From IMG/VR virus record IMGVR_UViG_3300037246_000990, positions 1 through 64,000 of that record: a stretch of DNA of 64,000 bases; one strand, given 5' to 3'. Shown in pieces: positions 1 to 64,000 of this stretch; the first letter of the stretch is position 1; the number at the start of each line of letters is the position of its first letter. The notes below the pieces were generated by a model. The model saw nothing but the letters and a program-made list of their open reading frames with translations, did no database searches and was not told the origin of the DNA. The position numbers were made by a program, and so were the translations under genes. This DNA is from a virus.

Positions 1-990
1 AGGTGTACCTTCCGGTACGGGTATTGGCCTATCAGTAGAACGCCGCCCGGTCGGATCGGGGATATTGGTATCTAGCTTCCGCCGTTCAGGTCGTGCGGGA
101 GCTGTCTGAATCTTGGGGGCTTCGGGGGTTTTAAGAGCCGGTGCCTTGGGTGCCTTAGCTGGTTGACCGTATCCTGCGTATCGTAGCTTAGTGCCTTCGG
201 CCACACGCCGGGCGTCAGACCTAGCTTTCAGTTTAGGATCTGCTTGAGCTGCAGCACCCGGTTGCTTAGCTGTGTTCAGGATGGCATTAACGCGCAAGCT
301 GAACCGCCGGATGGCATCAACGCGCAGCTTCACAGGGTCAAGGGGTTTGCGCGTCTTGGCGGCTGTAACGGCAGCGGATTTGGTCCTCTTGGGGGTAGCT
401 TGTTTCTTTAGAAGGAGTCCAGCGCCGGTTGCAAGCGCGGCAGCGCCTAGGGCGGCGGCGATCTTAGTAGCGGAGAAGGATTTGCTTTCTTGCTTCGGAG
501 CAGTGGGAGCTTTTGACGGAGCAGTGGCTTTGGGCATGCGGTACATAGCCTTCGGAGCCTTGGGAGCTGCCGGAGCCTTAGCCAGGGCGACGGTGCCCTT
601 CTTGGGCCTTAGGTTTCTAGCCATTCGTGCGCCCTTGGCTTGTGTCGCGGCGCTGGGGTTTCGGCCCAAGTCGACCCAAGTGGTTGTACCAATGGGCTTA
701 CCGGCTTTGTCCTTGCCGAACCCTATGGTGATCTTCTTGATACGCTGTTCACCAGCGGGGGCTGCTTTGGCGGGGCGTTTAGAGGTAGGATAGGCCAAGA
801 CGCCAGGGTGCTTGGGCTTGGTTTTCTTCTGGGGTGGTCTCTCTATTTTCCACCCTTCATGACCCGGTTTAACAAACGTTTCGATATTACCTTTGACGGT
901 ATTCGTACCGGTCCTACCGGGAGCTTTCGCTTTGGCTTTCTTCTTCTTCTTTTCGAAGCTTTCGTAGATTTTAGCTCGTGTTGCACCCAT
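1..990 (-). CDS. Ala/Lys/Pro-rich protein with one hydrophobic segment (partial, runs off left edge)
   Basis: The minus strand is open from an ATG at 990 to the window edge (330 codons, no stop). The product starts MGATRAKIYESFEKKKKK and is rich in Ala, Lys and Pro, with repeated AP/KAP stretches. One hydrophobic segment lies near residues 184-203 (IAAALGAAALATGAGLLL). An upstream GAGGAG serves as ribosome site. I do not recognise a family; the single membrane-like helix plus basic low-complexity flanks would fit a virion-associated or DNA-binding protein, but this is only a guess. It is the leftmost gene of the minus-strand structural block, directly after the HNH gene. Confidence 0.75.
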   Translation of the reverse strand, partial: MGATRAKIYESFEKKKKKAKAKAPGRTGTNTVKGNIETFVKPGHEGWKIERPPQKKTKPKHPGVLAYPTSKRPAKAAPAGEQRIKKITIGFGKDKAGKPIGTTTWVDLGRNPSAATQAKGARMARNLRPKKGTVALAKAPAAPKAPKAMYRMPKATAPSKAPTAPKQESKSFSATKIAAALGAAALATGAGLLLKKQATPKRTKSAAVTAAKTRKPLDPVKLRVDAIRRFSLRVNAILNTAKQPGAAAQADPKLKARSDARRVAEGTKLRYAGYGQPAKAPKAPALKTPEAPKIQTAPARPERRKLDTNIPDPTGRRSTDRPIPVPEGTP

Positions 991-991
991 A

Positions 992-1447
992 CTAACTCCT
1001 CTTTCGTTCCTTAGTTCTTGTTCTGTGGCAGTTGCTGCACACCAAGTCACACTTTGAAATCTCTTTCATCACCTCAGCAATACGCTCTGGCGTTGTTTTT
1101 AGTCCTCCTTTACTTCCTATGGAAAAGGACTTTGTCTCTTCTGGTCTGTGGTCGAAGTCCATACACTCCCATGAAAATATGTGATCACAATCCACACAAG
1201 GGATGCCTTCGTATCTTTCCGTTATCCAACAAATCATCACAGTGCCAGCCTTCCGCCCTTTGTGGTAATTGTCTCTGCTTGTGGCGTTTAATTCTTCTCG
1301 ATGTTCTTCGTTGTATTTCTTTCTACGTTTTACTATCCTTTTTTGTACTTCTGGATTAGCATAATACTTTTTATCATACTTGCGTTTTTCTTCTTTGTGG
1401 TCTGCATAATGCTTTTTATTGTATGCGCTTCTCTCTTCTTTTGTCAT
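992..1447 (-). CDS. HNH endonuclease (MDFDHRP family, copy 1)
   Basis: 151 aa. The C-terminal half has CVDC, then MDFDHRPEETK, then CDLVCSNCHRTRT: two Cys pairs around a DH/N/H nuclease core, as in HNH homing-type endonucleases. The N-terminal half is a charged repeat region of KKHYADHKEEKRKY-like units. The start at 1447 is preceded by GGGAGAAA; a longer in-frame form from 1486 would overlap the upstream gene more. It is a clear paralogue of the plus-strand nuclease at 13506-14018. Likely a free-standing selfish nuclease inserted between structural genes. Confidence 0.8.
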   Translation of the reverse strand: MTKEERSAYNKKHYADHKEEKRKYDKKYYANPEVQKRIVKRRKKYNEEHREELNATSRDNYHKGRKAGTVMICWITERYEGIPCVDCDHIFSWECMDFDHRPEETKSFSIGSKGGLKTTPERIAEVMKEISKCDLVCSNCHRTRTKERKRS

Positions 1448-1448
1448 G

Positions 1449-1841
1449 TCACTTTCTCCCTGTCCCGAAGGGTATCCATTCCACACTCAGCCCAAGTGCT
1501 TCTAAGCGTCTAGTCATAATCGGTGCTGCTATTTCGTTCCAGGAGTGAATCACCCACTTCATTTTTGTATACACCGGAAAAACGTCGCCATGATGCACGC
1601 TCAGCCTTTCAAGATACCGGACGAGTTCCATGCCTGATTCTTCAGACCTCGTATTCATGTACGGCGTCCCGTTAAGGTCGTGCTCCAGGTACACCTCAGT
1701 CAGCTCATCCTTGTACACCCATAGGGTAGTCTGTGCTTCTTCGTACGTCTTCGCCCAAATTGTATTCGACCGGTCTTCTTCGTTCATTCGTTGATACGCG
1801 AGTACTGCGCGCTTTGGATCGGGGTCCAGGAATAAAATCAC
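1449..1841 (-). CDS. Receiver-like protein resembling the cyclic-phosphate processing Rec domain
   Basis: 130 aa. It begins MILFLDPDPKRAVLAYQ and later has WAKTYEEAQTTL and VYLEHDLNG. The acidic start of strand 1 (FLDPD), an alternating alpha/beta pattern and the LEHDLNG stretch resemble the cyclic-phosphate processing receiver domain found in phage and anti-phage contexts. The first acidic pair is D-P-D rather than the usual DD. Family assignment is from memory of the motif and is moderate. It lies between the HNH gene and an unknown structural gene, and its stop overlaps the HNH start region. Confidence 0.55.
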   Translation of the reverse strand: MILFLDPDPKRAVLAYQRMNEEDRSNTIWAKTYEEAQTTLWVYKDELTEVYLEHDLNGTPYMNTRSEESGMELVRYLERLSVHHGDVFPVYTKMKWVIHSWNEIAAPIMTRRLEALGLSVEWIPFGTGRK

Positions 1842-1848
1842 GGGTCTC

Positions 1849-2490
1849 CTAAATCAGTCTACTTACTGCTCGCCGCACCGGGCCGAGCTGAAGGTTTTTC
1901 CTTTTAAACATGTACGAGAGACCAGGATTGAGTTGAGGAGTGTTATAGTGTCCTTGTAGCTTTACGAACGGCCGAAGGTCACTTTGTCTCCTCGTCTCTC
2001 TAGTCTGGATCCCCTCAGTCTTATGTAACCGTTGGGACTGTGCGTTTGACTGTGAGCTTGGTGCTGCCGTTAACGTGTCCCGCCAGCCTTGGTTGCCCAT
2101 TATCCTACCTAACGCTCCCCATCTTTTATACTTATCCATAAACGCCTTGCTTGGTGTTCCTAACGGAACGTACACAGGCGTCGGCGCTCCCGGTATATAC
2201 CCTTGCCCGCCGCCGCTTGTTGTCGTTGTAGGTGACCAACCCGATCCACCCTGTCTCCCGAATTGAGGTCGTTGACGATTACGTAGGGCAGCTTGTGTGT
2301 TCTGTCCGGCCGATACATTCACCCCTCCTTTAGCTCGCTGGCTACGTTCGTATTCTCTCTGCGACTTACGATACGCGAGGTCCGCTGTGTTCTGAGTCTC
2401 ACCGTGTCTGAACTCCCACGGCTTTGGCTCACCACCAACAAAGTTCATAAGGAAGTCGCCAATAGGACCGCCTGTAAAGACTTGGTACAT
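1849..2490 (-). CDS. Hypothetical protein, Gln/Gly/Ser-rich
   Basis: 213 aa, not recognised. The N-terminus (MYQVFTGGPIGDFLMNFVGG) is hydrophobic, followed by a polar Q/R/S-rich middle with a TTTTSGGGQG linker and a basic C-terminus ending RRAVSRLI. No membrane helix is convincing. It lies two genes downstream of the portal, overlapping the end of the preceding basic protein, so a minor virion or head-assembly role is plausible but unsupported by any motif. Confidence 0.6.
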   Translation of the reverse strand: MYQVFTGGPIGDFLMNFVGGEPKPWEFRHGETQNTADLAYRKSQREYERSQRAKGGVNVSAGQNTQAALRNRQRPQFGRQGGSGWSPTTTTSGGGQGYIPGAPTPVYVPLGTPSKAFMDKYKRWGALGRIMGNQGWRDTLTAAPSSQSNAQSQRLHKTEGIQTRETRRQSDLRPFVKLQGHYNTPQLNPGLSYMFKRKNLQLGPVRRAVSRLI

Positions 2491-2681
2491 TACCTTCTCC
2501 TCCGGAGTCTCTCACCTAGCTTGTAAGGCCCCTTTTTCCGCTTAGCCCCACGGGCCTGTGAGTCCTGGCGGTTCATCTCTTTCCGCTTGGCGGGCGGGGT
2601 ATTATCCAGTATACCTTGGGCCTTCTCACGGTTCCCAGACATCCGTCCACGGACGATGGCGTATGCGCGGCCTACGTTCAC
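2490..2681 (-). CDS. Small highly basic protein
   Basis: 63 aa, about one third Arg/Lys, ending KLGERLRRRR. Its ATG overlaps the portal stop codon (ATGA, 2678-2681), which points to translational coupling with the portal gene. A DNA- or RNA-binding role, or a head-assembly helper, would fit the composition, but there is no recognisable domain. Confidence 0.6.
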   Translation of the reverse strand: MNVGRAYAIVRGRMSGNREKAQGILDNTPPAKRKEMNRQDSQARGAKRKKGPYKLGERLRRRR

Positions 2682-4891
2682 TGTTCCTCACCTCCACCGC
2701 CACCGCCGCCTCTAGCCATTTCCGCTTGCATCATTTGCATTTGCATGATTTCTTGCTGTCGTTCCTCAGCCATCTGCTTATACAGATCCACCAACGACAA
2801 GAGCATCAACTGCTGCTCCTCGTTGAGATTGTGGAAACCGTCTGACTTCATCTCTTCCACGAACATACCGTACAGGATGAACGGGTCGTCTTCAGGCATC
2901 GGGACGATCATCTCGTATGCTTCCTGTCGGATCCAGGCCATGATACGCTTACCGCGCGACACGTCTGCACCCTGCGGGATGAAAGCGTCTTCGTAGCCCA
3001 TCTCCTCAAGGATCTTCGCCTGCAACCCAGGCGGCAGACCTTGTAGACCAGCCGAGTACTGGATCAGCTCGATGGCCTTAGCCTGCTTCGCTTCCTTACT
3101 CGACAGCGCCATAGAGGCCGTGTCGATGTGGACAATGACGTTGTCCGTGAGGTCAGCTCCACTGAAGCTAAGAATAGCTAGAGTACTGGACTTGTCACGC
3201 GCCAGAATCCGTAGTCTCTCTGCATATCTGTCGTCGTTCCTAATATGCTTGATCACTTCTTGAAGTATGATCGAGCCTTCCTTCTGCAAGGCTTCGTCCC
3301 ACTCCTGTAGAATAGAGGAACGCCCAGCCAGGGCCTGTTTCCGCAGGATATCAATCATTGCGGCCGAGTTGACACCGGTAGGACGTTGACCTCTCAAAAT
3401 CTCTTCTGTACCAGCGATAGCTTCCATTTCCTGAATCTGTTGCTGGCGCTCTTGCTCAGCCGCAGCCGGGTAGGGCGGCGGATAAATAGGTTCGGGCGCT
3501 GCACCCGCAGTCCTTCGTGGGTCGTACTCCCAGATCTGTCCTGGGACTCCGAGCCACTGATCCTCGACGGGTTGAGACCCCTTCGGAATGACCCACGCAG
3601 ACATCGGGACCGTACGCCGCCACATGATCATCGTGGTGTCAATCGCGTTTACTCTCTTCAACTTCGGAAGGAGTTTACACACCAGCGATCTACCGTTGAT
3701 ACTACCAGCCATCGCTTCCCAGCGATACCGGACATAAGGGTGCCATCGTTCCGGCCAGCGAGGATCATATGCGCGTGCTCCTCGCTTCTTTGGAGAATCA
3801 TAGATCACCTGATCTCCAGCCGTAATTACTGTCCTGCCTCGGGGCCACGTCGCGTTCGGCTTCCTATCGAAGATCCGGACTGTTGTGTAGCCCTCCCAAG
3901 TATCGGGGGAACCTACGTAAAGCGAAGGCCCTGACCCCTCAACCATGTCACCGATCCGCTCCCACCACCAGATCGGGAGGTTACGGGTGTTGGTCGTCTT
4001 TGCCTTCTTCAATCGGTCAAGAAACCAGCCGTCTCTCTTCAGTAGCTTCAGGCCCGGTGCCTTGTATTTATCCTCTAATATGTCTAGGTCTGTGTAATAC
4101 TCACGCATCACCCAGCCCATATCTTCCCCGTTCCACCAGTGGACTTGAGGAAGGTGCATCTCGAAAGGACTCACGATAGTAGCAACGATATCCCCATACT
4201 CCACCTTATCCGTGTAGATGGGTCTCCCACGCTCGTCATGGATCTCTGTCTCTCTGGGTATAGGTAGCTGGATATCACCAGCCCCCACTCCCGGTACGAT
4301 TGAGGATTCAGAGGTCTCAGTCTCTGGAACCGTCATTCGCCTGACATGAGTTTCGTCGTAGATCACCTCCATCCAGCAAACGCCACAGTGGAGGATGATT
4401 CTGGCGACCTCTCTGTGCTTCTCAGGTAGGTTCAGGGCTTCCCACATATACTCCATGGTCAGCTCTGATAGCTGCGCTGCGTCCTCGTCTTCTGCTCTCC
4501 CTGACTTTGAGTCGATTCGAGGGATAGGCTTGTTCTCTGTCAGCAGGGCTATATTCGTTTCGATATAACGACCCAGTAAATCGTTGACGGGCTTCGGGAT
4601 GTTATCTGCCGCTTCCTGCACCACTGATTGTTGACCTGAGCTTGCGTCACTAGTCAGCCGAGATGTGAGGATATCATGAAAGTAGTGACGACCTAGAGAA
4701 AAGAGAAAGTTCTCTACCCACTGGACAGCTCGCACCCAAAGGCGGCTAGTCCGGTCGGAACTCATTGCGTCTGCGTAGACCGCTATGGCGTGCCCTACCT
4801 TAGGGTCTCCATGAGGGATCGCGTCTATGGTATGAAGCCTGCCTTTTATCCATTGTGAATCAGCAGCGCCTGTAGCTTTTGAGTCAGCCAT
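2678..4891 (-). CDS. Portal protein
   Basis: 737 aa. Features typical of large tailed-phage portals: a helical N-terminus with NLFSLGRHYFHD-like text, a core containing YGDIVATIVSPFEMHLP and WVMREYYTDLDILEDKY, then WGSIN-type text (MAGSINGRSLVCKLLPKLKR, NAIDTTMIMW), then EEILRGQRPTGVNSAAMIDILR and a helical, Gln/Met-rich C-terminus ending in a glycine run. The portal forms the dodecameric ring at the capsid vertex through which DNA is packaged by the terminase at 26181-28337. Unusually, about 21 kb of other genes separate the two. The start ATG at 4891 overlaps the preceding stop. Confidence 0.85.
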   Translation of the reverse strand: MADSKATGAADSQWIKGRLHTIDAIPHGDPKVGHAIAVYADAMSSDRTSRLWVRAVQWVENFLFSLGRHYFHDILTSRLTSDASSGQQSVVQEAADNIPKPVNDLLGRYIETNIALLTENKPIPRIDSKSGRAEDEDAAQLSELTMEYMWEALNLPEKHREVARIILHCGVCWMEVIYDETHVRRMTVPETETSESSIVPGVGAGDIQLPIPRETEIHDERGRPIYTDKVEYGDIVATIVSPFEMHLPQVHWWNGEDMGWVMREYYTDLDILEDKYKAPGLKLLKRDGWFLDRLKKAKTTNTRNLPIWWWERIGDMVEGSGPSLYVGSPDTWEGYTTVRIFDRKPNATWPRGRTVITAGDQVIYDSPKKRGARAYDPRWPERWHPYVRYRWEAMAGSINGRSLVCKLLPKLKRVNAIDTTMIMWRRTVPMSAWVIPKGSQPVEDQWLGVPGQIWEYDPRRTAGAAPEPIYPPPYPAAAEQERQQQIQEMEAIAGTEEILRGQRPTGVNSAAMIDILRKQALAGRSSILQEWDEALQKEGSIILQEVIKHIRNDDRYAERLRILARDKSSTLAILSFSGADLTDNVIVHIDTASMALSSKEAKQAKAIELIQYSAGLQGLPPGLQAKILEEMGYEDAFIPQGADVSRGKRIMAWIRQEAYEMIVPMPEDDPFILYGMFVEEMKSDGFHNLNEEQQLMLLSLVDLYKQMAEERQQEIMQMQMMQAEMARGGGGGGGEEQ

Positions 4892-5268
4892 TAGCTTTCA
4901 TCGTTCCCGTGTAGGCTAGGAGGTCCTTTCTGGTCGCGCATCAGACCTCTAGCTAGAAAAGCATCTAGGTCTTCCGTGTCTAGATGTCTCTCCAGCCCCC
5001 GCATGTACTCGTCTGTAGTGTCTTTAATCAGTCGATTCTTATCAATCTGCTCTTGAGCCATAGGGGTGCGATTCTCTTCTTCCTTCGCTATTTGTTGGTC
5101 ACGGTACGCTTCAGGAGCCCTGGCAGCAACCAGGGCATCCTGAAGTTTGGTGACTTGAAGTTTCAACTCTTCTCTGTCGGTCTGTGCCGACTCCAGTAAA
5201 GTTTGCAGAGACTCTATCCTCGCCTCCGCGTGTATCAGCTCCCTCTCAGTATCTCGCTTACCTCGCAC
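4891..5268 (-). CDS. Coiled-coil protein
   Basis: 125 aa. Residues about 5-55 have a heptad pattern (ELIHAEARIESLQTLLES, LKLQVTKLQDALVAA) predicted to form a coiled coil; the rest is charged and ends SLHGNDES. Located just upstream of the portal in the same operon, where scaffold or head-tail connector helpers often lie, but no family is recognised. Confidence 0.65.
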   Translation of the reverse strand: MRGKRDTERELIHAEARIESLQTLLESAQTDREELKLQVTKLQDALVAARAPEAYRDQQIAKEEENRTPMAQEQIDKNRLIKDTTDEYMRGLERHLDTEDLDAFLARGLMRDQKGPPSLHGNDES

Positions 5269-5271
5269 CGA

Positions 5272-5529
5272 TTAGTCTCTCAGCCAGGGGCTGTCCTCAA
5301 GCTCCCCGGTGATGACTTCACCATCATCTCCGAACCCTGCGCGCGGTTTCATTGGCTCGCCCCCTAGGCGGGCCCGCTTGAGCTGATTCGTGATATTGGT
5401 GTGAGTATCCGGATCCTTCATAGCCTCAGAGATAGCTTTCTTCATATCCTGCTTGGCTCTCCGGTCCTCGTCTTCTCGACGCTCCATCTTACGGGTCCAT
5501 TTATCTATGGTCGCTTGTCCTTCAGACAT
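5272..5529 (-). CDS. Small charged helical protein
   Basis: 85 aa, strongly charged (RKMERREDEDRRAKQDMKK), probably helical, ending in an acidic tail LEDSPWLRD. First gene downstream of the promoter at 5555-5583 and start of the unit leading into the coiled-coil protein and the portal. CTTGTCCTCC upstream of the start (GGAGGACAAG on the coding strand) is a good ribosome site. Unknown function. Confidence 0.65.
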   Translation of the reverse strand: MSEGQATIDKWTRKMERREDEDRRAKQDMKKAISEAMKDPDTHTNITNQLKRARLGGEPMKPRAGFGDDGEVITGELEDSPWLRD

Positions 5530-5554
5530 ACTTGTCCTCCTTGTAGTCTACTTA

Positions 5555-5583
5555 ATTATAGGAATTTCCTCAATCTTTTGCAC
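5555..5583 (-). promoter_or_regulatory. Sigma-70-type promoter for the portal operon
   Basis: On the minus strand: -35 GTGCAA, 17-base spacer, -10 TATAAT, followed by TAAGTAG. The spacer ends in TTCC directly before TATAAT, as in the copies at 12647, 14716, 30871 and 33234. It lies 26 bases upstream of the start at 5529. Confidence 0.75.
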
Positions 5584-5592
5584 GCGTTGAGG

Positions 5593-5739
5593 CTACTCTT
5601 GCTCCTTCTTGGACGCCTGCTTCTCGATGAGGCGTTGGAGCTTGATGAGCAGGCTGGCGTGAGCCACGCTCTCGTTGCCTGTGAGCTGTGCCCTTGTGAG
5701 GAAATAGCTCAGTTGCTGTAGTTCCTTTAGATCAAACAT
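5593..5739 (-). CDS. Small hypothetical protein (48 aa)
   Basis: Starts MFDLKELQQLSYFLTRAQL and ends KKEQE. Mostly amphipathic helix. The start overlaps the stop of the upstream gene (5732) by eight bases. Short helical proteins of this style occur widely in phage structural regions, but I cannot name a function. It was found by reading the gap between the promoter at 5555 and the gene at 5732. Confidence 0.6.
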   Translation of the reverse strand: MFDLKELQQLSYFLTRAQLTGNESVAHASLLIKLQRLIEKQASKKEQE

Positions 5740-5971
5740 TGATGACGCCTCCCTCTAGTTTAACGATTTCTGCTTTGAGTGCTTCGATATGAGCAAGCCT
5801 ATCCTGCTCGTCTTTCTCTTCAGTTTCTGCCAGCCACACCTCTTTCAGTGGCATTGGGTTTTCGATCATCCATGTCACTACTGCTTGGATGTTGTTGGTA
5901 TCAACCTTGTCTTCGTTCAACCCTCGGATAACCCATCGCATTGCTTTTTCTAGTTCTTCATTTGTTACCAT
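5732..5971 (-). CDS. Small hypothetical protein (79 aa)
   Basis: Starts MVTNEELEKAMRWVIRGL; the C-terminal part (EEKDEQDRLAHIEALKAEI) looks like a short coiled coil. GGAGGGAGT lies just upstream of the ATG. Lies in a run of small genes downstream of the tail-fibre-like gene. No family recognised. Confidence 0.6.
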   Translation of the reverse strand: MVTNEELEKAMRWVIRGLNEDKVDTNNIQAVVTWMIENPMPLKEVWLAETEEKDEQDRLAHIEALKAEIVKLEGGVINV

Positions 5972-5981
5972 GACTCCCTCC

Positions 5982-6233
5982 TTAGCTGTCTCTTGCGGTT
6001 TCTATTTCTGTTATCTTGGTTAAAAGCTTTTCTTTTTCTGTTTGTAACTCCGACAACTCAGCACGGACTTCCTTAAGTGCAGCCTTAAGACGACGTAAAT
6101 GTTTACTATGATTAATCTCTTTTTCTGTATCCATGATTGTGAATGTTGTGCCGTGAATATCTACTTCTGTTTTAATGGTTCTAGCATAAACATTCCCGTC
6201 AGAATGCTTAGTATATGTTCTTGTTACCGTCAT
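5982..6233 (-). CDS. Small protein with C-terminal coiled coil (83 aa)
   Basis: N-terminal half looks beta-stranded (TRTYTKHSDGNVYARTIKT, VDIHGTTFTIMD); C-terminal half is a clear coiled coil (LRRLKAALKEVRAELSEL, EKEKLLTKITEIE). The layout would fit a small tail-tip or assembly protein. No family recognised. Confidence 0.6.
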   Translation of the reverse strand: MTVTRTYTKHSDGNVYARTIKTEVDIHGTTFTIMDTEKEINHSKHLRRLKAALKEVRAELSELQTEKEKLLTKITEIETARDS

Positions 6234-6243
6234 CAGACTCTCC

Positions 6244-6876
6244 TTATTTAATAGCTATTTCTTTCCCGTTAACTATTACTTCTTTCCCTCTGATTTCTAT
6301 TTGTGGATTTTGTACAGAGATAATTGGAAAATAAGTGTACCCTCCGGGGAGCACACCCCCTCCAAACCTTCGTATTCTCAACTCAACGGTATCCCCTCTA
6401 TTAAGATCGGCGCTTATAAGTTGTAATACCCATTCCGTTTCTACGTATTGAGTAGTGCCATCTGCCCACAACCATGTAAATTGACCCGTGGGGGTATTCG
6501 TATTAACCTGATTATTATCTATTTTGTAGTGCCCAAAAGGAGGGTCACTTCCTATTAGTTGCGTTGTATCATCACCATCGTTGTAACCAGACACATTAGA
6601 AGGCACAGTTTTAATCACAGAAGAATCATGTTTAACTTGGGTAACAGAACCGCCGTTATGTGAGTACCACAATGTGAACGCACCTGTAGGAAAGTCCCGC
6701 CCCAGGGTAAGGGAACTTAATTTTATTTCAAATCTTACTCTAAAGTTTGTATCAAGATCAGGAGCAACCCAGTTAGTATTGATTGGTGCAAACCAAGTAG
6801 TATCCGAACTTTCTATGACAGTATCTTCTCTGCCTCTAAATCCAGATTGAGATTCTACACCGTGGGCGGAACCCAT
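6244..6876 (-). CDS. Putative virion (tail) protein, beta-rich
   Basis: 210 aa, rich in Thr, Asn, Gly and aromatic residues with alternating beta pattern (DTTWFAPINTNWVAPDLDTN, GAFTLWYSHNGGS, TQYVETEWVLQLI). It ends with short repeats of E-I-x-[GN]-K (IEIRGKEVIVNGKEIAIK). The composition is typical of tail or fibre accessory proteins. It lies two genes downstream of the large fibre gene on the same strand. Function inferred from composition and position only. Confidence 0.55.
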   Translation of the reverse strand: MGSAHGVESQSGFRGREDTVIESSDTTWFAPINTNWVAPDLDTNFRVRFEIKLSSLTLGRDFPTGAFTLWYSHNGGSVTQVKHDSSVIKTVPSNVSGYNDGDDTTQLIGSDPPFGHYKIDNNQVNTNTPTGQFTWLWADGTTQYVETEWVLQLISADLNRGDTVELRIRRFGGGVLPGGYTYFPIISVQNPQIEIRGKEVIVNGKEIAIK

Positions 6877-6878
6877 AA

Positions 6879-7310
6879 CTAGCTACCTCTAACTACTGTT
6901 GCTTTAGGAAGCCTAGAAACTCTCCCTTCAGGATTCTGGACGAAATCTTTATCATCTGCTGCGAGGTATAAAATATCCCAAAACCTTTCTAGATTAATCC
7001 ATCGTCCTTCTTTAAGGGCAGAGAAAGGAATGTTATTATCTATACGATCTTGTAAACCAAGCGCGTCCATACCAATCCATTTGTTCTCTTCATCTAATGC
7101 GTAATAATCCCCGTTTGATACTTGATCAATTCCTCTACCGTTTTCTATAGGCTGTTGAATTACTATCACCCCATTAACAGGAGCCTCTACTGCTCTACCA
7201 TCTAAATTAGAAAACGTAGAATAATAATCTTTAGCTTCTGGATCGTGATAGTAGATCCTCCATTTAATCAACGGATTTGCTTTATTGGTTATATCTGTTA
7301 CTCTAGGCAT
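6879..7310 (-). CDS. Putative tail accessory protein
   Basis: 143 aa, beta-rich with several short motifs (IKWRIYYHDPEAKDYYSTF, GVIVIQQPIENGRGIDQ, RFWDILYLAADDKDF). Begins 33 bases after the fibre gene stop. No family recognised; position suggests a fibre-associated or baseplate role. Confidence 0.5.
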   Translation of the reverse strand: MPRVTDITNKANPLIKWRIYYHDPEAKDYYSTFSNLDGRAVEAPVNGVIVIQQPIENGRGIDQVSNGDYYALDEENKWIGMDALGLQDRIDNNIPFSALKEGRWINLERFWDILYLAADDKDFVQNPEGRVSRLPKATVVRGS

Positions 7311-7342
7311 ACGTTTTTCCTTCTTCTAGGCACACTTTCCCC

Positions 7343-10300
7343 TTAAGGTATATCATCGCTTACAAGCCCTAGACTAACTAATGCAGCTAAAATCTCAGCA
7401 GCGTCCCCTACAGTTATACTAGGCTTTGACACAGGAACAGCATTAAAGAATCCAACTTTATCTACAGCTAGATTAATCTCATTATGCTCACTCCCCATAG
7501 CACCGCTAGTGATAACAAATTCATTCGCACTATGATCAACACCTACAGTCCAAACAAGATCACCGTCTCGATGATAAGAAGTAACACTATCGTTCCCTAC
7601 CTCACCACTACCAACAGTTAACTTCGCGTCAGCCCCTTCAACAGTAACTGGCATGTAGAAAGAGCCGGTTGCATCGATAGTTACGCTAGTTGCGTCGCTC
7701 GCTAACGCAATAGAAGCCCCCTTAGACATGAAGGATTTAAACTCTAGAACCTCATTGGTCTTCTGAGCAAAGACACCGATACCGGCTCCTATGTTAGCGG
7801 CTGCATTTACCTCACCCGTAGTAGCAGCACCACCACCACCAACAGCCACACCAGGGACACCACGGAGGTCAACAGTGTCTTCCACGGTCCATGTGTTACC
7901 GCCGCCAGATCTACCAAGCACAAGCTCGTACAGCAGAATGGAAGTTCCAACATACGCCTGTGGGATGCCATGGACAGCCTTACTATCAGAGTCCGTCTTG
8001 GCTGCGTTTACAGTGTTGTAGCCTCCAGTTGGTAAGTTAAGGAAGAGCTTCGTATCACCTGAGTTCTCATTCACCACCATCCAAAGAACAACGGTGAACT
8101 TAGCCGAATTACCAATGGAACCTTCACCATCTGTAGCATAGTTTTCTAAAGCATTGAGTTGATCAATCGTAGTGTACGGAGTGGTATCATCGTTTACAAC
8201 GAATATAAGATCGGAACCGTCTGTATCCAACGCAGGGCTAGAGTGCCTATGCATTTGGTACCCAGTACCTTTAGCGATGTGGACATACAAAGGATCGGTT
8301 GTCCCGCTATTATCAACGGTAATAGCAGAACCAGAACGCCAAACAGCAGGCTCGTTACGCAGGCGCTCAGCAATAGAATGAAGGTGTCCTCGCTCTCCTC
8401 GTTCCCCAGACCCAGCGCCTTGTATTTCTTCGATATGATCTGTCCATGCATGGATCTTTAAAGCACCGTGGGTTTGAACGCTTGTTACGTCTTGCACAAC
8501 GACAGTACAGAGCCTGGCATGCTGTGCACCAGGAGCACCACTAGGCCAATCTGTAGTAGACGTGACAAGAGTAGGAACCCCACCAATAAGTTCAAATACA
8601 ACAAAGTTCTCTTTAGGAACTGTAGCTGTACCGGCAGTTAGAGTAAGGGTCTCTGCCCCTCCGCTAGGTGTGTACGTGTAATTCTGCCCTTCAAACTGAA
8701 TTTCCAATGGGGCGGTCGCAGCTTTATTAGCTCCTGCGTTTGTGATAGTGAGCGTAATCGTAGCGCCATCCGAAGCTACGGTCATCCCTAGCGCTTCGTC
8801 GTCACTAAGCCCACCGTCATTCAGATGGAGCAAGTTAGCTATTCCTTGGTGAGTGTCTGTTCGTATGATATTACCTTTAGGAGAAAGCAACGGCTTCCCG
8901 TCACCGCCGGTAGACAAATAGAAGGCAGCGGAATCAACAGTAAAAGTGTCTGTCTGGTATACAGCACCACCGGCTTCAGATTCTCTAAACGTTACAGCAT
9001 AAAACTGTTCAATTGATTGGATCTTATCATAAACAGCGTTCTTAGTAGGGACACTGGAATTGCTGTCCCAAGAACCACTATATGCGTCTTCTGATACAAC
9101 AAAAGCGCCATCCGTCTTCAGGGTACTGGTTGCGGAACGGTAGAGGTTGGTGTCGGCTGTTAGTCCCCAGTTGAGCCCGTTGTCTGGACCGACAATATCG
9201 CTGAAGAATGAAATAGCGGGTCCATTGGGTTGGTCTTCGATAAGTATGGCGGTTGTATTTCCGCCGTTAATTAAGGAATCAATATAAATACCAAATTTGG
9301 CCAGAACATTCCCGGTTGAAGCTTTAACCCACAAGCCGCGATATTCCGTTATCTCTCCAGTCTCTATTCCACCATCGCCACCCTCATCAAGATAGGCGTA
9401 CCCGAGTGTGATAACTCCTTCTTCATTGCCTCCGGTAATTTCGGCTTCGGAAGAAACCCCACCGGCCATCGCTATTGTACCCGCAGCCTTGTGACGAGCA
9501 GATACCCTATTCCCGGTAAGCGCGCCGGGAACAGTTTCCCGATCAGAGGAAACGGTGTAGTTTTCCCCGGTAGCTACAAAAATGTTAGCTCCATAATTCT
9601 GCCTAGGGTTTGCCAATGCCAAGTCTGCGTTGATTTCGGTTATGGCGAGTAGCGCTCGTCGGCTACCTGTGCCAGTGATTCTTTCTTTACGGGCTACCAA
9701 CGTATCCACCGCATCGCTCGGGGTTGGGGCAGCCGGTGTACCACCGAACTGACTAAAAACATCCTCATTCTCAGCCGCGAATATAGCAAAATTAACTGTA
9801 GCGTTACCGTCCACATCCAACGCGGTATAAAAACTACCAATACCTGCTTCTACTCTACCGGCCTTGAGGTCGTTGGCTACGACGATGCCGTCGTCTGCAA
9901 TGATGTCGTAGTTGAACTGCCACTTGTATGCTTCTTCCGGACGGAACGGGGACCCGCTGTGTATGCGTGCAACCTGTACTCCACCCGCAGCAAACGCAAC
10001 GTTTCCACGATCTGTACCGGACCCGAGTCGTTGGTACATACCAGAGGTAGCGTCGTTGTCAAAGGAATAATCAGGTGCGCCAACGAGCCCGGCTGTATTA
10101 GCCCAGATTTGAGTGCCAAAGATTATATTGTTGGATGCTATTTGAAGCCTCTTAGTCCCCTGGATCGAATAAGAGAACTGTGCGGCACCCGACCTGTAGA
10201 CACCTGTACCCTTCTCATTGTTAAATGCGAAGGAGGGTACGTCAACCTTACCGTCTCCGATATACACCTGACTGTAGAAGAGGCCAAGGCCCGCTTCTAC

Positions 10301-11494
10301 TCTACTGGATTTGAGGTCGTTTTGGACGTGTAGGTTTTGGTTCTCATCAAAGTAACCGGCCAAGGCACCGTCAGTAGCGAACCCAAGCTGATCAGCCGCA
10401 GGTTGAAACAGCCCCGTGTCGGAGTCAGGGAAGAAGAAAATGTCAGGGGCAGCAGCGTTACCGTCCGCTACAATCTGAAGGTTCTTAGGCAGGTACACAC
10501 GGTCAGTGAGCGCACGCAGGACAGCGTCCCCACCGGACACCAGCGCCAAGTCATCAGAGGCTAACCGGGTAACTCCAGTGTCTGTGTCTCCAGAGAAGGA
10601 TACTGTAGGCGCACCCTCAGACCCGTCAGCATGGAGGAGGGCCCCGGACATGGAGTCTCCGGACTTCTTGACGTATAGGGCAGAGTTGAAGATCTCCCCC
10701 CTAAGGTTGAGGAGGGTCTCGTTGGAGCGCCCACTACCTGTCAGGTAGAAGTGGTCTACGTTGACCTTGAGGACGTGTGTGCCGCGGGCTGTGTAGCTGT
10801 CATCGGAATGAGCGACTACAATGCCGTAGAACTCAACGATCTGGGAGGTGGACTTGAGCGTGATCGAGTCAGCCCCAATCGTGAACTCCATATTCTCGCC
10901 AGCGGTGATGCCTTTGAACGGAAGGATAACCCCGTCTTTGGTTTTGACAAGAGAGGTTCCGCCATCACTCCTAGCGGTATTAGCCTCCGCAGTGCTAGTG
11001 AGGGTGAGGTCGAGACTGTTCTCTGCCACAGCCAGTACGCCGGTGGCCTTGATGGTTCTGAACTGTAGGTCCACACCTGTCTTCTGTTTGAAGACCTCGG
11101 CTCCGGTTCCTACGTTACTTGCAGTGGTGGGGGTGGTTTGCTGGGTTACCTGTCCGTCGTCGCCAACTGCCCACACTGTGTACCAGTGGGGTGCCTGCTC
11201 GGTCCCAGGGGGAACATTGGCTTGGATCTCAAGGGTGTCGGTGTCTTTGTTCCAGAAGTGGCGGATCTTATTGTGGAAGCCGTCTTCACCCAGCTCCCAC
11301 GCCTGTAACGCTGTCTTCTCTACGTCGTCCAGAGTAGAGAAGTCGCCATCCGAGTCAAGGCCTGCGCCACGAACGAGCGGAGCGAGCGCAGCCATGTCGT
11401 GGCGTATCTCCCCCCATTGTTGGTTGAGCGGTCGGCCGTAATCAGGCCACGGAGCATAGAACTCGACTTGGGTTGTGGTGTCGTTACCGGCCAT
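7343..11494 (-). CDS. Large tail fibre / tail spike-like protein
   Basis: 1383 aa, rich in Ala, Gly, Ser, Thr and Asp. A repeat unit of about 38-60 residues recurs in the N-terminal half: GAPTVSFSGDTDTGVTR, AAPDIFFFPDSDTGLFQ, DVPSFAFNNEKGTGVYR and GAPDYSFDNDATSGMYQ, i.e. x-P-x-[FY]-x-F-x2-[DE]-x2-[TS]-G. These repeats are common in phage fibre shafts. The rest is beta-rich, including a GAGSGERGERGHLHS segment. The N-terminus (FYAPWPDYGRPLNQQWGEI) could be the attachment part. Expected to recognise the host surface. Its start overlaps the stop of the YW-repeat protein by one base. Confidence 0.75.
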   Translation of the reverse strand: MAGNDTTTQVEFYAPWPDYGRPLNQQWGEIRHDMAALAPLVRGAGLDSDGDFSTLDDVEKTALQAWELGEDGFHNKIRHFWNKDTDTLEIQANVPPGTEQAPHWYTVWAVGDDGQVTQQTTPTTASNVGTGAEVFKQKTGVDLQFRTIKATGVLAVAENSLDLTLTSTAEANTARSDGGTSLVKTKDGVILPFKGITAGENMEFTIGADSITLKSTSQIVEFYGIVVAHSDDSYTARGTHVLKVNVDHFYLTGSGRSNETLLNLRGEIFNSALYVKKSGDSMSGALLHADGSEGAPTVSFSGDTDTGVTRLASDDLALVSGGDAVLRALTDRVYLPKNLQIVADGNAAAPDIFFFPDSDTGLFQPAADQLGFATDGALAGYFDENQNLHVQNDLKSSRVEAGLGLFYSQVYIGDGKVDVPSFAFNNEKGTGVYRSGAAQFSYSIQGTKRLQIASNNIIFGTQIWANTAGLVGAPDYSFDNDATSGMYQRLGSGTDRGNVAFAAGGVQVARIHSGSPFRPEEAYKWQFNYDIIADDGIVVANDLKAGRVEAGIGSFYTALDVDGNATVNFAIFAAENEDVFSQFGGTPAAPTPSDAVDTLVARKERITGTGSRRALLAITEINADLALANPRQNYGANIFVATGENYTVSSDRETVPGALTGNRVSARHKAAGTIAMAGGVSSEAEITGGNEEGVITLGYAYLDEGGDGGIETGEITEYRGLWVKASTGNVLAKFGIYIDSLINGGNTTAILIEDQPNGPAISFFSDIVGPDNGLNWGLTADTNLYRSATSTLKTDGAFVVSEDAYSGSWDSNSSVPTKNAVYDKIQSIEQFYAVTFRESEAGGAVYQTDTFTVDSAAFYLSTGGDGKPLLSPKGNIIRTDTHQGIANLLHLNDGGLSDDEALGMTVASDGATITLTITNAGANKAATAPLEIQFEGQNYTYTPSGGAETLTLTAGTATVPKENFVVFELIGGVPTLVTSTTDWPSGAPGAQHARLCTVVVQDVTSVQTHGALKIHAWTDHIEEIQGAGSGERGERGHLHSIAERLRNEPAVWRSGSAITVDNSGTTDPLYVHIAKGTGYQMHRHSSPALDTDGSDLIFVVNDDTTPYTTIDQLNALENYATDGEGSIGNSAKFTVVLWMVVNENSGDTKLFLNLPTGGYNTVNAAKTDSDSKAVHGIPQAYVGTSILLYELVLGRSGGGNTWTVEDTVDLRGVPGVAVGGGGAATTGEVNAAANIGAGIGVFAQKTNEVLEFKSFMSKGASIALASDATSVTIDATGSFYMPVTVEGADAKLTVGSGEVGNDSVTSYHRDGDLVWTVGVDHSANEFVITSGAMGSEHNEINLAVDKVGFFNAVPVSKPSITVGDAAEILAALVSLGLVSDDIP

Positions 11495-12015
11495 TACGAG
11501 TAGTCTCCGGGGTAGAACTCAGACCACTCGTCTGTAGGGGTGTAGAATGAATCTGTCCATTCGTCTGCTGGGATATAAAACGAGTCCGTCCAGTAGTCAG
11601 TAGGAACGAAGTTTCGTACGTAGAAATTCCCTGCCGGGTAGAAAACGGGTGTCCAGTAGTCTCTAGGAGTGAATCCTCTGACGTAGAAGTTTCCGGTTGG
11701 GTAAAACATCGGCGTCCAGTAATCACGGGCCACAAAATCTCGAACGTAGAATGCTTCGCCTCGCACATAGAATTGTCTGAATGCCTCATGATCGGGTGAA
11801 AACTCCTCGTCTGCACTCCATTCATCTATCCCGAACTGGATCTGCGTCGGGAGTAGATCCATGTCTTCCGGTTTAATTAGTAGCTCTTCAACGTTAGATG
11901 TCTGGCCCATGTGCCCTTGATGGGCAGTGGTATCCGGCAACTCCCAACTGTCAGAGTCGTGCTTTAGATCTATCGAATTCTGTAGGATCAGGTAGGCGCC
12001 AATGTAAAAAGTCAT
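11494..12015 (-). CDS. Tyr/Trp tandem-repeat virion protein
   Basis: 173 aa. Residues 89-151 are three tandem 21-residue units, FYVR[DGN]F[VT][APT][RT]DYWTP-like, followed by shorter EWTDSFYxPxD units and the end EFYPGDYS. The aromatic density is extraordinary (FYVR, DYW, FYP). The N-terminus MTFYIGAYLILQNSIDL is hydrophobic. Directly upstream of the fibre gene, so probably a tail or fibre-linker protein. No family recognised. Confidence 0.6.
   Translation of the reverse strand: MTFYIGAYLILQNSIDLKHDSDSWELPDTTAHQGHMGQTSNVEELLIKPEDMDLLPTQIQFGIDEWSADEEFSPDHEAFRQFYVRGEAFYVRDFVARDYWTPMFYPTGNFYVRGFTPRDYWTPVFYPAGNFYVRNFVPTDYWTDSFYIPADEWTDSFYTPTDEWSEFYPGDYS
11563..11751 (-). repeat. Three 63-base in-frame tandem repeats
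   Basis: Encodes residues 89-109, 110-130 and 131-151 of the aromatic protein. Each unit begins with codons for FYVR and contains DYWT about ten residues later. The units are similar but not identical in DNA, so they are old enough to have drifted. Confidence 0.8.
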
Positions 12016-12030
12016 CCATTGTGCTCTCGA

Positions 12031-12336
12031 TCAGTTACCAGGGGAATCATGGAAGATTGTACAAGACGCATTGGCCTTGTCTGACTTGACAGCTATGCCC
12101 TTGTCGGCGATATGGCAGCAGCCCCATGAAAGGCTAGTGTTCTGTACGAGGTTTACTATACCTCTGACCGTGGTTCCGTCACCATCATAAATCGTGAATA
12201 CTGTGGCGGAATCTGTCACTGCAGCCAGCTCAACGCAGTAGACCTTGACAGGTGCACCATTAGCTACAGTTAGCGTATCGCCATCAACCGCGTATAGTAC
12301 GTCAGTCCTTCGTGAAGCAGTATTACTCATTCCCAT
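12031..12336 (-). CDS. Small beta-rich structural protein
   Basis: 101 aa. Pattern DVLYAVDGDTLTVANGAPVK, VFTIYDGDGTTVRGIV and SLSWGCCHIADKGIAV suggests a small beta-sandwich, a fold seen in capsid-decoration and tail-accessory proteins. The start ATG overlaps the previous gene by 14 bases. No family recognised. Confidence 0.5.
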   Translation of the reverse strand: MGMSNTASRRTDVLYAVDGDTLTVANGAPVKVYCVELAAVTDSATVFTIYDGDGTTVRGIVNLVQNTSLSWGCCHIADKGIAVKSDKANASCTIFHDSPGN

Positions 12337-12610
12337 CTTTGTTCTCCTTGTCCTCTTTTGGAGGGTTCTCTATCTCATACTCTAAAACGGCATCCCTTAG
12401 GAAGGCAAGGAATCGGCAAGCGTATTCGATATCTTCCGCATCAGCTATCCGCTCCTCCCGCCATACGGCAGGCCACTTTTTGAATGCTTCAAGGAGGTCT
12501 ATCTCCTTGTCTGTATTTATCCACCCCAGCATGTCTTTCAGCTTGTGCTTTCCGAATCCGGTCAGGACCAGCCCTGGAGTTCTTTCTTCAGTTTCCTTGT
12601 TTTCGTCCAA
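12323..12610 (-). CDS. Acidic helical protein (TTG start)
   Basis: 95 aa. The only plausible start is TTG at 12610, preceded by GGAGGG. Acidic ends (MDENKETEER and PPKEDKENKDGNE) flank a helical core with KKWPAVWREERIADAEDIEY. First gene of the minus-strand structural unit, 37 bases downstream of the promoter at 12647-12675. Unknown function. Confidence 0.6.
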   Translation of the reverse strand: MDENKETEERTPGLVLTGFGKHKLKDMLGWINTDKEIDLLEAFKKWPAVWREERIADAEDIEYACRFLAFLRDAVLEYEIENPPKEDKENKDGNE

Positions 12611-12646
12611 TGCAGCTCCCTCCGTAACTTGCTGTTCTCTCTATTA

Positions 12647-12675
12647 ATTATAGGAAATCTTGCAAAACTTTGCCA
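12647..12675 (-). promoter_or_regulatory. Minus-strand promoter for the fibre operon
   Basis: -35 TGGCAA, 17-base spacer, -10 TATAAT followed by TAATAG. Interleaved with the plus-strand integrase promoter (12660-12688), so the two promoters share bases and probably compete. Confidence 0.75.
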
Positions 12676-12688
12676 GAAAAGCTATAAT
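12660..12688 (+). promoter_or_regulatory. Plus-strand promoter for the integrase island
   Basis: -35 TTGCAA, 17-base spacer ending AAAGC, -10 TATAAT; the integrase ATG lies 46 bases downstream behind AGGAGG. Overlaps the opposing fibre-operon promoter. Confidence 0.8.
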
Positions 12689-12733
12689 ACAGAGAGATAA
12701 AGAACAAGATAAAGTAATTCTTTAGGAGGATCG

Positions 12734-13513
12734 ATGAAATACGTAGGCAGACCCAACACCGTCAGAACCAAAGAGTCCCTCTACAGGAACTGGATCAAGC
12801 CTTATCTGGCAGCGGACGGCTCCAACCTAGACAACACCATAGCTATTTGGGAACGTTCACTACAACCCGGCACAGTGAAGTCGCTTCTTTACTTGGCGAA
12901 AGAGGAAGTTCCGGGGCTAGACATCAAGGATCACGTAAGCCGCATAGGACGTTCGAAACAGCAGCTTCCACCCAAAGCCCTTACTCGTCCTGAGATCGTC
13001 GCTCTCAGCGCCAGTATCAAAGCCGAGAGCCCTTTGTACCTCCCGTTCCACATAGGCATCAACACTGGCATGCGCCGTGGAGAGGTGTTCGGGCTCCAGC
13101 ACAAAGACGTCGATATGCTTCGGAATCGTATTTTAGTACAACGGTCTTTTTCTGGCCCGACCAAGTCCGGGAAAAGCCGTTATGTTCCAATAAGTTCCGC
13201 GCTTGAGAAAGTCTTGGTTGCAGAAGTATTCTCCAAAAGCTATAATAGATCACGGGGAAAGAAACGAACTGGATCTTTGATCCCGTCAATCTTTGACCCG
13301 GGCCCGTTATTGAAGCGGTTCTGTAAGGAGGCTGGTATCAGGGAGATAACGTTTCATTCGCTAAGGCATTCCTGGGCGACTCTTGCTCTAGAGGCAGGAC
13401 GCAGCCCTGTACTTGTGTCTAAGGCCCTAGGCCATAGTAAGGTGAGCACAACGCTTGATTGCTACTGGAATACCAGCTCAGAGACTCTAGACATGGGGTT
13501 TCTGGATGAGTAG
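12734..13513 (+). CDS. int: Tyrosine recombinase / integrase
   Basis: 259 aa, short for a phage integrase. The catalytic domain shows R114 in TGMRRGEVFGL, a Lys-bearing hairpin (GPTKSGKSRYVPIS), H208-x-x-R211 in FHSLRHSWAT, H234 in ALGHSKVSTT and Tyr244 in LDCYWNT. The N-terminal arm/core-binding part is only about 80 residues. It would catalyse site-specific integration, which makes a temperate or formerly temperate life cycle plausible. First gene of a plus-strand island inside the minus-strand structural arm. I could not identify an attachment site. Confidence 0.92.
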   Translation: MKYVGRPNTVRTKESLYRNWIKPYLAADGSNLDNTIAIWERSLQPGTVKSLLYLAKEEVPGLDIKDHVSRIGRSKQQLPPKALTRPEIVALSASIKAESPLYLPFHIGINTGMRRGEVFGLQHKDVDMLRNRILVQRSFSGPTKSGKSRYVPISSALEKVLVAEVFSKSYNRSRGKKRTGSLIPSIFDPGPLLKRFCKEAGIREITFHSLRHSWATLALEAGRSPVLVSKALGHSKVSTTLDCYWNTSSETLDMGFLDE

Positions 13514-14018
13514 TGCAGAGTACTACAGAAAATACTATGAGGAACACAAAGAGGAAATCCAAAAATACAAGAAGAAGTACGATAAGGAGCATAAAGAAGA
13601 AGCCCGAAAGTACCGTGCGGAAAATAAAGAGAGGATCCAAGAGAACAGACGGAGGCACAGTGAGAAGAATCCAGAGTATCAGAGGGAATGGTGGAAGAAG
13701 AATCCAAAGAAACGCAAAGAGTATTATCAAAAGCAAGCTAATAGTAAAGACCGAATACTCTATTGGTTAATAGAAAAGTATGGAGGTACTCCTTGCATGG
13801 ATTGTGGCAAAATCTTCGATTGGTGTGTTATGGATTTCGATCACCGCCCTGGAGAAGTAAAGGATTTCGGTATAGCAAGTTTCGGGTGGTATAAAGCAAC
13901 ACCAAAGAATATAGCCCGCGTGGAGAAAGAGATTACAAAATGTAATCTCGTCTGCTCCAACTGCCACCGAGTTCAAACCTATATTACAAGGAAGCAAGAT
14001 GCAGAACCGCAAGGATAA
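13506..14018 (+). CDS. HNH endonuclease (MDFDHRP family, copy 2)
   Basis: 170 aa. The first 75 residues are charged repeats (YYRKYYEEHKEEIQKYKKKY and similar). The C-terminal half has CMDC, then MDFDHRPGEVKDF, then CNLVCSNCHRVQT, matching copy 1 at 992-1447. The DH, N and H of the nuclease core are present. Overlaps the integrase stop by eight bases. Probably a homing-type nuclease; base composition in the N-terminal repeat is A-rich compared with neighbours, consistent with separate origin. Confidence 0.85.
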   Translation: MSSAEYYRKYYEEHKEEIQKYKKKYDKEHKEEARKYRAENKERIQENRRRHSEKNPEYQREWWKKNPKKRKEYYQKQANSKDRILYWLIEKYGGTPCMDCGKIFDWCVMDFDHRPGEVKDFGIASFGWYKATPKNIARVEKEITKCNLVCSNCHRVQTYITRKQDAEPQG

Positions 14019-14151
14019 CGATTTGTGTGAGATTTGTGGTGTGATGGACGGTCTTACGGTTGTAGACCAGAAGCTGGTTTGTTACCGCTGCGGTAAGAAA
14101 CTGAAGAAGCAACTCAAAAAGGAGAAACAAGATGAGCGAGAACGTCAATAG
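13999..14151 (+). CDS. Small zinc-ribbon protein (50 aa)
   Basis: Starts MQNRKDNDLCEICGVMDGL and has C-x2-C (CEIC) and C-x2-C (CYRC) 18 residues apart, then a Lys-rich tail. Four Cys in this layout form a zinc ribbon. Overlaps the genes on both sides, with AAGGAAGCAAG upstream of the ATG. Unrelated in spacing to the H-C/C-x2-C family of the right arm. Confidence 0.65.
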   Translation: MQNRKDNDLCEICGVMDGLTVVDQKLVCYRCGKKLKKQLKKEKQDERERQ

Positions 14152-14707
14152 AGAGCGGTTAGTCCAGTTCCTGGCAAATATTGATCAGGAGATAGCTAAC
14201 ATGTGCAGTGGGGAGGGTAAGTACCGCCCAGGAACTCTGCATTTTGAACAAGGCAAAAACTCCTGCCCGGTGATGCACCGGCTGGAGGTCCTCAAAGAAA
14301 CACCCACCCAGGGGAACCTCGACCAGTTCCTAGAGCTGGCAGCACAGGACTTTGGAGCCCCGACAGCGGACTTCTTCAAAGGCCAGTCTCAGGCTATCTT
14401 CACACCGGATAAAGCTGCTGCGTCAAAGCCAGTACCCAAGGCGTTTAATGTGGCTATCAAGGACGCGTTTTATGACATGTTCCGAACCGCTCGGATCGCC
14501 ATGGAGCCCAAGCAGATAGAGCGAATCGAGGCTATTGCCTTGAATCTGGCTGATGTCATTGAGACGAAGATCGCTACCGCAGTTGGCAAGACGGTGAAGG
14601 CCCAGCTAGGAGCCCTGGTAAAGGGTCTCAAGGAGAAGGAAAAGGCAGCTAAGCCTGCGAAGAAGCAGAAGATTCAAGGCGGCTTAGAAGATGAAGATAA
14701 AGATTAA
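14132..14707 (+). CDS. Hypothetical protein with Lys-rich C-terminus
   Basis: 191 aa, mostly helical (LVQFLANIDQEIANM, ERIEAIALNLADVIETKIA), ending in a KEKEKAAKPAKKQK tail and an acidic tip. AAAAAGGAG precedes the ATG. No family recognised. It sits between the zinc ribbon and a second promoter. Confidence 0.6.
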   Translation: MSENVNRERLVQFLANIDQEIANMCSGEGKYRPGTLHFEQGKNSCPVMHRLEVLKETPTQGNLDQFLELAAQDFGAPTADFFKGQSQAIFTPDKAAASKPVPKAFNVAIKDAFYDMFRTARIAMEPKQIERIEAIALNLADVIETKIATAVGKTVKAQLGALVKGLKEKEKAAKPAKKQKIQGGLEDEDKD

Positions 14708-14715
14708 ACATTAAG

Positions 14716-14744
14716 TTGCAATTAAAGTTAAAAGTTCCTATAAT
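14716..14744 (+). promoter_or_regulatory. Plus-strand promoter for the HTH unit
   Basis: -35 TTGCAA, 17-base spacer ending TTCC, -10 TATAAT followed by TAAGTAGGAGGAG, so the ribosome site of the next gene (ATG 14761) lies in the start-site region. This gives a very short leader. Confidence 0.8.
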
Positions 14745-14760
14745 TAAGTAGGAGGAGAAA

Positions 14761-14955
14761 ATGAGTAGACGAATCAGCAACAAGAAGCGACAGTTGCTAC
14801 AGCTCAAGGACAATATCATCGGGGCCTACCAAGGCGGCGGGTCCCTGAAACAGGTAGCAGAATGGTTCGATACCTCAGCGAGCGCCATCAGGATATTACT
14901 GGTGGAGGAGGGTATACCGCTGAGGTCTCAAGGCAGACAAAAGAAGGAGAAATGA
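14761..14955 (+). CDS. Small helix-turn-helix protein
   Basis: 64 aa. GAYQGGGSLKQVAEWFDTSA followed by SAIRILLVEEGIPLRS reads as a resolvase/Xre-like helix-turn-helix (A-x3-F-x-T/S-x2-x-I-R). Basic at both ends. Candidate DNA-binding regulator of the island, the only obvious one near the integrase. First gene after its own promoter. Target unknown. Confidence 0.65.
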   Translation: MSRRISNKKRQLLQLKDNIIGAYQGGGSLKQVAEWFDTSASAIRILLVEEGIPLRSQGRQKKEK

Positions 14956-14956
14956 A

Positions 14957-15574
14957 ATGGCAGTAGTTGCAAATCTGATCAACCCGACCCCGTTTGACGT
15001 GAGCATTGCGTACCAACAGGGTATCTTCATTGATGTCCCCGCCGATGGCGAGGTAAACATCTCCATGCAGCAGTTGGACGACTTCCGCCCCGGTAAGCCT
15101 GGGTCAGAAGAGACCCAGAAGATTCTGGACTTTGAAGGCGTGTTCCTTCAGGACTCGAATCTAAGCTACGACTACCAGGCGCTAGAAACCCTGAGGGCGT
15201 ATGTGAGTGAACGCAAGGACCGTATCCGGACCTTTCTTGAGAGACTCAAAGGATCCCGCACGCAGCAAGGCGTCAGCGTTGACGACGATGTGATGCAGGA
15301 ACTGCTGGAGCAAGCCGGATACAGCAACATGCAGAAGAAGGTAGATAAGGTGCAGGCTCGGATTGCAATCCTTGAGAAGCTAGTGAGCGATGACCGCGCC
15401 AAGGGTTCTATCAGTCGTGCGCTGGATCCGGAGCGAAGCTGCTTCGTAACCAATCCGCCTCGGCAGTTTCCTTCCAAGACAGCTCTGAACATGTTCCTCT
15501 CGGAGCATCCTGAGATCAAGGAGAAGCACGATAAGCTGACCGCACCGGCTGTAACAGAAGAGGTGCCTGAGTAA
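14957..15574 (+). CDS. Hypothetical protein
   Basis: 205 aa. N-terminal 45 residues look beta-stranded (PTPFDVSIAYQQGIFIDVPA), then helices (ERKDRIRTFLERLKGSRTQQ, KKVDKVQARIAILEKLVSDD). Starts one base after the HTH gene stop, with AAGGAGAAATGAA as ribosome site. No family recognised. The opening text resembles phage proteins placed next to structural genes, but I cannot assign it. Confidence 0.6.
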   Translation: MAVVANLINPTPFDVSIAYQQGIFIDVPADGEVNISMQQLDDFRPGKPGSEETQKILDFEGVFLQDSNLSYDYQALETLRAYVSERKDRIRTFLERLKGSRTQQGVSVDDDVMQELLEQAGYSNMQKKVDKVQARIAILEKLVSDDRAKGSISRALDPERSCFVTNPPRQFPSKTALNMFLSEHPEIKEKHDKLTAPAVTEEVPE

Positions 15575-15939
15575 TGGCTGACTTCGAAGTAACAGCAAAC
15601 TCAGAGGTCATCACCATTGAGGGCCTTACGATTGCGCCTGCTGAAGCGGAAAGCCTGAGGAGCGCCGTCAGTTTTGCAGGCGCGATGCAGAATATCCCTC
15701 AGCTACCTCCTCAGATAGATTACGAGCAGTTCATAGTTCAGTTCTTTGAGGATGGTTCACTGATCGTGAGCAGATCGAACGGCCCTGGAGGGGAGATCAA
15801 GTTCAGCTTCAATACGGTAGATAAACTGGTAGTGACGATTACGTCGGCGCTTGGAATCTCCATTGACGCGAAGCGGCTTCGACCGTCGCCTAGAGCTGTG
15901 GGGGACCCTGGGTTCCTGTCAGAGGGGGAGATCGACTAA
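15574..15939 (+). CDS. Hypothetical protein
   Basis: 121 aa. Beta-rich (EVTANSEVITIEGLTIAPAE, EQFIVQFFEDGSLIVSRSNG, DKLVVTITSALG), acidic C-terminus. Its ATG overlaps the preceding stop (TAATG). Last gene of the island before the terminator at 15969. Unknown function. Confidence 0.6.
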   Translation: MADFEVTANSEVITIEGLTIAPAEAESLRSAVSFAGAMQNIPQLPPQIDYEQFIVQFFEDGSLIVSRSNGPGGEIKFSFNTVDKLVVTITSALGISIDAKRLRPSPRAVGDPGFLSEGEID

Positions 15940-15968
15940 GGTTAAAACGACGTTGACAATGGAGGGTA

Positions 15969-16000
15969 GGGGCCTCGGGTTACGATCCGGGGCCTTTTCT
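15969..16000 (+). terminator. Rho-independent terminator closing the integrase island
   Basis: GGGGCCTCGG, loop, CCGGGGCC and then TTTTCTT: an eight- to nine-pair GC-rich hairpin with a T tract. It stands between convergent genes (15939 plus, 16000 minus), so it stops plus-strand transcription from entering the sugar cluster. Confidence 0.85.
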
Positions 16001-16587
16001 TATTCTTTGTTTCGTGCGTTTTTGAAAGGGAAACTAACATTAGGGATTTCCTTACCTAGGAAAGGACAAAGTACGTCCCACCCTTGCCCTGCTGTGATAT
16101 CCATCACCAGCAGGTTATCACGATCCTTGAAGTAATCTAAGACTGCGGCGTGATGTATACGAAGCTTGTGCCTGAACACACTCTCATTGTATTGGATGAC
16201 CCCGTACACAGCAGCGCGAATGTAATGCCGCTTAGTCAAATTATCTTCTTTGAGTTGACGCAGCCTCACCTCTCCCCCTCCTATAATCTTGGCTGCCACA
16301 GAGGGGAGCCATTGCTCTACATTCCTAGAGGTGAGAATGAACTTACTGCCCGGGTACTCTTCGTCAAACTGAGGATAGAACGGAACTGTTTGGATGTCTG
16401 TAATGCCATCGTACTTTTCCAAAAGAGGCAAGTCTGCTATCAATCCATTAGCCAATCTGGTGATTGTCTCAAGATCTGTAGGATCATGCACTGTCTTGAT
16501 ACCCAGTAAGTGCAATGCATTGTTGAGACTTGAAGTCCCAGTGCCAGACAAACCTATCCCGAAGACTTTATTTATATTAGAAGACAT
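16000..16587 (-). CDS. Sulfotransferase-family P-loop protein
   Basis: 195 aa. The N-terminus VFGIGLSGTGTSSLNNALHL is the 5'-phosphosulfate-binding loop of the Sulfotransf_4-like family (F-G-[IV]-G-x-S/G-x-T-G-T-[ST]-S-L), followed by LGIKTVHDP. FILTSRNVEQWLPS is the typical 3'-phosphate loop. Would transfer sulfate from PAPS or act on a related nucleotide. Last gene of the sugar cluster; its stop lies at the island terminator. Substrate unknown. Confidence 0.75.
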   Translation of the reverse strand: MSSNINKVFGIGLSGTGTSSLNNALHLLGIKTVHDPTDLETITRLANGLIADLPLLEKYDGITDIQTVPFYPQFDEEYPGSKFILTSRNVEQWLPSVAAKIIGGGEVRLRQLKEDNLTKRHYIRAAVYGVIQYNESVFRHKLRIHHAAVLDYFKDRDNLLVMDITAGQGWDVLCPFLGKEIPNVSFPFKNARNKE

Positions 16588-17611
16588 CGAGGTTATCTTT
16601 TACCCACGCCGCAGTAGCCAGCAGCCCTTCCTTGGGTGCTACCGTAGGCTCCCAATCTAAACGATGTTTTGCCTTCCGGATATCACTAATGTAACACTTC
16701 TGATCGCTAGGTCGCCAACCTTCGTATGAAATATCAAACTTCATATCGAAGTTATCCTCCAGCATCCGGATACACTCAATCAGTGACAGCGTGTTTTCCT
16801 TACCGCCGCCGAGGTTGAACACTCCATGCTTTAGATCGGACTGGTGGAACGCATCATACGCCTTCACGCAATCCTCTACATACAGCATGTCCCGCACCTG
16901 TTTCCCATCACCGTAGATGGTAATAGGCAGGCCCTTGAGGGCTGCTATGATGAACCACGTAGCCCAGCCCTGCTCAGCGAATCCGAACTGGTTGGGGCCA
17001 TAGATGCAGCTCATCCGGAACACACCCGTCTTGACGCCATAGGTATGGGCATACTCCTGGCAATAGATGTCAGCCGCGTACTTCCCTGCACCGTAGGGCG
17101 TACGGGAGCCTACCTCATTGGCAGCATTCTCCCCGATCCCAAACAGATCCCACCTCGCCTTCTGCATGTGCCAGCGGTCATCATCCTCATCGAGCACGAA
17201 GGCGTCATGGATCGGGTACACCTTGTTGGTAGAAGCGAAGCAAAGCGTAGCATCGTGCTCACGGGCGTACTCCAGGGCGTTGAACGTACCTACCGCGTTG
17301 ACCTCCCAGTCGCGCCTAGGGTTCTCAATGGAGGTGGGTACTCCGCACTGGCCCGCAAAATGTAGGATGAGATCGTGTCCGTCATGCAGTATCCAATCCG
17401 CACGCTTACTGACGTCATGATGGAACACGTTCACACCCAACTCCTTTAGTGCGAAGCTGTTGAAGGTGCGTCGTGTCTCACTCACGCGGTGGCCTAAGAG
17501 GTCAGACCTCTCAAGGTTGTCCATCACGTCTACCTCATGCCCCTGTTTACGGTAGTACTTCGCTGCATTAAATCCGATAAGACCACACCCTCCCGTTACT
17601 AGAACCCTCAT
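16577..17611 (-). CDS. NAD-dependent sugar epimerase/dehydratase (extended SDR)
   Basis: 344 aa from ATG 17611 (GGAGGAGTC upstream; ATGA overlap with the previous stop). TGGCGLIG at residues 6-13 binds NAD; LHFAGQCGVPTSIENP and NAVGTFNALEYAR are conserved; catalytic Y-x3-K is in RTPYGAGKYAAD; VRDMLYVEDCVKAY follows. The GVPTSIENPRRDWEVNAVGT text most resembles CDP-paratose 2-epimerase and related NDP-sugar epimerases. Supplies or converts a nucleotide sugar for the neighbouring glycosyltransferases. Confidence 0.85.
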   Translation of the reverse strand: MRVLVTGGCGLIGFNAAKYYRKQGHEVDVMDNLERSDLLGHRVSETRRTFNSFALKELGVNVFHHDVSKRADWILHDGHDLILHFAGQCGVPTSIENPRRDWEVNAVGTFNALEYAREHDATLCFASTNKVYPIHDAFVLDEDDDRWHMQKARWDLFGIGENAANEVGSRTPYGAGKYAADIYCQEYAHTYGVKTGVFRMSCIYGPNQFGFAEQGWATWFIIAALKGLPITIYGDGKQVRDMLYVEDCVKAYDAFHQSDLKHGVFNLGGGKENTLSLIECIRMLEDNFDMKFDISYEGWRPSDQKCYISDIRKAKHRLDWEPTVAPKEGLLATAAWVKDNLDVF

Positions 17612-18180
17612 GACTCCTCCTTTCCCCAATGCACTTTGCTTGGGTCTGCTGCCTTGTTGAAACCTACTAGGAAGTCTTCATACGACGTTCCATTCAATAC
17701 AAAGCTAAGCTTCTTAAATAGGTACTCCGGGTCGCTGATAGCCCTAGGAAACATAATGAATGTGTACGGTATGTCTCCTTGATGCAACTGCCACATTAGG
17801 TTACCTACAAAGTTAGCTGCCTGGTTAGTGTATCTTTTCCTTCTATCCTCCTCGGAGACATTCGGCCAAGGTGGACGATTATTCATCTTGTTATCTGCCA
17901 CATGCTTGTAGTCCCGCAGCATGACATAGACCTGTTTAATATCCCAACCCCATCTTTCTTGCCGATCCAAGAGATCAAGGCAGAGTCTCGGGCTCTTTAT
18001 AATGTAAGGCATAGACTCAGCACGGGCATGTTCGCCCCTAATATTCCATTGATATCTTGCACCATCCTCACGCATCCGTTCAGAAGTATACCCTGTGCCG
18101 AGCCTTAGTTCAGTTAAAAGGTACACCATGAACGTAGTACCGCACTTGCCAGAACCTGTAATGATCACCTTCTCAGACAT
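17608..18180 (-). CDS. Sulfotransferase-like P-loop protein
   Basis: 190 aa. VIITGSGKCGTTFMVYLLTE is a P-loop of the sulfotransferase/nucleotide kinase type, and QVYVMLRDYKHVADNKM resembles the R-D-P 3'-phosphate loop. Paralogue of the gene at 22551-23108 (same GxGxCG-x2-F-x2-LL start and PR-x3-DP text near the end). A sulfotransferase role is likely but substrate unknown. Confidence 0.6.
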   Translation of the reverse strand: MSEKVIITGSGKCGTTFMVYLLTELRLGTGYTSERMREDGARYQWNIRGEHARAESMPYIIKSPRLCLDLLDRQERWGWDIKQVYVMLRDYKHVADNKMNNRPPWPNVSEEDRRKRYTNQAANFVGNLMWQLHQGDIPYTFIMFPRAISDPEYLFKKLSFVLNGTSYEDFLVGFNKAADPSKVHWGKEES

Positions 18181-18895
18181 CTGCTTTCTTTCCTATGATG
18201 ATCTGGTCTGCTCCGTTAGGGATACCCTCGGGGGGCTCTCCGCGTACCCTAGTTGAAATTGTGAACCCAGGCCCCCCCTTAACAGGGTGTTCAAATGAAA
18301 GCAAGTAGCGTTGGTACTCTGACCACTCCCCTGCTGTTTGGAACCTCTTCAGAAAGTCGTCCCAGTTTAGGCAGCTAGGATGGCTACCACTCTGTCGCCC
18401 TGAATTTCTAACCCTAGGAGTATCAATTAGAAACCAACCCCCTGGCTTCAACAAGCTGTATAGATGCTGTAACGCGGGGATCTGATGGCTGCCTTTGAGG
18501 TGTTCAATAGCATCAACCATCACTATGGCATCATATAGATCGCCTCCGTTTGTATGGAAGTTATGAATGTCCTCTTCTACACAAGTGATGTTCTGTCTCC
18601 ATCTAGCATAGGGGAGCTGCGCGTCCATCGCGACTACCTCATAGCCAGACGCTGCTAAGGTTGAAGCTCCGAACCCTGCGCCAGAACAAGCATCTAGGAT
18701 TCGACCCTCAGGAGGAAGCAATGGAAGTATCAAAGAATACTTATAGAACATACCCGTCACCAGTCGATCTCGCTTAGGGTGCTCAAGCACCACCATCCGC
18801 TCCGGTATCGTGATCCTATTCTGAGGGGTGTGCTCATGTTTGTGGGGAGCGTACTCCCACTCTGTTTCCAATAGCTTCTTATTCCACGGTATCAT
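18173..18895 (-). CDS. Class I SAM-dependent methyltransferase
   Basis: 240 aa. ILDACSGAGFGASTLAASGY is motif I; VVAMDAQLPYAR follows as strand 2; DAIVMVDAIEHLKG is motif II; LLKPGGWFLIDTPR is motif III. The tail is specific to this protein. Probably methylates a sugar or a small molecule in the cluster's pathway. Overlaps both neighbours by a few bases. Confidence 0.85.
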   Translation of the reverse strand: MIPWNKKLLETEWEYAPHKHEHTPQNRITIPERMVVLEHPKRDRLVTGMFYKYSLILPLLPPEGRILDACSGAGFGASTLAASGYEVVAMDAQLPYARWRQNITCVEEDIHNFHTNGGDLYDAIVMVDAIEHLKGSHQIPALQHLYSLLKPGGWFLIDTPRVRNSGRQSGSHPSCLNWDDFLKRFQTAGEWSEYQRYLLSFEHPVKGGPGFTISTRVRGEPPEGIPNGADQIIIGKKADV

Positions 18896-19607
18896 CTTGT
18901 TCTCCCTGTAGCTCGTCTTTTAGTGAAGCACACAAGTCAGCTTTGAACTGCTCAGACCCCGCCCACCAGCAACGCTCTGCCAGCAGCTCGGAGAGCTGGT
19001 GTGTGGGTGCTCGAAACGTACGTAACTCATTCAATGTCTTATACTCCCCCGTCTCCACGATTTCTGCTAGGAGCCGGTTGATCTCGTTCTTCAGCATACT
19101 CCGGTACTCGCAGCAGTCCCGGCTCAGGTTGTCCCAGTGTGTAATCAACTTTGCATCCGGCGCACCCTTGGCGTGCTCCTCTCGCTTCTGGTTCTCAAAG
19201 AAACTGAGCTTGTTGACCTCCACGATCAGGCGGTCAATCACGTCAGCCAGTGTGTTCAGATTCGGTATCTTCGTCGTAGTGATCTGTGTCAATTCTTGTC
19301 CAGGGATCGGGTGGTCTACACCGCGCTCTAGCTCCTCCAAATACTTATTCCAACGTTCCTTAGAAACAACCTCTTTGGCTTCTTTGGGCATCTCCTCATA
19401 GTCCATCGCCTCGCTAAGTTCGTATTGGTTTCTTGCTAGCTTTTTAGACATCTTCTTTGCCATACCAGAGGCTTCTATGGCTTTATTCCTAACCTCTATA
19501 TTCTCAGTTGCCCAATAGATCTCTCTAATAACTTCGCAGATAGTACGAAAATCAGTAGTATGCCCCAGCATGATCTTCTTGAATGTTCTGTCTTTCTTAT
19601 TAGTCAT
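18879..19607 (-). CDS. Hypothetical helical protein
   Basis: 242 aa, helical and charged, no family recognised. LADVIDRLIVEVNKLSFFEN and KLITHWDNLSRDCCEYRSML look like a helical bundle. Overlaps the glycosyltransferase stop (ATGA) and the methyltransferase start, so it is translated with the sugar cluster. A dedicated partner of a transferase is possible. Confidence 0.5.
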   Translation of the reverse strand: MTNKKDRTFKKIMLGHTTDFRTICEVIREIYWATENIEVRNKAIEASGMAKKMSKKLARNQYELSEAMDYEEMPKEAKEVVSKERWNKYLEELERGVDHPIPGQELTQITTTKIPNLNTLADVIDRLIVEVNKLSFFENQKREEHAKGAPDAKLITHWDNLSRDCCEYRSMLKNEINRLLAEIVETGEYKTLNELRTFRAPTHQLSELLAERCWWAGSEQFKADLCASLKDELQGEQDDTVE

Positions 19608-20419
19608 AGTGGTTCATACCCCTTTTGGTAAGGTGCGCGCCATCCTTCAACGCCTTCACACCAGATCTTATCGTCGTGTATCCCTCTCCTCCCTTTGCTG
19701 TTCATCCAACCAGATCGAGTCAAAGGAAACGAATACTTAGAGAAATGAAGATCAAACACGTAAGCTAAGTCAGCTTTAGTATTCATATGAGTTGGTCCTC
19801 TATACCCAAAATGAGCAAGAAGAGGAGTGTATTCTGTCATCTCTTTTGTAGCACACTTATGCTCTACTTTACTAAAACCCTTGGGCCAAGGTGTAAAGTG
19901 CGCTGTGTACGCTAGCTTTTCGAACGGTCTAAATGTGTAAGTCATCTCTTCCATTCTATGTGAGTAAGTCATGATCTCTGTAATGGGTTTGCTCCAGGTT
20001 GGGTACTCATCCAAAGCTTCCCAGCATAGATCAGGGGGTATCACAGCATTCAATAGTGTCCATATCATGCTGACTTCATCAGATCTTTCTTTAAGTGCTC
20101 GCCTCAAATCCGTCTCCCAGATCATAATATCAGACTCTACAACTTGCACCCAGGTGTCTTCAGGTCGATACCGGCTCTTTATGACTTCTAACAAAGACTT
20201 CTTCTGACCTCTATCGGTCTTATTAGGTCTCCTCTGAATGTGCTCAATCTGATCCTTGTGCCTTTTAGCGAACCCTTGGATCACGTCCCAACTGTTATCA
20301 GTGGACCCATCGTCCGCTATGACCAAGGTGTCGACATGCCTCAGCGCAGACTCGATAGTCTCCGCGATGATATCGCCTTCATTCCTATTCCACATCATCC
20401 CAACGATATGATCAGCCAT
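19604..20419 (-). CDS. Family 2-type glycosyltransferase
   Basis: 271 aa from ATG 20419 (AGAAGGAAAGAAG upstream). GMMWNRNEGDIIAETIESAL and LVIADDGSTDNSWDVI are the nucleotide-binding beginning of GT-A fold enzymes; the DxD-equivalent is in VQVVESDIMIWE (ESD). The C-terminal half is unusual, rich in Tyr/His. Transfers a sugar to an acceptor in the cluster's surface glycan. Confidence 0.8.
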   Translation of the reverse strand: MADHIVGMMWNRNEGDIIAETIESALRHVDTLVIADDGSTDNSWDVIQGFAKRHKDQIEHIQRRPNKTDRGQKKSLLEVIKSRYRPEDTWVQVVESDIMIWETDLRRALKERSDEVSMIWTLLNAVIPPDLCWEALDEYPTWSKPITEIMTYSHRMEEMTYTFRPFEKLAYTAHFTPWPKGFSKVEHKCATKEMTEYTPLLAHFGYRGPTHMNTKADLAYVFDLHFSKYSFPLTRSGWMNSKGRRGIHDDKIWCEGVEGWRAPYQKGYEPL

Positions 20420-21644
20420 CTTCTTTCCTTCTAAAGCTCTTGATCCTCCAGATGTGATCAACCTGCTCCCAACCTTCTAACTCGTCAACGACCCTTTCTA
20501 CAGTGGTCATATGGACATCATGAAAAGCGAGGATACCTCCTGGTTCTAGAAGAGGGCTCCATAGCTCAAAGTCTTTCTTACACGTTTCGTAGTGGTGGTC
20601 TGCATCAATGAAAATCATCTTGAACTTGAGGTGCTTAAGCTTCTCAGGCCACTCATGTGTATAACCCTTGCAGAACTCTGCATATTCTAGTAGGCCGCGC
20701 TCTTCGAAGACCCTTTTAACTTCAGATACAGTCTCAGCTCCATTTACTTCAAACAAGTCAACGCCGTATACCTTACCTCCTTTTAGTTGCTTTAAGGCTG
20801 TAGCGATACAGTTTACAGAACCTCCACGAAACACACCAAGGTTAACGTAGTTGCCTACGCCCAAACCCAGAGTAGTTCTGTACAACCAATGCGCCTCACT
20901 AGAAGAGTGTTGTGACTTATGAGGGTACGGGGGGTACCCCCAAGGCTTTTTCTCGTCTTTCCAAACCGGGTGATACTTGACTTGAGCAGGATGCTTTGGG
21001 CCATCGTTGCTATACCCTATCCTCATAGAAGGGTTCTTGGGCCTACCTTCATGATTAAGCTCAGTCCCTTTCTTTTCTATGAAAATCAGTCCACCAGAGT
21101 AGTAGCATACCCTATGGATATCCGTGGTGAACCCTTTCTTAGTTTGAAGGCATTCCTCTCGGATAAGTTTATCAAGGTAGTCCAGTATTCCCCAAGACTT
21201 CTTGTGACCATCCATTATATCTTCGATAGCATAAACACCGCCCGGGGCTACATGAGGCCACAGTGTTTCAAACGAAGTAATGATGTCTTGAGCAAAGTGC
21301 CCTCCATCATCTACTACAAAGTCCCAAGAAGACACTTCGGCGCTCAAACTTTCAAGAAACTTTGTGTCATCCTGATTGCCTTGTCTAAAGCGGATACGTT
21401 TCTGCCCTTCGTCTTTATACGAATCGTTAATGTCAATACCATAGATCATAGCTTTAGGAAACCAATCATGCCACATACGAAGGCTACCGCCTTCTGCAGT
21501 CCCTATCTCTAGGACATTGTTGATTAACCTTCGTTGATGCGCCAAATGAGCAGGGTAATACTCCTTGCAGTAAGCGTGAGCATAAACCCACCTTTTATCA
21601 CACTTGATAGCTTTGTGTTTGACTCCAAGTTCAAATAGATTCAT
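20412..21644 (-). CDS. Two-domain SAM methyltransferase fusion
   Basis: 410 aa. Domain 1 (about 40-180): NVLEIGTAEGGSLRMWHDWF, AMIYGIDI, WDFVVDDGGHFAQD and VAPGGVYAIEDI, as in macrocin/cephalosporin-hydroxylase type O-methyltransferases. Domain 2 (about 250-400): NLGVFRGGSVNCIATAL, VYGVDLF, MIFIDADHHYETCKKDFELW and GGILAFHDVH, of the Methyltransf_24 type. Two different methyltransferase domains in one chain is uncommon. Probably modifies two sugar positions. Confidence 0.85.
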   Translation of the reverse strand: MNLFELGVKHKAIKCDKRWVYAHAYCKEYYPAHLAHQRRLINNVLEIGTAEGGSLRMWHDWFPKAMIYGIDINDSYKDEGQKRIRFRQGNQDDTKFLESLSAEVSSWDFVVDDGGHFAQDIITSFETLWPHVAPGGVYAIEDIMDGHKKSWGILDYLDKLIREECLQTKKGFTTDIHRVCYYSGGLIFIEKKGTELNHEGRPKNPSMRIGYSNDGPKHPAQVKYHPVWKDEKKPWGYPPYPHKSQHSSSEAHWLYRTTLGLGVGNYVNLGVFRGGSVNCIATALKQLKGGKVYGVDLFEVNGAETVSEVKRVFEERGLLEYAEFCKGYTHEWPEKLKHLKFKMIFIDADHHYETCKKDFELWSPLLEPGGILAFHDVHMTTVERVVDELEGWEQVDHIWRIKSFRRKEDG

Positions 21645-22558
21645 ATGTCATTCCTTTCAGGTAGAGACAAGGTACGCCACACCACTTCAGCACCTCGAAA
21701 GATGTTTTTAGCTGAGGTTCTATCTATCCCTTCTTTCCTATTCTCCCAATGAATCAAAGCTACAAGCGATTCATTCCCTACCCAAGGGAACACCATAAAC
21801 GCATCAAAGTATCGTGGAAAAGCATCTACAACAGCATCCCATGTACTTACGTCAAGTTTTCCGTACTTAGCTGAAGTGGAGATAGGTCGGGCACCGGACT
21901 TATTTCTATCTACAATGCCCTTAGGGGATCGACGCCCTTGATGCTCTAAATAGGGCATACCCAAAGAGAGCTTGCCTTCCATAGTGGCACAAGCATACTG
22001 AGGCATCCCTATGTTCTTAGGCCAAGGGTACTTAGCCTTAAGGTAGGATGCCTCGTATGTAGCTTTGTAGGCTACAATGCAACGCTCATCGAACTTCACC
22101 CATCGACACAGTGTCCGAACACTCTCAGAGTAGACAGGAAAGGTATCATTCTCTTTTGTCCAAGGGTCTCGTCTATGCCGTAGGAAGTCTAGCTGAATTC
22201 CCTCCACAGAGACATGCCCGGCCTCTTGCGCCTCTTCTACAATCTGACGTGGAGTCTTGTTCAAAAAGAAGCGGTCTCCCATAGTGATGATCACCCACAC
22301 GTCTTCCTTGTCCAAGTCATAATTCTCTTTAATCTTCTCCAACAGGTGGTGGTAGTTCGGTCTGTAGATGTTTAGTCGTTCTATGTCTCTAGCCCGCTGT
22401 ATCGCGTAGTCGGCATCTTTGACGATGCTCCATGTCTCATCAACGGAGCCATCTTCGTACACATACAACTCATCTACAAGCTCTCTGATGTGAGGATATA
22501 CTTCAGGCAAAAGGTCAGCTTCGTCACGAACACACATCATTCCAATTAGCTTAGTCAT
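21641..22558 (-). CDS. Glycosyltransferase (GT2-like)
   Basis: 305 aa. LIGMMCVRDEADLLPEVYPH and ELYVYEDGSVDETWSIV match the nucleotide-sugar-binding start of GT2 enzymes; VWVIITMGDRFFLN takes the place of the DxD region (MGDR). Similar overall plan to the gene at 19604. Start overlaps the sulfotransferase-like gene by eight bases. Confidence 0.7.
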   Translation of the reverse strand: MTKLIGMMCVRDEADLLPEVYPHIRELVDELYVYEDGSVDETWSIVKDADYAIQRARDIERLNIYRPNYHHLLEKIKENYDLDKEDVWVIITMGDRFFLNKTPRQIVEEAQEAGHVSVEGIQLDFLRHRRDPWTKENDTFPVYSESVRTLCRWVKFDERCIVAYKATYEASYLKAKYPWPKNIGMPQYACATMEGKLSLGMPYLEHQGRRSPKGIVDRNKSGARPISTSAKYGKLDVSTWDAVVDAFPRYFDAFMVFPWVGNESLVALIHWENRKEGIDRTSAKNIFRGAEVVWRTLSLPERNDI

Positions 22559-23108
22559 TGTACTTCACTTTCGGCAGTTTATGCGGGAGTATCCTAGCTT
22601 GATGGATCTCATAGAAGCGTTCATAAGGTAGGGACCCTAGTACCACTTTCAACTTATCGTAGCAGTACCTGGGGTCTTCCAAAGAACGAGGGCACCTCAC
22701 TACAGAGAAAGGGTGGTCTCTCTCAACCAACTGAATCAATCCCTTTCCTAGAGCTTGTCTGTATCTGGTCGCCTCGGTCTCATAATCGAACTCCTTATGG
22801 TGCTTGTTCCTTCTAAACTCTATCTCCTTCATTTGAACATCGAAAGAAGCAACTGCGAAGAAGATGTGTTCGACCTCCCACTTGTGTCTATCTATATGCT
22901 CATTGAGGTTATTAAGGAAACCCCCAAGGTGCTTGATAACTCTTGGAGTTAGAAAAGAATCCGCAGTCCCTGCTGCGATAGCCTTACGTATCCCGCTCTT
23001 TCGCATCCATTCTTGTTTACCGCCAGTCTCTAACCCACAGTCCTCAAGAAGGTGCCATATAAAACCAGACCCACAACCTCCAGTCCCCATTATTAAGACC
23101 TTACCCAT
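22551..23108 (-). CDS. Sulfotransferase-like P-loop protein (paralogue)
   Basis: 185 aa from ATG 23108, inside the end of the preceding gene. VLIMGTGGCGSGFIWHLLED is the nucleotide-binding loop; FSVVRCPRSLEDPRYCYDKL matches FIMFPRAISDPEYLFKKL of the 17608 gene. The usual S/T after G is replaced (CGSG), so nucleotide binding may differ. Enzymatic role not certain. Confidence 0.6.
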   Translation of the reverse strand: MGKVLIMGTGGCGSGFIWHLLEDCGLETGGKQEWMRKSGIRKAIAAGTADSFLTPRVIKHLGGFLNNLNEHIDRHKWEVEHIFFAVASFDVQMKEIEFRRNKHHKEFDYETEATRYRQALGKGLIQLVERDHPFSVVRCPRSLEDPRYCYDKLKVVLGSLPYERFYEIHQARILPHKLPKVKYND

Positions 23109-23913
23109 TACGAAACACCATCTTCCAAGCAAATCTCAGGATCTCATTATTGAGCGGGGCGTCACCGTCTCGCTTCTGGTAGAAAAGTTTCCGGTTAACT
23201 CTGTCTTCATCGTATGTCCTCGGCACAAAATCACCACAAACATCAGACATCCACTCTGTGACAACGATACCTGGGTTAGCTCTGCCTATGTGGTAGTCAG
23301 GGTGTTGCTCTATCTTGTAATCAAAATGAGTGTCAAAGAACCCATAGCCTCCGCTCCTTGTCCCAGTGTAGTCCTCATCGAAACCATTGATGTCCAAGAA
23401 CATGTCCTTGTGCATCAACATGGTACAAGGGAGGTATCTAGTGTTCTTCGCCCAGTCTTCATTCTCAGTTACCCGGAGCCTATCGAACTTGTACATCCAA
23501 TCCTTCATCGGCTTAAGTTCCATGACCTTCTCCATGGCTCCCGGTAGGAAGGTACAATCGGAGTCCATTGTCAAAATGTAAGGAGTAGCAGCCAGCATAA
23601 AGCCAAGGTTCAACGAACCGGGAGTATTGTGCTTCAAATCATCTTCGATCCTGTATACCGTTAAATGTACGCCCTCTAGCTTCTTCTCTACCTCAGGAGT
23701 GATCAGAGACTTTAAAGATGGAGCCCCATGGTCATCTACCATGATGATCTGAAGTTCATCCTTGATCCGCTGGGGGTAGTTGCTCCAGTTCTCAACCAGT
23801 AGTTCAAACCGCTTTGGTTCTCCAAAGAAAGGGTGAAGCAACGTCAAACCTAGATCGCGTACCGACGTACTTCCGCCACCATCCTGCTGCTTAATCCTTA
23901 CAGGCGTACCCAT
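23101..23913 (-). CDS. Family 2-type glycosyltransferase
   Basis: 270 aa. LTLLHPFFGEPKRFELLVEN, IIMVDDHGAPSL, GSLNLGFMLAATPYILTMDSDC (DSD motif at about residue 118-120) and LMHKDMFLDINGFDEDY form a clear GT-A catalytic domain. Acts in the surface-glycan cluster. Confidence 0.85.
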   Translation of the reverse strand: MGTPVRIKQQDGGGSTSVRDLGLTLLHPFFGEPKRFELLVENWSNYPQRIKDELQIIMVDDHGAPSLKSLITPEVEKKLEGVHLTVYRIEDDLKHNTPGSLNLGFMLAATPYILTMDSDCTFLPGAMEKVMELKPMKDWMYKFDRLRVTENEDWAKNTRYLPCTMLMHKDMFLDINGFDEDYTGTRSGGYGFFDTHFDYKIEQHPDYHIGRANPGIVVTEWMSDVCGDFVPRTYDEDRVNRKLFYQKRDGDAPLNNEILRFAWKMVFRNG

Positions 23914-23922
23914 TGTGTTCTC

Positions 23923-24543
23923 CTAAAACCATTTACCGTTATTAGCTTTTGCTGTGATCCAGTCTCCGTGCTTGATCACTTCAATAGCACGTTGGAGGCG
24001 GTTCCCGCCTTCCCACCAGTGGAAGAAGATCTCCTTCTCTTCTATGTACTCAGGTAGTCGTCCTTCTCTGAACTGCTGCACCACACCATATCGGCCTGCA
24101 AGCTTGTTGATGTCGCTACAGTCAATCAGCTCAAGCCCTGCAGTATCAGCAGCTTCATAAAGGTGGGGGGCGTTAGCACCCCAAGGAGTGTACCACTTAG
24201 TAGCCTTTGTGTCGAACTCACACCACAGCCAATCTTTGCAGATCTCTAGTTCTGTCACAACACGCTCTACGGAGAGCGGTTTGTAGTCTTTGTGTTCGTA
24301 CCCATGGATCTCAGGTCGCATCCTCCCCGCAGCAGTCTCGGCCTTGATGAACTCTACAGCTTCTGGGAAACTCAACAGCCCTCTGTCCTGCTTCTCGATA
24401 TTGTGATACATTAGCAGCGCAGGTACATGCAGCAATTTATCGGGTAATTCACAGATCCAACCATGCACAGTTTTGAAGTGTTTGAAAGGATCGCTATAGC
24501 TGGATGAATCGATCAAAACATCGTCATCTCTTATATAGATCAT
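23923..24543 (-). CDS. Polysaccharide deacetylase-like protein
   Basis: 206 aa. IYIRDDDVLID gives the acidic motif 1 (RDDD) and RPEIHGYEHKDY gives motif 2 (H-x3-H) of NodB-type deacetylases; WYTPWGANAPHLYEAADTAG matches motif 3 (R/T-P-x-G). Expected to remove N-acetyl groups from a glycan using a metal ion. Sits among glycosyltransferases and methyltransferases. Confidence 0.7.
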   Translation of the reverse strand: MIYIRDDDVLIDSSSYSDPFKHFKTVHGWICELPDKLLHVPALLMYHNIEKQDRGLLSFPEAVEFIKAETAAGRMRPEIHGYEHKDYKPLSVERVVTELEICKDWLWCEFDTKATKWYTPWGANAPHLYEAADTAGLELIDCSDINKLAGRYGVVQQFREGRLPEYIEEKEIFFHWWEGGNRLQRAIEVIKHGDWITAKANNGKWF

Positions 24544-25055
24544 TTTAACCCCCGCACCAACAAAATAGGTTCCTGTTGGTAGTGTGTTGAGATCATATCC
24601 TCTAGTGTGTCCAGCCGGGTTGCAATGCGAAACCCTGCGTCAAACAGAGCCTTCTTAAGAGTAACGTCATAGAAGCCCCAGTGATGCGACATCCCAGGTA
24701 CCTCACTCTTACCATAGATTGAAGTAACCCACAACCGAACCAGCTCATGGTCGTTGTCTCTGTGCGCCTGAAGTAACCACTGTGTCGTGGCTACGATGTC
24801 AGGTACTTCTATAAACGTCGACCCTCCGTGCTCCAGCACCCGATGTATCTCTTTCAGCATCACAGGGTACTGATCCCTCTTGAGATGCTCAAGCACATGT
24901 ATGCAGTGGATCTCTTCAAACGCCCCATCAGCAAAAGGAAGCAGGCAGCCAGAGCCTATCACATTGACATCATCGAACCTACTGATGTCTATGTTCAGCC
25001 AAGCCTTGCCTCGGTACTTCCCTCTCACTCTCCCGCTCCCTATTTGTAGCTTCAT
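24540..25055 (-). CDS. Class I methyltransferase (short)
   Basis: 171 aa. LQIGSGRVRGKYRGKAWLNI, LPFADGAFEEIHCIHVLEHL and LKEIHRVLEHGGSTFIEVPD are the typical strands of the Methyltransf_11-like family. The N-terminal motif (IGSG) is at the very beginning. ATGA overlaps on both sides show tight coupling. Confidence 0.8.
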   Translation of the reverse strand: MKLQIGSGRVRGKYRGKAWLNIDISRFDDVNVIGSGCLLPFADGAFEEIHCIHVLEHLKRDQYPVMLKEIHRVLEHGGSTFIEVPDIVATTQWLLQAHRDNDHELVRLWVTSIYGKSEVPGMSHHWGFYDVTLKKALFDAGFRIATRLDTLEDMISTHYQQEPILLVRGLK

Positions 25056-25639
25056 GATAGCACTGGGTCGTTTACTACTGCAAACGGTTTACCGTCATCA
25101 CTCTGGTAAACTATGTAAGGGCAACACAACCGACTAGATACAGATATCACTACCTGTCGGTCGATAGACCGATCCATGTCGTCAAATACCCAGATCGCAG
25201 ACGTGTCGAACAAGTTCATGTACTTGAAAAACCCAGACCTAGTCTGTGGTGGGCCATCGATTAGAAGAAGGTCATACTTGATCCCTTCTAGTTTAGCTTT
25301 CAGTAGTTTAGCGTCATACCACAGCGTACTCTGGTGGTTGGCTAGTTTTTTATGCTCTTTCAATCCAACATAGAGATACGTAGAATCGTATTTATCTACG
25401 TATTCTTCATCATGCTCCACTGAGTACACCTTGTAATACTTCGCCAACTCACCGGTACTCCAACCGCTCCCCAGTTCGAGTATAGTTGACCCTTCAGGTA
25501 AAGTCTCCCGGATATAGTCAAACAACCGTTTAGTGATTGAGTAGTTATGAAAGCTTTCGTCGGTCGGGTCCGGGACCGGTATCTCTTTCTTGTACCTATT
25601 ATCTCTTGACGGCACTATTTCTCCTTGTTCTGTATCCAC
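25052..25639 (-). CDS. Class I SAM-dependent methyltransferase
   Basis: 195 aa. ILELGSGWSTGELAKYY (motif I), VYSVEHDEEYVDKY (strand 2 acidic residue), DLLLIDGPPQTRSGFFKY and IWVFDDMDRSIDRQ are seen in methyltransferases that act on sugars or small molecules. Overlaps the next gene by 25 bases. Confidence 0.75.
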   Translation of the reverse strand: MDTEQGEIVPSRDNRYKKEIPVPDPTDESFHNYSITKRLFDYIRETLPEGSTILELGSGWSTGELAKYYKVYSVEHDEEYVDKYDSTYLYVGLKEHKKLANHQSTLWYDAKLLKAKLEGIKYDLLLIDGPPQTRSGFFKYMNLFDTSAIWVFDDMDRSIDRQVVISVSSRLCCPYIVYQSDDGKPFAVVNDPVLS

Positions 25640-26181
25640 AGTAGCGTTCTTGTCTTTTCAAGCTTACTTACGTCTTCAAGCTCGTACCCCCCTCGCTCGA
25701 TAAGACTCTTATAAGTATCTAGTGTTGCTCCAAAAGGATCTCGGCGTGTAGATATAAGCTGACCTTCACTCCAATGTAAAATACAGTAACCATTAGGTTT
25801 CAGACACCGCATCCACTGGTGGAGACACAGGTCAGGAGCGTAGGTATGGTCAAAAGAATTACTATAGATGAAATCTACGTTTCCTTCCCATTCTGGTTTG
25901 ATCTCATGGAAATCCCATTCCAGAGTACCCGGGGTGTCTACGGCTACTAGGTCTGTACCTATGACTTCAGTGTCCAAGTACTTCTGGAACCACTCCTGTT
26001 CTTTACCAGTTCTAACACCATGACAAATCCCGAACTCAATAGTCCCCATCTTAGTTAACAGAATGATAGATGCAGTCTCAATCTCGTGTTCGTAGACCCA
26101 TACCCAATCAGAGGTGTGTTTACTCGCCGCTATCTGAACTCCCTTGTATTCTTCATAGTTTGTGTATTTATAGAGACCCAT
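25615..26181 (-). CDS. Methyltransferase-like protein
   Basis: 188 aa from ATG 26181, which overlaps the terminase stop (TGATG). MGTIEFGICHGVRTGKEQEW is a modified motif I, VIGTDLVAVDTPGTLEWDFH strand 2, and VDFIYSNSFDHTYAPDLCLH plus CLKPNGYCILHW are typical of the Methyltransf_11 fold. The glycine loop is atypical. First gene of the sugar cluster, coupled to the terminase. Confidence 0.65.
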   Translation of the reverse strand: MGLYKYTNYEEYKGVQIAASKHTSDWVWVYEHEIETASIILLTKMGTIEFGICHGVRTGKEQEWFQKYLDTEVIGTDLVAVDTPGTLEWDFHEIKPEWEGNVDFIYSNSFDHTYAPDLCLHQWMRCLKPNGYCILHWSEGQLISTRRDPFGATLDTYKSLIERGGYELEDVSKLEKTRTLLWIQNKEK

Positions 26182-28337
26182 CAGTAATCCTTGTAGTGCC
26201 ACTGGTTCTTGGATTGGAACGGGTTCTTACCTTTCCGGGGTCGTCCAAACACGTTTTCGAAGTTCTCGTCTGAGCTGGGTCTCTTTTCAGTGAATCCAGA
26301 AAGCTCCTTGTTCTCGGCCTCCCTAAGCGAAAACTCGAATGCTCTCTTCGATTCAGCATAAGGGTCACCAGTGTCAAATTTCCTGTCTGGCATAGTGAAC
26401 TGGCCTGAAAGAATTGTGAACAGCGCCATGATGAAAGCATCAGGGACGTGGTCTCCACGCACCGGATCCTTGATAATCCAACCCTTCCCTTCCTCAGTCT
26501 TAGATGCCTGTGCGCGCAGGAGCTGATCATGAAGGTAGTCACAGTTCACGTCGTCGAAATAGATGTGAGGGTGTGCAGGCTGAGCAAGAGAGTTGAGATA
26601 TTCGTAGGTTTCACGCCGCCAATTCTCCTGATTCCAGCGGCCCTTCTTGTCCTTGATTCGGAACGTCACGTCTGTAGGCCACTCCCGCTTCTCGTCTTCG
26701 AACTCATCCAGCTCATTCAGGATCGGGGGGTCGACGTCGAAGATGGTCAACACCCAGCGGTTGGGGTCACCACCAGCTTTCCGGATCCAACCAGGGACTA
26801 GATCACGAACGATGTCCATCTTCGACTTCATGGTGCGGGGGTCGTTGTCGAAGTACTCGTTCGCAGCGACCACTGTCCGACCATCAAACCCTAAGAGACA
26901 CGCAGCGAAGTTCTTCGGACCTTGATCTATCCCCAGGACCCACGCGCACCGCTCGTAGATGTCACGGGGTATCACTGTCATGTGGCGTTCTTGAATCTGG
27001 GCGAAGATCGCACCCTCCGCAGAAGTCATCAATCCTTTGAACTCCGAGTCGAACTCTGAATCCGTCAACTCCTGCCGTGCAGCCTCTATTTCGGAAGTGA
27101 CGTACGAGGGATTCTCTTCAGGGTGCATGCTATACTTGAGGAGAGAAATGTTCCAGGGGCAGCCAGCTTCAAGGGTCCGTTCGTTAGTAGGGATACGTCG
27201 CACGCGACCGCGCCCATCCTTCCCTGTCATCTGAGTAAACCTACCGAGGATCCCGCCGAAACCCTGCGGCGTACCGAAAAGTAACGTCCTACCCAACCGG
27301 GTCGTCATGCGGGCACGAAGGTGATTGTAGATATCATCCGGCACCCAACCAGGTTCAGCGATTAGAGCTAACTCTAGCGCCGTGCCAGTAATGGATCCCT
27401 TAGATTTAGCTGACTTGGTCTTCAGCACAGACCCCCACTTCGATTCGAGTGTCCGTTCTTCGGTTTTGCTGTCATACCTACTGGTGATCATATGCTTTGT
27501 ATACGGAAAGAACAAAGTATTTAAGAATTTGTTTAAGTATTCCATTTCACGCTCAGTGTCAGCATAGGTACGGCCCAGGATCCACACCTCTACACCAGGA
27601 ATCAAAAAGGCGAGAAGGGCAAACATAGCTAAAAGAAAAGACTTGCCCGATTGTGCAGCTCCTAACCCAGCTATGTTCCTTTCAGGCGCAGACAGTGCTA
27701 TAACCTGCCCTGGGTGCGGCTTCTTCCTATTATCAGCGCGATTGAGAATGATCATACGGCGGTCGAACAGAGTCTCTACCTCTTCATCCGGAGCCAAGTC
27801 CACGTCTTCGCGGAACTTGTTAAGCTTCTCATTCTTGATGTGTCGCAAAGGAAAGGTCTTATGGCAGCAAGGGCAGTGAGCCATGGAAGACCGCCACATC
27901 ATGTCAACCCACATGAGGATGAGGTTCACATCTGCGCTAGGGTCTACCATCTTCTCCAAGGCGGCGATAGCCTTGAAGCGGCTATTCCCGTGGGCATTGG
28001 AGTCGTCTCGGATAGCTTCCAGGCGGCGGTAGATGAACTGCCGCAGGCTGTCGAACTCGATATTCGACGTATCAGACAACACCTGCTGGGCAGTGACCTC
28101 TTGGTCGAGCTTCTGGGCTACTTGGAATTTGTATTTGATTATCCGCTGGGCGCGGTTGAGGTTGACGGCTTTCTGTGCGGTAGAAGACTTAGGCTCGCAA
28201 GGCCACCCAAACGCCAAGCGTGCAGCTTCGATGCACCCCATCTTGTCGAGGACCATTAGCTCCGCGAACTTCTTCTCGGACGCCTTCAGCCGCGCCTTCT
28301 TACGCGGAGCGTTTTTTGTTGTACTCTTGTTCGGCAT
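26181..28337 (-). CDS. terL: Terminase large subunit with N-terminal extension
   Basis: 718 aa. Walker A GLGAAQSGKS at 224-233, Walker B LELALIAEPG at 321-330, coupling text LLFGTPQG at 352-359, nuclease Asp471 in LGIDQGPKNFAA and Asp629 in GDHVPDAF. The motor and nuclease cut and package concatemeric DNA through the portal. The first 200 residues are extra: AARLAFGWPCEPKSSTAQKA at about 38-57 resembles the HTH of small terminase subunits, and HCPCCHKTFPLRH at 154-166 looks like a metal site. No separate small subunit is seen nearby. Confidence 0.92.
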   Translation of the reverse strand: MPNKSTTKNAPRKKARLKASEKKFAELMVLDKMGCIEAARLAFGWPCEPKSSTAQKAVNLNRAQRIIKYKFQVAQKLDQEVTAQQVLSDTSNIEFDSLRQFIYRRLEAIRDDSNAHGNSRFKAIAALEKMVDPSADVNLILMWVDMMWRSSMAHCPCCHKTFPLRHIKNEKLNKFREDVDLAPDEEVETLFDRRMIILNRADNRKKPHPGQVIALSAPERNIAGLGAAQSGKSFLLAMFALLAFLIPGVEVWILGRTYADTEREMEYLNKFLNTLFFPYTKHMITSRYDSKTEERTLESKWGSVLKTKSAKSKGSITGTALELALIAEPGWVPDDIYNHLRARMTTRLGRTLLFGTPQGFGGILGRFTQMTGKDGRGRVRRIPTNERTLEAGCPWNISLLKYSMHPEENPSYVTSEIEAARQELTDSEFDSEFKGLMTSAEGAIFAQIQERHMTVIPRDIYERCAWVLGIDQGPKNFAACLLGFDGRTVVAANEYFDNDPRTMKSKMDIVRDLVPGWIRKAGGDPNRWVLTIFDVDPPILNELDEFEDEKREWPTDVTFRIKDKKGRWNQENWRRETYEYLNSLAQPAHPHIYFDDVNCDYLHDQLLRAQASKTEEGKGWIIKDPVRGDHVPDAFIMALFTILSGQFTMPDRKFDTGDPYAESKRAFEFSLREAENKELSGFTEKRPSSDENFENVFGRPRKGKNPFQSKNQWHYKDY

Positions 28338-28350
28338 ATCTCCCTCGCCG

Positions 28351-28698
28351 TTACAGTTTTGTATTCGTATTCAGCTTACTCAAAACCGTTTTCTTTTTCT
28401 TTCGTTTCAGAAATTCCTCAGTGGTAGTTGCAGGTGTATTCTTAATGCGCTCTGCCTCACGCGCAAGGTTCTCTGTATAGTCAAATTCATTTGAATATGA
28501 AGAAGAGGCGCCGCTTGTTTTTCTTTTTCTTGGGATTGCAAGACTCCACGGGTCAGTCTGTTTATCTTTAGAGTATCCGCCGGTGTTTGCGCTTCTCCCT
28601 CTTAAAAGGGTACCTTGCATTGTAGTGGCGTTCGTGAATAGGTTGCTGGAGGTGGGCCCTCCAAGCAAAGTCTTAACTCTAGCCTTCGTATTAACCAC
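28351..28698 (-). CDS. Hypothetical protein (basic)
   Basis: 115 aa, Thr/Lys/Asn-rich; FLKRKKKKTVLSKL near the C-terminus. Lies just upstream of the terminase. No family recognised. Confidence 0.55.
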   Translation of the reverse strand: MVNTKARVKTLLGGPTSSNLFTNATTMQGTLLRGRSANTGGYSKDKQTDPWSLAIPRKRKTSGASSSYSNEFDYTENLAREAERIKNTPATTTEEFLKRKKKKTVLSKLNTNTKL

Positions 28699-28954
28699 GT
28701 TTTTGCTCCTTGACGAAGCTCTTATAACGTTTCTTTATCTTTTGTGAGATCTTCTTCCGGACAGCAGTATTGGGGTTATACACTTTATCACCAGCTTTAG
28801 TGTTCCCTACAATACCGCTCTTGCCTGCTGACACGTCCCGTGTAGCTTGCGTGTTGTAAGGGCTAGACAGAGTGGCATACGAAGGTTCATAAGCGTTCGC
28901 GGCTGTTCCGAGCAACCCTTTTGAAATTCGGTCTTCTTCTTGTTCTTTTATCAT
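28691..28954 (-). CDS. Hypothetical protein
   Basis: 87 aa from ATG 28954 (TAATG overlap with the previous stop; a GTG-type start nine bases upstream is less likely). SYATLSSPYNTQATRDVSAG in the middle, basic C-terminus KKISQKIKKRYKSF. Possible virion protein. No family recognised. Confidence 0.55.
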   Translation of the reverse strand: MIKEQEEDRISKGLLGTAANAYEPSYATLSSPYNTQATRDVSAGKSGIVGNTKAGDKVYNPNTAVRKKISQKIKKRYKSFVKEQKRG

Positions 28955-29142
28955 TAGATCCACTCCGATTCGTCTTCACCTTCAAGTTCATAGTGGCTTT
29001 TGTTCGGTACCCCTGCATGCTCTGGGGTGGTGTTATCTAGCGCCTCTTGCAGCGCTTCCTCAACACTTCGCTCCTTACGGGCCTTTGGTAGGCCTCCTAC
29101 GTACTTCTCTCGGAGCTTCTGTGTGAGTTCTTGTTCATTCAT
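28954..29142 (-). CDS. Hypothetical protein (62 aa)
   Basis: Starts MNEQELTQKLREKYVGGLPK and is acidic and helical, ending EGEDESEWI. Coupled by ATGA to the putative holin gene. Function unknown. Confidence 0.55.
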   Translation of the reverse strand: MNEQELTQKLREKYVGGLPKARKERSVEEALQEALDNTTPEHAGVPNKSHYELEGEDESEWI

Positions 29143-29402
29143 TTTCTTAGCTCTTCTAGAATCTTACCGACATCTTCTTTGATGTCTTTAATCTGCGAAG
29201 CCATCACAGGAATACTTCTGACTGCTTCGTTCTGTTCGTCAACGTCTTCTTTAATAGCTAGGACTTCAACTTCTAACCCACGCCGACCTATCGAGTTAGC
29301 AATCGTATTCGTAGTGCTACCAACGATGGCTGCTCCTAAGACGAAGACAGCAACCCCAATCAGTACCGGTCTTACCCACCCATTTCCATTTGTCGTTATC
29401 AT
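29139..29402 (-). CDS. Membrane protein with coiled coil (holin or spanin candidate)
   Basis: 87 aa. One transmembrane helix at about residues 9-29 (WVRPVLIGVAVFVLGAAIVG) followed by a coiled coil (VLAIKEDVDEQNEAVRSI, IKDIKEDVGKILEELRK). Immediately next to the endolysin, so a class III-like holin or inner-membrane spanin is plausible. One helix plus periplasmic coiled coil fits an i-spanin-like layout better than a classic holin. Confidence 0.6.
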   Translation of the reverse strand: MITTNGNGWVRPVLIGVAVFVLGAAIVGSTTNTIANSIGRRGLEVEVLAIKEDVDEQNEAVRSIPVMASQIKDIKEDVGKILEELRK

Positions 29403-29782
29403 TCTCGTTCCTCAGGTTGAAACTCAACGTGTATATGGTCAGACTCAAGCAGCACATCATAGTTATCACCAAGTAGGACTTGCATCCGTTCAGCCCACAA
29501 CCGGGCTTCGTACTGTACGTCACCTATGATGTTCCTAATCCGAATATCAAAGGCTCGATTCTCAAAATGTAATGAACCTTCCATGTGCTCGCTATCATTC
29601 GCGCTTGTGACCCAGACAGTACCCTTCTCCAGCATTGGCGCCGTCTCGCGGGCCGCATCGATGATCCGAACCATAACTGGATCGAAGTGAGCCCCATTGA
29701 TGTGGACGTCATCCTTTAAGCAAAAGTTAGGTACAAACACGTAGCACCCTAGCACAACTCCAGCCGCGAGTTCTGTAATCAT
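29399..29782 (-). CDS. Endolysin, peptidase M15 type
   Basis: 127 aa. Zinc-ligand layout of M15 D-Ala/L-Ala-D-Glu peptidases: SLHFENRAFDIRI gives H72 and D79, and DHIHVEF gives H116 and H118. N-terminal residues 1-20 are hydrophobic (ELAAGVVLGCYVFVPNF) and could act as a signal-arrest or be part of the fold. Cuts peptidoglycan cross-links at lysis. Overlaps the holin/spanin-candidate gene. Confidence 0.75.
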   Translation of the reverse strand: MITELAAGVVLGCYVFVPNFCLKDDVHINGAHFDPVMVRIIDAARETAPMLEKGTVWVTSANDSEHMEGSLHFENRAFDIRIRNIIGDVQYEARLWAERMQVLLGDNYDVLLESDHIHVEFQPEERE

Positions 29783-29791
29783 CCATAAGCC

Positions 29792-29947
29792 TCAACCCCT
29801 TGACTTCCATTTTCCGTCCTTCTTAAATAGCTTCTTGTGCTCAATCACATTGCCTTTTGGATCGAAGGCCAGCCGGAGCTTGGCCTTCTCACCGGACTTC
29901 TTGATGATCGTTTTCACGCGGTATTTAGTACCCGGCGGCGTAGGCAT
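29792..29947 (-). CDS. Small basic protein (51 aa)
   Basis: Starts MPTPPGTKYRVKTIIKKSGE; basic, beta-like (KLRLAFDPKGNVIEHKKLF). Lies between the lipoprotein and endolysin genes in the lysis cassette, its stop 10 bases before the endolysin start. Not recognised. Confidence 0.55.
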   Translation of the reverse strand: MPTPPGTKYRVKTIIKKSGEKAKLRLAFDPKGNVIEHKKLFKKDGKWKSRG

Positions 29948-29948
29948 G

Positions 29949-30155
29949 CTACTCTACTGCTTCGTCTTCTGTCACTTTGTCTCTGAGAGCCGCCAGACAA
30001 TCCTCGACTTCACTTGTCGGAACATCCGCGCACTCATCAGACAGCGCGTCGCCTGCCTTTGTGAAGATGCTACCAAGCTGACCAAAACTGAAGGTCTCAC
30101 AACCCCCAATCGCAAACGCCAGCACTGCCAATCCTGCAATCAATCCTTTCTTCAT
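29949..30155 (-). CDS. Small lipoprotein (outer-membrane spanin candidate)
   Basis: 68 aa. Signal peptide MKKGLIAGLAVLAFAIGGC with a lipobox [A-I-G-G]-C19, so the mature protein is about 50 residues, lipid-anchored, with two further Cys. Position in the lysis cassette beside endolysin and a membrane/coiled-coil protein suggests the outer-membrane spanin subunit. AAAAGGAGAACAAA lies upstream. Confidence 0.7.
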   Translation of the reverse strand: MKKGLIAGLAVLAFAIGGCETFSFGQLGSIFTKAGDALSDECADVPTSEVEDCLAALRDKVTEDEAVE

Positions 30156-30182
30156 TTTGTTCTCCTTTTGTAGCGTAAACTC

Positions 30183-30509
30183 TCATTTCTTTCTTCCAAG
30201 TTCATTACTGAACATTCTCGAATACTTAGTCGCCTGCTTGGGCGACTCAAACGTGAGGTAGTCCTTCCTCTTAACCGCCTCTTTAAAAGCCTTCTTCACA
30301 TTCATCTTCTCAAGTCCCGGCCCCCGCAGCCTAATAGTAGGAAACAGGATCTCCTTTCCTTTGTACAAACCTGACGCCGACTGTACAGACTCATTATTCT
30401 TTGTGTGAAGCTGCGGGTTATCCAGCGCCCGCTTCTGCCACGGTCGCAGGAGCTTCCCATTGAAGGTTCGAATCCCTTGAATCTTCTTCTTAAGCGCTTC
30501 TTTCTTCAT
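30183..30509 (-). CDS. Hypothetical basic protein
   Basis: 108 aa from ATG 30509 (ATGA overlap with the upstream stop; an alternative start at 30533 would overlap more). KKKIQGIRTFNGKLLRPWQK at the start, ESPKQATKYSRMFSNELGRKK at the end. Not recognised. Confidence 0.55.
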   Translation of the reverse strand: MKKEALKKKIQGIRTFNGKLLRPWQKRALDNPQLHTKNNESVQSASGLYKGKEILFPTIRLRGPGLEKMNVKKAFKEAVKRKDYLTFESPKQATKYSRMFSNELGRKK

Positions 30510-30853
30510 GTAGTGATCTTTTTCTTGAGACAACTTTGTTGGAACTCAGGACAACTTTTGTCATCTGTGGTTTCCGGGACCCTATCGTCCTCATCCTTAG
30601 ACACGTATCCCATCTGGTTCAATTCCTCTTCTGGTACTAGCCAGTGATTCTTGTGTTGACAGTGAGGGCACTCACCGTATGTCAGTTTCTCTGCCAGCAT
30701 CGTCTGAAAGAAGGTGTCGTTATTCTTAGAGGCAGTAAGTTTCTCCATCGCGGAGATCCTCAAAGTCTCACTAATGTTTGGCCCACAAATAAGCTCTACA
30801 AGCACTTCGGCATTCCGCTCATCTAAAACGGCAACTTTGCTGGCTTTGCTCAT
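30506..30853 (-). CDS. Hypothetical protein with CxxC motif
   Basis: 115 aa. ECPHCQHKNHWLVP at about 61-74 is a treble-clef or ribbon-type metal site (C-x2-C-x3-H), with further Cys in KSCPEFQQSC. Otherwise helical (ERNAEVLVELICGPNISETL). First gene after the promoter at 30871. Possibly a small DNA-binding protein. Confidence 0.55.
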   Translation of the reverse strand: MSKASKVAVLDERNAEVLVELICGPNISETLRISAMEKLTASKNNDTFFQTMLAEKLTYGECPHCQHKNHWLVPEEELNQMGYVSKDEDDRVPETTDDKSCPEFQQSCLKKKITT

Positions 30854-30870
30854 GGCATCTCCTCTACCTA

Positions 30871-30899
30871 ATTATAGGAATTCCCCACTAAAAAGACAA
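30871..30899 (-). promoter_or_regulatory. Minus-strand promoter for the lysis/terminase unit
   Basis: -35 TTGTCT, 17-base spacer ending TTCC, -10 TATAAT, then TAGGTAG and GGAG before the start at 30853. The -35 is the weakest match of the set. Would drive lysis genes, terminase and possibly the sugar cluster. Confidence 0.7.
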
Positions 30900-31002
30900 G
30901 ACCAAGGGCGTACCAATAGCCCCTGGCCTGACGGTCCTAAGGTGGGTAGCGAATCCACCTTTGCACTGCACCCATATCGCAGGGCGCGCCCTTCGGGCTC
31001 CT
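30900..31002 (-). other. Hairpin-rich intergenic region
   Basis: No gene seen. It holds AGGTGG/CCACCT, the palindrome GGGCGCGCCC and, at the stop codon of the next gene upstream, GGCTCC-GTAAA-GGAGCC (30996-31012 on the plus strand numbering). No T tract follows, so it may be an attenuator or processing region. I tested it as a tRNA and it does not fold as one. Confidence 0.45.
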
Positions 31003-31782
31003 TTACGGAGCCTTGCCAGTCTCAGGTATGTCCGTGTCTAGCACCTTCTTGATAGCTTTCTCCATTTCGATGCCGAACGTAATATTCTTCTCAGGGTCTA
31101 CCTTGATAATAGCTTCTGACCCCACGGATAACGCAGTGGGGCCGGGTTGGTAGTTCCAGGCTGCTGCGGGGAGCCCCTTTGAAGTCAACGTAGGCACCGT
31201 ACCATTCAACGTAGGCACCGTACCATTCAACGTAGGCCAAGAGTCCTCCAACGGGGCTTCCATCCCGTCATGAAGGCCCTTCAATCCAGCGATCATCTTC
31301 AGGTTCTCCGGATCTGTTTTGGCGATGCCTTTGATGAATTTTCTATGATCTGCGCCTTCCTGCTCCTCAGCAGTCCATTCACGGATATCTTCATCAATCA
31401 CCAGGAAGGTCTTCCCAAGGGTAGCTTCCAGTTTCGCGTTAGCATTCTCTTGGTTCTGTATGTAGCGCCAGTCACCACGAAGGCCGTCTTCATCCCGAGG
31501 CTCATGGACCTTTAATTTGTATAGAAGTGCCGCGAGGCGTGTCCCGTTAAACAGCTTGTACTTGATATAATCATCTTCATGAATCTGAATATGAGACCAG
31601 AAGCCTTTTCCGTGCTTGGTATGAATGTTAGAGACTACGTCACCATGACTCCTATCCGGGTTGGGGTCCTTGGGCATGAAGTAGGCACCGGTCCCGGCAA
31701 CATTGAACTGACTATTGTACTCTGGCATCGCTTGCATCATCTGCTCTTTTGTCATTTGAAGCGCTTCTTTCTTACTCAGCAT
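31003..31782 (-). CDS. Hypothetical protein with PTLNGTV repeats
   Basis: 259 aa from ATG 31782, which has AGGGAGATCAAAG upstream and overlaps the previous gene by 11 bases. Contains WPTLNGTVPTLNGTVPTL, two and a half copies of a seven-residue unit, and a KGFWSHIQIHEDDYIKYKLF region. Ends in a stop codon inside a hairpin. No family recognised. Confidence 0.6.
   Translation of the reverse strand: MLSKKEALQMTKEQMMQAMPEYNSQFNVAGTGAYFMPKDPNPDRSHGDVVSNIHTKHGKGFWSHIQIHEDDYIKYKLFNGTRLAALLYKLKVHEPRDEDGLRGDWRYIQNQENANAKLEATLGKTFLVIDEDIREWTAEEQEGADHRKFIKGIAKTDPENLKMIAGLKGLHDGMEAPLEDSWPTLNGTVPTLNGTVPTLTSKGLPAAAWNYQPGPTALSVGSEAIIKVDPEKNITFGIEMEKAIKKVLDTDIPETGKAP
31186..31236 (-). repeat. Two and a half 21-base tandem repeats
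   Basis: Exact 21-base units at 31186-31206 and 31207-31227 plus nine bases of a third, coding for the TVPTLNG heptads. Identical copies suggest recent slippage and possible length variation. Confidence 0.85.
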
Positions 31783-32248
31783 CTTTGATCTCCCTGGTAA
31801 CGACAGCCACACCCGTTCGATGCTTAATGTCATAGTAATGCTCCGGCTCTCCCTGCGACAGGTAGGCCCTCATTCTCTGTGCTTCTTCTATACTGTCAAA
31901 TTCGATTGATACAGGGACGCCTGGATCCGGCTGCTCTTTGTCTCTGACAAGCTGTCTAGAGGTTCGCCCTATGTCAAGGGTTTCATACGCAAGGGTGTCA
32001 TAACTACAGTCCTGACTGAGGAGTTCGCCTGTACTGGGGTCAATATGCTCCTTGTGAAGCAGCGTCCACATCTCTAAGACGGCGAGAGGGTGCTTCTGTA
32101 TGTAGGCGTCGTGTGTGTTCCAATAGGCTTCTGGATCCTTGTCCCAATCAGGAAAGGACACCAATGTACCAGTAGCAAGGTAGCGACGATGATTAGTGTA
32201 TTTTATGTATTCTTCTTCCGTCTCATACCGGATTACTTGATCTGACAT
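31772..32248 (-). CDS. Hypothetical protein
   Basis: 158 aa. Rich in Tyr and acidic residues (YETEEEYIKYTNHRRYLATG, EAYWNTHDAYIQKHPLAVL); a stretch VPVSIEFDSIEEAQRMRAYL looks like a small alpha/beta end domain. Its start overlaps the stop of the 43-aa gene upstream. No family recognised. Confidence 0.55.
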   Translation of the reverse strand: MSDQVIRYETEEEYIKYTNHRRYLATGTLVSFPDWDKDPEAYWNTHDAYIQKHPLAVLEMWTLLHKEHIDPSTGELLSQDCSYDTLAYETLDIGRTSRQLVRDKEQPDPGVPVSIEFDSIEEAQRMRAYLSQGEPEHYYDIKHRTGVAVVTREIKDAE

Positions 32249-32364
32249 TGCTCTCCCTGCGCCCCGAAGGGCGAACCCAGGCGACCTGCGTACTGAGCCA
32301 CCTGGGCTCTAAATACAAGATCACCTCCTTCTTCTGAGTTGAAGTTCGTTGAGCATAGCGTCAT
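32233..32364 (-). CDS. Small hypothetical protein (43 aa)
   Basis: ATG at 32364 behind GAGGAGGC. Starts MTLCSTNFNSEEGGDLVFRA. The DNA also forms hairpins (CCCAGG/CCTGGG and CGCCCCGAAGGGCG), so coding and structure overlap here. The stop overlaps the next start. Coding status moderate. Confidence 0.45.
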   Translation of the reverse strand: MTLCSTNFNSEEGGDLVFRAQVAQYAGRLGSPFGAQGEQCQIK

Positions 32365-32371
32365 GCCTCCT

Positions 32372-32500
32372 CTATACAACGTCATCTTCCTCTTCCTCTG
32401 TACCTGTCGCGTACCGGACGAACCTGTAGAACAACGCAAACGCCTGGTCCTTGGTGAGCTTCGGCACTGCGACGAACCAGTAATGCAAGAAATATCTCAT
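32372..32500 (-). CDS. Small hypothetical protein (42 aa)
   Basis: Starts MRYFLHYWFVAVPKLTKDQA and ends in an acidic EEEEDDVV tail. ATGA overlap with the HNH stop supports coupled translation. Aromatic-rich N-terminus. Unknown function. Confidence 0.5.
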   Translation of the reverse strand: MRYFLHYWFVAVPKLTKDQAFALFYRFVRYATGTEEEEDDVV

Positions 32501-32946
32501 ATTACATGAGTCCATGTTTTGTTTCGTTTGATGCAGCCTATTGTGGTACGATGCACCTCATAATCTTTACTTATCACACGATGTGTTCTAGGGTCACAAC
32601 GAATAGCTCTCACTTGTACTTCAGTGAGTTTTGCTCTTCCGTTGTGAACTCCACGAGAGACTCCGGCTACCTGCCGTCCTTTGTGCACCTTGTCGGCCAT
32701 GTTGTCAGCTTGTGTACCCAAGAACAGATGAGAAGGTCTTACACATTTACCGTTGTCACAGCTATGGCACACGCACATCCCTTTAGGGATACTACCGTGT
32801 CCCATCTCCCATGCTACTCTGTGCGCGGCAATACGGCGTCCTCTCAAGGTGAAGTAAGGATACTTTCCATTGAAGTTACGCCATACCCAGCATTCTGGCC
32901 CACTCTTCACCTTAGCCCAAAACCTTTCTTTAATACTAATCTTCAT
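32497..32946 (-). CDS. HNH homing-type endonuclease (RFWAKV family, copy 1)
   Basis: 149 aa from ATG 32946 behind AGGAGTAGAA. ERFWAKVKSGPECWVWRN, RRIAAHRVAWEM, CVCHSCDNGKCVRPSHLFLG (HNH core with H, C and N/H positions), then AKLTEVQVRAIRCD and a C-terminal HTH-like VISKDYEVHRTTIGCIKRNK. Closely similar to the nucleases at 53185 and 61434. The C-terminal helices probably give DNA recognition. Lies next to the tRNA-Thr. Confidence 0.88.
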   Translation of the reverse strand: MKISIKERFWAKVKSGPECWVWRNFNGKYPYFTLRGRRIAAHRVAWEMGHGSIPKGMCVCHSCDNGKCVRPSHLFLGTQADNMADKVHKGRQVAGVSRGVHNGRAKLTEVQVRAIRCDPRTHRVISKDYEVHRTTIGCIKRNKTWTHVI

Positions 32947-33138
32947 TTCTACTCCTAAAATGAAAGCGGGGTTAACTTCTGCCGGGTCTTCCCTGAACAC
33001 CGCTGAAGGGTGCCCCCGCTGGCAGGGAGACTTAGAGACAGCCTCCTGGGTGGATCCTACTGCCGTGTCTAGCACGGGTGAGATCCGGAAAACCTTCCGG
33101 GTTGTGCTTCTGCGAGAGGCCATTGGAAGGTGTTGTAC
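32947..33138 (-). other. Structured spacer between tRNA-Thr and HNH gene
   Basis: 192 bases without a convincing gene. Minus-strand hairpins include CCGGAAGGTTTTCCGG, CCGTGCTAGACACGG and CCCTG/CAGGG. The frame is open into the HNH gene, but the paralogues start at the RFWAKV region, so an N-terminal extension is unlikely. Could be a processed leader. Confidence 0.4.
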
Positions 33139-33212
33139 TGGAGCTAATAGTAGGGATCGGACCCACATCATCGAAGTACAAAACCGAGGCTCTACCATTG
33201 AGCTATATTGGC
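33139..33212 (-). tRNA. tRNA-Thr (anticodon TGT)
   Basis: 74 bases with encoded CCA. Parsed as acceptor GCCAATA/TATTAGC (one C-A mismatch), D stem GCTC/GAGC, anticodon loop TTTGTAC (anticodon TGT), T stem GTGGG/CCTAC with loop TCCGATC. The anticodon stem has a T-T mismatch next to the loop, and position 55 is C rather than T, so the tRNA may be weakened. First transcribed element after the tandem minus-strand promoters. Confidence 0.7.
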
Positions 33213-33233
33213 GCATGTCCTTGCTCCTACTTA

Positions 33234-33262
33234 ATTATAGGAATTCTCTCATTCCTTTGCCA
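33234..33262 (-). promoter_or_regulatory. Minus-strand promoter P2 (proximal to tRNA-Thr)
   Basis: -35 TGGCAA, 17-base spacer ending TTCC, -10 TATAAT followed by TAAGTAGG. Second of a tandem pair driving the left arm. Confidence 0.8.
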
Positions 33263-33268
33263 TGTATC

Positions 33269-33297
33269 ATTATAGCTTTTCCTGAGAATAATTGCAA
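33269..33297 (-). promoter_or_regulatory. Minus-strand promoter P1 (distal)
   Basis: -35 TTGCAA, 17-base spacer ending AAAGC, -10 TATAAT. Its -35 lies only 11 bases from the -35 of the divergent right-arm promoter, so polymerase at one may block the other. Confidence 0.8.
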
Positions 33298-33308
33298 CTT
33301 TCGGGGGG

Positions 33309-33337
33309 TTGCAAAAGTTTGAAAGAAAAGCTATAAT
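33309..33337 (+). promoter_or_regulatory. Right-arm promoter
   Basis: -35 TTGCAA, 17-base spacer ending AAAGC, -10 TATAAT, then GAAGGT and ATG at 33344. The leader is nearly absent. It would transcribe the 17-gene array of small metal-site proteins. Confidence 0.85.
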
Positions 33338-33343
33338 GAAGGT

Positions 33344-33658
33344 ATGAAAGAATGGATAGAAGGTTCAGGGGTTTACAGGGTTCCAGTCGAGGAACTCCCT
33401 AAGGATGCGTGGTTTGTCAGAGACCCAAAACGGTATGAAAACGAAGAAGTACAGCCTCTTCTGCATATCTGTGAGCAGGACCTAGACACAGGGGACACCA
33501 CGACATGGCTCATCTTGACTGCAAGAGTCCGGTGGGACTTTCATCGCGGCCTTTATTACTGTACAGGGTGCAAAAAGACATGGAACTCAACAAACGAGAA
33601 TGGGTTAAGAGCTATCTGGAGCGATGGTTTAGGCACGGGCGACGAAGGTCTGGCTTGA
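33344..33658 (+). CDS. H-C/C-x2-C small protein family, member 1
   Basis: 104 aa. This family, which I do not recognise, shares a short N-terminal segment, an H-x(0-2)-C, then C-x2-C and a hydrophobic end. Here LLHIC supplies His and Cys, YYCTGC the Cys pair, and NGLRAIW the end segment. The N-terminal W/F motif is less clear (DAWFVRD). The extra C-terminal tail overlaps the next gene in another frame. Promoter-proximal gene of the right arm. A single zinc site is inferred from the ligands. Confidence 0.7.
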   Translation: MKEWIEGSGVYRVPVEELPKDAWFVRDPKRYENEEVQPLLHICEQDLDTGDTTTWLILTARVRWDFHRGLYYCTGCKKTWNSTNENGLRAIWSDGLGTGDEGLA

Positions 33659-34026
33659 GAAACTACCACCGGAAGACGCTCATCCGCAAGGAGATGTGGC
33701 CCCAGATCGACGACTGGTACTGGTGCCCGAAACCCATCATCGATGAGAGGGTCCAGAAGGAGGATGACAGACTGAACATCATTGCTAGAGCCTCTCCGAT
33801 CTGGTTTGCGTTCGAATCGTGGAAGGCCCTACAATACGCATTAGGGTCCCGATTGGCACATGCTTGTGATGATGGCAGGATCAGGGCTGCATCGTGGGTG
33901 GAATACTACAGGGGCAAAGGAGGAAGTATCGGTATCTACGGTAAATGCCGACACTGTGAGGAGACCCTTTCTGATGGGATTAAAGGTATCATCATCATGG
34001 AGGAGGAGCTAGGATGGGAAACATAG
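33580..34026 (+). CDS. H-C/C-x2-C family, member 2
   Basis: 148 aa from ATG 33580. Much longer N-terminus than other members, basic (REWVKSYLERWFRHGRRR) and aromatic (DDWYWCPK). Family part: LAHACD, then CRHC, then DGIKGIIIM. Long overlap (79 bases) with member 1 in another frame. A later start is possible, since no strong ribosome site precedes 33580. Confidence 0.6.
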   Translation: MELNKREWVKSYLERWFRHGRRRSGLRNYHRKTLIRKEMWPQIDDWYWCPKPIIDERVQKEDDRLNIIARASPIWFAFESWKALQYALGSRLAHACDDGRIRAASWVEYYRGKGGSIGIYGKCRHCEETLSDGIKGIIIMEEELGWET

Positions 34027-34349
34027 CCCGCACCATTCGTCGTGCTGGACCACTCCGCTTTACCGCCGACTGGAGCTGTAGCACCGTCTATCAACGCGTC
34101 CCTTCCAAAGAAGAGACGCAAAAGTCGCAAACTTCGATAAAGAAAATAGCCGAGAGGGTATACCTCGTTAAGTACAACTCAGTCGCGCATGAGATGCTCG
34201 TCCACCTCTGCGAGGATCGAGGAGACTACAAAGAGATGACATTCCGTGAGAACGACGACGGCCCGATGTATTGGTGTGAAGGGTGTGGGTTCGTTCTCGA
34301 TGACGGTACAGCGATGGCAATACGACTTTACGAAGCACCGATTTCATAG
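34014..34349 (+). CDS. H-C/C-x2-C family, member 3
   Basis: 111 aa. TADWSCS may be the N-terminal motif; LVHLCED and YWCEGC are the four ligands; DDGTAMAIRL replaces the usual P-x2-I-x-G segment, so this is one of the most diverged copies. Overlaps member 2 by 13 bases. Confidence 0.65.
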   Translation: MGNIARTIRRAGPLRFTADWSCSTVYQRVPSKEETQKSQTSIKKIAERVYLVKYNSVAHEMLVHLCEDRGDYKEMTFRENDDGPMYWCEGCGFVLDDGTAMAIRLYEAPIS

Positions 34350-34357
34350 GAGACAAC

Positions 34358-34564
34358 ATGGGTAAACGAAGACGCAATCCGAAAACAATCCTTGCAGGAG
34401 CAATAGGGTTCTCGAAAATACGTTACTGCCCGGATCACAACAAGCCTGTGAAGGCCGTGAGACTGTTCGGCAGAAAAAGTATGATGTTCCACTGTGCCGA
34501 AGGCTGCAAGCTGGACAAGAACAGAACCGTCCTCAAGGTGCCGGAAGGCCCCCAGAAACGATAA
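34358..34564 (+). CDS. Small basic Cys/His protein
   Basis: 68 aa. Not a clear family member: CPDH, then FHCAEGCKLDKN, with basic ends (MGKRRRNPKT and GPQKR). The Cys/His layout suggests another small metal site, possibly a nucleic-acid binder. TAGGAGACAAC is a strong ribosome site. Confidence 0.6.
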   Translation: MGKRRRNPKTILAGAIGFSKIRYCPDHNKPVKAVRLFGRKSMMFHCAEGCKLDKNRTVLKVPEGPQKR

Positions 34565-34947
34565 TGCCGGATATAATGCTGAAGTACGGCTGCACAGAAG
34601 ACCAAATCCGATTCGAAATGGATGACTGGGCGTTGGTCGCTACGCCCGTAGGTCACGAAGGATTGGACTGTGTGCATGGATGCCACCGCAAAGACAGCAT
34701 AGGCATAGTCATTCAGTGGAGCTACGCGATACCGGGCGATCCGAATTGCCCTGGTTGTGACGCGGTCATGCCTGATGAGGTACAGGGCTTGTTCCAAATG
34801 GCAAATGCAGACTATATAGGGCGGATCCCTATTGGTTGGTACAAGCAAGAGATCGAACGTGGCGTCGCCAAAAGCTTCGCCCAACTCGAGAAGCAATACT
34901 TCCTCAGCGGGTCAGGGTATAAGTACGACCCCAAGGAGGAGGCATGA
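34564..34947 (+). CDS. H-C/C-x2-C family, member 4
   Basis: 127 aa. MDDWALV, CVHGCHR, CPGC, MPDEVQGLFQM: a complete set. Followed by a unique tail of about 45 residues (IGWYKQEIERGVAKSFAQLE). Start overlaps the previous stop (TAATG). Confidence 0.75.
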   Translation: MPDIMLKYGCTEDQIRFEMDDWALVATPVGHEGLDCVHGCHRKDSIGIVIQWSYAIPGDPNCPGCDAVMPDEVQGLFQMANADYIGRIPIGWYKQEIERGVAKSFAQLEKQYFLSGSGYKYDPKEEA

Positions 34948-35480
34948 GCGGATACCACCAGATGATTAAGGATCTCATGACGAGACCTAAGATACCGGCC
35001 AGCCTTCACACAGTGGGCAAATGGGCTATACCCACAGAAAGCGCAATGCTTTTTACGGCAGGCGGGCACCCTGTTCAACCACCGCCACCTCCACATACAC
35101 TGATCTACAACGACAAAGACCCGGACTACAATCCTCATTTCGAAGACCTAAAAGAAGTAACCTGTGAAATCCTTTTTGAACTCGACGGGTGGCAAATCGA
35201 GCACTACGAAGGTACCCCTACCCCATCTGAAGTGGATTGGATCTCGCACGACTGCCCGGTAGAGAAATGGCGCTATCGCATCGATCAATGGCAATTGATG
35301 GGCGACGGCGTATGCCCTGCTTGTTGCACACCCGTTCCGGACGAGGTGATGGGATTATGGAAACTAAAGAACTTCGACAAACTCCCCGCAATGGAAGAAG
35401 CGAGACACATGAGCCACGTACGTATCTATCCGGATAGCCACACGCCTGAAGATGCAGAAGGAGATATGCCGTGGGTCTAG
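34944..35480 (+). CDS. H-C/C-x2-C family, member 5 (long N-terminus)
   Basis: 178 aa, the longest member. About 80 extra N-terminal residues, including a proline run (VQPPPPPH). Family part: LDGWQIE, ISHDCPV, CPACC, PVPDEVMGLWKL. ATGA coupling with member 4. Confidence 0.75.
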   Translation: MSGYHQMIKDLMTRPKIPASLHTVGKWAIPTESAMLFTAGGHPVQPPPPPHTLIYNDKDPDYNPHFEDLKEVTCEILFELDGWQIEHYEGTPTPSEVDWISHDCPVEKWRYRIDQWQLMGDGVCPACCTPVPDEVMGLWKLKNFDKLPAMEEARHMSHVRIYPDSHTPEDAEGDMPWV

Positions 35481-35752
35481 AAGATCTCTTCTTGTACAAC
35501 GACACACCTATAATCGAGGAAGGAACATGGAGACTCCTCGCACCTACTAAATGGGGTGTGAAATGGAAACACCTTTCCGAAGCACCTATCGTGATTCACG
35601 TATGCCCTAAAGCTCCTTTATATGCGGGGGAGCGTGAAGTCAGCTCTAACCGCATGAAAGACTCCCCATACTGCACGATATGCAAAGAAGAGGTCCCTGA
35701 GAGCATCCAAGCCGTATGGCAGATGACACATATGGAGGCAATGTTAGGATGA
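35471..35752 (+). CDS. H-C/C-x2-C family, member 6 (GTG start)
   Basis: 93 aa, GTG start at 35471 inside the end of member 5. EGTWRLL, VIHVCPK, YCTIC, VPESIQAVWQM. Two Pro in the middle loop. All ligands intact. Confidence 0.75.
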   Translation: MGLEDLFLYNDTPIIEEGTWRLLAPTKWGVKWKHLSEAPIVIHVCPKAPLYAGEREVSSNRMKDSPYCTICKEEVPESIQAVWQMTHMEAMLG

Positions 35753-36024
35753 ACCCCTTTTCTCTAGCCAACTACGAATGCGTAATGGAAGATGAGACTT
35801 GGTACCTAGTCCGAAACAATTGGTCACGCAACTACAACCTACGCCATTACTGCGCTGATGGGGAGATGGACGACCTCTGTGCGAGGTACCGCTGGGATGA
35901 GTTCCAGCGGGCTTGCCGGAGATGTGGGAGCCTCCCGAGCAAAGAGATCCAAGGGATGTACGTCATGTTGACAGGAGACATGGACGCTGCCCCTCGGTGT
36001 GTACCAGAAGGGACAAAGTACTAG
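35749..36024 (+). CDS. H-C/C-x2-C family, member 7
   Basis: 91 aa from ATG 35749 (ATGA overlap; an in-frame codon 33 bases earlier is less likely). DETWYLV, LRHYCAD, ACRRC, SKEIQGMYVML, with a short tail DMDAAPRCVPEG that adds another Cys. Confidence 0.75.
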   Translation: MNPFSLANYECVMEDETWYLVRNNWSRNYNLRHYCADGEMDDLCARYRWDEFQRACRRCGSLPSKEIQGMYVMLTGDMDAAPRCVPEGTKY

Positions 36025-36032
36025 GAGACGCT

Positions 36033-36374
36033 ATGACGTACCAACCGACAGCGTACATGAGCATGCTACAGCGAGAAGGCCGATTCCGGTTGTTGAAGAG
36101 CAAGCTGAGCAAAGACGTCCGGATCTGGCATAACTGCGAGACCTACGGCGACGCAGAACTCGTCAAGCACCGTACCGTCTACGTATGCCAGTACGGCGAC
36201 TGGGAACAGTTCGATTCTAGTCCGGATGAGCATGGCTGGCGCTGCACGATGTGCAACGCTCTCAGCCCTGAAGGGTTAACTGGAATCTACATCATGCTGG
36301 ACTGGGACCGCGCTACAAACGAAATCGCAAACGTTTCAGAGCAAATGTCCGAGTATGAGGCGTTACCGTTTTGA
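36033..36374 (+). CDS. H-C/C-x2-C family, member 8
   Basis: 113 aa from ATG 36033 behind AGGAGACGCT. EGRFRLL, WHNCET, RCTMC, SPEGLTGIYIML, then an acidic tail. One of few array members with a free-standing ribosome site rather than a stop overlap. Confidence 0.75.
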   Translation: MTYQPTAYMSMLQREGRFRLLKSKLSKDVRIWHNCETYGDAELVKHRTVYVCQYGDWEQFDSSPDEHGWRCTMCNALSPEGLTGIYIMLDWDRATNEIANVSEQMSEYEALPF

Positions 36375-36638
36375 GTGACTACCGTGAGTAGCTTCCTCGA
36401 CGAGCAGATCCTGTGGGAGGATGACGGGTTCATCATCATCACCGATCACTACATCGATCCTGGCCGGGAGGGATTACCGACTGCCACGTTGTGGCACCGA
36501 TGCCGTGACAAGACAGACGATGCCAGCGTGATATGCCGCCCGCAAGAATACCCATGGTGCTCTGGTTGTCACCTTCATGTTCCTGCTGAGCTGGTTGGGT
36601 TCTGGGAGCTGGTGCGATACGGGCAGGAGCAAGGATGA
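36375..36638 (+). CDS. H-C/C-x2-C family, member 9 (GTG start)
   Basis: 87 aa, GTG directly after the previous TGA. DDGFIII, LWHRCRD, WCSGC, VPAELVGFWEL. Strongly acidic first half (LDEQILWEDDG). Confidence 0.7.
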   Translation: MTTVSSFLDEQILWEDDGFIIITDHYIDPGREGLPTATLWHRCRDKTDDASVICRPQEYPWCSGCHLHVPAELVGFWELVRYGQEQG

Positions 36639-37087
36639 GTTTATCTAACATGATTAACGTGAGAGACGTATGGAAAGACCAAGCCGAGTACATCGAAAAA
36701 GAGTACGGCGATGAGAAGCTCAAACGAGGCCGGTGGAGAGTCATCCAGTACTCCGTACACCACAGCGATGTAGGAGAGCACGGACTCTGGCACCAGTGTG
36801 AAAAGACAGAATGGGAGATGTACCTTTGTGAGTACCGAGCCGACGTAGGGTCTGACTCTAGTTTCAATGGGACCCGGAAGATCAAGCCCAACTGGCACTG
36901 CGAGAACTGCTTCGCAGTTCCACCCGCAAGCATCGTTGCTGTCTGGTGCCTGCTAGAGCCTGACGTAACCTCCGCGGAGGTGAGCACAGCCTTGAAGCTA
37001 CGCGCCGATATAGACGACGAAGAAAGGTATGATAACGTATGTTGGCAAAGCAGGCAGGTCCCCCTCCCGTACAAAGGGCCCTACTAA
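36635..37087 (+). CDS. H-C/C-x2-C family, member 10
   Basis: 150 aa. RGRWRVI, WHQCEK, HCENC, PPASIVAVWCL, then a 40-residue acidic tail (EVSTALKLRADIDDEERYDN). ATGA overlap with member 9. Confidence 0.75.
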   Translation: MSLSNMINVRDVWKDQAEYIEKEYGDEKLKRGRWRVIQYSVHHSDVGEHGLWHQCEKTEWEMYLCEYRADVGSDSSFNGTRKIKPNWHCENCFAVPPASIVAVWCLLEPDVTSAEVSTALKLRADIDDEERYDNVCWQSRQVPLPYKGPY

Positions 37088-37347
37088 TGGATACCCTGGA
37101 CGTCTACAAAACTGACGGGGACTGGCGGTTGTCTCGCAGGTGCGCCGGGACAAAGATGCGGCATACGTTCCTAGAGCACAACTGCGGTTACGAAGACCCC
37201 CGGGCAGTGGTACAACCTAGCAAACGGTACTGGCATGCGCTTATCTACACCGTCGAGGCCCGAAACCAGGCTTGTGCTCTTTGTCAGACCCGGGCTTCAG
37301 ACGGCCTCCAAGCGATATTCTGGATCATGAAAGAGGAGCCCATATGA
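37087..37347 (+). CDS. H-C/C-x2-C family, member 11
   Basis: 86 aa from ATG 37087 (TAATG overlap). DGDWRLS, LEHNCGY, ACALC, SDGLQAIFWIM. From here to member 16 the members are alike in length and C-terminus, marking a younger subgroup. Confidence 0.78.
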   Translation: MDTLDVYKTDGDWRLSRRCAGTKMRHTFLEHNCGYEDPRAVVQPSKRYWHALIYTVEARNQACALCQTRASDGLQAIFWIMKEEPI

Positions 37348-37583
37348 CTGACGTCAAAACGGTCCGCTTTGAAGATGGACTTTTCAGGCTATCCCGGTAC
37401 CGATACAAGGGCGGGTTTGACTGGTGGTTCATCGAGCACCGGTGTGGCCGTGGAGGCCACTGGAAATGGTTTAGTGGGGTCCCGGAAGACTGCCACGCAC
37501 CGTGTTGGGCTTGCACAGCCGTCGTTCCGGACGGGCTCCATGCGATGTTCTGGTTCGTGAAGGATGGACAAGGTTATGAATGA
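37344..37583 (+). CDS. H-C/C-x2-C family, member 12
   Basis: 79 aa from ATG 37344 (ATGA overlap). DGLFRLS, IEHRCGR, PCWAC, VPDGLHAMFWFV. A compact form of the family with no extra tail. Confidence 0.78.
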   Translation: MTDVKTVRFEDGLFRLSRYRYKGGFDWWFIEHRCGRGGHWKWFSGVPEDCHAPCWACTAVVPDGLHAMFWFVKDGQGYE

Positions 37584-37842
37584 CTCGAAAACGCAACCCA
37601 CCCCCTTAGCCGCCGAAGGTGGTTGGGGGTTGTATGAGCAAGGCGAAGACACGCCAGACTACATGCAAGGAACCCCTTACTTGTGGTATTTGTGGCATGA
37701 CTGTGGGCCCGAGAGGGTGGGCTGCGCCCAACGATTCATGTACAAGCATATGGACACAGCTTGTTCATGGTGTAACTGCCCTGTACCTGCGGGGCTCCAG
37801 GCGTTGTTCGTCCTGCTGACAGGAGACATGGAACATGAATAA
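37576..37842 (+). CDS. H-C/C-x2-C family, member 13
   Basis: 88 aa from ATG 37576. EGGWGLY, LWHDCGP, ACSWC, VPAGLQALFVLL, with the ending TGDMEHE shared in part with member 7 (TGDMDA). An extra Cys (GCAQ) lies in the loop. Confidence 0.75.
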   Translation: MNDSKTQPTPLAAEGGWGLYEQGEDTPDYMQGTPYLWYLWHDCGPERVGCAQRFMYKHMDTACSWCNCPVPAGLQALFVLLTGDMEHE

Positions 37843-38068
37843 AGAGACTCTGATCACTATCGATGCCTTCCGGATTACTCAACGCCCCTGGAACTCAAGC
37901 TCTGTATATATCGAGCATTATTGTAATGGGGAATACACCGGACGTGGCCCGGGTTGGTTGGTTCACGCTTGCGACACCAGAGCCAGCCAACACCCTTGCT
38001 GCTTCTGCAAAGAGAAACCAGCAGACGGGATCCAGGCCATGTTCTGGTTCTTGAAGGAAGGGTCATGA
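37835..38068 (+). CDS. H-C/C-x2-C family, member 14
   Basis: 77 aa, the shortest member of the array. IDAFRIT, IEHYCNG, PCCFC, ADGIQAMFWFLKEG. The last 31 bases before the end (38030-38060) are identical to those of member 15, suggesting recent duplication or gene conversion. Confidence 0.78.
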   Translation: MNKETLITIDAFRITQRPWNSSSVYIEHYCNGEYTGRGPGWLVHACDTRASQHPCCFCKEKPADGIQAMFWFLKEGS

Positions 38069-38304
38069 CAGTTCTGATCACTATCGGTAAGTTCCGGCTT
38101 ACCTACCGCGACCGCATCGCCTCGGGCATGCGTGATGTCTGCATCGAGCATAAATGCGAAAGCGCGAACGCCTGGCCCATGAAAGGCTGGCATCCTTTCG
38201 TTTACGGGCTCGACTACCGGGGTATTTCGTGTTTCGCATGTCATGCGACCCCTGATGAAGGTATCCAGGCCATGTTCTGGTTCTTGAAGGAAGCCCGTGA
38301 CTAA
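38065..38304 (+). CDS. H-C/C-x2-C family, member 15
   Basis: 79 aa from ATG 38065 (ATGA overlap). IGKFRLT, IEHKCES, SCFAC, DEGIQAMFWFLKEA. Starts MTVLITIGKF, close to ETLITIDAF of member 14. C-terminal DNA identical to member 14. Confidence 0.78.
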   Translation: MTVLITIGKFRLTYRDRIASGMRDVCIEHKCESANAWPMKGWHPFVYGLDYRGISCFACHATPDEGIQAMFWFLKEARD

Positions 38305-38536
38305 ACAAACCCACATTACAGATGGGAACTGGCGCGTCACAGGCTGGAACGACTCAGGTATCTATGCGTATACCATGATCGAGCATTTATGCGTCAAACA
38401 CCCAGACCTCTCTGGATGGTGCGACCTGAGCTACGGCGTTGCGTATCGCGGGATGCCTTGCATGTACTGCAAGAAATCCGCTCCGGGGGGCATCCAGGCT
38501 GTGTACTGGTTCTTGAAGGATAACGAACTGAAATGA
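38297..38536 (+). CDS. H-C/C-x2-C family, member 16 (GTG start)
   Basis: 79 aa. DGNWRVT, IEHLCVK, PCMYC, PGGIQAVYWFLKDN. GTG start lies inside the end of member 15. Belongs to the same young subgroup as members 11-15. Confidence 0.78.
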   Translation: MTKQTHITDGNWRVTGWNDSGIYAYTMIEHLCVKHPDLSGWCDLSYGVAYRGMPCMYCKKSAPGGIQAVYWFLKDNELK

Positions 38537-38832
38537 CTAAAGACGAATGCGAAGTCAAGCTCGAAATGGGCGATTGGATGATAGCGAAGTTCTATGCATC
38601 GAGCGTACACTTCATGTACCACCGATGTCATATTGATAAAGTGTCGTATTACGCAGCGATGTTCCACGAACTGGCGTTCTCTCCAAGAGCAGGATGCTCC
38701 AACCCCTGCTGGGCCTGTGCTGGTTGTGGAGCCTCGGTTCCAGAGGAGCTGGAAACCGTGTATCTACTGCTCGAATCAGAGTACGCGTACGACATCATGC
38801 AAAAGCACCAAAACACCTTAAATAACACCTAA
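38533..38832 (+). CDS. H-C/C-x2-C family, member 17
   Basis: 99 aa. MGDWMIA, MYHRCHI, CWACAGC (three Cys, a C-x2-C-x2-C cluster that may alter the site), VPEELETVYLLL, helical tail. Last gene of the tandem array, before the long non-coding stretch. Confidence 0.75.
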   Translation: MTKDECEVKLEMGDWMIAKFYASSVHFMYHRCHIDKVSYYAAMFHELAFSPRAGCSNPCWACAGCGASVPEELETVYLLLESEYAYDIMQKHQNTLNNT

Positions 38833-39470
38833 ATCAGGCCATTTTCGGGGTCTGATACCCGAGTCCCGACTCAACCCAGTCAAGAGATTCGTAAGAAACA
38901 ACATAGACTTACCATAAATACCTCTAGTACCACCAAGAACCACCATGTGTATATTATAACCCCCATTCCGGCCCTCTAGACCTCCTGTCCTCTGGTCTTG
39001 GGTGTTATAACACCAAGGAATAAGACTAACTACACGTAAATAAAGGCATTATTGCGAATGACAGGTACGATTCTAGCACATAAAGAGCAAAAAGGGTCTA
39101 AAACTACACAGATTCAGCTAATCCCGCGATCTAGTTGGATATATTAAGCTGATGGCAAGACCAACAGACCCACCCCCCCTTAAAAACAGTAGTAGGTACC
39201 TCTATGCTGTAACTCCCTGGCATTGAAGCACTATATCTGTAACCCCACGTCCTTGCTCGGGTATTATCAGTAGAAAACAAGGTCACTATACGGTGTCAGT
39301 CTCAGCCCTCCGAGGGGAAGCTATTTAGTATGGACCGGAGGCAAGTCGGCGGCGTAAGTAGTTGATTTTATTGACGTTTTGACTTTCTCGACCGGATGTG
39401 CGACACTTGAAAAGTCGAGCGGCGGACAATCCGCTGCTACGGTAAACTAAACCCGACATCAGAGAACCAA
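38833..39470 (+). other. Long non-coding region between array and middle genes
   Basis: 638 bases with no convincing gene on either strand (the longest starts give peptides of 24-29 residues without ribosome sites). It holds the palindrome GGTGTTATAACACC at 39001-39014, a pair of inverted similar blocks (CTGATACCCGAG at 38852 and CTCGGGTATTATCAG at 39256), an eight-C run near 39170 and hairpin AGCGG/CCGCT near 39418. Candidate regulatory region or replication origin; no -35/-10 of the common type was seen. Confidence 0.5.
39001..39014. promoter_or_regulatory. Perfect 14-base palindrome (possible operator)
   Basis: GGTGTTATAACACC, extended to CTTGG...CAAGG with one unpaired G. Perfect dyads of this size in a phage intergenic region are typical of repressor or other dimer binding sites. 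No second copy was noticed. Confidence 0.4.
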
Positions 39471-39722
39471 ATGTACAGACTCAGCAAACGACCCAGCCCG
39501 ATGACCATGTTTGTCAGTGCTTGCGACACGGTGAGACGCCAAGAGGCCAAAATCGACGTACAATGTCGCAAACTGGAGGGTCTAAAGGCCTTGGTCCTGG
39601 CCCAAGAGCATAGGATCGAGATAGCAGAGCGCAAGAAGCGACACCTTGAGAAACTCCGGTGGGACAGAGAGCTAATGCTTGGCTTCACTAAAGCCGAGAA
39701 AAAGATCACAACTAGGGCATAA
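39471..39722 (+). CDS. Small coiled-coil protein (83 aa)
   Basis: MYRLSKRPSPMTMFVSACDT then a long helix (EAKIDVQCRKLEGLKALVLA, IEIAERKKRHLEKLRW). First gene after the non-coding region. No family recognised. Confidence 0.6.
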   Translation: MYRLSKRPSPMTMFVSACDTVRRQEAKIDVQCRKLEGLKALVLAQEHRIEIAERKKRHLEKLRWDRELMLGFTKAEKKITTRA

Positions 39723-39751
39723 TGCCCCAGTCACGTAGGAAGGAGAACACC

Positions 39752-40048
39752 ATGACCAAGACACAACTGAAGGCAGCAAAGGCGGAACTCAAACGGATCA
39801 ATGACTTCATCGCAAAGCACGAACTCGGCGCCGGAGGGTTCGAAATCACAGAGAACGTGGTGAACACCAAGGCCCACGGTGAACGCTACGTGTTCGTGAA
39901 GCTCGACAAGGACGACTTGAAGCTGCGTAAGCAGCTCAAGGGTATTCGCTACGGTGAGCAGGGGCGAGGTAAGGCACGCTGGAACCGCGAAGCGATGCTC
40001 TGGAGCATCAAGGCATCGGCGCTCGATGGCACCGTGTTCGGGTCGTAG
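39752..40048 (+). CDS. Hypothetical protein, paralogue of 43088-43474
   Basis: 98 aa from ATG 39752 (AGGAAGGAGAACACC upstream; ATG 39722 is an alternative). KAELKRINDFIAKHE at the start and GIRYGEQGRGKARWNREAML followed by WSIKA near the end. The 43088 protein has KAELKRLNAFIGSEQ and KIRFGKNKRGKARFNKKAGA followed by WSIQT. The shared basic RGKARxN segment may bind nucleic acid. Function unknown. Confidence 0.7.
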   Translation: MTKTQLKAAKAELKRINDFIAKHELGAGGFEITENVVNTKAHGERYVFVKLDKDDLKLRKQLKGIRYGEQGRGKARWNREAMLWSIKASALDGTVFGS

Positions 40049-40049
40049 C

Positions 40050-40115
40050 GTGGAGATCCTAGTCTGTCTGATAGTCGTCATGGTACTGTACCTATGCCTT
40101 CGTGACGGCTGCTAA
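40050..40115 (+). CDS. Tiny membrane peptide (21 aa, GTG start)
   Basis: GTG at 40050 gives MEILVCLIVVMVLYLCLRDG plus C. Almost entirely hydrophobic, fitting one transmembrane helix. No strong ribosome site, but close to the preceding stop. Similar tiny membrane peptides occur at 42605 and 47627. Confidence 0.35.
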   Translation: MEILVCLIVVMVLYLCLRDGC

Positions 40116-40137
40116 AGCTGATCTGGCAGCATAGTAA

Positions 40138-40193
40138 CATAGCTCAAAGGCACAAAGGGTACCATTAACGACCTTTGTAGCCTTTGGTCTATG
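40138..40193 (+). ncRNA. Nested hairpin element, copy 1
   Basis: CATAG...CTATG closes a stem; inside, CAAAGGC pairs with GCCTTTG and ACAAAGG with CCTTTGT, around a loop GTACCATTAACGA. Followed 34 bases later by the gene at 40227. Identical over about 60 bases to copy 2. Stem changes in copy 3 are compensatory, which supports a base-paired RNA rather than a chance inverted repeat. Confidence 0.75.
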
Positions 40194-40226
40194 ATGCATA
40201 CCGCATTGTAGCCACAAGAGGGTATT

Positions 40227-40439
40227 ATGAAATACATAACAAAGCCGGAAAAGGCCGAGGCTGAAGTGACGACAAAGACCACCGACGAGGGTGTGAACGT
40301 GATCATCAATGGGTGCGTTGTGTTGGCGTTCAAGAATGGCGACGACAGAGTGCAGCTCATCAAAGGTGTCAGTGAGGCCAGGACAGGGCTTCGGACGGAC
40401 AATGTTGGGCTTGTCTTTGTCAACGTGTGTGCTGAGTAG
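40227..40439 (+). CDS. Hypothetical protein (70 aa)
   Basis: Beta-rich (EVTTKTTDEGVNVIINGCVV, DNVGLVFVNVCAE). CACAAGAGG upstream acts as ribosome site. First gene after nested hairpin copy 1. No family recognised. Confidence 0.6.
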   Translation: MKYITKPEKAEAEVTTKTTDEGVNVIINGCVVLAFKNGDDRVQLIKGVSEARTGLRTDNVGLVFVNVCAE

Positions 40440-40455
40440 GAGAGCGAAGCTCTCC
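40439..40455 (+). repeat. Short perfect hairpin followed by CCACAAGAGG, copy A
   Basis: GGAGAGC-GAA-GCTCTCC overlaps the stop of the preceding gene and is followed by AAGGCCACAAGAGG. Copy B is at 41074. CCACAAGAGG also occurs at 40212 before the 40227 gene. No T tract, so more likely a processing or stability element than a terminator. Confidence 0.6.
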
Positions 40456-40486
40456 CCAAGGCCACAAGAGGCTCGAATGACGTTAT

Positions 40487-40583
40487 CATAGCTCAATGGC
40501 GCAAGGCTCGGTGCCCTCAACGAAGCAGGGTCCGGGAGCCTATAACGGCAAACCGAAAGGGGCCTTGTTGCCATTGGTCTATG
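40487..40583 (+). ncRNA. Nested hairpin element, diverged copy 4 with insertion
   Basis: Outer CATAG/CTATG and CAATGGC/GCCATTG are kept, with GCAAGGC/GCCTTGT inside. The loop is enlarged by about 40 bases that form their own stems (GGCTC/GAGCC, GCCCT/AGGGT). The text GTGCCCTCAACGA resembles the conserved loop of other copies. An alternative pairing CGTTAT (40481)/ATAACG (40542) exists. Immediately followed by leader motif copy 1. Confidence 0.6.
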
Positions 40584-40591
40584 CTGTGTTG

Positions 40592-40613
40592 GTACTAGGA
40601 GTATTTACTGTAA
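40592..40613 (+). promoter_or_regulatory. 22-base leader motif, copy 1
   Basis: GTACTAGGAGTATTTACTGT followed by AA, 49 bases upstream of the ATG at 40641. Consensus with copies at 41132 and 42549 is GTACTAGGRGTATTTACTGT. Followed by a T-rich stretch containing CTTTGCC. Confidence 0.7.
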
Positions 40614-40640
40614 TTCTTTGCCTTTATTCGAGGTTCAACC

Positions 40641-40736
40641 ATGATATTGAAATGTCCTAAGTGCGGCAAGACAGTGAAAACGTGGTGGTCGGCTGTCGTA
40701 GGGTGCCTAAGGTGCAGACCACTGACCATTGGGTAG
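40641..40736 (+). CDS. Tiny zinc-ribbon protein (31 aa)
   Basis: MILKCPKCGKTVKTWWSAVV then GCLRCRPLTIG: C-x2-C and C-x2-C, 14 residues apart, the smallest possible zinc ribbon. Preceded by leader motif copy 1 and immediately followed by nested hairpin copy 2 (one base overlaps none of the coding). Ribosome site GAGGTTCAACC. Confidence 0.55.
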   Translation: MILKCPKCGKTVKTWWSAVVGCLRCRPLTIG

Positions 40737-40792
40737 CATAGCTCAAAGGCACAAAGGGTACCATTAACGACCTTTGTAGCCTTTGGTCTATG
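40737..40792 (+). ncRNA. Nested hairpin element, copy 2
   Basis: Same sequence as copy 1 from CATAG to ATGCA. Starts directly after the stop of the 31-aa gene and lies 33 bases before the ATG of the gene at 40826. Identity to copy 1 means recent duplication or strong constraint. Confidence 0.75.
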
Positions 40793-40825
40793 ATGCACTG
40801 GGTATCATAGTCACAGGAGTGTCAA

Positions 40826-41074
40826 ATGAAAGTTCATATGGTAGTCCGCATAGATAGCTATGGTGTCACAATCATCGGGCCATTCAAAGACCGCGAAGCA
40901 GCCAAGCAGTATCAGGAGCGCAGAGTCAAGCTTCTGAGAGAGGAAGAGGTCAAAGGGATAAGTCTTCGAGGGGGAGTGGCGTTCCTCATCAATACGGTCA
41001 ACGAGCCCATAGAATCACTGATGGTCGAAGAGGCCAAAGCCAAGACCTGTGGCTGCTGTGAGCACGGGAAGTAG
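40826..41074 (+). CDS. Hypothetical protein with C-terminal CGCC
   Basis: 82 aa. VRIDSYGVTIIGPFKDREAA is an alpha/beta start (the GPF text recurs at 41575), then a helix and ISLRGGVAFLINTVNEPIES. Ends KTCGCCEHGK, a C-x-C-C tail also seen at 41800 and 46512. ACAGGAGTG upstream. Function unknown. Confidence 0.6.
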   Translation: MKVHMVVRIDSYGVTIIGPFKDREAAKQYQERRVKLLREEEVKGISLRGGVAFLINTVNEPIESLMVEEAKAKTCGCCEHGK

Positions 41075-41090
41075 GAGAGCGTAGTTCTCC
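41074..41090 (+). repeat. Short hairpin followed by CCACAAGAGG, copy B
   Basis: GGAGAGC-GTA-GTTCTCC; the pairing is kept using a G-T pair where copy A has G-C. Followed by CAAGGCCACAAGAGG as in copy A. Lies at the stop of the 40826 gene. Confidence 0.6.
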
Positions 41091-41131
41091 CAAGGCCACA
41101 AGAGGACTAGAGATCAAGAGGGTAGGTCTTG

Positions 41132-41153
41132 GTACTAGGGGTATTTACTGTGA
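41132..41153 (+). promoter_or_regulatory. 22-base leader motif, copy 2
   Basis: GTACTAGGGGTATTTACTGT followed by GA, 62 bases before the ATG at 41194, with a T-rich stretch (TATTTTCTTTGG) and ATAGGAGAC before the start. Confidence 0.7.
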
Positions 41154-41193
41154 GTTGGGTATTTTCTTTGGATTCTTTGACATAGGAGACGAC

Positions 41194-41400
41194 ATGCGAA
41201 GAAGCAAAGGTTCAGGGCTCAACAACCTTGAACTGATGGTAGACGCTGGTATGCCCTTGAAGAAGGCGCTTCAAGACGCCGACGCTCAGATTGAGTGGGC
41301 TCAAAACATATACCCCGAGGTCGTGTCATTCCGTTGGTATCGGAGGTTGCATGGCCTTCGAGCGGGTATCATCAGGTCATTGAAGGTTGAAGGGAGGTAG
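41194..41400 (+). CDS. Hypothetical protein (68 aa)
   Basis: From ATG 41194 (TAGGAGACGAC). MRRSKGSGLNNLELMVDAGM then helices; LQDADAQIEWAQNIYP and VSFRWYRRLHGLRAGI. Possibly DNA-binding. Under leader motif copy 2. Confidence 0.6.
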   Translation: MRRSKGSGLNNLELMVDAGMPLKKALQDADAQIEWAQNIYPEVVSFRWYRRLHGLRAGIIRSLKVEGR

Positions 41401-41401
41401 T

Positions 41402-41587
41402 ATGATCTCAAACATCGAGATGCGAAGGGACACATTAAAGCTGGTAGCTGAGAAGCTACAACGAATCGACCTGGTGGAGGCTGCCATGGACATAGTAGCC
41501 TTCAAGCTGGCAGCAAGGGCCATGATGGTCGAGCTGGAGCTGGACAGAGGGCTCAGTAAGGGACAGGGGCAGCGATGTGGGTCTTAG
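41402..41587 (+). CDS. Hypothetical helical protein (61 aa)
   Basis: From ATG 41402 behind GGGAGGTAGT. IEMRRDTLKLVAEKLQRIDL and VEAAMDIVAFKLAARAMMVE form long helices. No family recognised. Confidence 0.55.
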   Translation: MISNIEMRRDTLKLVAEKLQRIDLVEAAMDIVAFKLAARAMMVELELDRGLSKGQGQRCGS

Positions 41588-41790
41588 TCATACAAGGTGA
41601 CTGTGGCGTTGCTGTCTGTAACCCACCAACAGGTAGCATTCTTGCAACGAAGGTGATCGGTCCTTTTCGCACTGAACTGGGAGCGATGCAGCATTGTGAT
41701 AAGTTTTACAGTGGGCTCACCTCCGAGGACAATGTGATTCAGGCTACGGTGATGTTTGCTGATAGCCCTGAAGAACTGACTGTGAACTAG
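41575..41790 (+). CDS. Hypothetical protein (71 aa)
   Basis: MWVLVIQGDCGVAVCNPPTG, then TKVIGPFRTELGAMQHCDKF, which resembles IIGPFKDREAAKQYQ of the 40826 gene. May be distant relatives sharing a small alpha/beta domain. Overlaps the preceding gene by 13 bases. Confidence 0.55.
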   Translation: MWVLVIQGDCGVAVCNPPTGSILATKVIGPFRTELGAMQHCDKFYSGLTSEDNVIQATVMFADSPEELTVN

Positions 41791-41799
41791 GAGGTGCGT

Positions 41800-42021
41800 A
41801 TGCTGTTGACTGAGGTAATCTCTGAGGTGATAGCTGAGTACCCCAAGGGTGACTGGTGCTTCTTGGTTGGTGAGATCATGCGTCGAACGGAAGGGATCCA
41901 TGAACCTTGGATAGTAATGGCTGGACTCGAACGACAAGGGAGGACGATGACAAAGGCAGAGTACGAGGAACATAGGCGTAGGTACGACAATGGTTGTAAG
42001 TGCTGTCCTCAAGAGATATAA
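41800..42021 (+). CDS. Hypothetical protein with C-terminal CKCC
   Basis: 73 aa from ATG 41800 (GTG 41794 two codons earlier is an alternative). EVISEVIAEYPKGDWCFLVG, MRRTEGIHEPWIVMAGLERQ, then TKAEYEEHRRRYDNGCKCCP. The region AEYEEHRRRY-x4-CKCCP parallels the end of the 46512 gene. Confidence 0.6.
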   Translation: MLLTEVISEVIAEYPKGDWCFLVGEIMRRTEGIHEPWIVMAGLERQGRTMTKAEYEEHRRRYDNGCKCCPQEI

Positions 42022-42032
42022 CAGGAGACACG

Positions 42033-42263
42033 ATGAGCGAGAAATACAAGTCTTGTAAGAAGGCCGTATACCAACACGGAGAAGTCATGTTCATCGAACC
42101 TATGCCAGCAATAGAAGCTGAGCGCATAGTTAGATCCCTAAGAGAGAGATGGCCTGGGTGGTGGGTGGACTGGCACTACGCCGCAGGGAGAGCGGTGTTT
42201 AAGAAGCTTCGCAAACCGTGGTGGCTACGAATCTTCTGTGGTCGCAACATGAACGATGACTAA
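42033..42263 (+). CDS. Hypothetical protein (76 aa)
   Basis: From ATG 42033 (CAGGAGACACG). Basic and Trp-rich C-terminal half (RERWPGWWVDWHYAAGRAVF, KKLRKPWWLRIFCGR). Could associate with membrane or nucleic acid. Not recognised. Confidence 0.55.
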   Translation: MSEKYKSCKKAVYQHGEVMFIEPMPAIEAERIVRSLRERWPGWWVDWHYAAGRAVFKKLRKPWWLRIFCGRNMNDD

Positions 42264-42272
42264 GGAGACCCA

Positions 42273-42539
42273 ATGAAGCAGGGAACAACGCATACCTGTC
42301 ACCCGCACATGGGGACTGGCTGGTACCTTGGTGGCCCTGAAGGGGACATCATGGGCATGATGGAGATGAAAGGCTCCAGTAGTGCGCTCGGCCTCGTACC
42401 CACTGCATGGATACAGTACCCTGGGTACTCCGCTGAGTTGATGACAGGCTTTGAAGGACTCGTGAAAATGACTTTGAAGGCGGCAGATAAGGTTGACATG
42501 GTGGTGGACATGACAGTGGACTCAATACACAGGAGCTAG
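42273..42539 (+). CDS. Hypothetical protein (88 aa)
   Basis: MKQGTTHTCHPHMGTGWYLG then a Gly/Met-rich stretch and a C-terminal helix (FEGLVKMTLKAADKVDMVV). AAGGAGACCCA upstream. Not recognised. Confidence 0.55.
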   Translation: MKQGTTHTCHPHMGTGWYLGGPEGDIMGMMEMKGSSSALGLVPTAWIQYPGYSAELMTGFEGLVKMTLKAADKVDMVVDMTVDSIHRS

Positions 42540-42548
42540 GTAGCCTCT

Positions 42549-42570
42549 GTACTAGGGGTATTTACTGTAA
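42549..42570 (+). promoter_or_regulatory. 22-base leader motif, copy 3
   Basis: GTACTAGGGGTATTTACTGT followed by AA, 56 bases before the ATG at 42605; then GTTTGTTGCTTTTCCTTTGC and CATAGGAGAC. Confidence 0.7.
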
Positions 42571-42604
42571 GTTTGTTGCTTTTCCTTTGCCATAGGAGAC
42601 TCGA

Positions 42605-42682
42605 ATGATCGTTTTCATCTGTGTTGTCGTGGTTCTAGGTGTGACCAGTGCTGCCTCGTTGTGGTGGGGCTCTGAGGCATGA
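42605..42682 (+). CDS. Tiny membrane peptide (25 aa)
   Basis: MIVFICVVVVLGVTSAASLW then WGSEA: a single hydrophobic helix. Strong ribosome site ATAGGAGAC; ATGA overlap with the next family member. Directly under leader motif copy 3, so this is probably translated. Confidence 0.5.
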   Translation: MIVFICVVVVLGVTSAASLWWGSEA

Positions 42683-42918
42683 CAACTCAGTACGTTATCT
42701 CAGCGCTGTTCACACTGGGTGACTGGTGTATCAGCAGCGACCCAACGGCACTACCTCGACACTATGCAGCTCATCGCTGTCCTGGTAAACACACGTACAC
42801 AACATGGGCTTGGGCTGTACCAGACTCTAGATTTAACAGGTTCGTGTGTTACTACTGCCATGAGTCTGTGCCTGATGAGATACAAGGGCTACTGGTCTTG
42901 CTCTCATCAAAGATATAA
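42679..42918 (+). CDS. H-C/C-x2-C family, member 18
   Basis: 79 aa. FTLGDWCIS, AAHRCPG, VCYYC, VPDEIQGLLVLL. Shares the LFTLGDW start with members 19 and 20, forming a second subgroup. Coupled to a tiny membrane peptide. Confidence 0.78.
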   Translation: MTTQYVISALFTLGDWCISSDPTALPRHYAAHRCPGKHTYTTWAWAVPDSRFNRFVCYYCHESVPDEIQGLLVLLSSKI

Positions 42919-42926
42919 CGGGTGAG

Positions 42927-42955
42927 TTGACAACCTGCTCGATTTGTGTCATAAT
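42927..42955 (+). promoter_or_regulatory. Consensus sigma-70 promoter
   Basis: -35 TTGACA (perfect), 17-base spacer, -10 CATAAT. Different from the TTGCAA set used elsewhere. Followed by a 130-base structured leader and the gene at 43088. Confidence 0.75.
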
Positions 42956-42959
42956 GTGG

Positions 42960-43087
42960 GGCAGATCGACCGGCAGATTCATTGAGGTGTGTGTCTCAAT
43001 GGATGTGTTGGTCAATGAGGTCAGCACACTGAGGGTTAGCTTGGTGGGCATAGTGCCACACTGAGAGGCCCTCAATAGGAGAATCAA
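42960..43087 (+). ncRNA. Structured 5' leader
   Basis: CATTGAG-GTGTGTGT-CTCAATG is a perfect seven-pair stem; further on TGAGGG/CCCTCA encloses GGCA-TAG-TGCC. The leader separates the promoter at 42927 from the ATG at 43088, whose ribosome site (ATAGGAG) lies just after the last stem. May control translation; no known riboswitch recognised. Confidence 0.5.
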
Positions 43088-43474
43088 ATGCCCAAGAAGA
43101 TGAGCGTCAAAGAAATGAAAGCCGAACTCAAACGACTCAATGCCTTCATCGGCAGCGAGCAAGGCTCGAAGTCCGAAGGGAATTTCGGACGAGTCATCGG
43201 ATACCGGAACGACAAGAACAGCGACGAGTACGGTACTGAGTACACGTTCATGGAGTTCGTGGACGCCAACGACGTGCCTCTCGGTTCCCCTCGGGGCAAC
43301 TCGGAGGCCGAAGAGGTGCTGAAGGCGATTAAGAAGATCCGCTTCGGCAAGAACAAGCGAGGAAAGGCACGGTTCAACAAGAAGGCCGGTGCTTGGAGCA
43401 TCCAGACCGAGCACGTCCCGTCTTTCGTAACGATGGGTACCAAGAACAAGGCGGGTAAGTTCACAGCCAAGTAG
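43088..43474 (+). CDS. Hypothetical protein, paralogue of 39752-40048
   Basis: 128 aa. VKEMKAELKRLNAFIGSEQG, a middle part with DEYGTEYTFMEFVDANDVPL, and KKIRFGKNKRGKARFNKKAG followed by WSIQT. Very basic C-terminal third. Strong own promoter plus leader suggests abundant expression. Could be a nucleic-acid binding protein. Confidence 0.7.
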   Translation: MPKKMSVKEMKAELKRLNAFIGSEQGSKSEGNFGRVIGYRNDKNSDEYGTEYTFMEFVDANDVPLGSPRGNSEAEEVLKAIKKIRFGKNKRGKARFNKKAGAWSIQTEHVPSFVTMGTKNKAGKFTAK

Positions 43475-43485
43475 CATAGATGTAG

Positions 43486-43561
43486 CAGGAGTTAGTTTAA
43501 CAAGGTAAAACAGTGGGTTGTGGCCCCGCCGAAGTGGGTTCGAGTCCTACACTCCTGACCA
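43486..43561 (+). tRNA. tRNA-His (anticodon GTG)
   Basis: 76 bases with encoded CCA. Acceptor CAGGAGT/ACTCCTG (7 of 7 pairs), D stem GTTT/AAAC, anticodon stem GTGGG/CCCGC with loop TTGTGGC, T stem GTGGG/CCTAC with loop TTCGAGT. The discriminator is A73; most bacteria have C73 pairing with G-1, and A73 is known from many alphaproteobacteria. Sits between two genes, seven bases before nested hairpin copy 3. Confidence 0.9.
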
Positions 43562-43567
43562 CAGTTC

Positions 43568-43623
43568 GATAGCTCAATGGCACAGAGGGTACCATCAGCG
43601 ACCTCTGGAGCCATTGGCCTATG
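43568..43623 (+). ncRNA. Nested hairpin element, copy 3 with compensatory changes
   Basis: ATAG/CTAT, CAATGGC/GCCATTG and CAGAGG/CCTCTG around loop GTACCATCAGCGA. Compared with copies 1 and 2, an A-T pair became T-A in the middle stem and an A-T pair became G-C in the inner stem. Lies 31 bases before the gene at 43654. Confidence 0.75.
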
Positions 43624-43653
43624 GTGCATGAGGTGCCATGTAGAGGAGACAAC

Positions 43654-43818
43654 ATGAAACAAATAGAACGAATGTGGTTCAAGAAGGCTCTGAGACTGGC
43701 AACCAGAGGCCCCAAGGGTAGCAAGGGTGTCTGGGTGTACTTGGAGAACGACAAGAGGCCGACGCTGGTGCATCCGAACTACAGCCTGTCCCGAGGGCTG
43801 ATCCAGGGGAGGTGGTAG
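43654..43818 (+). CDS. Small basic protein (54 aa)
   Basis: From ATG 43654 (AGAGGAGACAAC). MKQIERMWFKKALRLATRGP then VWVYLENDKRPTLVHPNYSL. Downstream of nested hairpin copy 3. Not recognised. Confidence 0.55.
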   Translation: MKQIERMWFKKALRLATRGPKGSKGVWVYLENDKRPTLVHPNYSLSRGLIQGRW

Positions 43819-43946
43819 TGAGGGTTGCGATGGCGTTGTTCATAGCGATGGTCGCTGGGTTTTTCTACCTTGCGATGTCGTTCGACATCTCAGAGTACCG
43901 AAGCACTGACCTACCGCAAGGGGTGTTCCCTTGCGAGCTGTTGTAG
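43818..43946 (+). CDS. Small membrane protein (42 aa, GTG start)
   Basis: GTG overlaps the previous stop (TAGTG). MRVAMALFIAMVAGFFYLAM is a transmembrane helix; the rest (SFDISEYRSTDLPQGVFPCE) would be outside. GGGGAGGTGG serves as ribosome site. Confidence 0.5.
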   Translation: MRVAMALFIAMVAGFFYLAMSFDISEYRSTDLPQGVFPCELL

Positions 43947-43958
43947 CATGGAGGTAGC

Positions 43959-44120
43959 ATGGAGTATTATGTACTGCTGGTCAAGGTGGCAACGGGAGCC
44001 AACAAGTACCTTGTTGTGTTTCAAGACGACGACACTGGTGCTTTGGTGTTGTATGACAAGTGGGACGATGAGGTAGGTGCCTTGGCGATGGCTGAGTACC
44101 TCAACAGTGGCAAAGGGTAG
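43959..44120 (+). CDS. Hypothetical protein (53 aa)
   Basis: MEYYVLLVKVATGANKYLVV then FQDDDTGALVLYDKWDDEVG and a short helix. Compact alpha/beta, acidic. ATGGAGGTAGC upstream. No family recognised. Confidence 0.55.
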   Translation: MEYYVLLVKVATGANKYLVVFQDDDTGALVLYDKWDDEVGALAMAEYLNSGKG

Positions 44121-44128
44121 GAGACACG

Positions 44129-44350
44129 ATGGTAGACCTAGAAGCAGACATCGAAGGCTTGAAGGCTAAGATCGAGGCGCTTCAAAGATCAAAGAGGCGT
44201 ATGATCAAGGCTCACATGGGTCTCATCAAGGAGAACAAACGCAAGAAGAGGCAAGCTAAGAGGCTGGCCCAGATGCTGGAAGCAGGAGAAAATCTCTACG
44301 GTAGCTACGCAGACTGGACAGCGGAGCAGTTCGGAGAGGCACCGAAGTGA
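44129..44350 (+). CDS. Coiled-coil protein (73 aa)
   Basis: VDLEADIEGLKAKIEALQRS and MGLIKENKRKKRQAKRLAQM are a basic coiled coil; the end LYGSYADWTAEQFGEAPK is different. TAGGAGACACG upstream. Next gene starts inside its end. Confidence 0.6.
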   Translation: MVDLEADIEGLKAKIEALQRSKRRMIKAHMGLIKENKRKKRQAKRLAQMLEAGENLYGSYADWTAEQFGEAPK

Positions 44351-44625
44351 CAGCCTCGCCCGCTGCTTTGTTTACTCTGGGTGACTGGAGTATACACACG
44401 GACTCGAACACCGTGGAAGGCCCTAAATTCTACGCAAACCATAAGTGTACGAAGTACAACACGCAGCCAGCAGGCCGGGGTCTGTTGGCTGAGTATGTAA
44501 TGAGTCGGTTTGCGTGGGTCAAGGAGGATGATGGTTTCAAGTGCTATTACTGCCAAAAGCATGTGCCTGATGAGATACAAGGGATGCTGCTGATGTTCTG
44601 GTCGGGTATCAAAGGGAGTCGGTGA
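44347..44625 (+). CDS. H-C/C-x2-C family, member 19 (GTG start)
   Basis: 92 aa. GTG at 44347 overlaps the preceding stop. LFTLGDWSI, YANHKCT, KCYYC, VPDEIQGMLLMF. Pairs with member 20: both have LFTLGDWSI and YYANHKC-like text, so they are a recent tandem duplicate. Confidence 0.78.
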   Translation: MTASPAALFTLGDWSIHTDSNTVEGPKFYANHKCTKYNTQPAGRGLLAEYVMSRFAWVKEDDGFKCYYCQKHVPDEIQGMLLMFWSGIKGSR

Positions 44626-44888
44626 TGGCCGAGACTTTGTTTACTCTGGGTGACTGGAGTATCGTGGATAACTATGAAGAAGAGTGCTTTGAGTACTACG
44701 CAAATCATAAGTGTGACCTCAAAGAATACAAGAGGGTACGCAAGCTAACCAACACTGCAGAGGTTAGACCTGGAAGCTATGCTTGGTTCAGCACGGACGA
44801 TCCAAATGTTTGTTACTACTGCTGTGTGCCTGTGCCTGCTGAGATCCAAGGTTTGATGGTGCTGCTCATGGCAGGAGTCAGGAGGTAA
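44625..44888 (+). CDS. H-C/C-x2-C family, member 20
   Basis: 87 aa from ATG 44625 (TGATG overlap; GTG three bases earlier also possible). TLFTLGDWSIV, YYANHKCD, VCYYCC, VPAEIQGLMVLL. Basic central loop (KEYKRVRKL). Confidence 0.78.
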   Translation: MAETLFTLGDWSIVDNYEEECFEYYANHKCDLKEYKRVRKLTNTAEVRPGSYAWFSTDDPNVCYYCCVPVPAEIQGLMVLLMAGVRR

Positions 44889-44889
44889 C

Positions 44890-45057
44890 ATGAACGACAC
44901 ACTCGCAGTAAGAATCGAACTACTCAAGGCAGAGGTAGCGAAGCAGAAGCTAGCTGCTTTGGAGCGTGACATGGATGATGCCATAGTACTAGCGTATCGT
45001 GCTGGTGTCTTGGCATGTCATCCGAACTTTCATTGGCGTGACCTGGAGGTACAGTGA
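44890..45057 (+). CDS. Small helical protein (55 aa)
   Basis: MNDTLAVRIELLKAEVAKQK then LAALERDMDDAIVLAYRAGV: one long amphipathic helix. GTCAGGAGGTAAC is a very strong ribosome site. Unknown. Confidence 0.6.
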   Translation: MNDTLAVRIELLKAEVAKQKLAALERDMDDAIVLAYRAGVLACHPNFHWRDLEVQ

Positions 45058-45182
45058 TGCTAAGTGATGTGCAGTTGCTTGAGGCCATAGGAGAGCGAGG
45101 AAAGAATCGAGATACAATACTACGGCTACGCATCGCACTACTAAGTGCACTAGCCTGCTTGCTACTGCATGTGATACCATGA
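45057..45182 (+). CDS. Small membrane protein (41 aa)
   Basis: MLSDVQLLEAIGERGKNRDT then a hydrophobic C-terminal helix (ILRLRIALLSALACLLLHVI). TGATG overlap before and ATGA overlap after. Tail-anchored layout. Confidence 0.5.
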   Translation: MLSDVQLLEAIGERGKNRDTILRLRIALLSALACLLLHVIP

Positions 45183-45493
45183 GTAAACCCGCCGGGTTCA
45201 GGCACTCCGAGATGTTCGTAGACGATACCTACCTAGAGCTAGAAGATAATTGGATGATACATAGGTATCGAAACCTCGGTGGCCGATGGAATGCTGGTGC
45301 TAGACACAAGCACGTTAATGATGCAAGATGTACCGGCACCAACTCAATAGACTCTGTGTATGCCTACCTCGACCATGATGCGGATGATGGCTGGAGCTGC
45401 ATGGTGTGTGGAGAGACAGCACCCGACCGAGTACTAGGGATGGAAAAGTTGGTTCAATACGGTAACAGGTGTGAAAACGAGGAGACACGATGA
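45179..45493 (+). CDS. H-C/C-x2-C family, member 21
   Basis: 104 aa. EDNWMIH, then ARHKHVNDARC (His and Cys spaced further apart than usual), SCMVC, APDRVLGMEKL. Acidic tail. A diverged copy. Confidence 0.7.
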   Translation: MSKPAGFRHSEMFVDDTYLELEDNWMIHRYRNLGGRWNAGARHKHVNDARCTGTNSIDSVYAYLDHDADDGWSCMVCGETAPDRVLGMEKLVQYGNRCENEETR

Positions 45494-45915
45494 GTACGTT
45501 AGAAGCGATAGCACTGTACGTGGTGGTTGCTGCTGTAATTGTGGGTTTCATTGCCGTGTTCAAGTTCATGCTCAAGATCAAAGCTCAGAGCGAGCTGATG
45601 GATACGCAGCGTGAGTCCTCCACTTGGGTCTGGGCTCGTGGTACCGGCAAGGGGATAGAACCATTGAGACCTTGGCCGAGGCACTCACACCAAGGGACGA
45701 TGCCGAGATGGGCCTCAGCATACAATGAGCATGAGGATGTGTACTTCAACGATCCCGCTGATGCGTATGAGTACGTGATAATGGCATTGGCGGACCTCAA
45801 TCGAGACATTGATAGGTTAGAGAACACAGTAGACAAAGGAGTAGCCTCTCATTGCAAGCACATGCAGCGTGAGTACTGGCTCAACAACCTCAAGGAATTC
45901 AGAGAGGACACATGA
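45490..45915 (+). CDS. Membrane protein with soluble helical domain
   Basis: 141 aa. One transmembrane helix at about 6-28 (AIALYVVVAAVIVGFIAVFK), a basic linker, then DRLENTVDKGVASHCKHMQR at the C-terminus. ATGA overlap on both sides. Not recognised. Confidence 0.6.
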   Translation: MSTLEAIALYVVVAAVIVGFIAVFKFMLKIKAQSELMDTQRESSTWVWARGTGKGIEPLRPWPRHSHQGTMPRWASAYNEHEDVYFNDPADAYEYVIMALADLNRDIDRLENTVDKGVASHCKHMQREYWLNNLKEFREDT

Positions 45916-46367
45916 AACACTATGAAGGTAACCTGATACGAACACTCGGTAAAGCTATTGCTTACGCAGCGATGGCGCATCAAGATCAAACAGACAAACA
46001 AGATGTAGCTTACATCTTGCATCCGATCAGAGTGGCCGAAGCACTACGCCGTGATGGTTGGAGCACCACGTACCAGCTAACAGCGGTGATTCATGACCTA
46101 GTGGAGAACACTGGTGTTGAGTTGAGTGACATCGAGCGACACTTCGGCAAGATCATACACGACAGCGTGGATGCCTTGACTCGAAGGAAAGCTGAGGGTG
46201 AGACGTACAAGGATTACATCAGACGGTGCTGCAAGGACAGCTTGGCGATGACTGTCAAGAAGTACGACGTGTATGACAACGCTGACCCTTGGCGGTACTG
46301 CAAGGACGTGCCGTACTCACGGTATGCTTGGGCGATGAGTTATATCCAAGAGCAGGAGGCAGTATGA
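45912..46367 (+). CDS. SpoT/MESH1-like HD-domain phosphohydrolase
   Basis: 151 aa. H23 in MAHQDQTDKQ, H37 in YILHPIRVAEAL and HD at 61-62 in AVIHDLVENTG match the (p)ppGpp pyrophosphatase domain (usual text AVLHDVVEDT). D is replaced by N in VENT. A synthetase domain is absent. A phage enzyme of this type could remove the host alarmone, though other nucleotide substrates are possible. Confidence 0.75.
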   Translation: MKHYEGNLIRTLGKAIAYAAMAHQDQTDKQDVAYILHPIRVAEALRRDGWSTTYQLTAVIHDLVENTGVELSDIERHFGKIIHDSVDALTRRKAEGETYKDYIRRCCKDSLAMTVKKYDVYDNADPWRYCKDVPYSRYAWAMSYIQEQEAV

Positions 46368-46510
46368 CAGTACATTGCACTGAGTGCCACCGCGAAGCAC
46401 AAACTGTGAAGAACAACAAGCCCTGTGCATGGTGCAACGCACCGATGAAGGCCATCGGTGACTGTTGGATGAGTAAGAGCGATGGCTCGTTGTCCAACGA
46501 GGAGAAGTAA
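46364..46510 (+). CDS. Small zinc-ribbon protein (48 aa)
   Basis: From ATG 46364 (ATGA overlap; GCAGGAGGCAGT upstream). HCTECHREAQTVKNNKPCAW then CNAPMK: C-x2-C and C-x2-C 15 residues apart. May bind nucleic acid or be structural. Confidence 0.6.
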   Translation: MTVHCTECHREAQTVKNNKPCAWCNAPMKAIGDCWMSKSDGSLSNEEK

Positions 46511-46511
46511 G

Positions 46512-46733
46512 ATGGGTAGATACAAAGAACATGGAGTATGGTGGACCTCACCAGGGGTACGTGCAGCCTCCCAAAGGACATCACTACAACAGGCAGACTA
46601 TGAGTACAACCTGGCTGTTAGCAATGAGATATATTGGGGGGACAAGAAGGACGAGGCGTTCAAGAAGTACAAGGCAGAGCTTGAGAAGGCGGACGCTACT
46701 TGTACCTGTTGTCCTAAGCACGGCACCAAGTAA
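46512..46733 (+). CDS. Hypothetical protein with C-terminal CTCC
   Basis: 73 aa from ATG 46512. SLQQADYEYNLAVSNEIYWG, AFKKYKAELEKADATCTCCP, KHGTK end. The C-x-C-C-P end matches that of 41800, and KHGTK resembles EHGK of 40826. AGGAGAAGTAAG upstream. Confidence 0.6.
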   Translation: MGRYKEHGVWWTSPGVRAASQRTSLQQADYEYNLAVSNEIYWGDKKDEAFKKYKAELEKADATCTCCPKHGTK

Positions 46734-46903
46734 TGACAGACAAGGAGAAGTACAACACGATACGAACCTGCCTCTTGGGTGTGATAGCGTGCTTCAAGAG
46801 CAGGGTAAACGGATGCGATGATGTTGGTTGTATCAACGACCATCACCCATCGTGCCTCAAGTATGTGACAGACATACTTGCCTTGACAGACAAAGAGGAG
46901 TAA
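46733..46903 (+). CDS. Small Cys/His-rich protein (56 aa)
   Basis: MTDKEKYNTIRTCLLGVIAC, then FKSRVNGCDDVGCINDHHPS followed by CLKY. Five Cys and two adjacent His could hold a metal. TAATG overlap. Not recognised. Confidence 0.55.
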   Translation: MTDKEKYNTIRTCLLGVIACFKSRVNGCDDVGCINDHHPSCLKYVTDILALTDKEE

Positions 46904-46906
46904 CGT

Positions 46907-47311
46907 ATGCTTCAAAGAATAAACAAGATCATCACCAGTTTCTTTGGTGCTCTCGGTATGGCTGTGTTTGGCTTCGTCAGCATGGGCATAGACATCGCCG
47001 CAGGTGCTACAATCTGGGCATGGGTCATGGGGGCATGTACCTTGTTTTGGTTGAATATGGCACGCCTAGCCCTCAAGAACAAAGGCACCCATGAGAGCAA
47101 CGTGAGGCTCACCGATGACCAGGAGCAGAGGATCGAGATAGCAACCAGAGAGTTCCATGCTGTCGTGAAAGAGGTCGAACTTGAGCTGAAGCGAGCAGTA
47201 AGGGAGCAAGCCAATGTTCAATCAAACCAACGAAAGGATCAAGAAGCTGGCAAGGAAACGACCGCGACTGACGGACGAACAGATAGCAAGGAAGATCGGA
47301 CGCCCCGATGA
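46907..47311 (+). CDS. Membrane protein with two transmembrane helices
   Basis: 134 aa. Helices at about 8-28 (ITSFFGALGMAVFGFVSMGI) and 30-50 (IAAGATIWAWVMGACTLFWL), then a coiled coil (EVELELKRAVREQANVQSN) and a polar tail. The tail overlaps the next gene by 98 bases in another frame. Not recognised. Confidence 0.6.
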   Translation: MLQRINKIITSFFGALGMAVFGFVSMGIDIAAGATIWAWVMGACTLFWLNMARLALKNKGTHESNVRLTDDQEQRIEIATREFHAVVKEVELELKRAVREQANVQSNQRKDQEAGKETTATDGRTDSKEDRTPR

Positions 47312-47426
47312 AGCAGGGCTACGTCGGGTGCGTAAGGTAACGCAATCCGAGGAGTTACAGGATGAGATACTTCACAGCGTAGAGACAGGAGAGGACGAGG
47401 ACAATGAGAAGAGGCAGAGTTGTTAA
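47214..47426 (+). CDS. Small basic protein, possible HTH
   Basis: 70 aa. LTDEQIARKIGRPDEAGLRR resembles a short helix-turn-helix; both flanks are charged. Long overlap with the preceding membrane-protein gene; the two cannot both have full freedom to evolve there. Ribosome site not strong. Confidence 0.5.
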   Translation: MFNQTNERIKKLARKRPRLTDEQIARKIGRPDEAGLRRVRKVTQSEELQDEILHSVETGEDEDNEKRQSC

Positions 47427-47634
47427 GGAGGCACGACGCGCAGCAGCAGAGGCACGACAGGCTGAGCGAGACAAGCGTACCGATGAACAGCAACTAAAGA
47501 AGCTCATCTTCAGCGGGCATGGACACTGTAAGGAAGCGCAGCGTCTTGCTGGTGGCATTGATGAAGGGTCCATCGTTGAGGTGGCCGGTGAGTGGGAGAA
47601 GTCAGCGTCGTTCAGAGGGCCGACGTATGAGTAA
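47404..47634 (+). CDS. Hypothetical charged protein (76 aa)
   Basis: MRRGRVVKEARRAAAEARQA is a basic helix, followed by FSGHGHCKEAQRLAGGIDEG. ACAGGAGAGGACGAGG upstream. Not recognised. Confidence 0.55.
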   Translation: MRRGRVVKEARRAAAEARQAERDKRTDEQQLKKLIFSGHGHCKEAQRLAGGIDEGSIVEVAGEWEKSASFRGPTYE

Positions 47635-47722
47635 ACTACAACGAGCGAGGGGCTGGCTTGTACTCCTTGGAGAGCTGGCGTTCGTTGTTATGGCAGGTGT
47701 GCTATGCAGTAGGTTGCTATGA
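47627..47722 (+). CDS. Tiny membrane protein (31 aa)
   Basis: MSKLQRARGWLVLLGELAFV then VMAGVLCSRLL: basic start and one transmembrane helix. ATGA overlaps on both sides. Confidence 0.5.
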   Translation: MSKLQRARGWLVLLGELAFVVMAGVLCSRLL

Positions 47723-47961
47723 AAGGCACACGCAAGCCAGTGATGAGCGAGGCACGACGTAAGGTGTTGAATTTGTTGGAGTTTTGCCTTGAGTCTGACC
47801 CGTACCTATGGAGTGTAGATGAGCTAATCAGAGGCGTGAGTCATGTTGCTGGGGGTATGAGTGACGAAGAACTAGCCAAAGCACTACAAGACTACGCCGA
47901 TGGAAGGATCAAAGCAAACATAATGATGTATCTTCTTGCACACCCCAAGGTGGAACAATGA
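47719..47961 (+). CDS. Hypothetical helical protein (80 aa)
   Basis: SEARRKVLNLLEFCLESDPY, ELIRGVSHVAGGMSDEELAK, then a helical end. Possibly an HTH-type fold. Not recognised. Confidence 0.55.
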   Translation: MKGTRKPVMSEARRKVLNLLEFCLESDPYLWSVDELIRGVSHVAGGMSDEELAKALQDYADGRIKANIMMYLLAHPKVEQ

Positions 47962-48122
47962 CTTGTGATGTTAAGAGGTGCAGACGACTCACCTACTTAG
48001 AGTACGCTGCCTTCGAGAAGCGTACTCGATGTGTTAGTGTGTGTGAGTTCCATTGGCAGAAGCATTGCGATGAGGGTGATAAGTTTGATCTACGAGATCA
48101 CTTCTATCCTAAGAAAGTGTAA
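47958..48122 (+). CDS. Small Cys-rich protein (54 aa)
   Basis: MTCDVKRCRRLTYLEYAAFE, then RCVSVCEFHWQKHCDEGDKF. Five Cys and several His in a C-x4-C ... C-x3-C-x3-H layout could bind zinc. ATGA overlap with the previous gene. Confidence 0.55.
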   Translation: MTCDVKRCRRLTYLEYAAFEKRTRCVSVCEFHWQKHCDEGDKFDLRDHFYPKKV

Positions 48123-48149
48123 GATACAACCATAGAAAAGGAGAACGGT

Positions 48150-48428
48150 ATGACAAGAGTTAAGTTCCGTGTCTATGTGACGAGACGATGCCGGGTGTGC
48201 AAGAAGATACATCAGATGCCCACGCACAGGTACATCGACCACTATGGAGAAGAGGATCAGGCAACTGAGATCCAAATAGGTCATGCACTTGTTTCTAATC
48301 TCTTGGAAAAAGAGAACGCAAGGGCTGAGTCGCGTGACCGTAAGGCACGCAAGGCTGGCTCGGGTAGGATGCACACCAACCAACGGCAGCGTCCCTTGTA
48401 CCAGTACTGCCTTGAGGTGACAGGATGA
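48150..48428 (+). CDS. Small basic protein with CxxC (92 aa)
   Basis: VKFRVYVTRRCRVCKKIHQM is an N-terminal strand plus C-x2-C; then a helix and a basic SRDRKARKAGSGRMHTNQRQ tail. GAAAAGGAGAACGGT upstream. Not recognised. Confidence 0.55.
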   Translation: MTRVKFRVYVTRRCRVCKKIHQMPTHRYIDHYGEEDQATEIQIGHALVSNLLEKENARAESRDRKARKAGSGRMHTNQRQRPLYQYCLEVTG

Positions 48429-48754
48429 GTGAACAAGAACCTACCCTCAACCCAGCGGTGACTGAGGCTATCGAAGGGCTGATGAAGGAGATGCCTCCGG
48501 CTGTTACACAGGGTGTGTTCAACAGGCACATGTTCTTGGAGGCGGTGGTTGTCAAGGGGGGTGGTGCTGCTCTTGACGAGGACGACATACGAAAGCACGG
48601 TTGCCTCACCAGCAAGGAGTTCATCGTCATCAAGGATGAGTACATAGCCAAGGGTGTAATCAAAGAGGAGACTAATCTCTTTGGGGTTACACTCTACAGC
48701 CTACAGTACGACATCAAGGGAGGTGGACTTGACAACCTGCCCGAAATCAAGTAA
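48425..48754 (+). CDS. Hypothetical protein (109 aa)
   Basis: NPAVTEAIEGLMKEMPPAVT, VFNRHMFLEAVVVKGGGAAL, FIVIKDEYIAKGVIKEE. Looks like a winged-helix-type alpha/beta fold. ATGA overlap. No family recognised. Confidence 0.55.
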   Translation: MSEQEPTLNPAVTEAIEGLMKEMPPAVTQGVFNRHMFLEAVVVKGGGAALDEDDIRKHGCLTSKEFIVIKDEYIAKGVIKEETNLFGVTLYSLQYDIKGGGLDNLPEIK

Positions 48755-48784
48755 GCTGTATGTTGAGCGAATGGAGAAAAACCA

Positions 48785-49138
48785 ATGAACCTATCGTTAC
48801 TACAGCGACCGAAGAAGATCAAGCCGGGTACAAAAACCATGTATGTCTATTATCCTGCTATCGTGACAACTAATGAGGTGCTTAAACCCGGTGTTGTGCT
48901 CAAGATCCTCGATGTCTTTGAAGGTGACAGCACTACTACAACCACCCTCAAGGTGATGTCAGCAGAGGATTGGGACTCTCACAAGTACGGTAGAGGTGTA
49001 CCTTATTGCATCAAGGGTGATGCAGATACACGACGCGAAGATGGTGAGAGCTGTGACTGTGAGAAAGAACTGAGTGAGATGAGTGATACCTTCAAGGAGT
49101 TGGTACACTATGTCCTACTCTCAGATGTGGGGAAGTAA
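48785..49138 (+). CDS. Hypothetical protein (117 aa)
   Basis: Beta-rich N-terminus (KTMYVYYPAIVTTNEVLKPG, VVLKILDVFEGDSTTTTTLK), then YCIKGDADTRREDGESCDCE. GGAGAAAAACCA upstream. Not recognised. Confidence 0.55.
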   Translation: MNLSLLQRPKKIKPGTKTMYVYYPAIVTTNEVLKPGVVLKILDVFEGDSTTTTTLKVMSAEDWDSHKYGRGVPYCIKGDADTRREDGESCDCEKELSEMSDTFKELVHYVLLSDVGK

Positions 49139-49140
49139 AC

Positions 49141-49287
49141 ATGATTGAAAACATACAACTTGCTGCCGATGACGCAATATGTGAGGCACTCTGTGAAATA
49201 CCTGAAGATCAGGCTGTTGAGTACTTGATCGCTCTAATAGAGTGTGCTATATCCCAACTCAAACTCAAGATGGAGATACCGATATGA
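49141..49287 (+). CDS. Small acidic helical protein (48 aa)
   Basis: MIENIQLAADDAICEALCEI, then PEDQAVEYLIALIECAISQL. Four Cys but no paired spacing. GGGGAAGTAAAC upstream; stop overlaps the DUF932-like start. Confidence 0.55.
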   Translation: MIENIQLAADDAICEALCEIPEDQAVEYLIALIECAISQLKLKMEIPI

Positions 49288-50336
49288 AAAGCGTGTATGA
49301 TTACCTACCAAAGATCGACGCCAACACAGCAGAGGAGATGGCTAAACAAGCTGGCCTTGACTTCGATGCTATCAAGCTGGAGATACCGTACTCGTACCAA
49401 CCTCCAATGCCTGATGGTTTGGTGGCTCAGCTCATTGAGAAGGGCTTGAGTGCGGCAGAGATTCTGAATCACATCGAAGATCACCCTCACCTCGTGCCTC
49501 GGAAGGTGGAGAGTGTGGTGCCTGACAAGGTGATCGTAGTGCGAGAGGATGACGGTCGTTACCTAGGTACAGTGGGTAAGGATCGAGGCATCGTGCAGTA
49601 CCGTGATGTGCTGGCTTTCACTGAGGCATTGGTGGATAAGGGCACAGCATCCTACGTGACAGGTGGGATACTAGGCAACGGGCAGCAGGCGTTCGTTGTT
49701 ATGAAGGCAAAGAACACCATCAAGCTGAGCGGTACGGATGAGGTGGACTGTTACTTCTACATCACCACCTCACATGACAGCACCAAGGGACTGGAGATTG
49801 TGTTCGCTCCATTGAGGACTGTCAACGGCACCATCCTCACTGGTCCTAAGTCACAGCGGATCCGCTTCCGGCACAGCAGCAAGGTAGAGCAGCGAGTGAA
49901 GCGAGCAGCGATGAGCATTGACAAGATCAGCTCCTACTTTGAGGACATGGAAGAGAACTTTCGATTGCTCAGATCAGTCAAGCCCACCGTATCTCAGCTC
50001 GATGTGTTCATTCAGTCTCTGTTCCCTGACCCGGAAGAGAAGAAGAAGAGAGCAGAGAACATTCGGGATGAGATCTACAGCATCTATCGCAACGGACCAG
50101 CGTGTCAGCTACCCGCAACACAAGGCACCATGCTCGGTGCTTACTTTGCTGTGGTTGAATGGGTTGACAAGCAGCAGGCAACCAAGACATCGAAGGTCAG
50201 GCCCAATGAGTACGATGCCAAGATTCATAGGCTGCTGGAAGGCAGCGGGGCAGAGCAGAAGGCGACAGCCTACGCCTTCGCCCTCGACATGGTAGACAAG
50301 CTGAAGGATGTCAACATCTTCGGCAACAAGGTGTAG
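49284..50336 (+). CDS. DUF932 / phage-plasmid-like protein
   Basis: 350 aa from ATG 49284 (ATGA overlap). GTVGKDRGIVQYRDVLAFTE, GGILGNGQQAFVVMKAKNTI, CYFYITTSHDSTKGLEIVFA, VNGTIL, RIRFRHSSKVEQRV and GTMLGAYFAVVEWVDKQ follow the DUF932 layout, a widespread phage and plasmid family of unknown function often near recombination genes. Length is typical. Confidence 0.75.
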   Translation: MKSVYDYLPKIDANTAEEMAKQAGLDFDAIKLEIPYSYQPPMPDGLVAQLIEKGLSAAEILNHIEDHPHLVPRKVESVVPDKVIVVREDDGRYLGTVGKDRGIVQYRDVLAFTEALVDKGTASYVTGGILGNGQQAFVVMKAKNTIKLSGTDEVDCYFYITTSHDSTKGLEIVFAPLRTVNGTILTGPKSQRIRFRHSSKVEQRVKRAAMSIDKISSYFEDMEENFRLLRSVKPTVSQLDVFIQSLFPDPEEKKKRAENIRDEIYSIYRNGPACQLPATQGTMLGAYFAVVEWVDKQQATKTSKVRPNEYDAKIHRLLEGSGAEQKATAYAFALDMVDKLKDVNIFGNKV

Positions 50337-50337
50337 C

Positions 50338-50643
50338 ATGAGCGAGACACATAAGAAAATTGAGTTGTTAGATGGAGAAACATTACTCCTTGAGTCTGAA
50401 GAGTGGGCTGTTATACTCGACTCCAGCGACGGGCGTGGTGCAATCCTAGCGTATGGGTCACACGAAGAGTGTACGGTTAGCTTTGACCCAAAGCGAGCAG
50501 CTCCTGGTAATAAGTATTACTATGGTGAATACTCCTGGCTGCCAGAGGACCCGCCAACCTGTAAGTACTGTAACGAGCCTGTCCCGGATGGGATACAAGC
50601 GATTGTACACCTAAGAAACTGGGGACTAAGAGGAGAAACATGA
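50338..50643 (+). CDS. H-C/C-x2-C family, member 22
   Basis: 101 aa from ATG 50338. SEEWAVI, SHEECTV (H-x2-C), TCKYC, VPDGIQAIVHL. Long acidic N-terminus. Shares the PVPDGIQA text with the array subgroup. Confidence 0.75.
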   Translation: MSETHKKIELLDGETLLLESEEWAVILDSSDGRGAILAYGSHEECTVSFDPKRAAPGNKYYYGEYSWLPEDPPTCKYCNEPVPDGIQAIVHLRNWGLRGET

Positions 50644-50885
50644 GTAAGTTTGACCCATCAGGTAAAGCAATGACCAAAGACATGGTTAGGAACCTCGTGA
50701 AAGACGCAATGAAACGAAAGCCAGAGTTCGTAAGAGAGGTGCTTGATAAATCCAATATACCCGGTGACACCGCAGAAGAAATAACCGAGCACCTATGGAG
50801 TAACATGCCTCCGGGTGGTGTAGGTTTCATGGACAAAGCAGACGAAGCAAGATTCAGCAACAACAAAGAGGACAACAATGAGTGA
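50640..50885 (+). CDS. Hypothetical protein (81 aa)
   Basis: MTKDMVRNLVKDAMKRKPEF, DKSNIPGDTAEEITEHLWSN, polar end FSNNKEDNNE. ATGA overlap. Not recognised. Confidence 0.55.
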   Translation: MSKFDPSGKAMTKDMVRNLVKDAMKRKPEFVREVLDKSNIPGDTAEEITEHLWSNMPPGGVGFMDKADEARFSNNKEDNNE

Positions 50886-51141
50886 TGGAATGTACAGATG
50901 GACTTCAAAAGAAAGTATGGCTATCTCCTACAGTGTAGGTGAGAGCATAGCGCAGAGGGTCATTGACCTCATTGACAGGGAACTAAAGAAAATAGCACCC
51001 CGACCTGATAAGTTGCGAGACTTGTCTGAGTGCCTGAGAAATTGTCTCGCTATCACCGGGTCAGAGACGGCTGAAGATGAACGCGACGCCAAAGAGAAGC
51101 AAGCAAGCAAAGACATCGAAGCACCTGAACTAGAGGAATAG
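50878..51141 (+). CDS. Hypothetical protein (87 aa)
   Basis: MYRWTSKESMAISYSVGESI, then QRVIDLIDRELKKIAPRPDK; acidic end. Helical. Overlaps the previous gene by eight bases. Not recognised. Confidence 0.55.
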   Translation: MSDGMYRWTSKESMAISYSVGESIAQRVIDLIDRELKKIAPRPDKLRDLSECLRNCLAITGSETAEDERDAKEKQASKDIEAPELEE

Positions 51142-51142
51142 A

Positions 51143-51346
51143 ATGGCAATCACAAAAGAAACAGCGATCAAAATGATCACGTATCTCAAGACAGAGAAGC
51201 CTGAACGGTGGAGAGCACTAACAGAAGTAAACATTAACCTCGAAGTCTCTGAGGAAGAGTGGCCGGATTACTTGGTTACATTGGAAGGTCAAGCCCCTTT
51301 CGCCTTCAAGTATCTTATCGAAGCAGTAAGCAAAGAGGAGAAGTAA
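51143..51346 (+). CDS. Hypothetical protein (67 aa)
   Basis: KETAIKMITYLKTEKPERWR, then VSEEEWPDYLVTLEGQAPFA. Small alpha/beta. One base separates it from the previous stop. Not recognised. Confidence 0.55.
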   Translation: MAITKETAIKMITYLKTEKPERWRALTEVNINLEVSEEEWPDYLVTLEGQAPFAFKYLIEAVSKEEK

Positions 51347-51347
51347 A

Positions 51348-51560
51348 ATGGCTAAGAAGAAAGACCTAGACGGTGATACAATAGCAAGGCAAGTGAAAGA
51401 GATCATGGAGCTACGTCGTGTCTTGCATGACTGTGTTACGCAGCCAGGAGCGTTGTGTCTCTACGAGGACAACGCTAGGTACATGAAAGCGCGGTTGGAG
51501 TACATCAATGCTGTCGCAAAGGCAGCAGCGCGGCAACCATTTTTCGAAGAGGAGAAGTAA
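51348..51560 (+). CDS. Hypothetical helical protein (70 aa)
   Basis: IARQVKEIMELRRVLHDCVT and ARYMKARLEYINAVAKAAAR: two helices. AGGAGAAGTAAA upstream. Precedes the AAA+ gene, so could be a small partner of the ATPase. Confidence 0.55.
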   Translation: MAKKKDLDGDTIARQVKEIMELRRVLHDCVTQPGALCLYEDNARYMKARLEYINAVAKAAARQPFFEEEK

Positions 51561-51561
51561 A

Positions 51562-52710
51562 ATGGGTACAGCAGGACAGGAAATCTGCCAACAGAATGTG
51601 AGTGAGATCCTTGACATCGTGTACAGGCTAGGGCCTGAGTTTGCCACTATGATCTGGGGTCCTCCCGGTATCGGCAAGACTGAGGCAACCAAGGCGGTGT
51701 TCTCAAGGAAAGAGGATCCGCATGAGATCGTGCTGGTTCTCGCTGGATGCTCGGAGCCCACCGATATCAGTGGTGTGCCGTTTGAGTACAAGTACAAGGG
51801 TGAGGCTGTGGCTACTCGGATCCTCGCTCCCATCTGGGCGTACCATGCCAGCACCGAGGCACCCCCCGAATGGCAGAAGAAGAAGATGGTTATCTTCTTT
51901 GATGACATCGTGACAGGGCATGAGCAGACACAGGCTGCTTGCTTCAAGGTGTTCGGTGAGAAGAAAGTAGGGAACCTTCAGCTCCGTGATAACGTCTATA
52001 TCATAGCTGCGGGGAACAGGGTAGAGGATAAGTCAGCGGCGTTTGAGATGCCGATGGCTCTGGCTAACCGGATGAAGCATTACTACGCCAAGACAGACGT
52101 AGATTCGTGGTTGGAGTGGGCGATTGATAACCATATCAACCCCCTGATTACTGCCTTCATTCGGACGCAGCCTCAATGTCTGAACACCTTTGCCGAGGTG
52201 GTCAAGCTCGCAGCAGCAGAGAAAGCCTTTGCTACTCCGAGGACTTGGGAGATGATGAGCAAGGCCATGTACAAGATGGATCCCAAGGGTGGTGTCAAAG
52301 GTGAGTGGCTCTACAAGACAGCCGTTGGTTGTATCGGCTCGGGAATTGGGATTACATTCTCTGCCTTCGCCAACAACACAACCAAGCTGATTGCCCCCGA
52401 GGTTATCATCAAGGATCCGGCCAAGGCTCCGATCCCGCCCAAGACAGAAGTCGATGTGCTGTACGCTACGATCTCTGCACTTGAGCATCACATCAACATC
52501 GAAGAGAACTGGGGCAAGTGGGCCAAGGCACTCCAGTATGTGCTGCGCCCCGAGCTGGAGCCTGAGTTCGGTTTGCTCATTGCTAAAATGGCAACCATCA
52601 TCGCACTCAGTAAACTGAGTGAGGCAGACCGGGTGAAGGCAGCACAGAACAAGTACTTCAAGCTGATGTACGCAGAGTACGGTTCGTACCTCGCCAACTC
52701 GGGAGCGTAA
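51562..52710 (+). CDS. MoxR-type AAA+ ATPase
   Basis: 382 aa from ATG 51562 (GAGGAGAAGTAAA). Walker A GPPGIGKT at 33-40, Walker B VIFFDDI at 110-116, sensor-like IIAAGNR at 147-153 and MALANRM at 165-171. This is the MoxR/AAA_5 type that typically works with VWA-domain proteins as a metal-chelatase-like or chaperone module. Its partner is probably the VWA protein at 53662, separated by three genes. Confidence 0.85.
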   Translation: MGTAGQEICQQNVSEILDIVYRLGPEFATMIWGPPGIGKTEATKAVFSRKEDPHEIVLVLAGCSEPTDISGVPFEYKYKGEAVATRILAPIWAYHASTEAPPEWQKKKMVIFFDDIVTGHEQTQAACFKVFGEKKVGNLQLRDNVYIIAAGNRVEDKSAAFEMPMALANRMKHYYAKTDVDSWLEWAIDNHINPLITAFIRTQPQCLNTFAEVVKLAAAEKAFATPRTWEMMSKAMYKMDPKGGVKGEWLYKTAVGCIGSGIGITFSAFANNTTKLIAPEVIIKDPAKAPIPPKTEVDVLYATISALEHHINIEENWGKWAKALQYVLRPELEPEFGLLIAKMATIIALSKLSEADRVKAAQNKYFKLMYAEYGSYLANSGA

Positions 52711-52712
52711 GG

Positions 52713-52955
52713 ATGCCTGCCTTGGTACGACAGGGTGACTGGAGGTTACACACAGCTACATCAGGGTCAGGTCGCCTCTATGTTACGCACTGGCATAGCA
52801 AAGTTGGGGGTCATAGAGGGGATTGGTCTCGATGTGGCACCTACAACGGAGACACTTGGGACCCTGCTGCGTGTAACAAGTGCGGTGAGACACCACCCAA
52901 GGAAATGCAAGGCTTCATCAACCTGATGTCATGGGATAGAGGAGAAGTAACATGA
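52713..52955 (+). CDS. H-C/C-x2-C family, member 23
   Basis: 80 aa. RQGDWRLHT, then WSRCGTY (the first His is displaced; WHSK lies earlier), ACNKC, PPKEMQGFINLM. Lies between the ATPase and its probable VWA partner. Confidence 0.72.
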   Translation: MPALVRQGDWRLHTATSGSGRLYVTHWHSKVGGHRGDWSRCGTYNGDTWDPAACNKCGETPPKEMQGFINLMSWDRGEVT

Positions 52956-53155
52956 GATATCATAAACGAGAAACAATACCCGACGACGGTGACGCCCACT
53001 TCTTCCGTGAAGATGAAATACACGAGGCTATTGATAACCTCAATGATTGTTTCTTTCCGGTCAAGATTTCTGTGGTTACCAAGAAAGAATACATGGACGA
53101 TACCTACGGAGAGGGAGATTGGACCCAAGAAGATTGGGATAACAACGAGGACTGA
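52952..53155 (+). CDS. Hypothetical acidic protein (67 aa)
   Basis: MRYHKRETIPDDGDAHFFRE, then FFPVKISVVTKKEYMDDTYG and a Trp/Asp-rich end. ATGA overlap. Not recognised. Confidence 0.55.
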   Translation: MRYHKRETIPDDGDAHFFREDEIHEAIDNLNDCFFPVKISVVTKKEYMDDTYGEGDWTQEDWDNNED

Positions 53156-53184
53156 GTGACTGGGAGAAGTAACGTGGAGGGTGA

Positions 53185-53658
53185 ATGACTAAGAAAACTA
53201 AAGAGAGATTCTGGGCTAAGGTACAGAAGGGACCGAGATGTTGGCTGTGGAAGGCTGGTAAAAACAATAAGGGTTATGGTAACTTTTGGGTAGGAGGAAA
53301 GTGTTGTAAATCTCATCGACTATCTTATGAAATGAAACACGGGTCTATACTTAATGGCATGTATGTATGCCACCATTGTGATACCCCGGCCTGTGTAAAT
53401 CCAGATCATTTGTTTGTAGGCACACAAAAAGATAATGTCATAGATTGTATGAACAAAGGGAGAAACAACAAAGGAAAAAAGATAGGAAGCTGCAACGTGG
53501 GCTCATTACACCCACGGGCCAAGCTGACGGAGGAACAAGTCAAAGATATCCTAACAGACACAAGACTTCATAGAGAGATAGCAAAAGATTATGGTATAGA
53601 TAAATCAATAATATCTAAAATAAAATCAAAGAACATATGGAAGCACGTAAAGGAGTAA
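53185..53658 (+). CDS. HNH homing-type endonuclease (RFWAKV family, copy 2)
   Basis: 157 aa. ERFWAKVQKGPRCWLWKAGK, KSHRLSYEMKHGSI, MYVCHHCDTPACVNPDHLFV, AKLTEEQVKDILTD, then IAKDYGIDKSIISKIKSKNI. Same layout as 32497 and 61434. DNA is A-rich in its second half compared with neighbours. Splits the ATPase/VWA gene group. Confidence 0.88.
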   Translation: MTKKTKERFWAKVQKGPRCWLWKAGKNNKGYGNFWVGGKCCKSHRLSYEMKHGSILNGMYVCHHCDTPACVNPDHLFVGTQKDNVIDCMNKGRNNKGKKIGSCNVGSLHPRAKLTEEQVKDILTDTRLHREIAKDYGIDKSIISKIKSKNIWKHVKE

Positions 53659-53661
53659 ACA

Positions 53662-54879
53662 ATGAAGAAAATCGACACTGACAATCCGAGAGAGAAGCTA
53701 ACAAAAGCTCGGATGCAGCTTCTAATGGCCTTTCCTTTCTTCGGTGAACTTGTAATGCGGATAGTTTTTCACGAGTCTAAAACAGCCGGGGTAGGTACTA
53801 CCTGTATAGATCATAAGGGTAATCTTTGGTATCACCCTGATTGGGTACGTGGGTTCACCTCTACTCAAGAAACTATGTTTGAGTTGAGTCACGAAGTCAT
53901 GCACTTGGTACAGCGATGCACCGTCCGGTTCCCCAACGGGGGCAACCATCAGGTGTGGAATATTGCGGCTGACATCAAGGTAGATAGCATCCTCGTTGAT
54001 GCAGGGATGGCCCAATCCAGGGTGAGTAAGAAGAACATCACCGACGAGATCATGGAGAAGTACAAAGGCAAGACCACGGAGCAGATCTATTACCATCTGA
54101 TCCAGAACCCAGAGGATCAGAAAGACTTTGGTGGTTGCCCCCACCCCGATGGGGAAGGGGGTGAAGGCCCTAATACTAAGCCGGGTAGCCAAGTTGGTGA
54201 TCGTGGCTGTACCTCAGGTGCTTTGCATGGTGAGAAGATAGACACCGAGACGATAGAGAAGTGGAAGCAACACGTTATCGCCGCTGCTATCAATGCAAAG
54301 AACAGGGGTAAGTGCCCTGGATTTGCTGATGATTTCTTGGTTGATATCCGCAGACCCAGCGTGACATGGAAGGATCTCCTCCGAAGGCAAGCTACCTCGA
54401 TGTTCCGTGGTAGATACGGCTACCATCGTGACAACAGGCGGTCCCGTGCCTTCGGGATGAAGCTCCCATCAAGGACACGTAGCCCCAATGGTGCCATCAT
54501 AATGATCGACACCTCTGGGTCTATCAGTGACGACAACCTGTCTCAGTTTGTATCGGAATGCTCCGGTATCCTGAGAGAAACAGGGTGTCAGTTCCTCAAG
54601 ATCTACTTCCATGATGTTGAGTGCTACCACATAGAGGAGTACGACCTCAACACCATCAAGAAGATCAAGGCCACACGGGGTGGCACCTCACACATTGATG
54701 TCTTTGAGAAGGTGGAAGAAAGCCGTGACAAGGTAGGTATGGTGATCGCCTTCACTGATTTAGAGACAGCGTTCCCTCCAATACCGCCTGAGTTCCCGGT
54801 ACTCTGGGCTCACCCGCCTGGATACGAGCAGCATGCAGTGCCCTTCGGGATCAAGGTGAAGGTGGACCTGACGCTGTGA
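53662..54879 (+). CDS. VWA-like protein with metallopeptidase-like N-terminus (DUF2201-like)
   Basis: 405 aa. HEVMH at 77-81 in FELSHEVMHLVQR is a zincin-type HExxH site; WNIAADIKVDSILVDAG follows, as in DUF2201_N proteins. A Gly/Pro-rich linker leads to a VWA-like domain with MIDTSGSIS at 281-289 (DxSxS metal site). Such proteins pair with MoxR ATPases; here the ATPase is at 51562. Function in phages unknown. Confidence 0.8.
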   Translation: MKKIDTDNPREKLTKARMQLLMAFPFFGELVMRIVFHESKTAGVGTTCIDHKGNLWYHPDWVRGFTSTQETMFELSHEVMHLVQRCTVRFPNGGNHQVWNIAADIKVDSILVDAGMAQSRVSKKNITDEIMEKYKGKTTEQIYYHLIQNPEDQKDFGGCPHPDGEGGEGPNTKPGSQVGDRGCTSGALHGEKIDTETIEKWKQHVIAAAINAKNRGKCPGFADDFLVDIRRPSVTWKDLLRRQATSMFRGRYGYHRDNRRSRAFGMKLPSRTRSPNGAIIMIDTSGSISDDNLSQFVSECSGILRETGCQFLKIYFHDVECYHIEEYDLNTIKKIKATRGGTSHIDVFEKVEESRDKVGMVIAFTDLETAFPPIPPEFPVLWAHPPGYEQHAVPFGIKVKVDLTL

Positions 54880-55280
54880 GCCAAGACAGGGAGATACCCG
54901 CGCCGGGCAATGTCCTTCAGGTCGATGGAGAGTGGCAACTTGAAAATCACAACCACGACAAGGGACCCGTCATCAGACACAACTGCGACGACGAAAACAA
55001 CGGCAATACCTACATTATAGACTTGAACCGTGAATTCCCGATGTGCCGCCATTGTGGTGCTGACATACCGAACAGTATGATCTCGGGGTTTAGCTTACTC
55101 AACTACAACGAGTCCACAAACGATGAGTACTTCGTGGATCCTAAGTATGAAGTCCTAGACTTTGTCTACAACGGGCACCTCCGAGAAAGATGGGACAAAG
55201 TGATCGTAGTCGAGGAAATTGACAAAGAGCAGGTACTAGCAGCCATAGCCGAATGGAAAACTGAACAGGAGTTGACATGA
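54876..55280 (+). CDS. H-C/C-x2-C family, member 24 (GTG start)
   Basis: 134 aa, GTG overlapping the VWA stop (GTGA). VDGEWQLE, IRHNCDD, MCRHC, IPNSMISGFSLL, then a unique 65-residue acidic tail (ERWDKVIVVEEIDKEQVLAA). The tail could be a partner-binding region. Confidence 0.72.
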   Translation: MSQDREIPAPGNVLQVDGEWQLENHNHDKGPVIRHNCDDENNGNTYIIDLNREFPMCRHCGADIPNSMISGFSLLNYNESTNDEYFVDPKYEVLDFVYNGHLRERWDKVIVVEEIDKEQVLAAIAEWKTEQELT

Positions 55281-55504
55281 GTGAAGCCGTGCTTAGTGAT
55301 TGGTTCTCAATGGATGAGAAAGTAACCCACTTCTGCGGAGGTACAACGGACGAGAAGAAAAACAACAAGCCGAAAGAGACACAGGTAGAGCTAACTAAAT
55401 GGTTCAACCCCACGAAAACTAAGGAAGATTCCGAGGTGCTAGTATGCCTAGCGTGTGGTGCTGAGCATCAACCGGATGAACCCACCGTTGAAGTTGGAGG
55501 ATAA
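55277..55504 (+). CDS. Small protein, possible degenerate family member
   Basis: 75 aa. THFCGGT gives H-x-C and VCLACGAEH gives C-x2-C, but the N-terminal W segment and the final I-x-G part are missing; it ends DEPTVEVGG. Could be a decayed or truncated H-C/C-x2-C family gene, or a separate ribbon. ATGA overlap. Confidence 0.5.
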   Translation: MSEAVLSDWFSMDEKVTHFCGGTTDEKKNNKPKETQVELTKWFNPTKTKEDSEVLVCLACGAEHQPDEPTVEVGG

Positions 55505-55505
55505 A

Positions 55506-56522
55506 ATGGCTAGATGGACGACAGTTACTTTTGTTCAAGCCTTCCTACGCAATAAACTTGGAAGGAAAAGGATACATGGTTCCTACCGAGTGCTTGACGG
55601 TGCTCATTGTAAAGTACTGGTGCGAGCAACAACTTCTTATGGTAGGCCAAGTGGCAATGAAGTCATCGCCATCAATCTAGACTCTGAGACAGAGCGTGTG
55701 GCTTTCTTGCATTCGTTTAACACAAGGTGCTTCACATACCATATGAACAACACCCTAGACACTTACCACGCACCCAAGCTGCCTTCTAGTATGCTAAACG
55801 ATGGTCACTCTAACCTCCTAGCCTCAGGTATCATTGACACCAATGATAATGAGATACTCATTGAGATAGGAGACAAACCTTACCTCCTATACAAAAGGAA
55901 AAAGGACGATGGCCCTGTAGTAACATGGTTCGATGGTGTCTGCACATTCAACAGCGCAGACCCAGTCTCAATAAGGGTAGCCACCATCAACGAAGCCAAA
56001 GAACTGCTAGCCGATCCACCGGGAGCAGAACAACTATGTGGTCTTTGGTGGGCGCATAAGCAGCCAAGTGGGTTCCAACCACCTAAGTTGGATGATTCTG
56101 TCCTCAAGATACTTAGTAATCCTGTTAATCCACTTAATCATGGGTACCTAATTAGTGATTGTTTTATTAAAAGCGAGGGCGTTTACTCAGATGCCACTCA
56201 AACCTTGATTCCTGATACAGCACTGCTGCAAGAACCTCTCGATAGCCGATCCAGAAGTTACCTAACTGCTCGCTGCCTTTGGAATGATACATGTAAAGTA
56301 GTCAAAAAGAGGCTACCTATGGAGTACGAAGGGTTGACGATCAAGAAAGACAAGTACGCAACCTCTTCTACCCCGGATGAAAAAACCGGCTGCATCATCA
56401 GGACATCAAGCGGTGTGTTCATACAAGGCTTGATCAAAAACAACAAAGACTGGGGCCTACAGTCTAAGCTGGACCACTGGTACAAACTTGACTCCAAAAT
56501 CAATAGGATTGATCTAACATGA
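55506..56522 (+). CDS. Hypothetical protein (338 aa)
   Basis: From ATG 55506 (GGAGGATAAA). No family recognised. Beta-rich (RIHGSYRVLDGAHCKVLVRA, EVIAINLDSETERVAF, NEILIEIGDKPYLLYKR), ending with IIRTSSGVFIQGLIKNN. A metabolic or DNA-processing role cannot be judged. ATGA overlap with the sigma factor gene. Confidence 0.6.
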   Translation: MARWTTVTFVQAFLRNKLGRKRIHGSYRVLDGAHCKVLVRATTSYGRPSGNEVIAINLDSETERVAFLHSFNTRCFTYHMNNTLDTYHAPKLPSSMLNDGHSNLLASGIIDTNDNEILIEIGDKPYLLYKRKKDDGPVVTWFDGVCTFNSADPVSIRVATINEAKELLADPPGAEQLCGLWWAHKQPSGFQPPKLDDSVLKILSNPVNPLNHGYLISDCFIKSEGVYSDATQTLIPDTALLQEPLDSRSRSYLTARCLWNDTCKVVKKRLPMEYEGLTIKKDKYATSSTPDEKTGCIIRTSSGVFIQGLIKNNKDWGLQSKLDHWYKLDSKINRIDLT

Positions 56523-57781
56523 GCACGGACTCTTACACAAGACAGCACTATAACAATCACAAAAACCACAAGTCTCAACAGTATCAGGAGGTAGGCCGTA
56601 ACCAAATATATCTCACTGAAGAAGAAGAAATTAAACTGGTCAATGAGTACACGGTAGCACGACAAACACTGCGTAGATACATTCTCTCCAAGAGAAAGTG
56701 CAGACAGTGGTACTTAAATCTATACCGACAGACAAAGGCAGAAGGCCGATCAGTAGCCAAGCTATGTGCTCGCTTCAATACCAGGGTGAAGGGGTTGAGT
56801 ACCCAACTAGAAACAGAGATGGAACGTATCCTTCAGCGCTTAGGGACACACAACCCTGCGGGGCACGAGTGTGCGAACTGGGTCATCTTTGATATGCTAC
56901 CCTCCGAGTACTGCTACTCTGAGATGGTGAAGCTAGTGCCTCGCACCAAAATCCTAGCCCGTATGCAGGCTAAGGTAGCGAAGATAGAGGACACGCTGCT
57001 CCGCTCCATGCTCATGGCAGCACATGAGATAGCAAACAGCAGTTCATCTAACATCTTGAGTGTTGATGAGAATGATGCGGTGCAAGAAGTCCAGATGTAC
57101 TTCCTCGAATCCATACGCAAGTATGATCCTAACTTCCAGACACCTGAAGGGAACCGAGTGAAGCTGTGTACCTACGCCTACAGCAGAGGTGAACGACTGG
57201 TACAGGAATGGATACTGAACAACAGCAGGCTGGTGCGTGTACCTCGGAACAAAATGGGCAGAATACTCACCGTGATTAAAGCGTATGAGCTACTGGAAAA
57301 TGACAATCTCAACCTGTATGCATTGACCAACGAAACGAACAAGATTCAAAAAGAGAAAGGGGCCTTGACAAACAGCAATGTCTTCACAGTTAAAGAGGTA
57401 GACGAACTCATTAAGATACTCATGAGCAACTACATCCACTTGGATCAACCCTTTAACCGTAATAAAAACAACCCCACCACCATAGGTGAGATGCTTAGCA
57501 ACGATGAACCTTGTGTCACAGAATTAATACAAGCACAAGATAAGAAGGAGCAACTGCTTGAGCTACTTCAAGACAATCTAAATAAGATAGAGTACCAGAT
57601 CATATCACTTCGATACTTCCATGACTCAGCGGACAAGGTACCTAAGGCACTGAAAGAGATAGGCCCGCTGCTTGTGTCAGTATACGGTGGTAAGAACTAC
57701 AGCAGAGAAAGCATACGAAAGATTGAGAAAACAGCCTTGGCTAAAATCAAGGCTCTATGGGAGGTCAAACGATTGTGGTAG
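56519..57781 (+). CDS. RNA polymerase sigma-70-family factor
   Basis: 420 aa. Region 2 at about 160-245: DAVQEVQMYFLESIRKYDPN, KLCTYAYSRGERLVQEWILN, SRLVRVPRNK (A/Q-E ... KYDP ... TYA ... R-x-VR-x-P, as in group 1/2 sigma factors). Region 3-like up to about 330. Region 4 at about 340-412: IEYQIISLRYFHDS and NYSRESIRKIEKTALAKIK. An unusual N-terminal 150 residues. Would direct host core polymerase to phage promoters, presumably for the structural arm. Confidence 0.85.
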   Translation: MSTDSYTRQHYNNHKNHKSQQYQEVGRNQIYLTEEEEIKLVNEYTVARQTLRRYILSKRKCRQWYLNLYRQTKAEGRSVAKLCARFNTRVKGLSTQLETEMERILQRLGTHNPAGHECANWVIFDMLPSEYCYSEMVKLVPRTKILARMQAKVAKIEDTLLRSMLMAAHEIANSSSSNILSVDENDAVQEVQMYFLESIRKYDPNFQTPEGNRVKLCTYAYSRGERLVQEWILNNSRLVRVPRNKMGRILTVIKAYELLENDNLNLYALTNETNKIQKEKGALTNSNVFTVKEVDELIKILMSNYIHLDQPFNRNKNNPTTIGEMLSNDEPCVTELIQAQDKKEQLLELLQDNLNKIEYQIISLRYFHDSADKVPKALKEIGPLLVSVYGGKNYSRESIRKIEKTALAKIKALWEVKRLW

Positions 57782-58086
57782 AACTAAACACTTGGATCAT
57801 GGCAGGCCTGCTGGGCTTCGGTGTTGGTGTGATTGTTACTGGTATCGTAGTGATGCTGGTGGTGATCTACAACAACATCAAGGTAGTGACAGAAAAAGTA
57901 AGTGAAGATGACAGCGAAGAAAATGTCTATGGAGGAATACCCTTGTCCGCTTTGCTGGGCGGTGGAGGAGGGAGACCAATCAGCATGGCAGACCTTCAGG
58001 CTATGGCATCGAGAGCAGCACCAGCACCAGCACCAGCACCAGCAACAGAAACCAAGCAAACAGATGGAGGAGGTAACTATCTCTAA
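57757..58086 (+). CDS. Membrane protein with AP-repeat tail
   Basis: 109 aa. One transmembrane helix (IMAGLLGFGVGVIVTGIVVM) near the start, then a Gly run and APAPAPAPA repeat. Overlaps the sigma gene by 25 bases. Likely an anchored protein with flexible tail. Not recognised. Confidence 0.55.
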   Translation: MGGQTIVVELNTWIMAGLLGFGVGVIVTGIVVMLVVIYNNIKVVTEKVSEDDSEENVYGGIPLSALLGGGGGRPISMADLQAMASRAAPAPAPAPATETKQTDGGGNYL

Positions 58087-58415
58087 TGCCGTACATAAAA
58101 CAAGAAGATCGTGACACATACGAAGCGTGGCTCGCCGCACTGATAGAGGATCTGACAGAGGTTGACTTTCCCCCTGGGGATGTGACCTACCTGATGTACA
58201 GGATCGTGGGCCACTGGTTCCTACACAAGCCCAGCTATCAGTCGATAGATGAGGTGCGTGGGGCGTTGGTGGGTGTGCTGTCTGAGTTCGACAGGAAGTT
58301 CGCCTTCCCTTATGAGGACAAGAAGATCAAGGAGAACGGTGACATCGCTTGGGAGTTGTCTCAACTAGAGGGAGAACCTGAAGTAGACGACATAGACACA
58401 AGAGGAGGTGCATGA
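58086..58415 (+). CDS. DUF6899-like protein
   Basis: 109 aa. Starts MPYIKQEDRDTYEAWLAALI and has DVTYLMYRIVGHWFLHKPSY, a helical small domain seen in many phage genomes (the M-P-Y-I-x2-E/Q-x-R opening is typical). Function unknown. TAATG overlap with the previous gene. Confidence 0.6.
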   Translation: MPYIKQEDRDTYEAWLAALIEDLTEVDFPPGDVTYLMYRIVGHWFLHKPSYQSIDEVRGALVGVLSEFDRKFAFPYEDKKIKENGDIAWELSQLEGEPEVDDIDTRGGA

Positions 58416-58654
58416 TGGGTGATACTAACGAGTACGAAGTACCCCCTGGGTACAACCACAAGGCCACGTCAGAGAACTTTGGCGGAGCAGAGAAGGCAGT
58501 GATTTATTATTCAAGCAAGGAGGATAACTACCTAGTAGTACTCCACTCCAAGTTGAACGAGGACATAGATGAGACTGGTGTGTTCCTCAATGCAACACAG
58601 CTTGAGCTGGTTATCCACGCTGGTACAGATGTGTTGCACGACGCAAAGATGTAG
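58412..58654 (+). CDS. Hypothetical protein (80 aa)
   Basis: EKAVIYYSSKEDNYLVVLHS, then VFLNATQLELVIHAGTDVLH. Small alpha/beta. AGAGGAGGTGC upstream of ATGATG. Not recognised. Confidence 0.55.
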   Translation: MMGDTNEYEVPPGYNHKATSENFGGAEKAVIYYSSKEDNYLVVLHSKLNEDIDETGVFLNATQLELVIHAGTDVLHDAKM

Positions 58655-58656
58655 AC

Positions 58657-58998
58657 ATGATTAAACCTTTTCAAAACTATATGGCAGCATACCAGGCTGA
58701 CAGCAAAGCACTCCTTCACGATGGTAACTGGACTATCGAGAAGCTAAGTGAACTAGAAGAAGCACAGGGCTTCAGGTCACATCGGAGTGATTACTTCTCA
58801 TTGCTCAAGCATGTGTGTTATCCCAAGGGGTACGACGGTAAGGTTCCTTACCCAGAAAACGGGAGCAACTGCGTGTATCAAGTGGTGGTGTACCCCGACG
58901 TCAGATCAGATTGCTGGCGTTGCGCGGCAAAGATACCCGAAGGCATGGTAGCGGTGTGGAAGTTTCAGAATTGGGAGCAACTAAAGTATGGAGGCTAA
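58657..58998 (+). CDS. H-C/C-x2-C family, member 25
   Basis: 113 aa. HDGNWTIE, LKHVCYP, DCWRC, IPEGMVAVWKF. Tyr/Gln-rich N-terminus and a long central loop. Overlaps the next gene by 11 bases. Confidence 0.73.
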   Translation: MIKPFQNYMAAYQADSKALLHDGNWTIEKLSELEEAQGFRSHRSDYFSLLKHVCYPKGYDGKVPYPENGSNCVYQVVVYPDVRSDCWRCAAKIPEGMVAVWKFQNWEQLKYGG

Positions 58999-59680
58999 GA
59001 AACGAACAAGGCGGGTACCCAAGCGGTTGAACACACCCTTCCTGAAGCATGGCATAACGGAGATCAACAACGAGATCGAGAAGGCGTACTCCAAGGTGAC
59101 AGGAAAGGACAAGCTATGGCAGACGTATGACAAGATCCAGGTATCAGATGCAGAGGCGTGCTTCCGCCAGTACCGTGGCAAGTGTGTGTTCTGTGACACA
59201 CGCCTCAGCTACCTAGGCAGGGTAACGATGCCCGCAGCACGGCTAATGTTCTACGTACCACTCAAGGTAGGTGGTGAAGCACGGCCCGACAACCTCATCG
59301 TAGTATGCGCTCACTGCAAGCATGAGTACCGAGACACACGCAAGCTGAGGCAGGACATAGTAGGGCTGGATAGCTTTGCTGACTGCTGCGAAGAGTTGTT
59401 CATAGCCATCAAGGAAGGGCACCCCCAAGCTAAGATCAACATGCTTAAGGCACGAATCAACACACGGCTGACCGATGTGGCTACGTGTATGAGGTACGTC
59501 ACCACCCCCGACTGGAGGCCAGTCAAGATGGAGAAGCTGGTTGATGGGAAAAACACAATGGCTGAGGCACTGGAAAGTATGGGTAAGGGAGAGGATACGA
59601 AGGAGGCTATCACGAACAACGTGAAGCAGGCAGTGACAACTAAACAGTACAGGATCATGAGGGAGCCAACCGATGAGTAA
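58988..59680 (+). CDS. Degenerate HNH-like protein
   Basis: 230 aa. GKCVFCDTRLSYLG, then RLMFYVPLKVGGEARPDNLI and VVCAHCKHEYRDTRK keep the two C-x2-C pairs, the N and the final H of an HNH fold, but the first catalytic D-H is replaced (MFYVP). May bind DNA without cutting, or be a domesticated nuclease. Helical C-terminal half. Confidence 0.65.
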   Translation: MEAKKRTRRVPKRLNTPFLKHGITEINNEIEKAYSKVTGKDKLWQTYDKIQVSDAEACFRQYRGKCVFCDTRLSYLGRVTMPAARLMFYVPLKVGGEARPDNLIVVCAHCKHEYRDTRKLRQDIVGLDSFADCCEELFIAIKEGHPQAKINMLKARINTRLTDVATCMRYVTTPDWRPVKMEKLVDGKNTMAEALESMGKGEDTKEAITNNVKQAVTTKQYRIMREPTDE

Positions 59681-59712
59681 GTTTGCCATCAACCTCGCAA
59701 GGTGGGCAACAG

Positions 59713-59994
59713 ATGCTGACGCTTGAAAAGATCTTTGAGAAACAGATCAGAACCAACATTATTAAAAGGGAAATCCTGTTTGAAGATGGGCTATGGTGTA
59801 TCTACAAAAGAACACCAGCCGACATTAACAGCACACACAGTCTCATCCATAGATGTAGTATATACGTATGGTCCGCAACCCTAAAAACACTTCCGGTCAG
59901 GTGCCCTGAATGTGAAGAGGCAGCACCTGAAGGGATACTGGGGTTGCTTGAGCTGCAACAGTGGGGAACAAAGGACGGTAAGTATGCTAATTGA
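59713..59994 (+). CDS. H-C/C-x2-C family, member 26
   Basis: 93 aa from ATG 59713 (AAGGTGGG upstream; a TTG at 59683 is an alternative). EDGLWCIY, LIHRCSI, RCPEC, APEGILGLLEL. The end overlaps the helicase start. A tiny frame MSKFAINLARW at 59674 may couple its translation. Confidence 0.72.
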   Translation: MLTLEKIFEKQIRTNIIKREILFEDGLWCIYKRTPADINSTHSLIHRCSIYVWSATLKTLPVRCPECEEAAPEGILGLLELQQWGTKDGKYAN

Positions 59995-61453
59995 GTTCGA
60001 CAACACCGTAGCTCTAATCAAACCAGAGGATGATGATGAGCTAAAGATGTACGCTCAGGTACGAGATGGGGTCAAGACTATGGCCCCCGGTGCCCGGTAC
60101 ATGAGGCAGCATAAGCTCTGGCTCCAAACGAAAGGGGCAAGAGGGTGGGATGGGCGCACCAGCATCCTCAGTAAGGCACACCCCAGCAACGGCAGTGCCT
60201 TCTTCCCTACGGGGCTGCTGCCCTACATCCACACAAAGCTAGCGGAGCTGGTTGTGTTGCCCTTCACCTTCAATGACCTGAGGCATACGCCACCAGTACC
60301 CAGCTACAACTACACTGTACCACTATTTGACTTCCAAGCCATAGTCTTCCTTGATGCAGTAGACAACAGAGTATTCATGGGAACCACAGCAGGCTATCAC
60401 TGGCCTCAAGGTGTACTTCAGATAGCAACTGGAGGGGGCAAGACAGAGCTAGCTGTAGCTATGTGCCAAGCGATACCTGTACCCACCATGTTCATCGTCC
60501 ATCGTAAGCACCTAGTTACCCAAGCTAAAGCTAGGTTCGCTAAGTATGGTATCACAGCGGGGCAGATAGGTGATGGGGTGTTTGACCCCAACACCTCCGG
60601 CGTGACTATAGCCACAACACAAACACTAGACCGGTTGTTCAAAGAGGGCGACAACGAGAAGATCAAGCAATTCTTAGGAGCAGAGCAGATCTTCTTCGAT
60701 GAGGCCCACCTTGCCGCCAGCAAGATAGCAGTGGGGAACCAACTTGTTTCGGTGTCTCGTCAGTTCCGCAGGGCGTACTACAGGTGGGGCCTAACCGGAA
60801 CCGCCTTTATGAAGGACAAATACAGTAACCAACTCCTTATGGGGTGTACTGGCGATAGGCTTGCTCATATCACCAGCGACCAGCTCATCAAAGCGGGCTA
60901 TCTCACGCCACCTCGGGTAGTGATGATAAATATGCCTGATATCGGCAGGCCAAAGAGTTGGCCTGAAGTATTTGATCACGCCATCGTTCTAAATCTGAAT
61001 CGGAACAAAAGAATCATAGAGGAGTTGGACAAATGCCCAAAGCCTGCGCTGGTGATGTCATCACGATTATCACATGCAAGTATCCTCCGAAGAATGGCGA
61101 TAAATAAAGGGATTTCGGTTCCGTCCGTTCATTGCGGGGCTACGAAAAACAAGGATAGAACCAAAGGGATAACTGACTTGCAATCTGGGAAAATAAATGC
61201 TATAATTGCTACAACAATCTATGACGAGGGTTTGGATATCCCCGAGCTACGTACCCTCATCTTGGCCGGAGGGGGTAAGAGTAAAGTGGCAGCACTTCAG
61301 AAGATTGGCCGAGGCTTGAGGAAAGCAGCAGGGAAACATGAGGTGCTGATCATTGATTTCTGTGATCAGACGGGAGCAATACTAAAACGACACTCGGCTG
61401 CGAGGAAAAAGATATGGGAGGAAGAAAACTTCAATGTTACAGAGGAAGACTAA
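59984..61453 (+). CDS. Superfamily 2 DNA helicase (UvsW-like)
   Basis: 489 aa from ATG 59984. ATGGGKT at 148-154 (Walker A), DEAH at 239-242 in IFFDEAHLAA, WGLTGTAF (motif III), ATTIYDEGLDIPELRTLILA (motif V) and QKIGRGLRKAAGK (motif VI). The N-terminal 110 residues resemble the DNA-binding part of UvsW-type helicases. Expected in recombination-dependent replication or fork processing. Confidence 0.85.
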   Translation: MLIEFDNTVALIKPEDDDELKMYAQVRDGVKTMAPGARYMRQHKLWLQTKGARGWDGRTSILSKAHPSNGSAFFPTGLLPYIHTKLAELVVLPFTFNDLRHTPPVPSYNYTVPLFDFQAIVFLDAVDNRVFMGTTAGYHWPQGVLQIATGGGKTELAVAMCQAIPVPTMFIVHRKHLVTQAKARFAKYGITAGQIGDGVFDPNTSGVTIATTQTLDRLFKEGDNEKIKQFLGAEQIFFDEAHLAASKIAVGNQLVSVSRQFRRAYYRWGLTGTAFMKDKYSNQLLMGCTGDRLAHITSDQLIKAGYLTPPRVVMINMPDIGRPKSWPEVFDHAIVLNLNRNKRIIEELDKCPKPALVMSSRLSHASILRRMAINKGISVPSVHCGATKNKDRTKGITDLQSGKINAIIATTIYDEGLDIPELRTLILAGGGKSKVAALQKIGRGLRKAAGKHEVLIIDFCDQTGAILKRHSAARKKIWEEENFNVTEED

Positions 61454-61898
61454 AGACTGGAAGAGATTCTGGAGCAAGGTAAAGAGAGGCCCGAACTGTT
61501 GGGAATGGCAAGCAGGTTGCTGCTCTGATGGTTACGGTAAGTTTTGGTTTGAAGGTCGAAATAGTCTGGCTCATCGTGTGTCGTATGCAACAAGCCAGGG
61601 TATACCAGAAAAGCTGTGTGTCTTACATACCTGCGATAACCCACCATGTGTCCGACCCTCTCACTTGTTCCTAGGGACACAGGCCGATAACGTAGCTGAC
61701 ATGGTAATCAAAAGAAGGCAATCATATAATACCGGCGCTTGTGGTGTCCAACACGGGAACGCAAAGCTCACAGAAGCACAGGTGAAAGCTATCCGCTGCG
61801 ACCCTAGGCTACAGTGTATAATAGCTAAAGATTACAAGGTGAGTCGTTCTACAATAACTTATATTAGGCAACGCAAAACCTGGAAGCACGTCGCATAG
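61434..61898 (+). CDS. HNH homing-type endonuclease (RFWAKV family, copy 3)
   Basis: 154 aa. KRFWSKVKRGPNCWEWQAGC, SLAHRVSYATSQ, LCVLHTCDNPPCVRPSHLFL, AKLTEAQVKAIRCDPRLQCI, IAKDYKVSRSTITYIRQRK. Nearest to copy 1: both share CVRPSHLFLGTQADN and VKAIRCDPR/VRAIRCDPR. Starts inside the helicase C-terminus (20-base overlap). Confidence 0.88.
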   Translation: MLQRKTKDWKRFWSKVKRGPNCWEWQAGCCSDGYGKFWFEGRNSLAHRVSYATSQGIPEKLCVLHTCDNPPCVRPSHLFLGTQADNVADMVIKRRQSYNTGACGVQHGNAKLTEAQVKAIRCDPRLQCIIAKDYKVSRSTITYIRQRKTWKHVA

Positions 61899-61908
61899 GA
61901 ACCCACCA

Positions 61909-62178
61909 ATGGATGCTATAAAGTATGGCCAAGTCATGCTCACAGAAGGTGAGTTCTCCATCAAGGCAGGAATATTTAGTTATTTCATAGTACATGACGT
62001 TTGTGGTACTGGTGTTTATTCTGTAATGAGAGACAGGACCCCAGGGAAACATGATTGGTGCCGACGCTGCTACGACCTCTACGGTAAGAAGATACAATAC
62101 GATGAGAAAATGACAGGAATCGTAGCTCTACTAGATTGGAAAGATGAAGGAGACAGCCGTGACCAATTTGCTGAGTAA
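61909..62178 (+). CDS. H-C/C-x2-C family, member 27 (diverged)
   Basis: 89 aa. TEGEFSIK, IVHDVCGT (H-x2-C), WCRRC, then a longer linker before KMTGIVALLDW. The Pro of the final segment is lost. Still has all four ligands. Confidence 0.68.
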   Translation: MDAIKYGQVMLTEGEFSIKAGIFSYFIVHDVCGTGVYSVMRDRTPGKHDWCRRCYDLYGKKIQYDEKMTGIVALLDWKDEGDSRDQFAE

Positions 62179-62857
62179 CGCAAAGACAAACGCTAAGACA
62201 AAGAAGATGTTGGATGAGTTCGGATACGAAGGGGTCATTCACTACATGGCGCCTGACGTGGTGGCTGACGGAAAACACACAGTATGCCCTCATAGCACGA
62301 TAGGTTGCCGTGAGTCTTGTCTATATACTGCTGGTCGAGGAGCTATGAGAAATGTGCAAGATGCACGCATCCGTAAGACACTGGAGTTCCTCAAGGACAA
62401 GCAAGGGTACGCAGACAAGTTGGTCAAAGAACTGGCCAACCTTGAGACCCGTGCCTTGAAGAAGGGTTACACGCCAGTAGCTCGGCTGAATGGTACGTCA
62501 GACATCCCATGGGAGAACTACATCGACATGGAAGCCCTCCCCAACGTCCGATTCTATGACTACACCAAGGGTTATATGAGGATGCAGAGCTGGCTGCGTG
62601 GGGTGCTACCTTTCAACTATCATCTGACATTCAGCAATGATGAACACACGACGCTTGCAGAGCGGCACTTCATCCTGGCGAAGGGAGGCACCGTGGCCAT
62701 GGTATTCAGGGATAAGATCCCCGACTGCTGGCAGATGTACCCTGTAATTTCAGGTATGACACACGATTTTAGATTCCGTGACAAGACAGGCTGCATCATA
62801 GGGCTACTCGCAAGGGGCCGTGCCAAGCAAGACAGCACAGGGTTTGTGGTGGATTGA
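62159..62857 (+). CDS. GP88-like phage protein
   Basis: 232 aa from GTG 62159, placed exactly after AAGGAGACAGCC (ATG 62144 is an in-frame alternative). VCPHSTIGCRESCLYTAGRG (C-x6-C-x3-C), ARLNGTSDIPWENYID, VRFYDYTKGYMRM, FNYHLTFSND and HDFRFRDKTGCIIGLLARGR resemble phage GP88-type proteins whose three-Cys cluster recalls radical SAM folds. Function unknown. Confidence 0.65.
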   Translation: MTNLLSNAKTNAKTKKMLDEFGYEGVIHYMAPDVVADGKHTVCPHSTIGCRESCLYTAGRGAMRNVQDARIRKTLEFLKDKQGYADKLVKELANLETRALKKGYTPVARLNGTSDIPWENYIDMEALPNVRFYDYTKGYMRMQSWLRGVLPFNYHLTFSNDEHTTLAERHFILAKGGTVAMVFRDKIPDCWQMYPVISGMTHDFRFRDKTGCIIGLLARGRAKQDSTGFVVD

Positions 62858-63144
62858 TGAGTACGAGCAACGTAGGTACACTAAAGATCCTAGTACCTGA
62901 CATACAAGGGTGGGCAATAGTTAAACACCAGTTCAGCGTGACGGGTACTTCCATCCATGGTGAACATTTAATAGGATGCAAACATGCCTTCGATAGACTG
63001 ATAGCTCGTTGGTGCTGGGAGTGGAGCGATGCTGGTGTAGAGAATACGGACCGCTGTTGGGTGTGTAAAGAACCTGTGCCAGAAGAGATCGTAGCGCTAG
63101 TAGCGATGATGAATTGGGAGAAGATACAACGTGGCAAACCTTAA
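62854..63144 (+). CDS. H-C/C-x2-C family, member 28
   Basis: 96 aa. IQGWAIV, LIGCKHAF (Cys before His, order reversed), RCWVC, VPEEIVALVAMM. ATGATG start (ATGA overlap). The reversed C-x-H suggests ligand swap within the same site. Confidence 0.7.
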   Translation: MMSTSNVGTLKILVPDIQGWAIVKHQFSVTGTSIHGEHLIGCKHAFDRLIARWCWEWSDAGVENTDRCWVCKEPVPEEIVALVAMMNWEKIQRGKP

Positions 63145-64000
63145 AACATTCAAGAAGTACAAGCCCAAGTACAGGAAGCCGGTGCACAAGACAGACGAAG
63201 AACTGAGAGGCCCCTTCAAGCCTATGAAACCGTTTACTATTCACGACCCTAAGGTACACGTACAGTACCCATCTCTATGCACCCCCAAGATTGACGGGAT
63301 CCGGTGTGTCACGTATCCAAACGGGACACCTATGAGCTACCAACTCAAGCCCATCCCCAACCTCCACATCCGCAAGGTGTTGGAAGAGTACGGGGTAGAG
63401 GGTATGGACGGTGAGCTGTTCATCAGAGGTGCCAAGACATTCGGTGAGTCCTCCGGTCCCATCATGAAGGTAGATGGTGAACCTGACTTCATTTACTACG
63501 TGTTCGATATCTATAACAGCCTTGACTTTTACAACCAGAGAGTGAAGCAGTTGGACAAGCTGCCTAAGCCGAGGCCAGCGTGCATCGAGTTGGTAAAACC
63601 AACCCTTGTCTTTGATGCCGATGGGTTCATGAAGTATTGGAACAAGTGTGTAGACGAGGGGTACGAGGGAGTCATCGCAAGGCAAGGGCATGTGTACCTC
63701 CACGGTCGTAGCACCATGACACACGGTGGTATGGGTAAGTACAAGCATTTCCAAGATGATGAGGCAGAGATCATTGGGTTTGAAGAGATGTGTACTAATA
63801 CGAATCCCAAGAAAACCAATGCTCATGGTAGGTCGGAGAGGTCGAGTGCTAAGGCAGGCAAGGTACCCAACGGCCACCTTGGTAAGTGGTTATGCCGAGA
63901 CCTCAAGACAGGCATCGAGTTCTCCTGCGGTACCATGAAGGGTGTGACGAAGAAGCAACGCAAGGAGTGGTGGAGTAACAGGCAAATCTACATTGGGTAC
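63131..64000 (+). CDS. ATP-dependent DNA ligase (partial, runs off right edge)
   Basis: 290 codons seen from GTG 63131, inside the end of member 28. CTPKIDGIRC carries the AMP-accepting Lys53 (K-x-D-G), VEGMDGELF is motif III, EGYEGVIARQG motif IV, and GMGKYKHFQDDEAEIIGFEE motif V region. T7-like phage ligase that seals nicks in replication and repair. Confidence 0.85.
   Translation, partial: MANLKTFKKYKPKYRKPVHKTDEELRGPFKPMKPFTIHDPKVHVQYPSLCTPKIDGIRCVTYPNGTPMSYQLKPIPNLHIRKVLEEYGVEGMDGELFIRGAKTFGESSGPIMKVDGEPDFIYYVFDIYNSLDFYNQRVKQLDKLPKPRPACIELVKPTLVFDADGFMKYWNKCVDEGYEGVIARQGHVYLHGRSTMTHGGMGKYKHFQDDEAEIIGFEEMCTNTNPKKTNAHGRSERSSAKAGKVPNGHLGKWLCRDLKTGIEFSCGTMKGVTKKQRKEWWSNRQIYIGY

Follow-up and report, generated by a model that had tools for sequence, protein, structure and literature searches.

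A family of small Cys/His proteins, apparently lineage-specific, present in some thirty copies in a phage

Small Cys/His proteins encoded on one arm of an IMG/VR phage record of 119,599 bp form, as judged by profile comparison, a single homologous and lineage-specific family that was previously unrecognised. Some thirty copies took up ~8% of the phage genome. The window analysed here was a 64-kb stretch corresponding to bases 1-64000 of that record. Counted over the whole record, the family comprised 31 firm members and, as a weak one, 33344 (genes are designated by their first base). Members were 77-178 residues long, and every one was encoded on the + strand, within 33.3-77.8 kb of the record.

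Delineation of the family

An HMM built from five members retrieved 24 ORFs of the window at E<0.05, comprising its own five seeds plus 19 further ORFs. Forty jackknifes, each seeded with five randomly drawn members, regained a median of 20.5 out of 26 remaining members at E<0.01 (range 13-24); the pooled 40 runs gave one non-member match and zero matches to reversed sequences. The iterated HMM detected 29 members at E<0.005 in the full 119.6-kb record, its best reversed-protein control reaching E 0.04-0.55. When relatives were added to the HMM, 34014 and 61909 scored E<1e-7. Jackknifes and reversed-protein controls together ruled out that the shared pattern was a chance motif. This phage and its relatives contributed 104 family sequences in total, and identity to one chosen member was 12-46%.

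The earlier note had proposed about 28 paralogues of one family between 33344 and 63144, which the iterated HMM bore out with 27 firm members and the degenerate 33344. As the extent of the family this interval was too short, four more members being located beyond the window (64090, ~65.8 kb, ~67.9 kb and 77474, record coordinates). The accompanying estimate that the family made up about half of the small right-arm genes was slightly high: a hand count of the 28 genes gave roughly 45%. The features of the interval are as follows (E values are those of the family HMM).

33269..33337, both strands: putative divergent sigma-70-type promoter pair (consensus matches), TTGCAA-17-TATAAT on each strand, in an inverted repeat; hexamers the same in the sister phage
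33344..33658, +: weak, degenerate member (HIC...CTGC) that opens the right arm; E ~0.5; H-x-C...C-x2-C kept; weak counterpart in the sister
33505..34026, +: member whose domain lies in the C-terminal half, start codon not certain; E 2e-10
34014..34349, +: member; E 2e-8 with relatives; 74% orthologue in the sister
34564..34947, +: member; E 4e-16
34944..35480, +: member with long N-terminal extension; E 5e-18
35471..35752, +: member; E 7e-19
35716..36024, +: member; E 6e-17
36033..36374, +: member; E 1.5e-18
36375..36638, +: member; E 6e-14
36635..37087, +: member; E 2e-12
37087..37347, +: member (alternative start 37039); E 4e-21
37344..37583, +: member; E 1.6e-21
37564..37842, +: member; E 8e-17
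37835..38068, +: member; E 2e-21
38065..38304, +: member; E 4e-21
38297..38536, +: member; E 5e-22
38533..38832, +: member, closing the promoter-proximal cluster (17 family genes including 33344); E 2e-17
42679..42918, +: member, recent copy of the 44347/44622 type; E 1e-20; DNA repeat
44347..44625, +: member, AlphaFold-modelled (pLDDT 76.6); E 1e-21
44622..44888, +: member; E 3e-19
45179..45493, +: member; E 1e-16
50338..50643, +: member; E 5e-16
52713..52955, +: member; E 1e-16
54876..55280, +: member with C-terminal extension; E 1e-15
58657..58998, +: member, AlphaFold-modelled (pLDDT 72.9); E 1e-14
59713..59994, +: member (alternative start 59683); E 3e-18
61909..62178, +: divergent member, carrying an insert that separates CxxC from the helix; E 0.007, 6e-8 with relatives
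62854..63144, +: member; E 2e-17

Conserved residues and predicted structure

The set H-x-[C/H]...C-x2-C was complete in 100 out of 102 sequences, counting this phage together with its relatives. Both cysteines of C-x2-C were invariant (104/104) and the first histidine was nearly so (101/104); the second ligand, described as cysteine in the earlier note, was cysteine in 82 and histidine in 18 of 102 sequences. As anticipated, these four ligands are compatible with one site, which is probably a zinc site to judge from their conservation. Second and third ligands were 12-36 residues apart (median 22), a spacing shorter than the loop of 20-45 residues announced earlier. Besides the ligands, conservation was limited to the W/F of the first motif (99/104), the P (87/104) and hydrophobic positions, and included no basic residue. 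The family had a median pI of 5.6, and only one of its 31 members had a pI >8, compared with 10 of the 33 other right-arm genes. Such mildly acidic products argue against general DNA or RNA binding; an acidic pI does not prevent a zinc protein from binding RNA polymerase or specific DNA sites, which counts against the proposal made below.

AlphaFold predicted one layout for two distant members, 44347 and 58657, and not the unrelated folds expected if the pattern were coincidental: two strands with the G-x-W motif, a third strand with H-x-C, a loop, and C-x2-C followed by a C-terminal helix. Confidence was moderate (pLDDT 76.6 and 72.9, respectively), and the models are partly dependent, as the underlying alignments (65 sequences for 44347, 39 for 58657) overlap. 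The stretch between the ligand pairs was poorly ordered and of low confidence in both models, and neither displayed a helix-turn-helix. For these two small models of moderate confidence, the best Foldseek matches in the PDB had E values of 2.3 and 0.8, and the 44347 model reached at best 0.64 in BFVD, which is a weak negative with respect to known fold classes such as zinc ribbon and treble clef. The predicted core fold may be new, or too small for matching.

Genomic context

Left-arm genes, encoded on the - strand, included terminase (PF03237) and portal (PHROG 156), and further - strand virion genes lay at 93-119 kb of the record. From 33.3 kb onwards the + strand carried small genes and nucleic-acid genes, among which an ATPase, DUF2201, a sigma factor (56519), GP88 and a helicase were identified by family search; inspection of the sequences pointed to RtcB-, DnaB-, DNA-polymerase- and RecA-like proteins. 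The + strand neighbours of the family are replication and nucleic-acid genes; the virion genes identified, portal and terminase included, are on the - strand.

Seventeen family genes followed each other between 33344 and 38832, mostly with short overlaps of stop and start codons; one unrelated small gene was located at 34358. Upstream of this array, TTGCAA-17-TATAAT occurred on each strand within an inverted repeat of 32 nt. These putative promoters were called by consensus match, and such matches were near chance number over the region, but the divergent pair was conserved, all four hexamers (both -35 and both -10) being identical in the sister phage. The end of the rightward -10 and the start codon of 33344 were separated by 6 nt, which suggests that a transcript from the right-hand putative promoter may be leaderless. 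A host-type promoter ahead of small non-virion genes is the usual site of early host-takeover functions in phages, and the array, behind a putative promoter of this type and away from the virion genes, fits an early-gene position.

Distribution and evolution

The contig of the sister phage (G001; 119,470 bp) encoded a terminase 90% and a RecA 95% identical to those of this phage (G000). About 20 other contigs, most of them short, were related at 53-100% RecA identity. Megablast of 51.5-60 kb gave no match among 50,697 phage records. The best matches of the phage RecA in prokaryotic genomes were 29% relatives in two MAGs. The HMM counted 28 members in G000, 31 in G001, nine in G002, six in G005, five each in G004, G007 and G008, and one each in G003, G006 and G010. 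Most of the longer relative contigs carried members; the two without a match in that search were ~9 and ~11 kb long, and one of them (G009) yielded one member with a broader HMM. At the sensitivity of the searches used, a pattern scan of prokaryotic genomes with the family alignment found no relative, and tblastn with four members against isolated phages gave nothing or chance matches. One such match, in Curtobacterium phage Parvaparticeps (E 0.3), lay antisense to annotated virion-region genes and was rejected. The conserved 75-aa neighbour 55277, which displays the same H-x-C...C-x2-C order, was considered as founding paralogue; with a 17-residue CxxC overlap and a profile probability of 23% this is unproven.

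In the family tree, the members of each phage were scattered, with 30 label changes for the 31 rows of G000, and orthologue groups joined phages down to ~56% RecA identity. The tree was built on few columns and many of its forks were unresolved, only the well-supported orthologue pairs being dependable. For most paralogues, the tree places the expansion before the divergence of these phages. Between G000 and G001, 23 syntenic orthologue pairs shared 42-83% identity; several members on each side had no clear partner, indicating phage-specific gains and losses. Recent duplicates were visible as DNA repeats (42679/44347/44622 and 37835/38065/38297).

Pairwise Nei-Gojobori comparison of G000 and G001 gave dN/dS values of 0.18-0.45 for the 23 orthologue pairs (pooled 0.33); these are pair averages, and dS was near 1 or above in some pairs. 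For comparison, 14 other small genes displayed 0.36 and 12 large genes 0.15. By region, dN/dS was 0.26 in the hairpin, 0.20 in the H-x-C strand, 0.39 in the loop and 0.28 in the tail, so that neither genes nor loops exceeded 1. The earlier note had suggested diversifying selection in the variable loops and a dN/dS calculation for them; carried out here, it revealed no elevation (0.39 vs 0.36 in other small genes), and the suggestion found no support. On average, selection on the family resembles that on other small phage genes, with loops that are relaxed rather than under positive selection. Episodic or site-specific selection may lie beneath these pairwise averages.

Comparison with known families and with phage G

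No meaningful match to the family was obtained in Pfam, NCBIfam, PHROGs, PADLOC, the PDB, BFVD or 50,697 phage genomes. In the curated collections (Pfam, NCBIfam, PHROGs, PADLOC), no match was above cut-off or consistent over the members. Like this family, PHROG 6795 (Lar-like restriction alleviation protein) is a small zinc-motif phage protein; it matched one of 32 members (E 0.002) and the other 31 gave no signal, which was read as a chance C-x2-C knuckle. The same knuckle is shared with PyrI_C (PF02748) and other zinc-ribbon Pfam families, which matched at most one or two members at E >=0.017, PyrI_C remaining under its gathering cut-off. Matches of the PDB profile search were designed TIM barrels and cytochromes, and were judged spurious. 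Searches of known defence inhibitors and defence-linked models revealed no link to the family.

T7- and T4-like phages carry small early, promoter-proximal accessory genes encoding host-takeover proteins that are mostly unrelated to each other. The genes described here are likewise small, promoter-proximal and on the putative early strand, but some thirty of them are paralogues of one domain. The only precedent found in the literature for such an expansion was the statement that Bacillus phage G contains a zinc-ribbon expansion of "~35 copies", possibly transcription factors or structural DNA-binding proteins (PMC7824862). This expansion was located here at 37 places in the phage G genome (NC_023719), a few at 26.2-28.1 kb and most in a tandem block at 352.9-371.0 kb; its copies were very divergent (24-44% identity to gp32, YP_009015343.1). 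In both cases one large phage has 30 or more small paralogues that carry paired metal ligands and lie mostly in tandem on one strand. The phage G copies, however, display C-P-x-C...C-x3-C and a C-terminal YWKENDRYL, in contrast to H-x-[C/H]...C-x2-C here, and many have long N-terminal parts. The family HMM had no match in phage G, compared with 29 in G000 and 32 in G001 in the same search, and hhalign of the two families gave a probability of 3% over a 14-residue CxxC overlap only. Homology was ruled out by motif, HMM and profile comparison; within the libraries searched, the phenomenon of expansion has a precedent and this family has none.

Possible functions

The role of the family is best supported by its genomic position. 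The array lies directly behind the conserved, putative divergent promoter pair and its products are mildly acidic, which favours a kit of early host modulators. According to this proposal, which we regard as having an even prospect of being correct, the ~31 copies of one domain would be early, non-virion, zinc-stabilised proteins, each binding its own host partner. The domain would have grown to ~31 copies by tandem duplication and by gene birth and death in one large-phage lineage. Each protein would consist of a three-stranded beta-meander and a C-terminal helix, as modelled, pinned by one metal site, presumably zinc, made of H-x-[C/H] on the third strand and C-x2-C ahead of the helix. The zinc core would serve as a reusable scaffold and the stretch between the ligand pairs as variable surface and specificity element. 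Synthesis would start soon after infection from the host-type promoter, and each paralogue would bind and alter its own host protein in transcription, metabolism or defence. Partners would be proteins rather than nucleic acid, and the role that of host takeover; varied host or defence targets are a reasonable inference.

Many transcription factors contain small zinc folds, and the presence of a sigma factor gene in this phage would fit a function of the paralogues as sequence-specific transcription factors or RNA polymerase-associated factors, one per promoter or phase. The same function had been suggested for the zinc ribbons of phage G (PMC7824862). The acidic pI, the conserved columns reduced to ligands, W/F, P and hydrophobic positions and devoid of basic residues, and models lacking a helix-turn-helix make this unlikely. 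Counter-defence, with one anti-phage system neutralised per paralogue and turnover driven by host populations, would agree with the early position behind a putative promoter and with the differences in copy number and content between the sister phages; it appears quite unlikely, considering that dN/dS was not raised and the family bore no arms-race signature, loops being no higher than ordinary small phage genes, that most paralogues are older than the lineage and conserved in order, and that known inhibitors and defence-linked models showed no link. Tandem layout and recent duplicates would also be expected from dosage or neutral expansion, in which interchangeable copies share a generic function (e.g. 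zinc buffering or redox). If the copies were interchangeable, they would not be retained in different phages as distinct orthologues in fixed positions, or diverge to ~20% identity under purifying selection, and this explanation is very unlikely. Separate functions are instead argued by the 23 syntenic orthologues maintained at dN/dS <0.46, together with the phage-specific gains and losses.

Uncharacterised inhibitors of bacterial proteins come to a large extent from early phage proteins, which are usually one-off orphans. If the host-modulator proposal holds, the occurrence of one domain with one metal site, repeated some thirty-fold, means that a whole early region could become accessible through one structure and a single pull-down design. 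More tentatively, one metal-pinned domain might act as a general binding scaffold, like an engineered binder library, of which some thirty versions would be directed early against some thirty host proteins; phage G might have done likewise, independently, with another zinc domain. Phage G included, there are now two cases in which small metal-motif proteins have expanded, apparently independently, and why phages multiply such domains becomes a testable question.

Small genes with other Cys/His motifs

Other Cys/His motifs were also encountered in small genes among those of the family under study (about 31 small paralogues):
55277-55504, 75-aa protein, TH-[FY]-C ... C-x-A-C, neighbour of family genes
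34358-34564, 68-aa protein, CPxH...HCxxGC, inside the promoter-proximal family cluster

The 75-aa protein displayed the ligand order of the family; profile comparison with the family gave no convincing match, and Pfam and PHROGs held no entry for it. Its copy in the related 119,470-bp sister contig was 95% identical, and five relatives carried it. The 68-aa protein was unrelated to the family, its zinc-type motif being unlike theirs.

Family members also occupied a site between other genes:
51508-54879, genes for a phage ATPase (PHROG 1297) and a DUF2201 metallopeptidase/VWA-like protein

One member and an HNH-type gene (53185) separated these two, and the same site in related contigs held different members.

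Repeated elements

Small genes lay downstream of two repeats:
40134-40232, 40733-40831 and 43564-43662, 99-nt element (three copies)
40592, 41132 and 42549, 20-nt repeat GTACTAGGNGTATTTACTGT (three exact copies)

When folded, the 99-nt element is a long hairpin whose loop, GGUACCAUNANCGACC, is conserved. Its third copy, directly after tRNA-His, maintained the stem by two paired changes (CAAAGGC/GCCUUUG to CAAUGGC/GCCAUUG and CAAAGG/CCUUUG to CAGAGG/CCUCUG). Rfam returned no match to the element, and an exact-pattern search of the fetched relatives did not find its loop. Chance alone would yield the 20-nt repeat 0.01 times when up to three mismatches are allowed; it is possibly a phage-specific promoter or operator.

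Left arm and lifestyle

The left arm (left of 33.3 kb) displayed:
17608-25639, glycosyltransferase-, methyltransferase- and epimerase-like genes in a row
12734-13513, + strand, tyrosine integrase (PF00589), within mostly - strand genes

As read from sequence only, the former would resemble gene runs of phages modifying surface glycans. The integrase suggests that this 119-kb phage is temperate or formerly temperate.

What the first reader, a model, noticed from the sequence alone, without database searches (positions are those of the whole stretch)
33344..38832. Seventeen of these genes form one head-to-tail, translationally coupled array behind a single promoter
From the promoter at 33309 to 38832, seventeen family genes plus one other small gene are contiguous, with ATGA, TAATG or short overlaps and no other function. 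A near-mono-family operon of this length is exceptional. It sits at the very start of the right arm, so it may be expressed first after infection.
Basis: seen in the sequence. Interest (0 to 1): 0.8.

Follow-up and report, generated by a model that had tools for sequence, protein, structure and literature searches.

The report
Phage tandem array of zinc-motif genes
An uncultured ~120-kb phage carries at least 14 and up to 17 copies of one unknown family of small, probably zinc-binding proteins packed head to tail behind a single conserved promoter, part of a 32-copy, fast-changing gene family confined to this phage group, which most likely arms the phage against its host.

Summary
The array is real. 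Window 33344-38832 holds 18 contiguous + strand genes joined by overlaps or gaps of at most 8 nt. Seventeen have the H-x-C...C-x2-C motif; profiles built without close relatives confirm 14 outright and 2 as probable, and leave the first doubtful. The promoter at 33309 is conserved in two related phages, as are the array's place and its first four genes; family copies number 17, 15 and 14. The whole record carries 32 family genes, all rightward. About 20 further related contigs carry the family; 75 more distant phage contigs do not. Nothing matches in Pfam, PHROGs, NCBIfam, PADLOC, PDB sequences or Foldseek. AlphaFold2 gives one confident small domain (four strands, one main helix). The genes are under purifying selection but change faster than other phage genes, and six show a tandem-duplication footprint. 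Best reading: a clade-specific, accordion-like multigene family of promoter-proximal, zinc-stabilised adaptor proteins, probably host-takeover or counter-defence effectors. That function is inferred, not shown. 'Expressed first' is not established: the same promoter sequence stands at three other places in the record, and a close variant drives the left arm.

The parts
33309..33337 (+). Promoter TTGCAA-N17-TATAAT; the -10 box ends 6 nt before the first ATG, so gene 1 would be leaderless
   Evidence: conserved in G001 and G003; identical 29-mer at record positions 67556, 84687 and 112110(-)
33269..33297 (-). Divergent promoter of the left arm with the same hexamers
33344..33658 (+). Gene 1, 104 aa, HxC...CxxC; family membership doubtful (leave-out E 2.1; hhalign 37%)
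   Evidence: ortholog in G001 80%, G003 41%
33580..34026 (+). Gene 2, 148 aa, probable family member
   Evidence: orthologs 74% and 56%
34014..34349 (+). Gene 3, 111 aa, probable family member
34358..34564 (+). Gene 4, 68 aa, basic protein with CPDH...HCAEGC; not a family member, but conserved at this place in all three phages
34564..34947 (+). Family gene 5, 127 aa
   Evidence: E 6e-10
34944..35480 (+). Family gene 6, 178 aa
   Evidence: E 1e-13
35471..35752 (+). Family gene 7, 93 aa
   Evidence: E 1e-11
35749..36024 (+). Family gene 8, 91 aa
   Evidence: E 2e-12
36033..36374 (+). Family gene 9, 113 aa
   Evidence: E 1e-14
36375..36638 (+). Family gene 10, 87 aa
   Evidence: E 2e-12
36635..37087 (+). 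Family gene 11, 150 aa
   Evidence: E 9e-10
37087..37347 (+). Family gene 12, 86 aa
   Evidence: E 4e-10
37344..37583 (+). Family gene 13, 79 aa; protein modelled with AlphaFold2
   Evidence: pLDDT 87
37576..37842 (+). Family gene 14, 88 aa
   Evidence: E 2e-12
37835..38068 (+). Family gene 15, 77 aa
   Evidence: E 3e-12
38065..38304 (+). Family gene 16, 79 aa
   Evidence: E 1e-8
38297..38536 (+). Family gene 17, 79 aa
   Evidence: E 1e-8
38533..38832 (+). Family gene 18, 99 aa
   Evidence: E 5e-12
37300..38522 (+). Six DNA repeats of 37 nt at the 3' ends of genes 12-17, spaced 229-259 nt: footprint of tandem duplication
42679..42918 (+). Scattered family gene
44347..44625 (+). Scattered family gene
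44622..44888 (+). Scattered family gene
45179..45493 (+). Scattered family gene
50308..50643 (+). Scattered family gene
52713..52955 (+). Scattered family gene
54876..55280 (+). Scattered family gene
58657..58998 (+). Scattered family gene
59683..59994 (+). Scattered family gene
61909..62178 (+). Scattered, divergent family gene
62854..63144 (+). Scattered family gene; four more lie beyond the window at about 64.1, 65.7, 67.9 and 77.5 kb of the record

Best explanation
The array is the largest tandem block of a clade-specific multigene family (32 copies in this record) of small single-domain proteins: a four-stranded sheet plus a helix, stabilised by one metal site, H-x-C...C-x2-C, most likely zinc. 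One conserved sigma-70-type promoter at the head of the rightward arm and overlapping start and stop codons would make all copies together from one mRNA. Copies arise by tandem duplication and are gained, lost and reshuffled between close relatives (shown). They keep the metal scaffold and vary in the loop between the two metal half-sites (shown). The most likely role is inferred: a panel of host-directed adaptor proteins (host takeover and/or counter-defence), each paralog meeting a different or fast-changing bacterial target, so that copy number and loop sequence follow the host, as in the gene accordions of large eukaryotic viruses. Shown: array, promoter, homology, turnover, selection regime. 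Inferred: zinc binding, early timing, host targets.
For: Head-to-tail coupling. Promoter and divergent layout conserved in three phages. Metal ligands: H and both CxxC cysteines invariant in 118 of 118 aligned members, the second Cys aligned in 109. AlphaFold2 pLDDT 87, beta-beta-beta-beta-alpha. Real genes under purifying selection, dN/dS 0.15-0.46. Faster than neighbours: median dN 0.22 against 0.08, identity 65% against 87%; dN still higher than in small non-family genes, P 0.003. Loop 49% against 75% identity after the CxxC, P 0.0005. Array copy number 17/15/14 with shared first four genes and a variable remainder. Duplication repeats. Array copies cluster on the tree (11 label changes against 29 when shuffled). 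Products mildly acidic (median pI 5.35) and Trp-rich (3.5% against 1.3%), which suits protein binding better than nucleic-acid binding. Small early genes with promoters and ribosome-binding sites of highly expressed genes are a documented hallmark of a host-takeover module (SPO1, PMC6873191).
Against: No member has a characterised homolog, so the function rests on architecture and evolution alone. Many copies sit among replication and recombination genes in fixed slots, with orthologs in relatives, which would also suit phage-internal roles. The same promoter serves other operons, so early timing is not proven. dN/dS is below 1 everywhere, and against size-matched genes the dN/dS difference is only P 0.07. 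No host is known.
Confidence: 0.5

Rival explanations
1. The proteins are nucleic-acid-binding regulators (zinc-ribbon-like factors acting on RNA polymerase, sigma factor or mRNA) that stage the phage's own transcription.
For: The H-x-C...C-x2-C motif resembles zinc ribbons common in transcription proteins; the phage has its own sigma-like factor (window 56519-57781) and repeated promoters.
Against: The products are neutral to acidic (median pI 5.35). Thirty-two fast-changing copies are more than a conserved promoter set needs. No match to zinc-ribbon families above threshold.
Confidence: 0.15
2. Phage-internal adaptor proteins: each copy is a small accessory subunit of the gene beside it (replication, recombination, ATPase/VWA proteins), and the array supplies further versions.
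For: Scattered copies sit next to the MoxR-like ATPase, the VWA protein and DnaB-like and RecA-like genes, several in the same slot in G000, G001 and G002.
Against: The number of copies per slot changes between close relatives while neighbour genes stay about 85-95% identical. The array has no partner genes apart from the small gene 4.
Confidence: 0.15
3. Neutral or selfish duplication: an easily duplicated small gene spreads within the genome with little benefit to the phage.
For: DNA repeats at gene ends favour unequal recombination; copies appear in many slots.
Against: Purifying selection on every ortholog pair tested (dN/dS 0.15-0.46); reading frames and coupling intact in all copies; array kept across phages with about 60% identical core genes.
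Confidence: 0.1
4. Ordinary close-packed phage early genes wrongly grouped as one family because they share a CxxC.
For: Pairwise identities are low (20-44%) and the first gene fails the leave-out test.
Against: Fourteen of 17 score E about 1e-8 or better with a profile built without them and their close relatives; 200 shuffled versions of each do no better than 0.05. Invariant H and CxxC and a confident shared-alignment model.
Confidence: 0.04

Closest known systems
Host takeover module of Bacillus phage SPO1 (26 genes; PMC6873191)
   Same: A cluster of many small genes with promoters and ribosome-binding sites of highly expressed genes; proteins act, or are proposed to act, on host processes.
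   Different: As described, SPO1's module is a set of proteins with different targets; here at least 14 of 18 genes are one homologous family behind one promoter. No functional data here, and no sequence match to known phage families was found.
Multigene families and gene accordions of large eukaryotic DNA viruses (poxvirus accordions, African swine fever virus MGF360/505; from general knowledge, no paper retrieved)
   Same: Tandem paralog arrays whose copy number varies between close relatives, with many lineage-specific copies.
   Different: Unrelated proteins and hosts; here a bacterial virus with a translationally coupled operon; role in host interaction not tested.
Lar restriction-alleviation family (PF14354; phrog_6795)
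   Same: Small phage protein with two metal half-sites followed by a helix; one array gene has a weak PHROG hit (E 0.002).
   Different: The Pfam Lar model finds nothing in the record even at E 10; only one of the ten proteins in that PHROG scan hits it; half-site is H-x-C rather than C-x2-C.
Generic zinc-ribbon and zinc-finger families in Pfam
   Same: H-x-C...C-x2-C ligand pattern.
   Different: No Pfam hit near a cut-off for any of 73 members and no solved structure at E 0.001 or better.

Membership tests
SPO1-type host takeover module | Contiguous cluster of many small genes with strong promoter and ribosome-binding sites | tested here: met
   18 genes of 68-178 aa, coupled, good Shine-Dalgarno sites at most starts, consensus promoter
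SPO1-type host takeover module | Expression early in infection | not testable with these tools
   Only promoter sequence and position available; same promoter found elsewhere in the record
SPO1-type host takeover module | Products shut down host processes | not testable with these tools
   No host and no experiment
SPO1-type host takeover module | Heterogeneous proteins with different targets | tested here: not met
   At least 14 of 18 are one family; targets unknown
Viral multigene family / gene accordion (works like) | Tandem homologous copies with copy-number differences between close relatives | tested here: met
   17, 15 and 14 array copies in three phages, with gains, losses and moved copies; tandem repeat footprint
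Viral multigene family / gene accordion (works like) | Copy number or variants adapt to host or defence | not testable with these tools
   No host range or evolution data
Lar restriction alleviation (PF14354) | Match to the family model | tested here: not met
   No match in the record at E 10; controls work
Known Pfam, PHROG, NCBIfam or PADLOC family | Profile match above cut-off | tested here: not met
   73 members scanned, only isolated single-member hits of E 0.009 or worse
Zinc-ribbon-like metal protein | Conserved metal ligands in a compact small domain | tested here: met
   H and CxxC invariant in 118 of 118; confident model
Zinc-ribbon-like metal protein | Actual zinc binding | not testable with these tools
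   Needs metal analysis of purified protein
HNH homing endonuclease | HNH domain match | tested here: not met
   Family members give no HNH match, while three true HNH_3 proteins in the window do

The most novel reading that the evidence does not exclude
This phage lineage uses a genuine gene accordion: a new small metal-protein fold amplified into a polycistronic, translationally coupled array of paralogs at the head of one arm, each paralog's loop adapted to a different bacterial target or defence protein, with copies gained and lost as hosts change - a bacterial-virus counterpart of poxvirus and ASFV multigene families.
Probability: 0.3. Interest if true: 0.85.

Novelty: new variant of a known kind. 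Interest (0 to 1): 0.62.

Why it matters
If the copies are host-directed, each is a candidate inhibitor of a bacterial process or defence, and the array would let one test in bacteria how viral gene accordions form and adapt. The family also escapes every profile library tried, so it is dark matter in annotation.

Tried and rejected
Lar restriction-alleviation proteins (none). HNH homing endonucleases (no match; real ones lie elsewhere in the window). Known families in four libraries and PDB sequences. Foldseek against PDB and BFVD with two models (best E 0.35, not meaningful; an Acb4 anti-CBASS chain appears at E 2 and is noise). DNA-level relatives among isolated phages (none) and tblastn with one member (none). 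Degenerate DNA patterns for the motif in viral contigs returned only the two known relatives or nothing. Terminase and ATPase searches in prokaryotic genomes found no host or prophage. A structured RNA in the gap after the array: folding is no better than shuffles and Rfam finds only the tRNA. A first alignment was too diverse for a direct locus scan. Paper searches for phage gene accordions or tandem paralog arrays gave nothing relevant.

Full report
WHAT WAS CHECKED. The window is bases 1-64000 of an IMG/VR virus record of 119,599 bp. I took the rest of the record in three stretches. The virus looks podovirus-like: P22-type portal and a terminase on the left arm, an A-type DNA polymerase, DnaB-like and RecA-like genes on the right arm (by eye), and a sigma-like factor. 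The right arm starts at 33309.

THE ARRAY. There are 18 genes from 33344 to 38832, all on the + strand, all with intact frames. Of the 17 junctions, six are 4-nt ATGA overlaps, two are TAATG, six are longer overlaps (one of 79 nt), and three are gaps of 0 or 8 nt. Most starts have a good Shine-Dalgarno match. Terminator-like sites are no more common than in shuffled sequence. The promoter TTGCAA-N17-TATAAT sits at 33309-33337; the same kind fires leftward from 33297. Both are present at the same place in two relatives. The -10 box ends only 6 nt before the first ATG here, 6 in G001 and 5 in G003, so gene 1 is probably translated from a leaderless mRNA (inference).

IS IT ONE FAMILY? A scan for H-x-C...C-x2-C finds all 17. 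An HMM of 28 members finds 32 in the record, all on the + strand between 33.3 and 77.8 kb, and iteration adds none. Because that HMM was trained on the same genes, I rebuilt it for each array gene without the gene and its close relatives. Genes 5-18 score E 1e-8 to 1e-14. Gene 2 scores 3.7e-5 and gene 3 0.0017, and profile-profile comparison gives 93% and 85%. Gene 1 fails (E 2.1; 37%) and is counted as doubtful. Gene 4 is not family, but is conserved at this place in all three phages.

RELATIVES. Scans of viral contigs gave G001 (IMGVR_UViG_3300005253_000004, 119,470 bp; terminase about 90% identical), G002 (16.6 kb) and G003 (49 kb; VWA protein about 60%; its metagenome 3300009506 is MaiPo-8, PMC6461988). 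Iterated HMM counts are 36 in G001, 9 in G002 and 18 in G003. G001 has an array of 15 and G003 one of 14 at the same place, with the same first four genes in the same order. Downstream, G001 lacks clear counterparts of several G000 copies and has three of its own between the counterparts of genes 10 and 11. About 20 further contigs with DnaB 65-91% identical carry family genes, in one case in a run of four; 75 contigs with only a 26-35% identical ATPase carry none. The family is thus confined to this phage group as far as these collections show. It was not found in isolated phages by the searches tried.

EVOLUTION. dN/dS for 23 ortholog pairs lies between 0.15 and 0.46, so these are real, maintained proteins. 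They change faster than other right-arm genes (median dN 0.22 against 0.08). Against size-matched small genes dN is still higher (P 0.003) but dN/dS only marginally so (P 0.07). The loop between the two metal half-sites is least conserved (49%), the part after CxxC most (75%). Six 37-nt DNA repeats with 229-259 nt spacing at the ends of genes 12-17 are the footprint of tandem duplication. On a tree, array and scattered copies are clustered by position (11 changes against 29 in shuffles), though with few columns many forks are open.

PROTEIN. H and both cysteines of CxxC are invariant in 118 aligned members. AlphaFold2 gives pLDDT 79 for one member and 87 for array gene 13 with the deeper alignment: four strands, a short and a main helix. 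No library or fold search gives a relative. The products are neutral to acidic and rich in tryptophan.

INTERPRETATION. Shown: a tandem, coupled, promoter-headed array of a clade-specific protein family that duplicates, moves and diverges while keeping its metal-site scaffold. Inferred: zinc binding, early expression, and a role against the host. I prefer host takeover or counter-defence at 0.5, since a promoter-proximal block of small, variable, mostly non-basic proteins without partner genes fits it best, and since it resembles SPO1's module in layout (PMC6873191) and viral multigene families in dynamics (general knowledge). Regulators of phage transcription, adaptors for neighbouring replication genes, and neutral duplication remain open.

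LIMITS. Only three records hold the array. The host is unknown. Record ends are not closed. Timing is unmeasured.

Noticed in passing
window 38833-39470: ORF-free 638 bp after the array, 83% identical to G001 over 627 columns, with a 38-nt core still recognisable in G003; no Rfam match and no RNA fold better than shuffles. It lies near the cumulative GC-skew minimum (which gene orientation could also explain), so it may be a replication origin or regulatory DNA.
   Followed up: partly
record positions 33309, 67556, 84687 (+) and 112110 (-): An identical 29-nt promoter TTGCAAAAGTTTGAAAGAAAAGCTATAAT occurs four times; a second class, TTCCTATAATTAAGTAGGAG-like, occurs at 14716(+), 33262(-), 12675(-) and 99538(-). 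Possibly two temporal promoter classes.
   Followed up: partly
window 33338-33346: First array gene starts 6 nt after the -10 box, so its mRNA is probably leaderless; same spacing in G001, 5 nt in G003.
   Followed up: partly
window 34358-34564: Non-family 68-aa basic protein inside the array with its own CxxH...HCxxxC motif, conserved at the same place in all three phages.
   Followed up: partly
window 12734-13513: Tyrosine integrase (PF00589, E 2e-21), with a phage promoter just upstream; unexpected if the virus is purely lytic.
   Followed up: partly
window 32500-32943 (-), 53185-53655, 61434-61895: Three HNH_3 homing endonuclease-like genes.
   Followed up: partly
L002:1522-2745 and L002:17674-18261 (record about 64.5 and 80.7 kb): RtcB RNA ligase and Clp protease homologs carried by the phage.
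   Followed up: partly
L003:1044-1508 (record about 82.0-82.5 kb): Protein with two dockerin-like repeats (DDGIVGFLDF..., DADGNGIVGFSDF...), which by eye recall Planctomycetota proteins; no Pfam hit. A weak hint at the host.
   Followed up: partly
window 39722-40048 and 43088-43474: Two apparently paralogous small genes of another unknown family (KTQLKAAKAELKRINDFI... / MSVKEMKAELKRLNAFI...), no Pfam match.
   Followed up: partly
L123:1-1152: In a related contig four family genes stand head to tail upstream of DnaB, so tandem expansion happens at other slots too.
   Followed up: no
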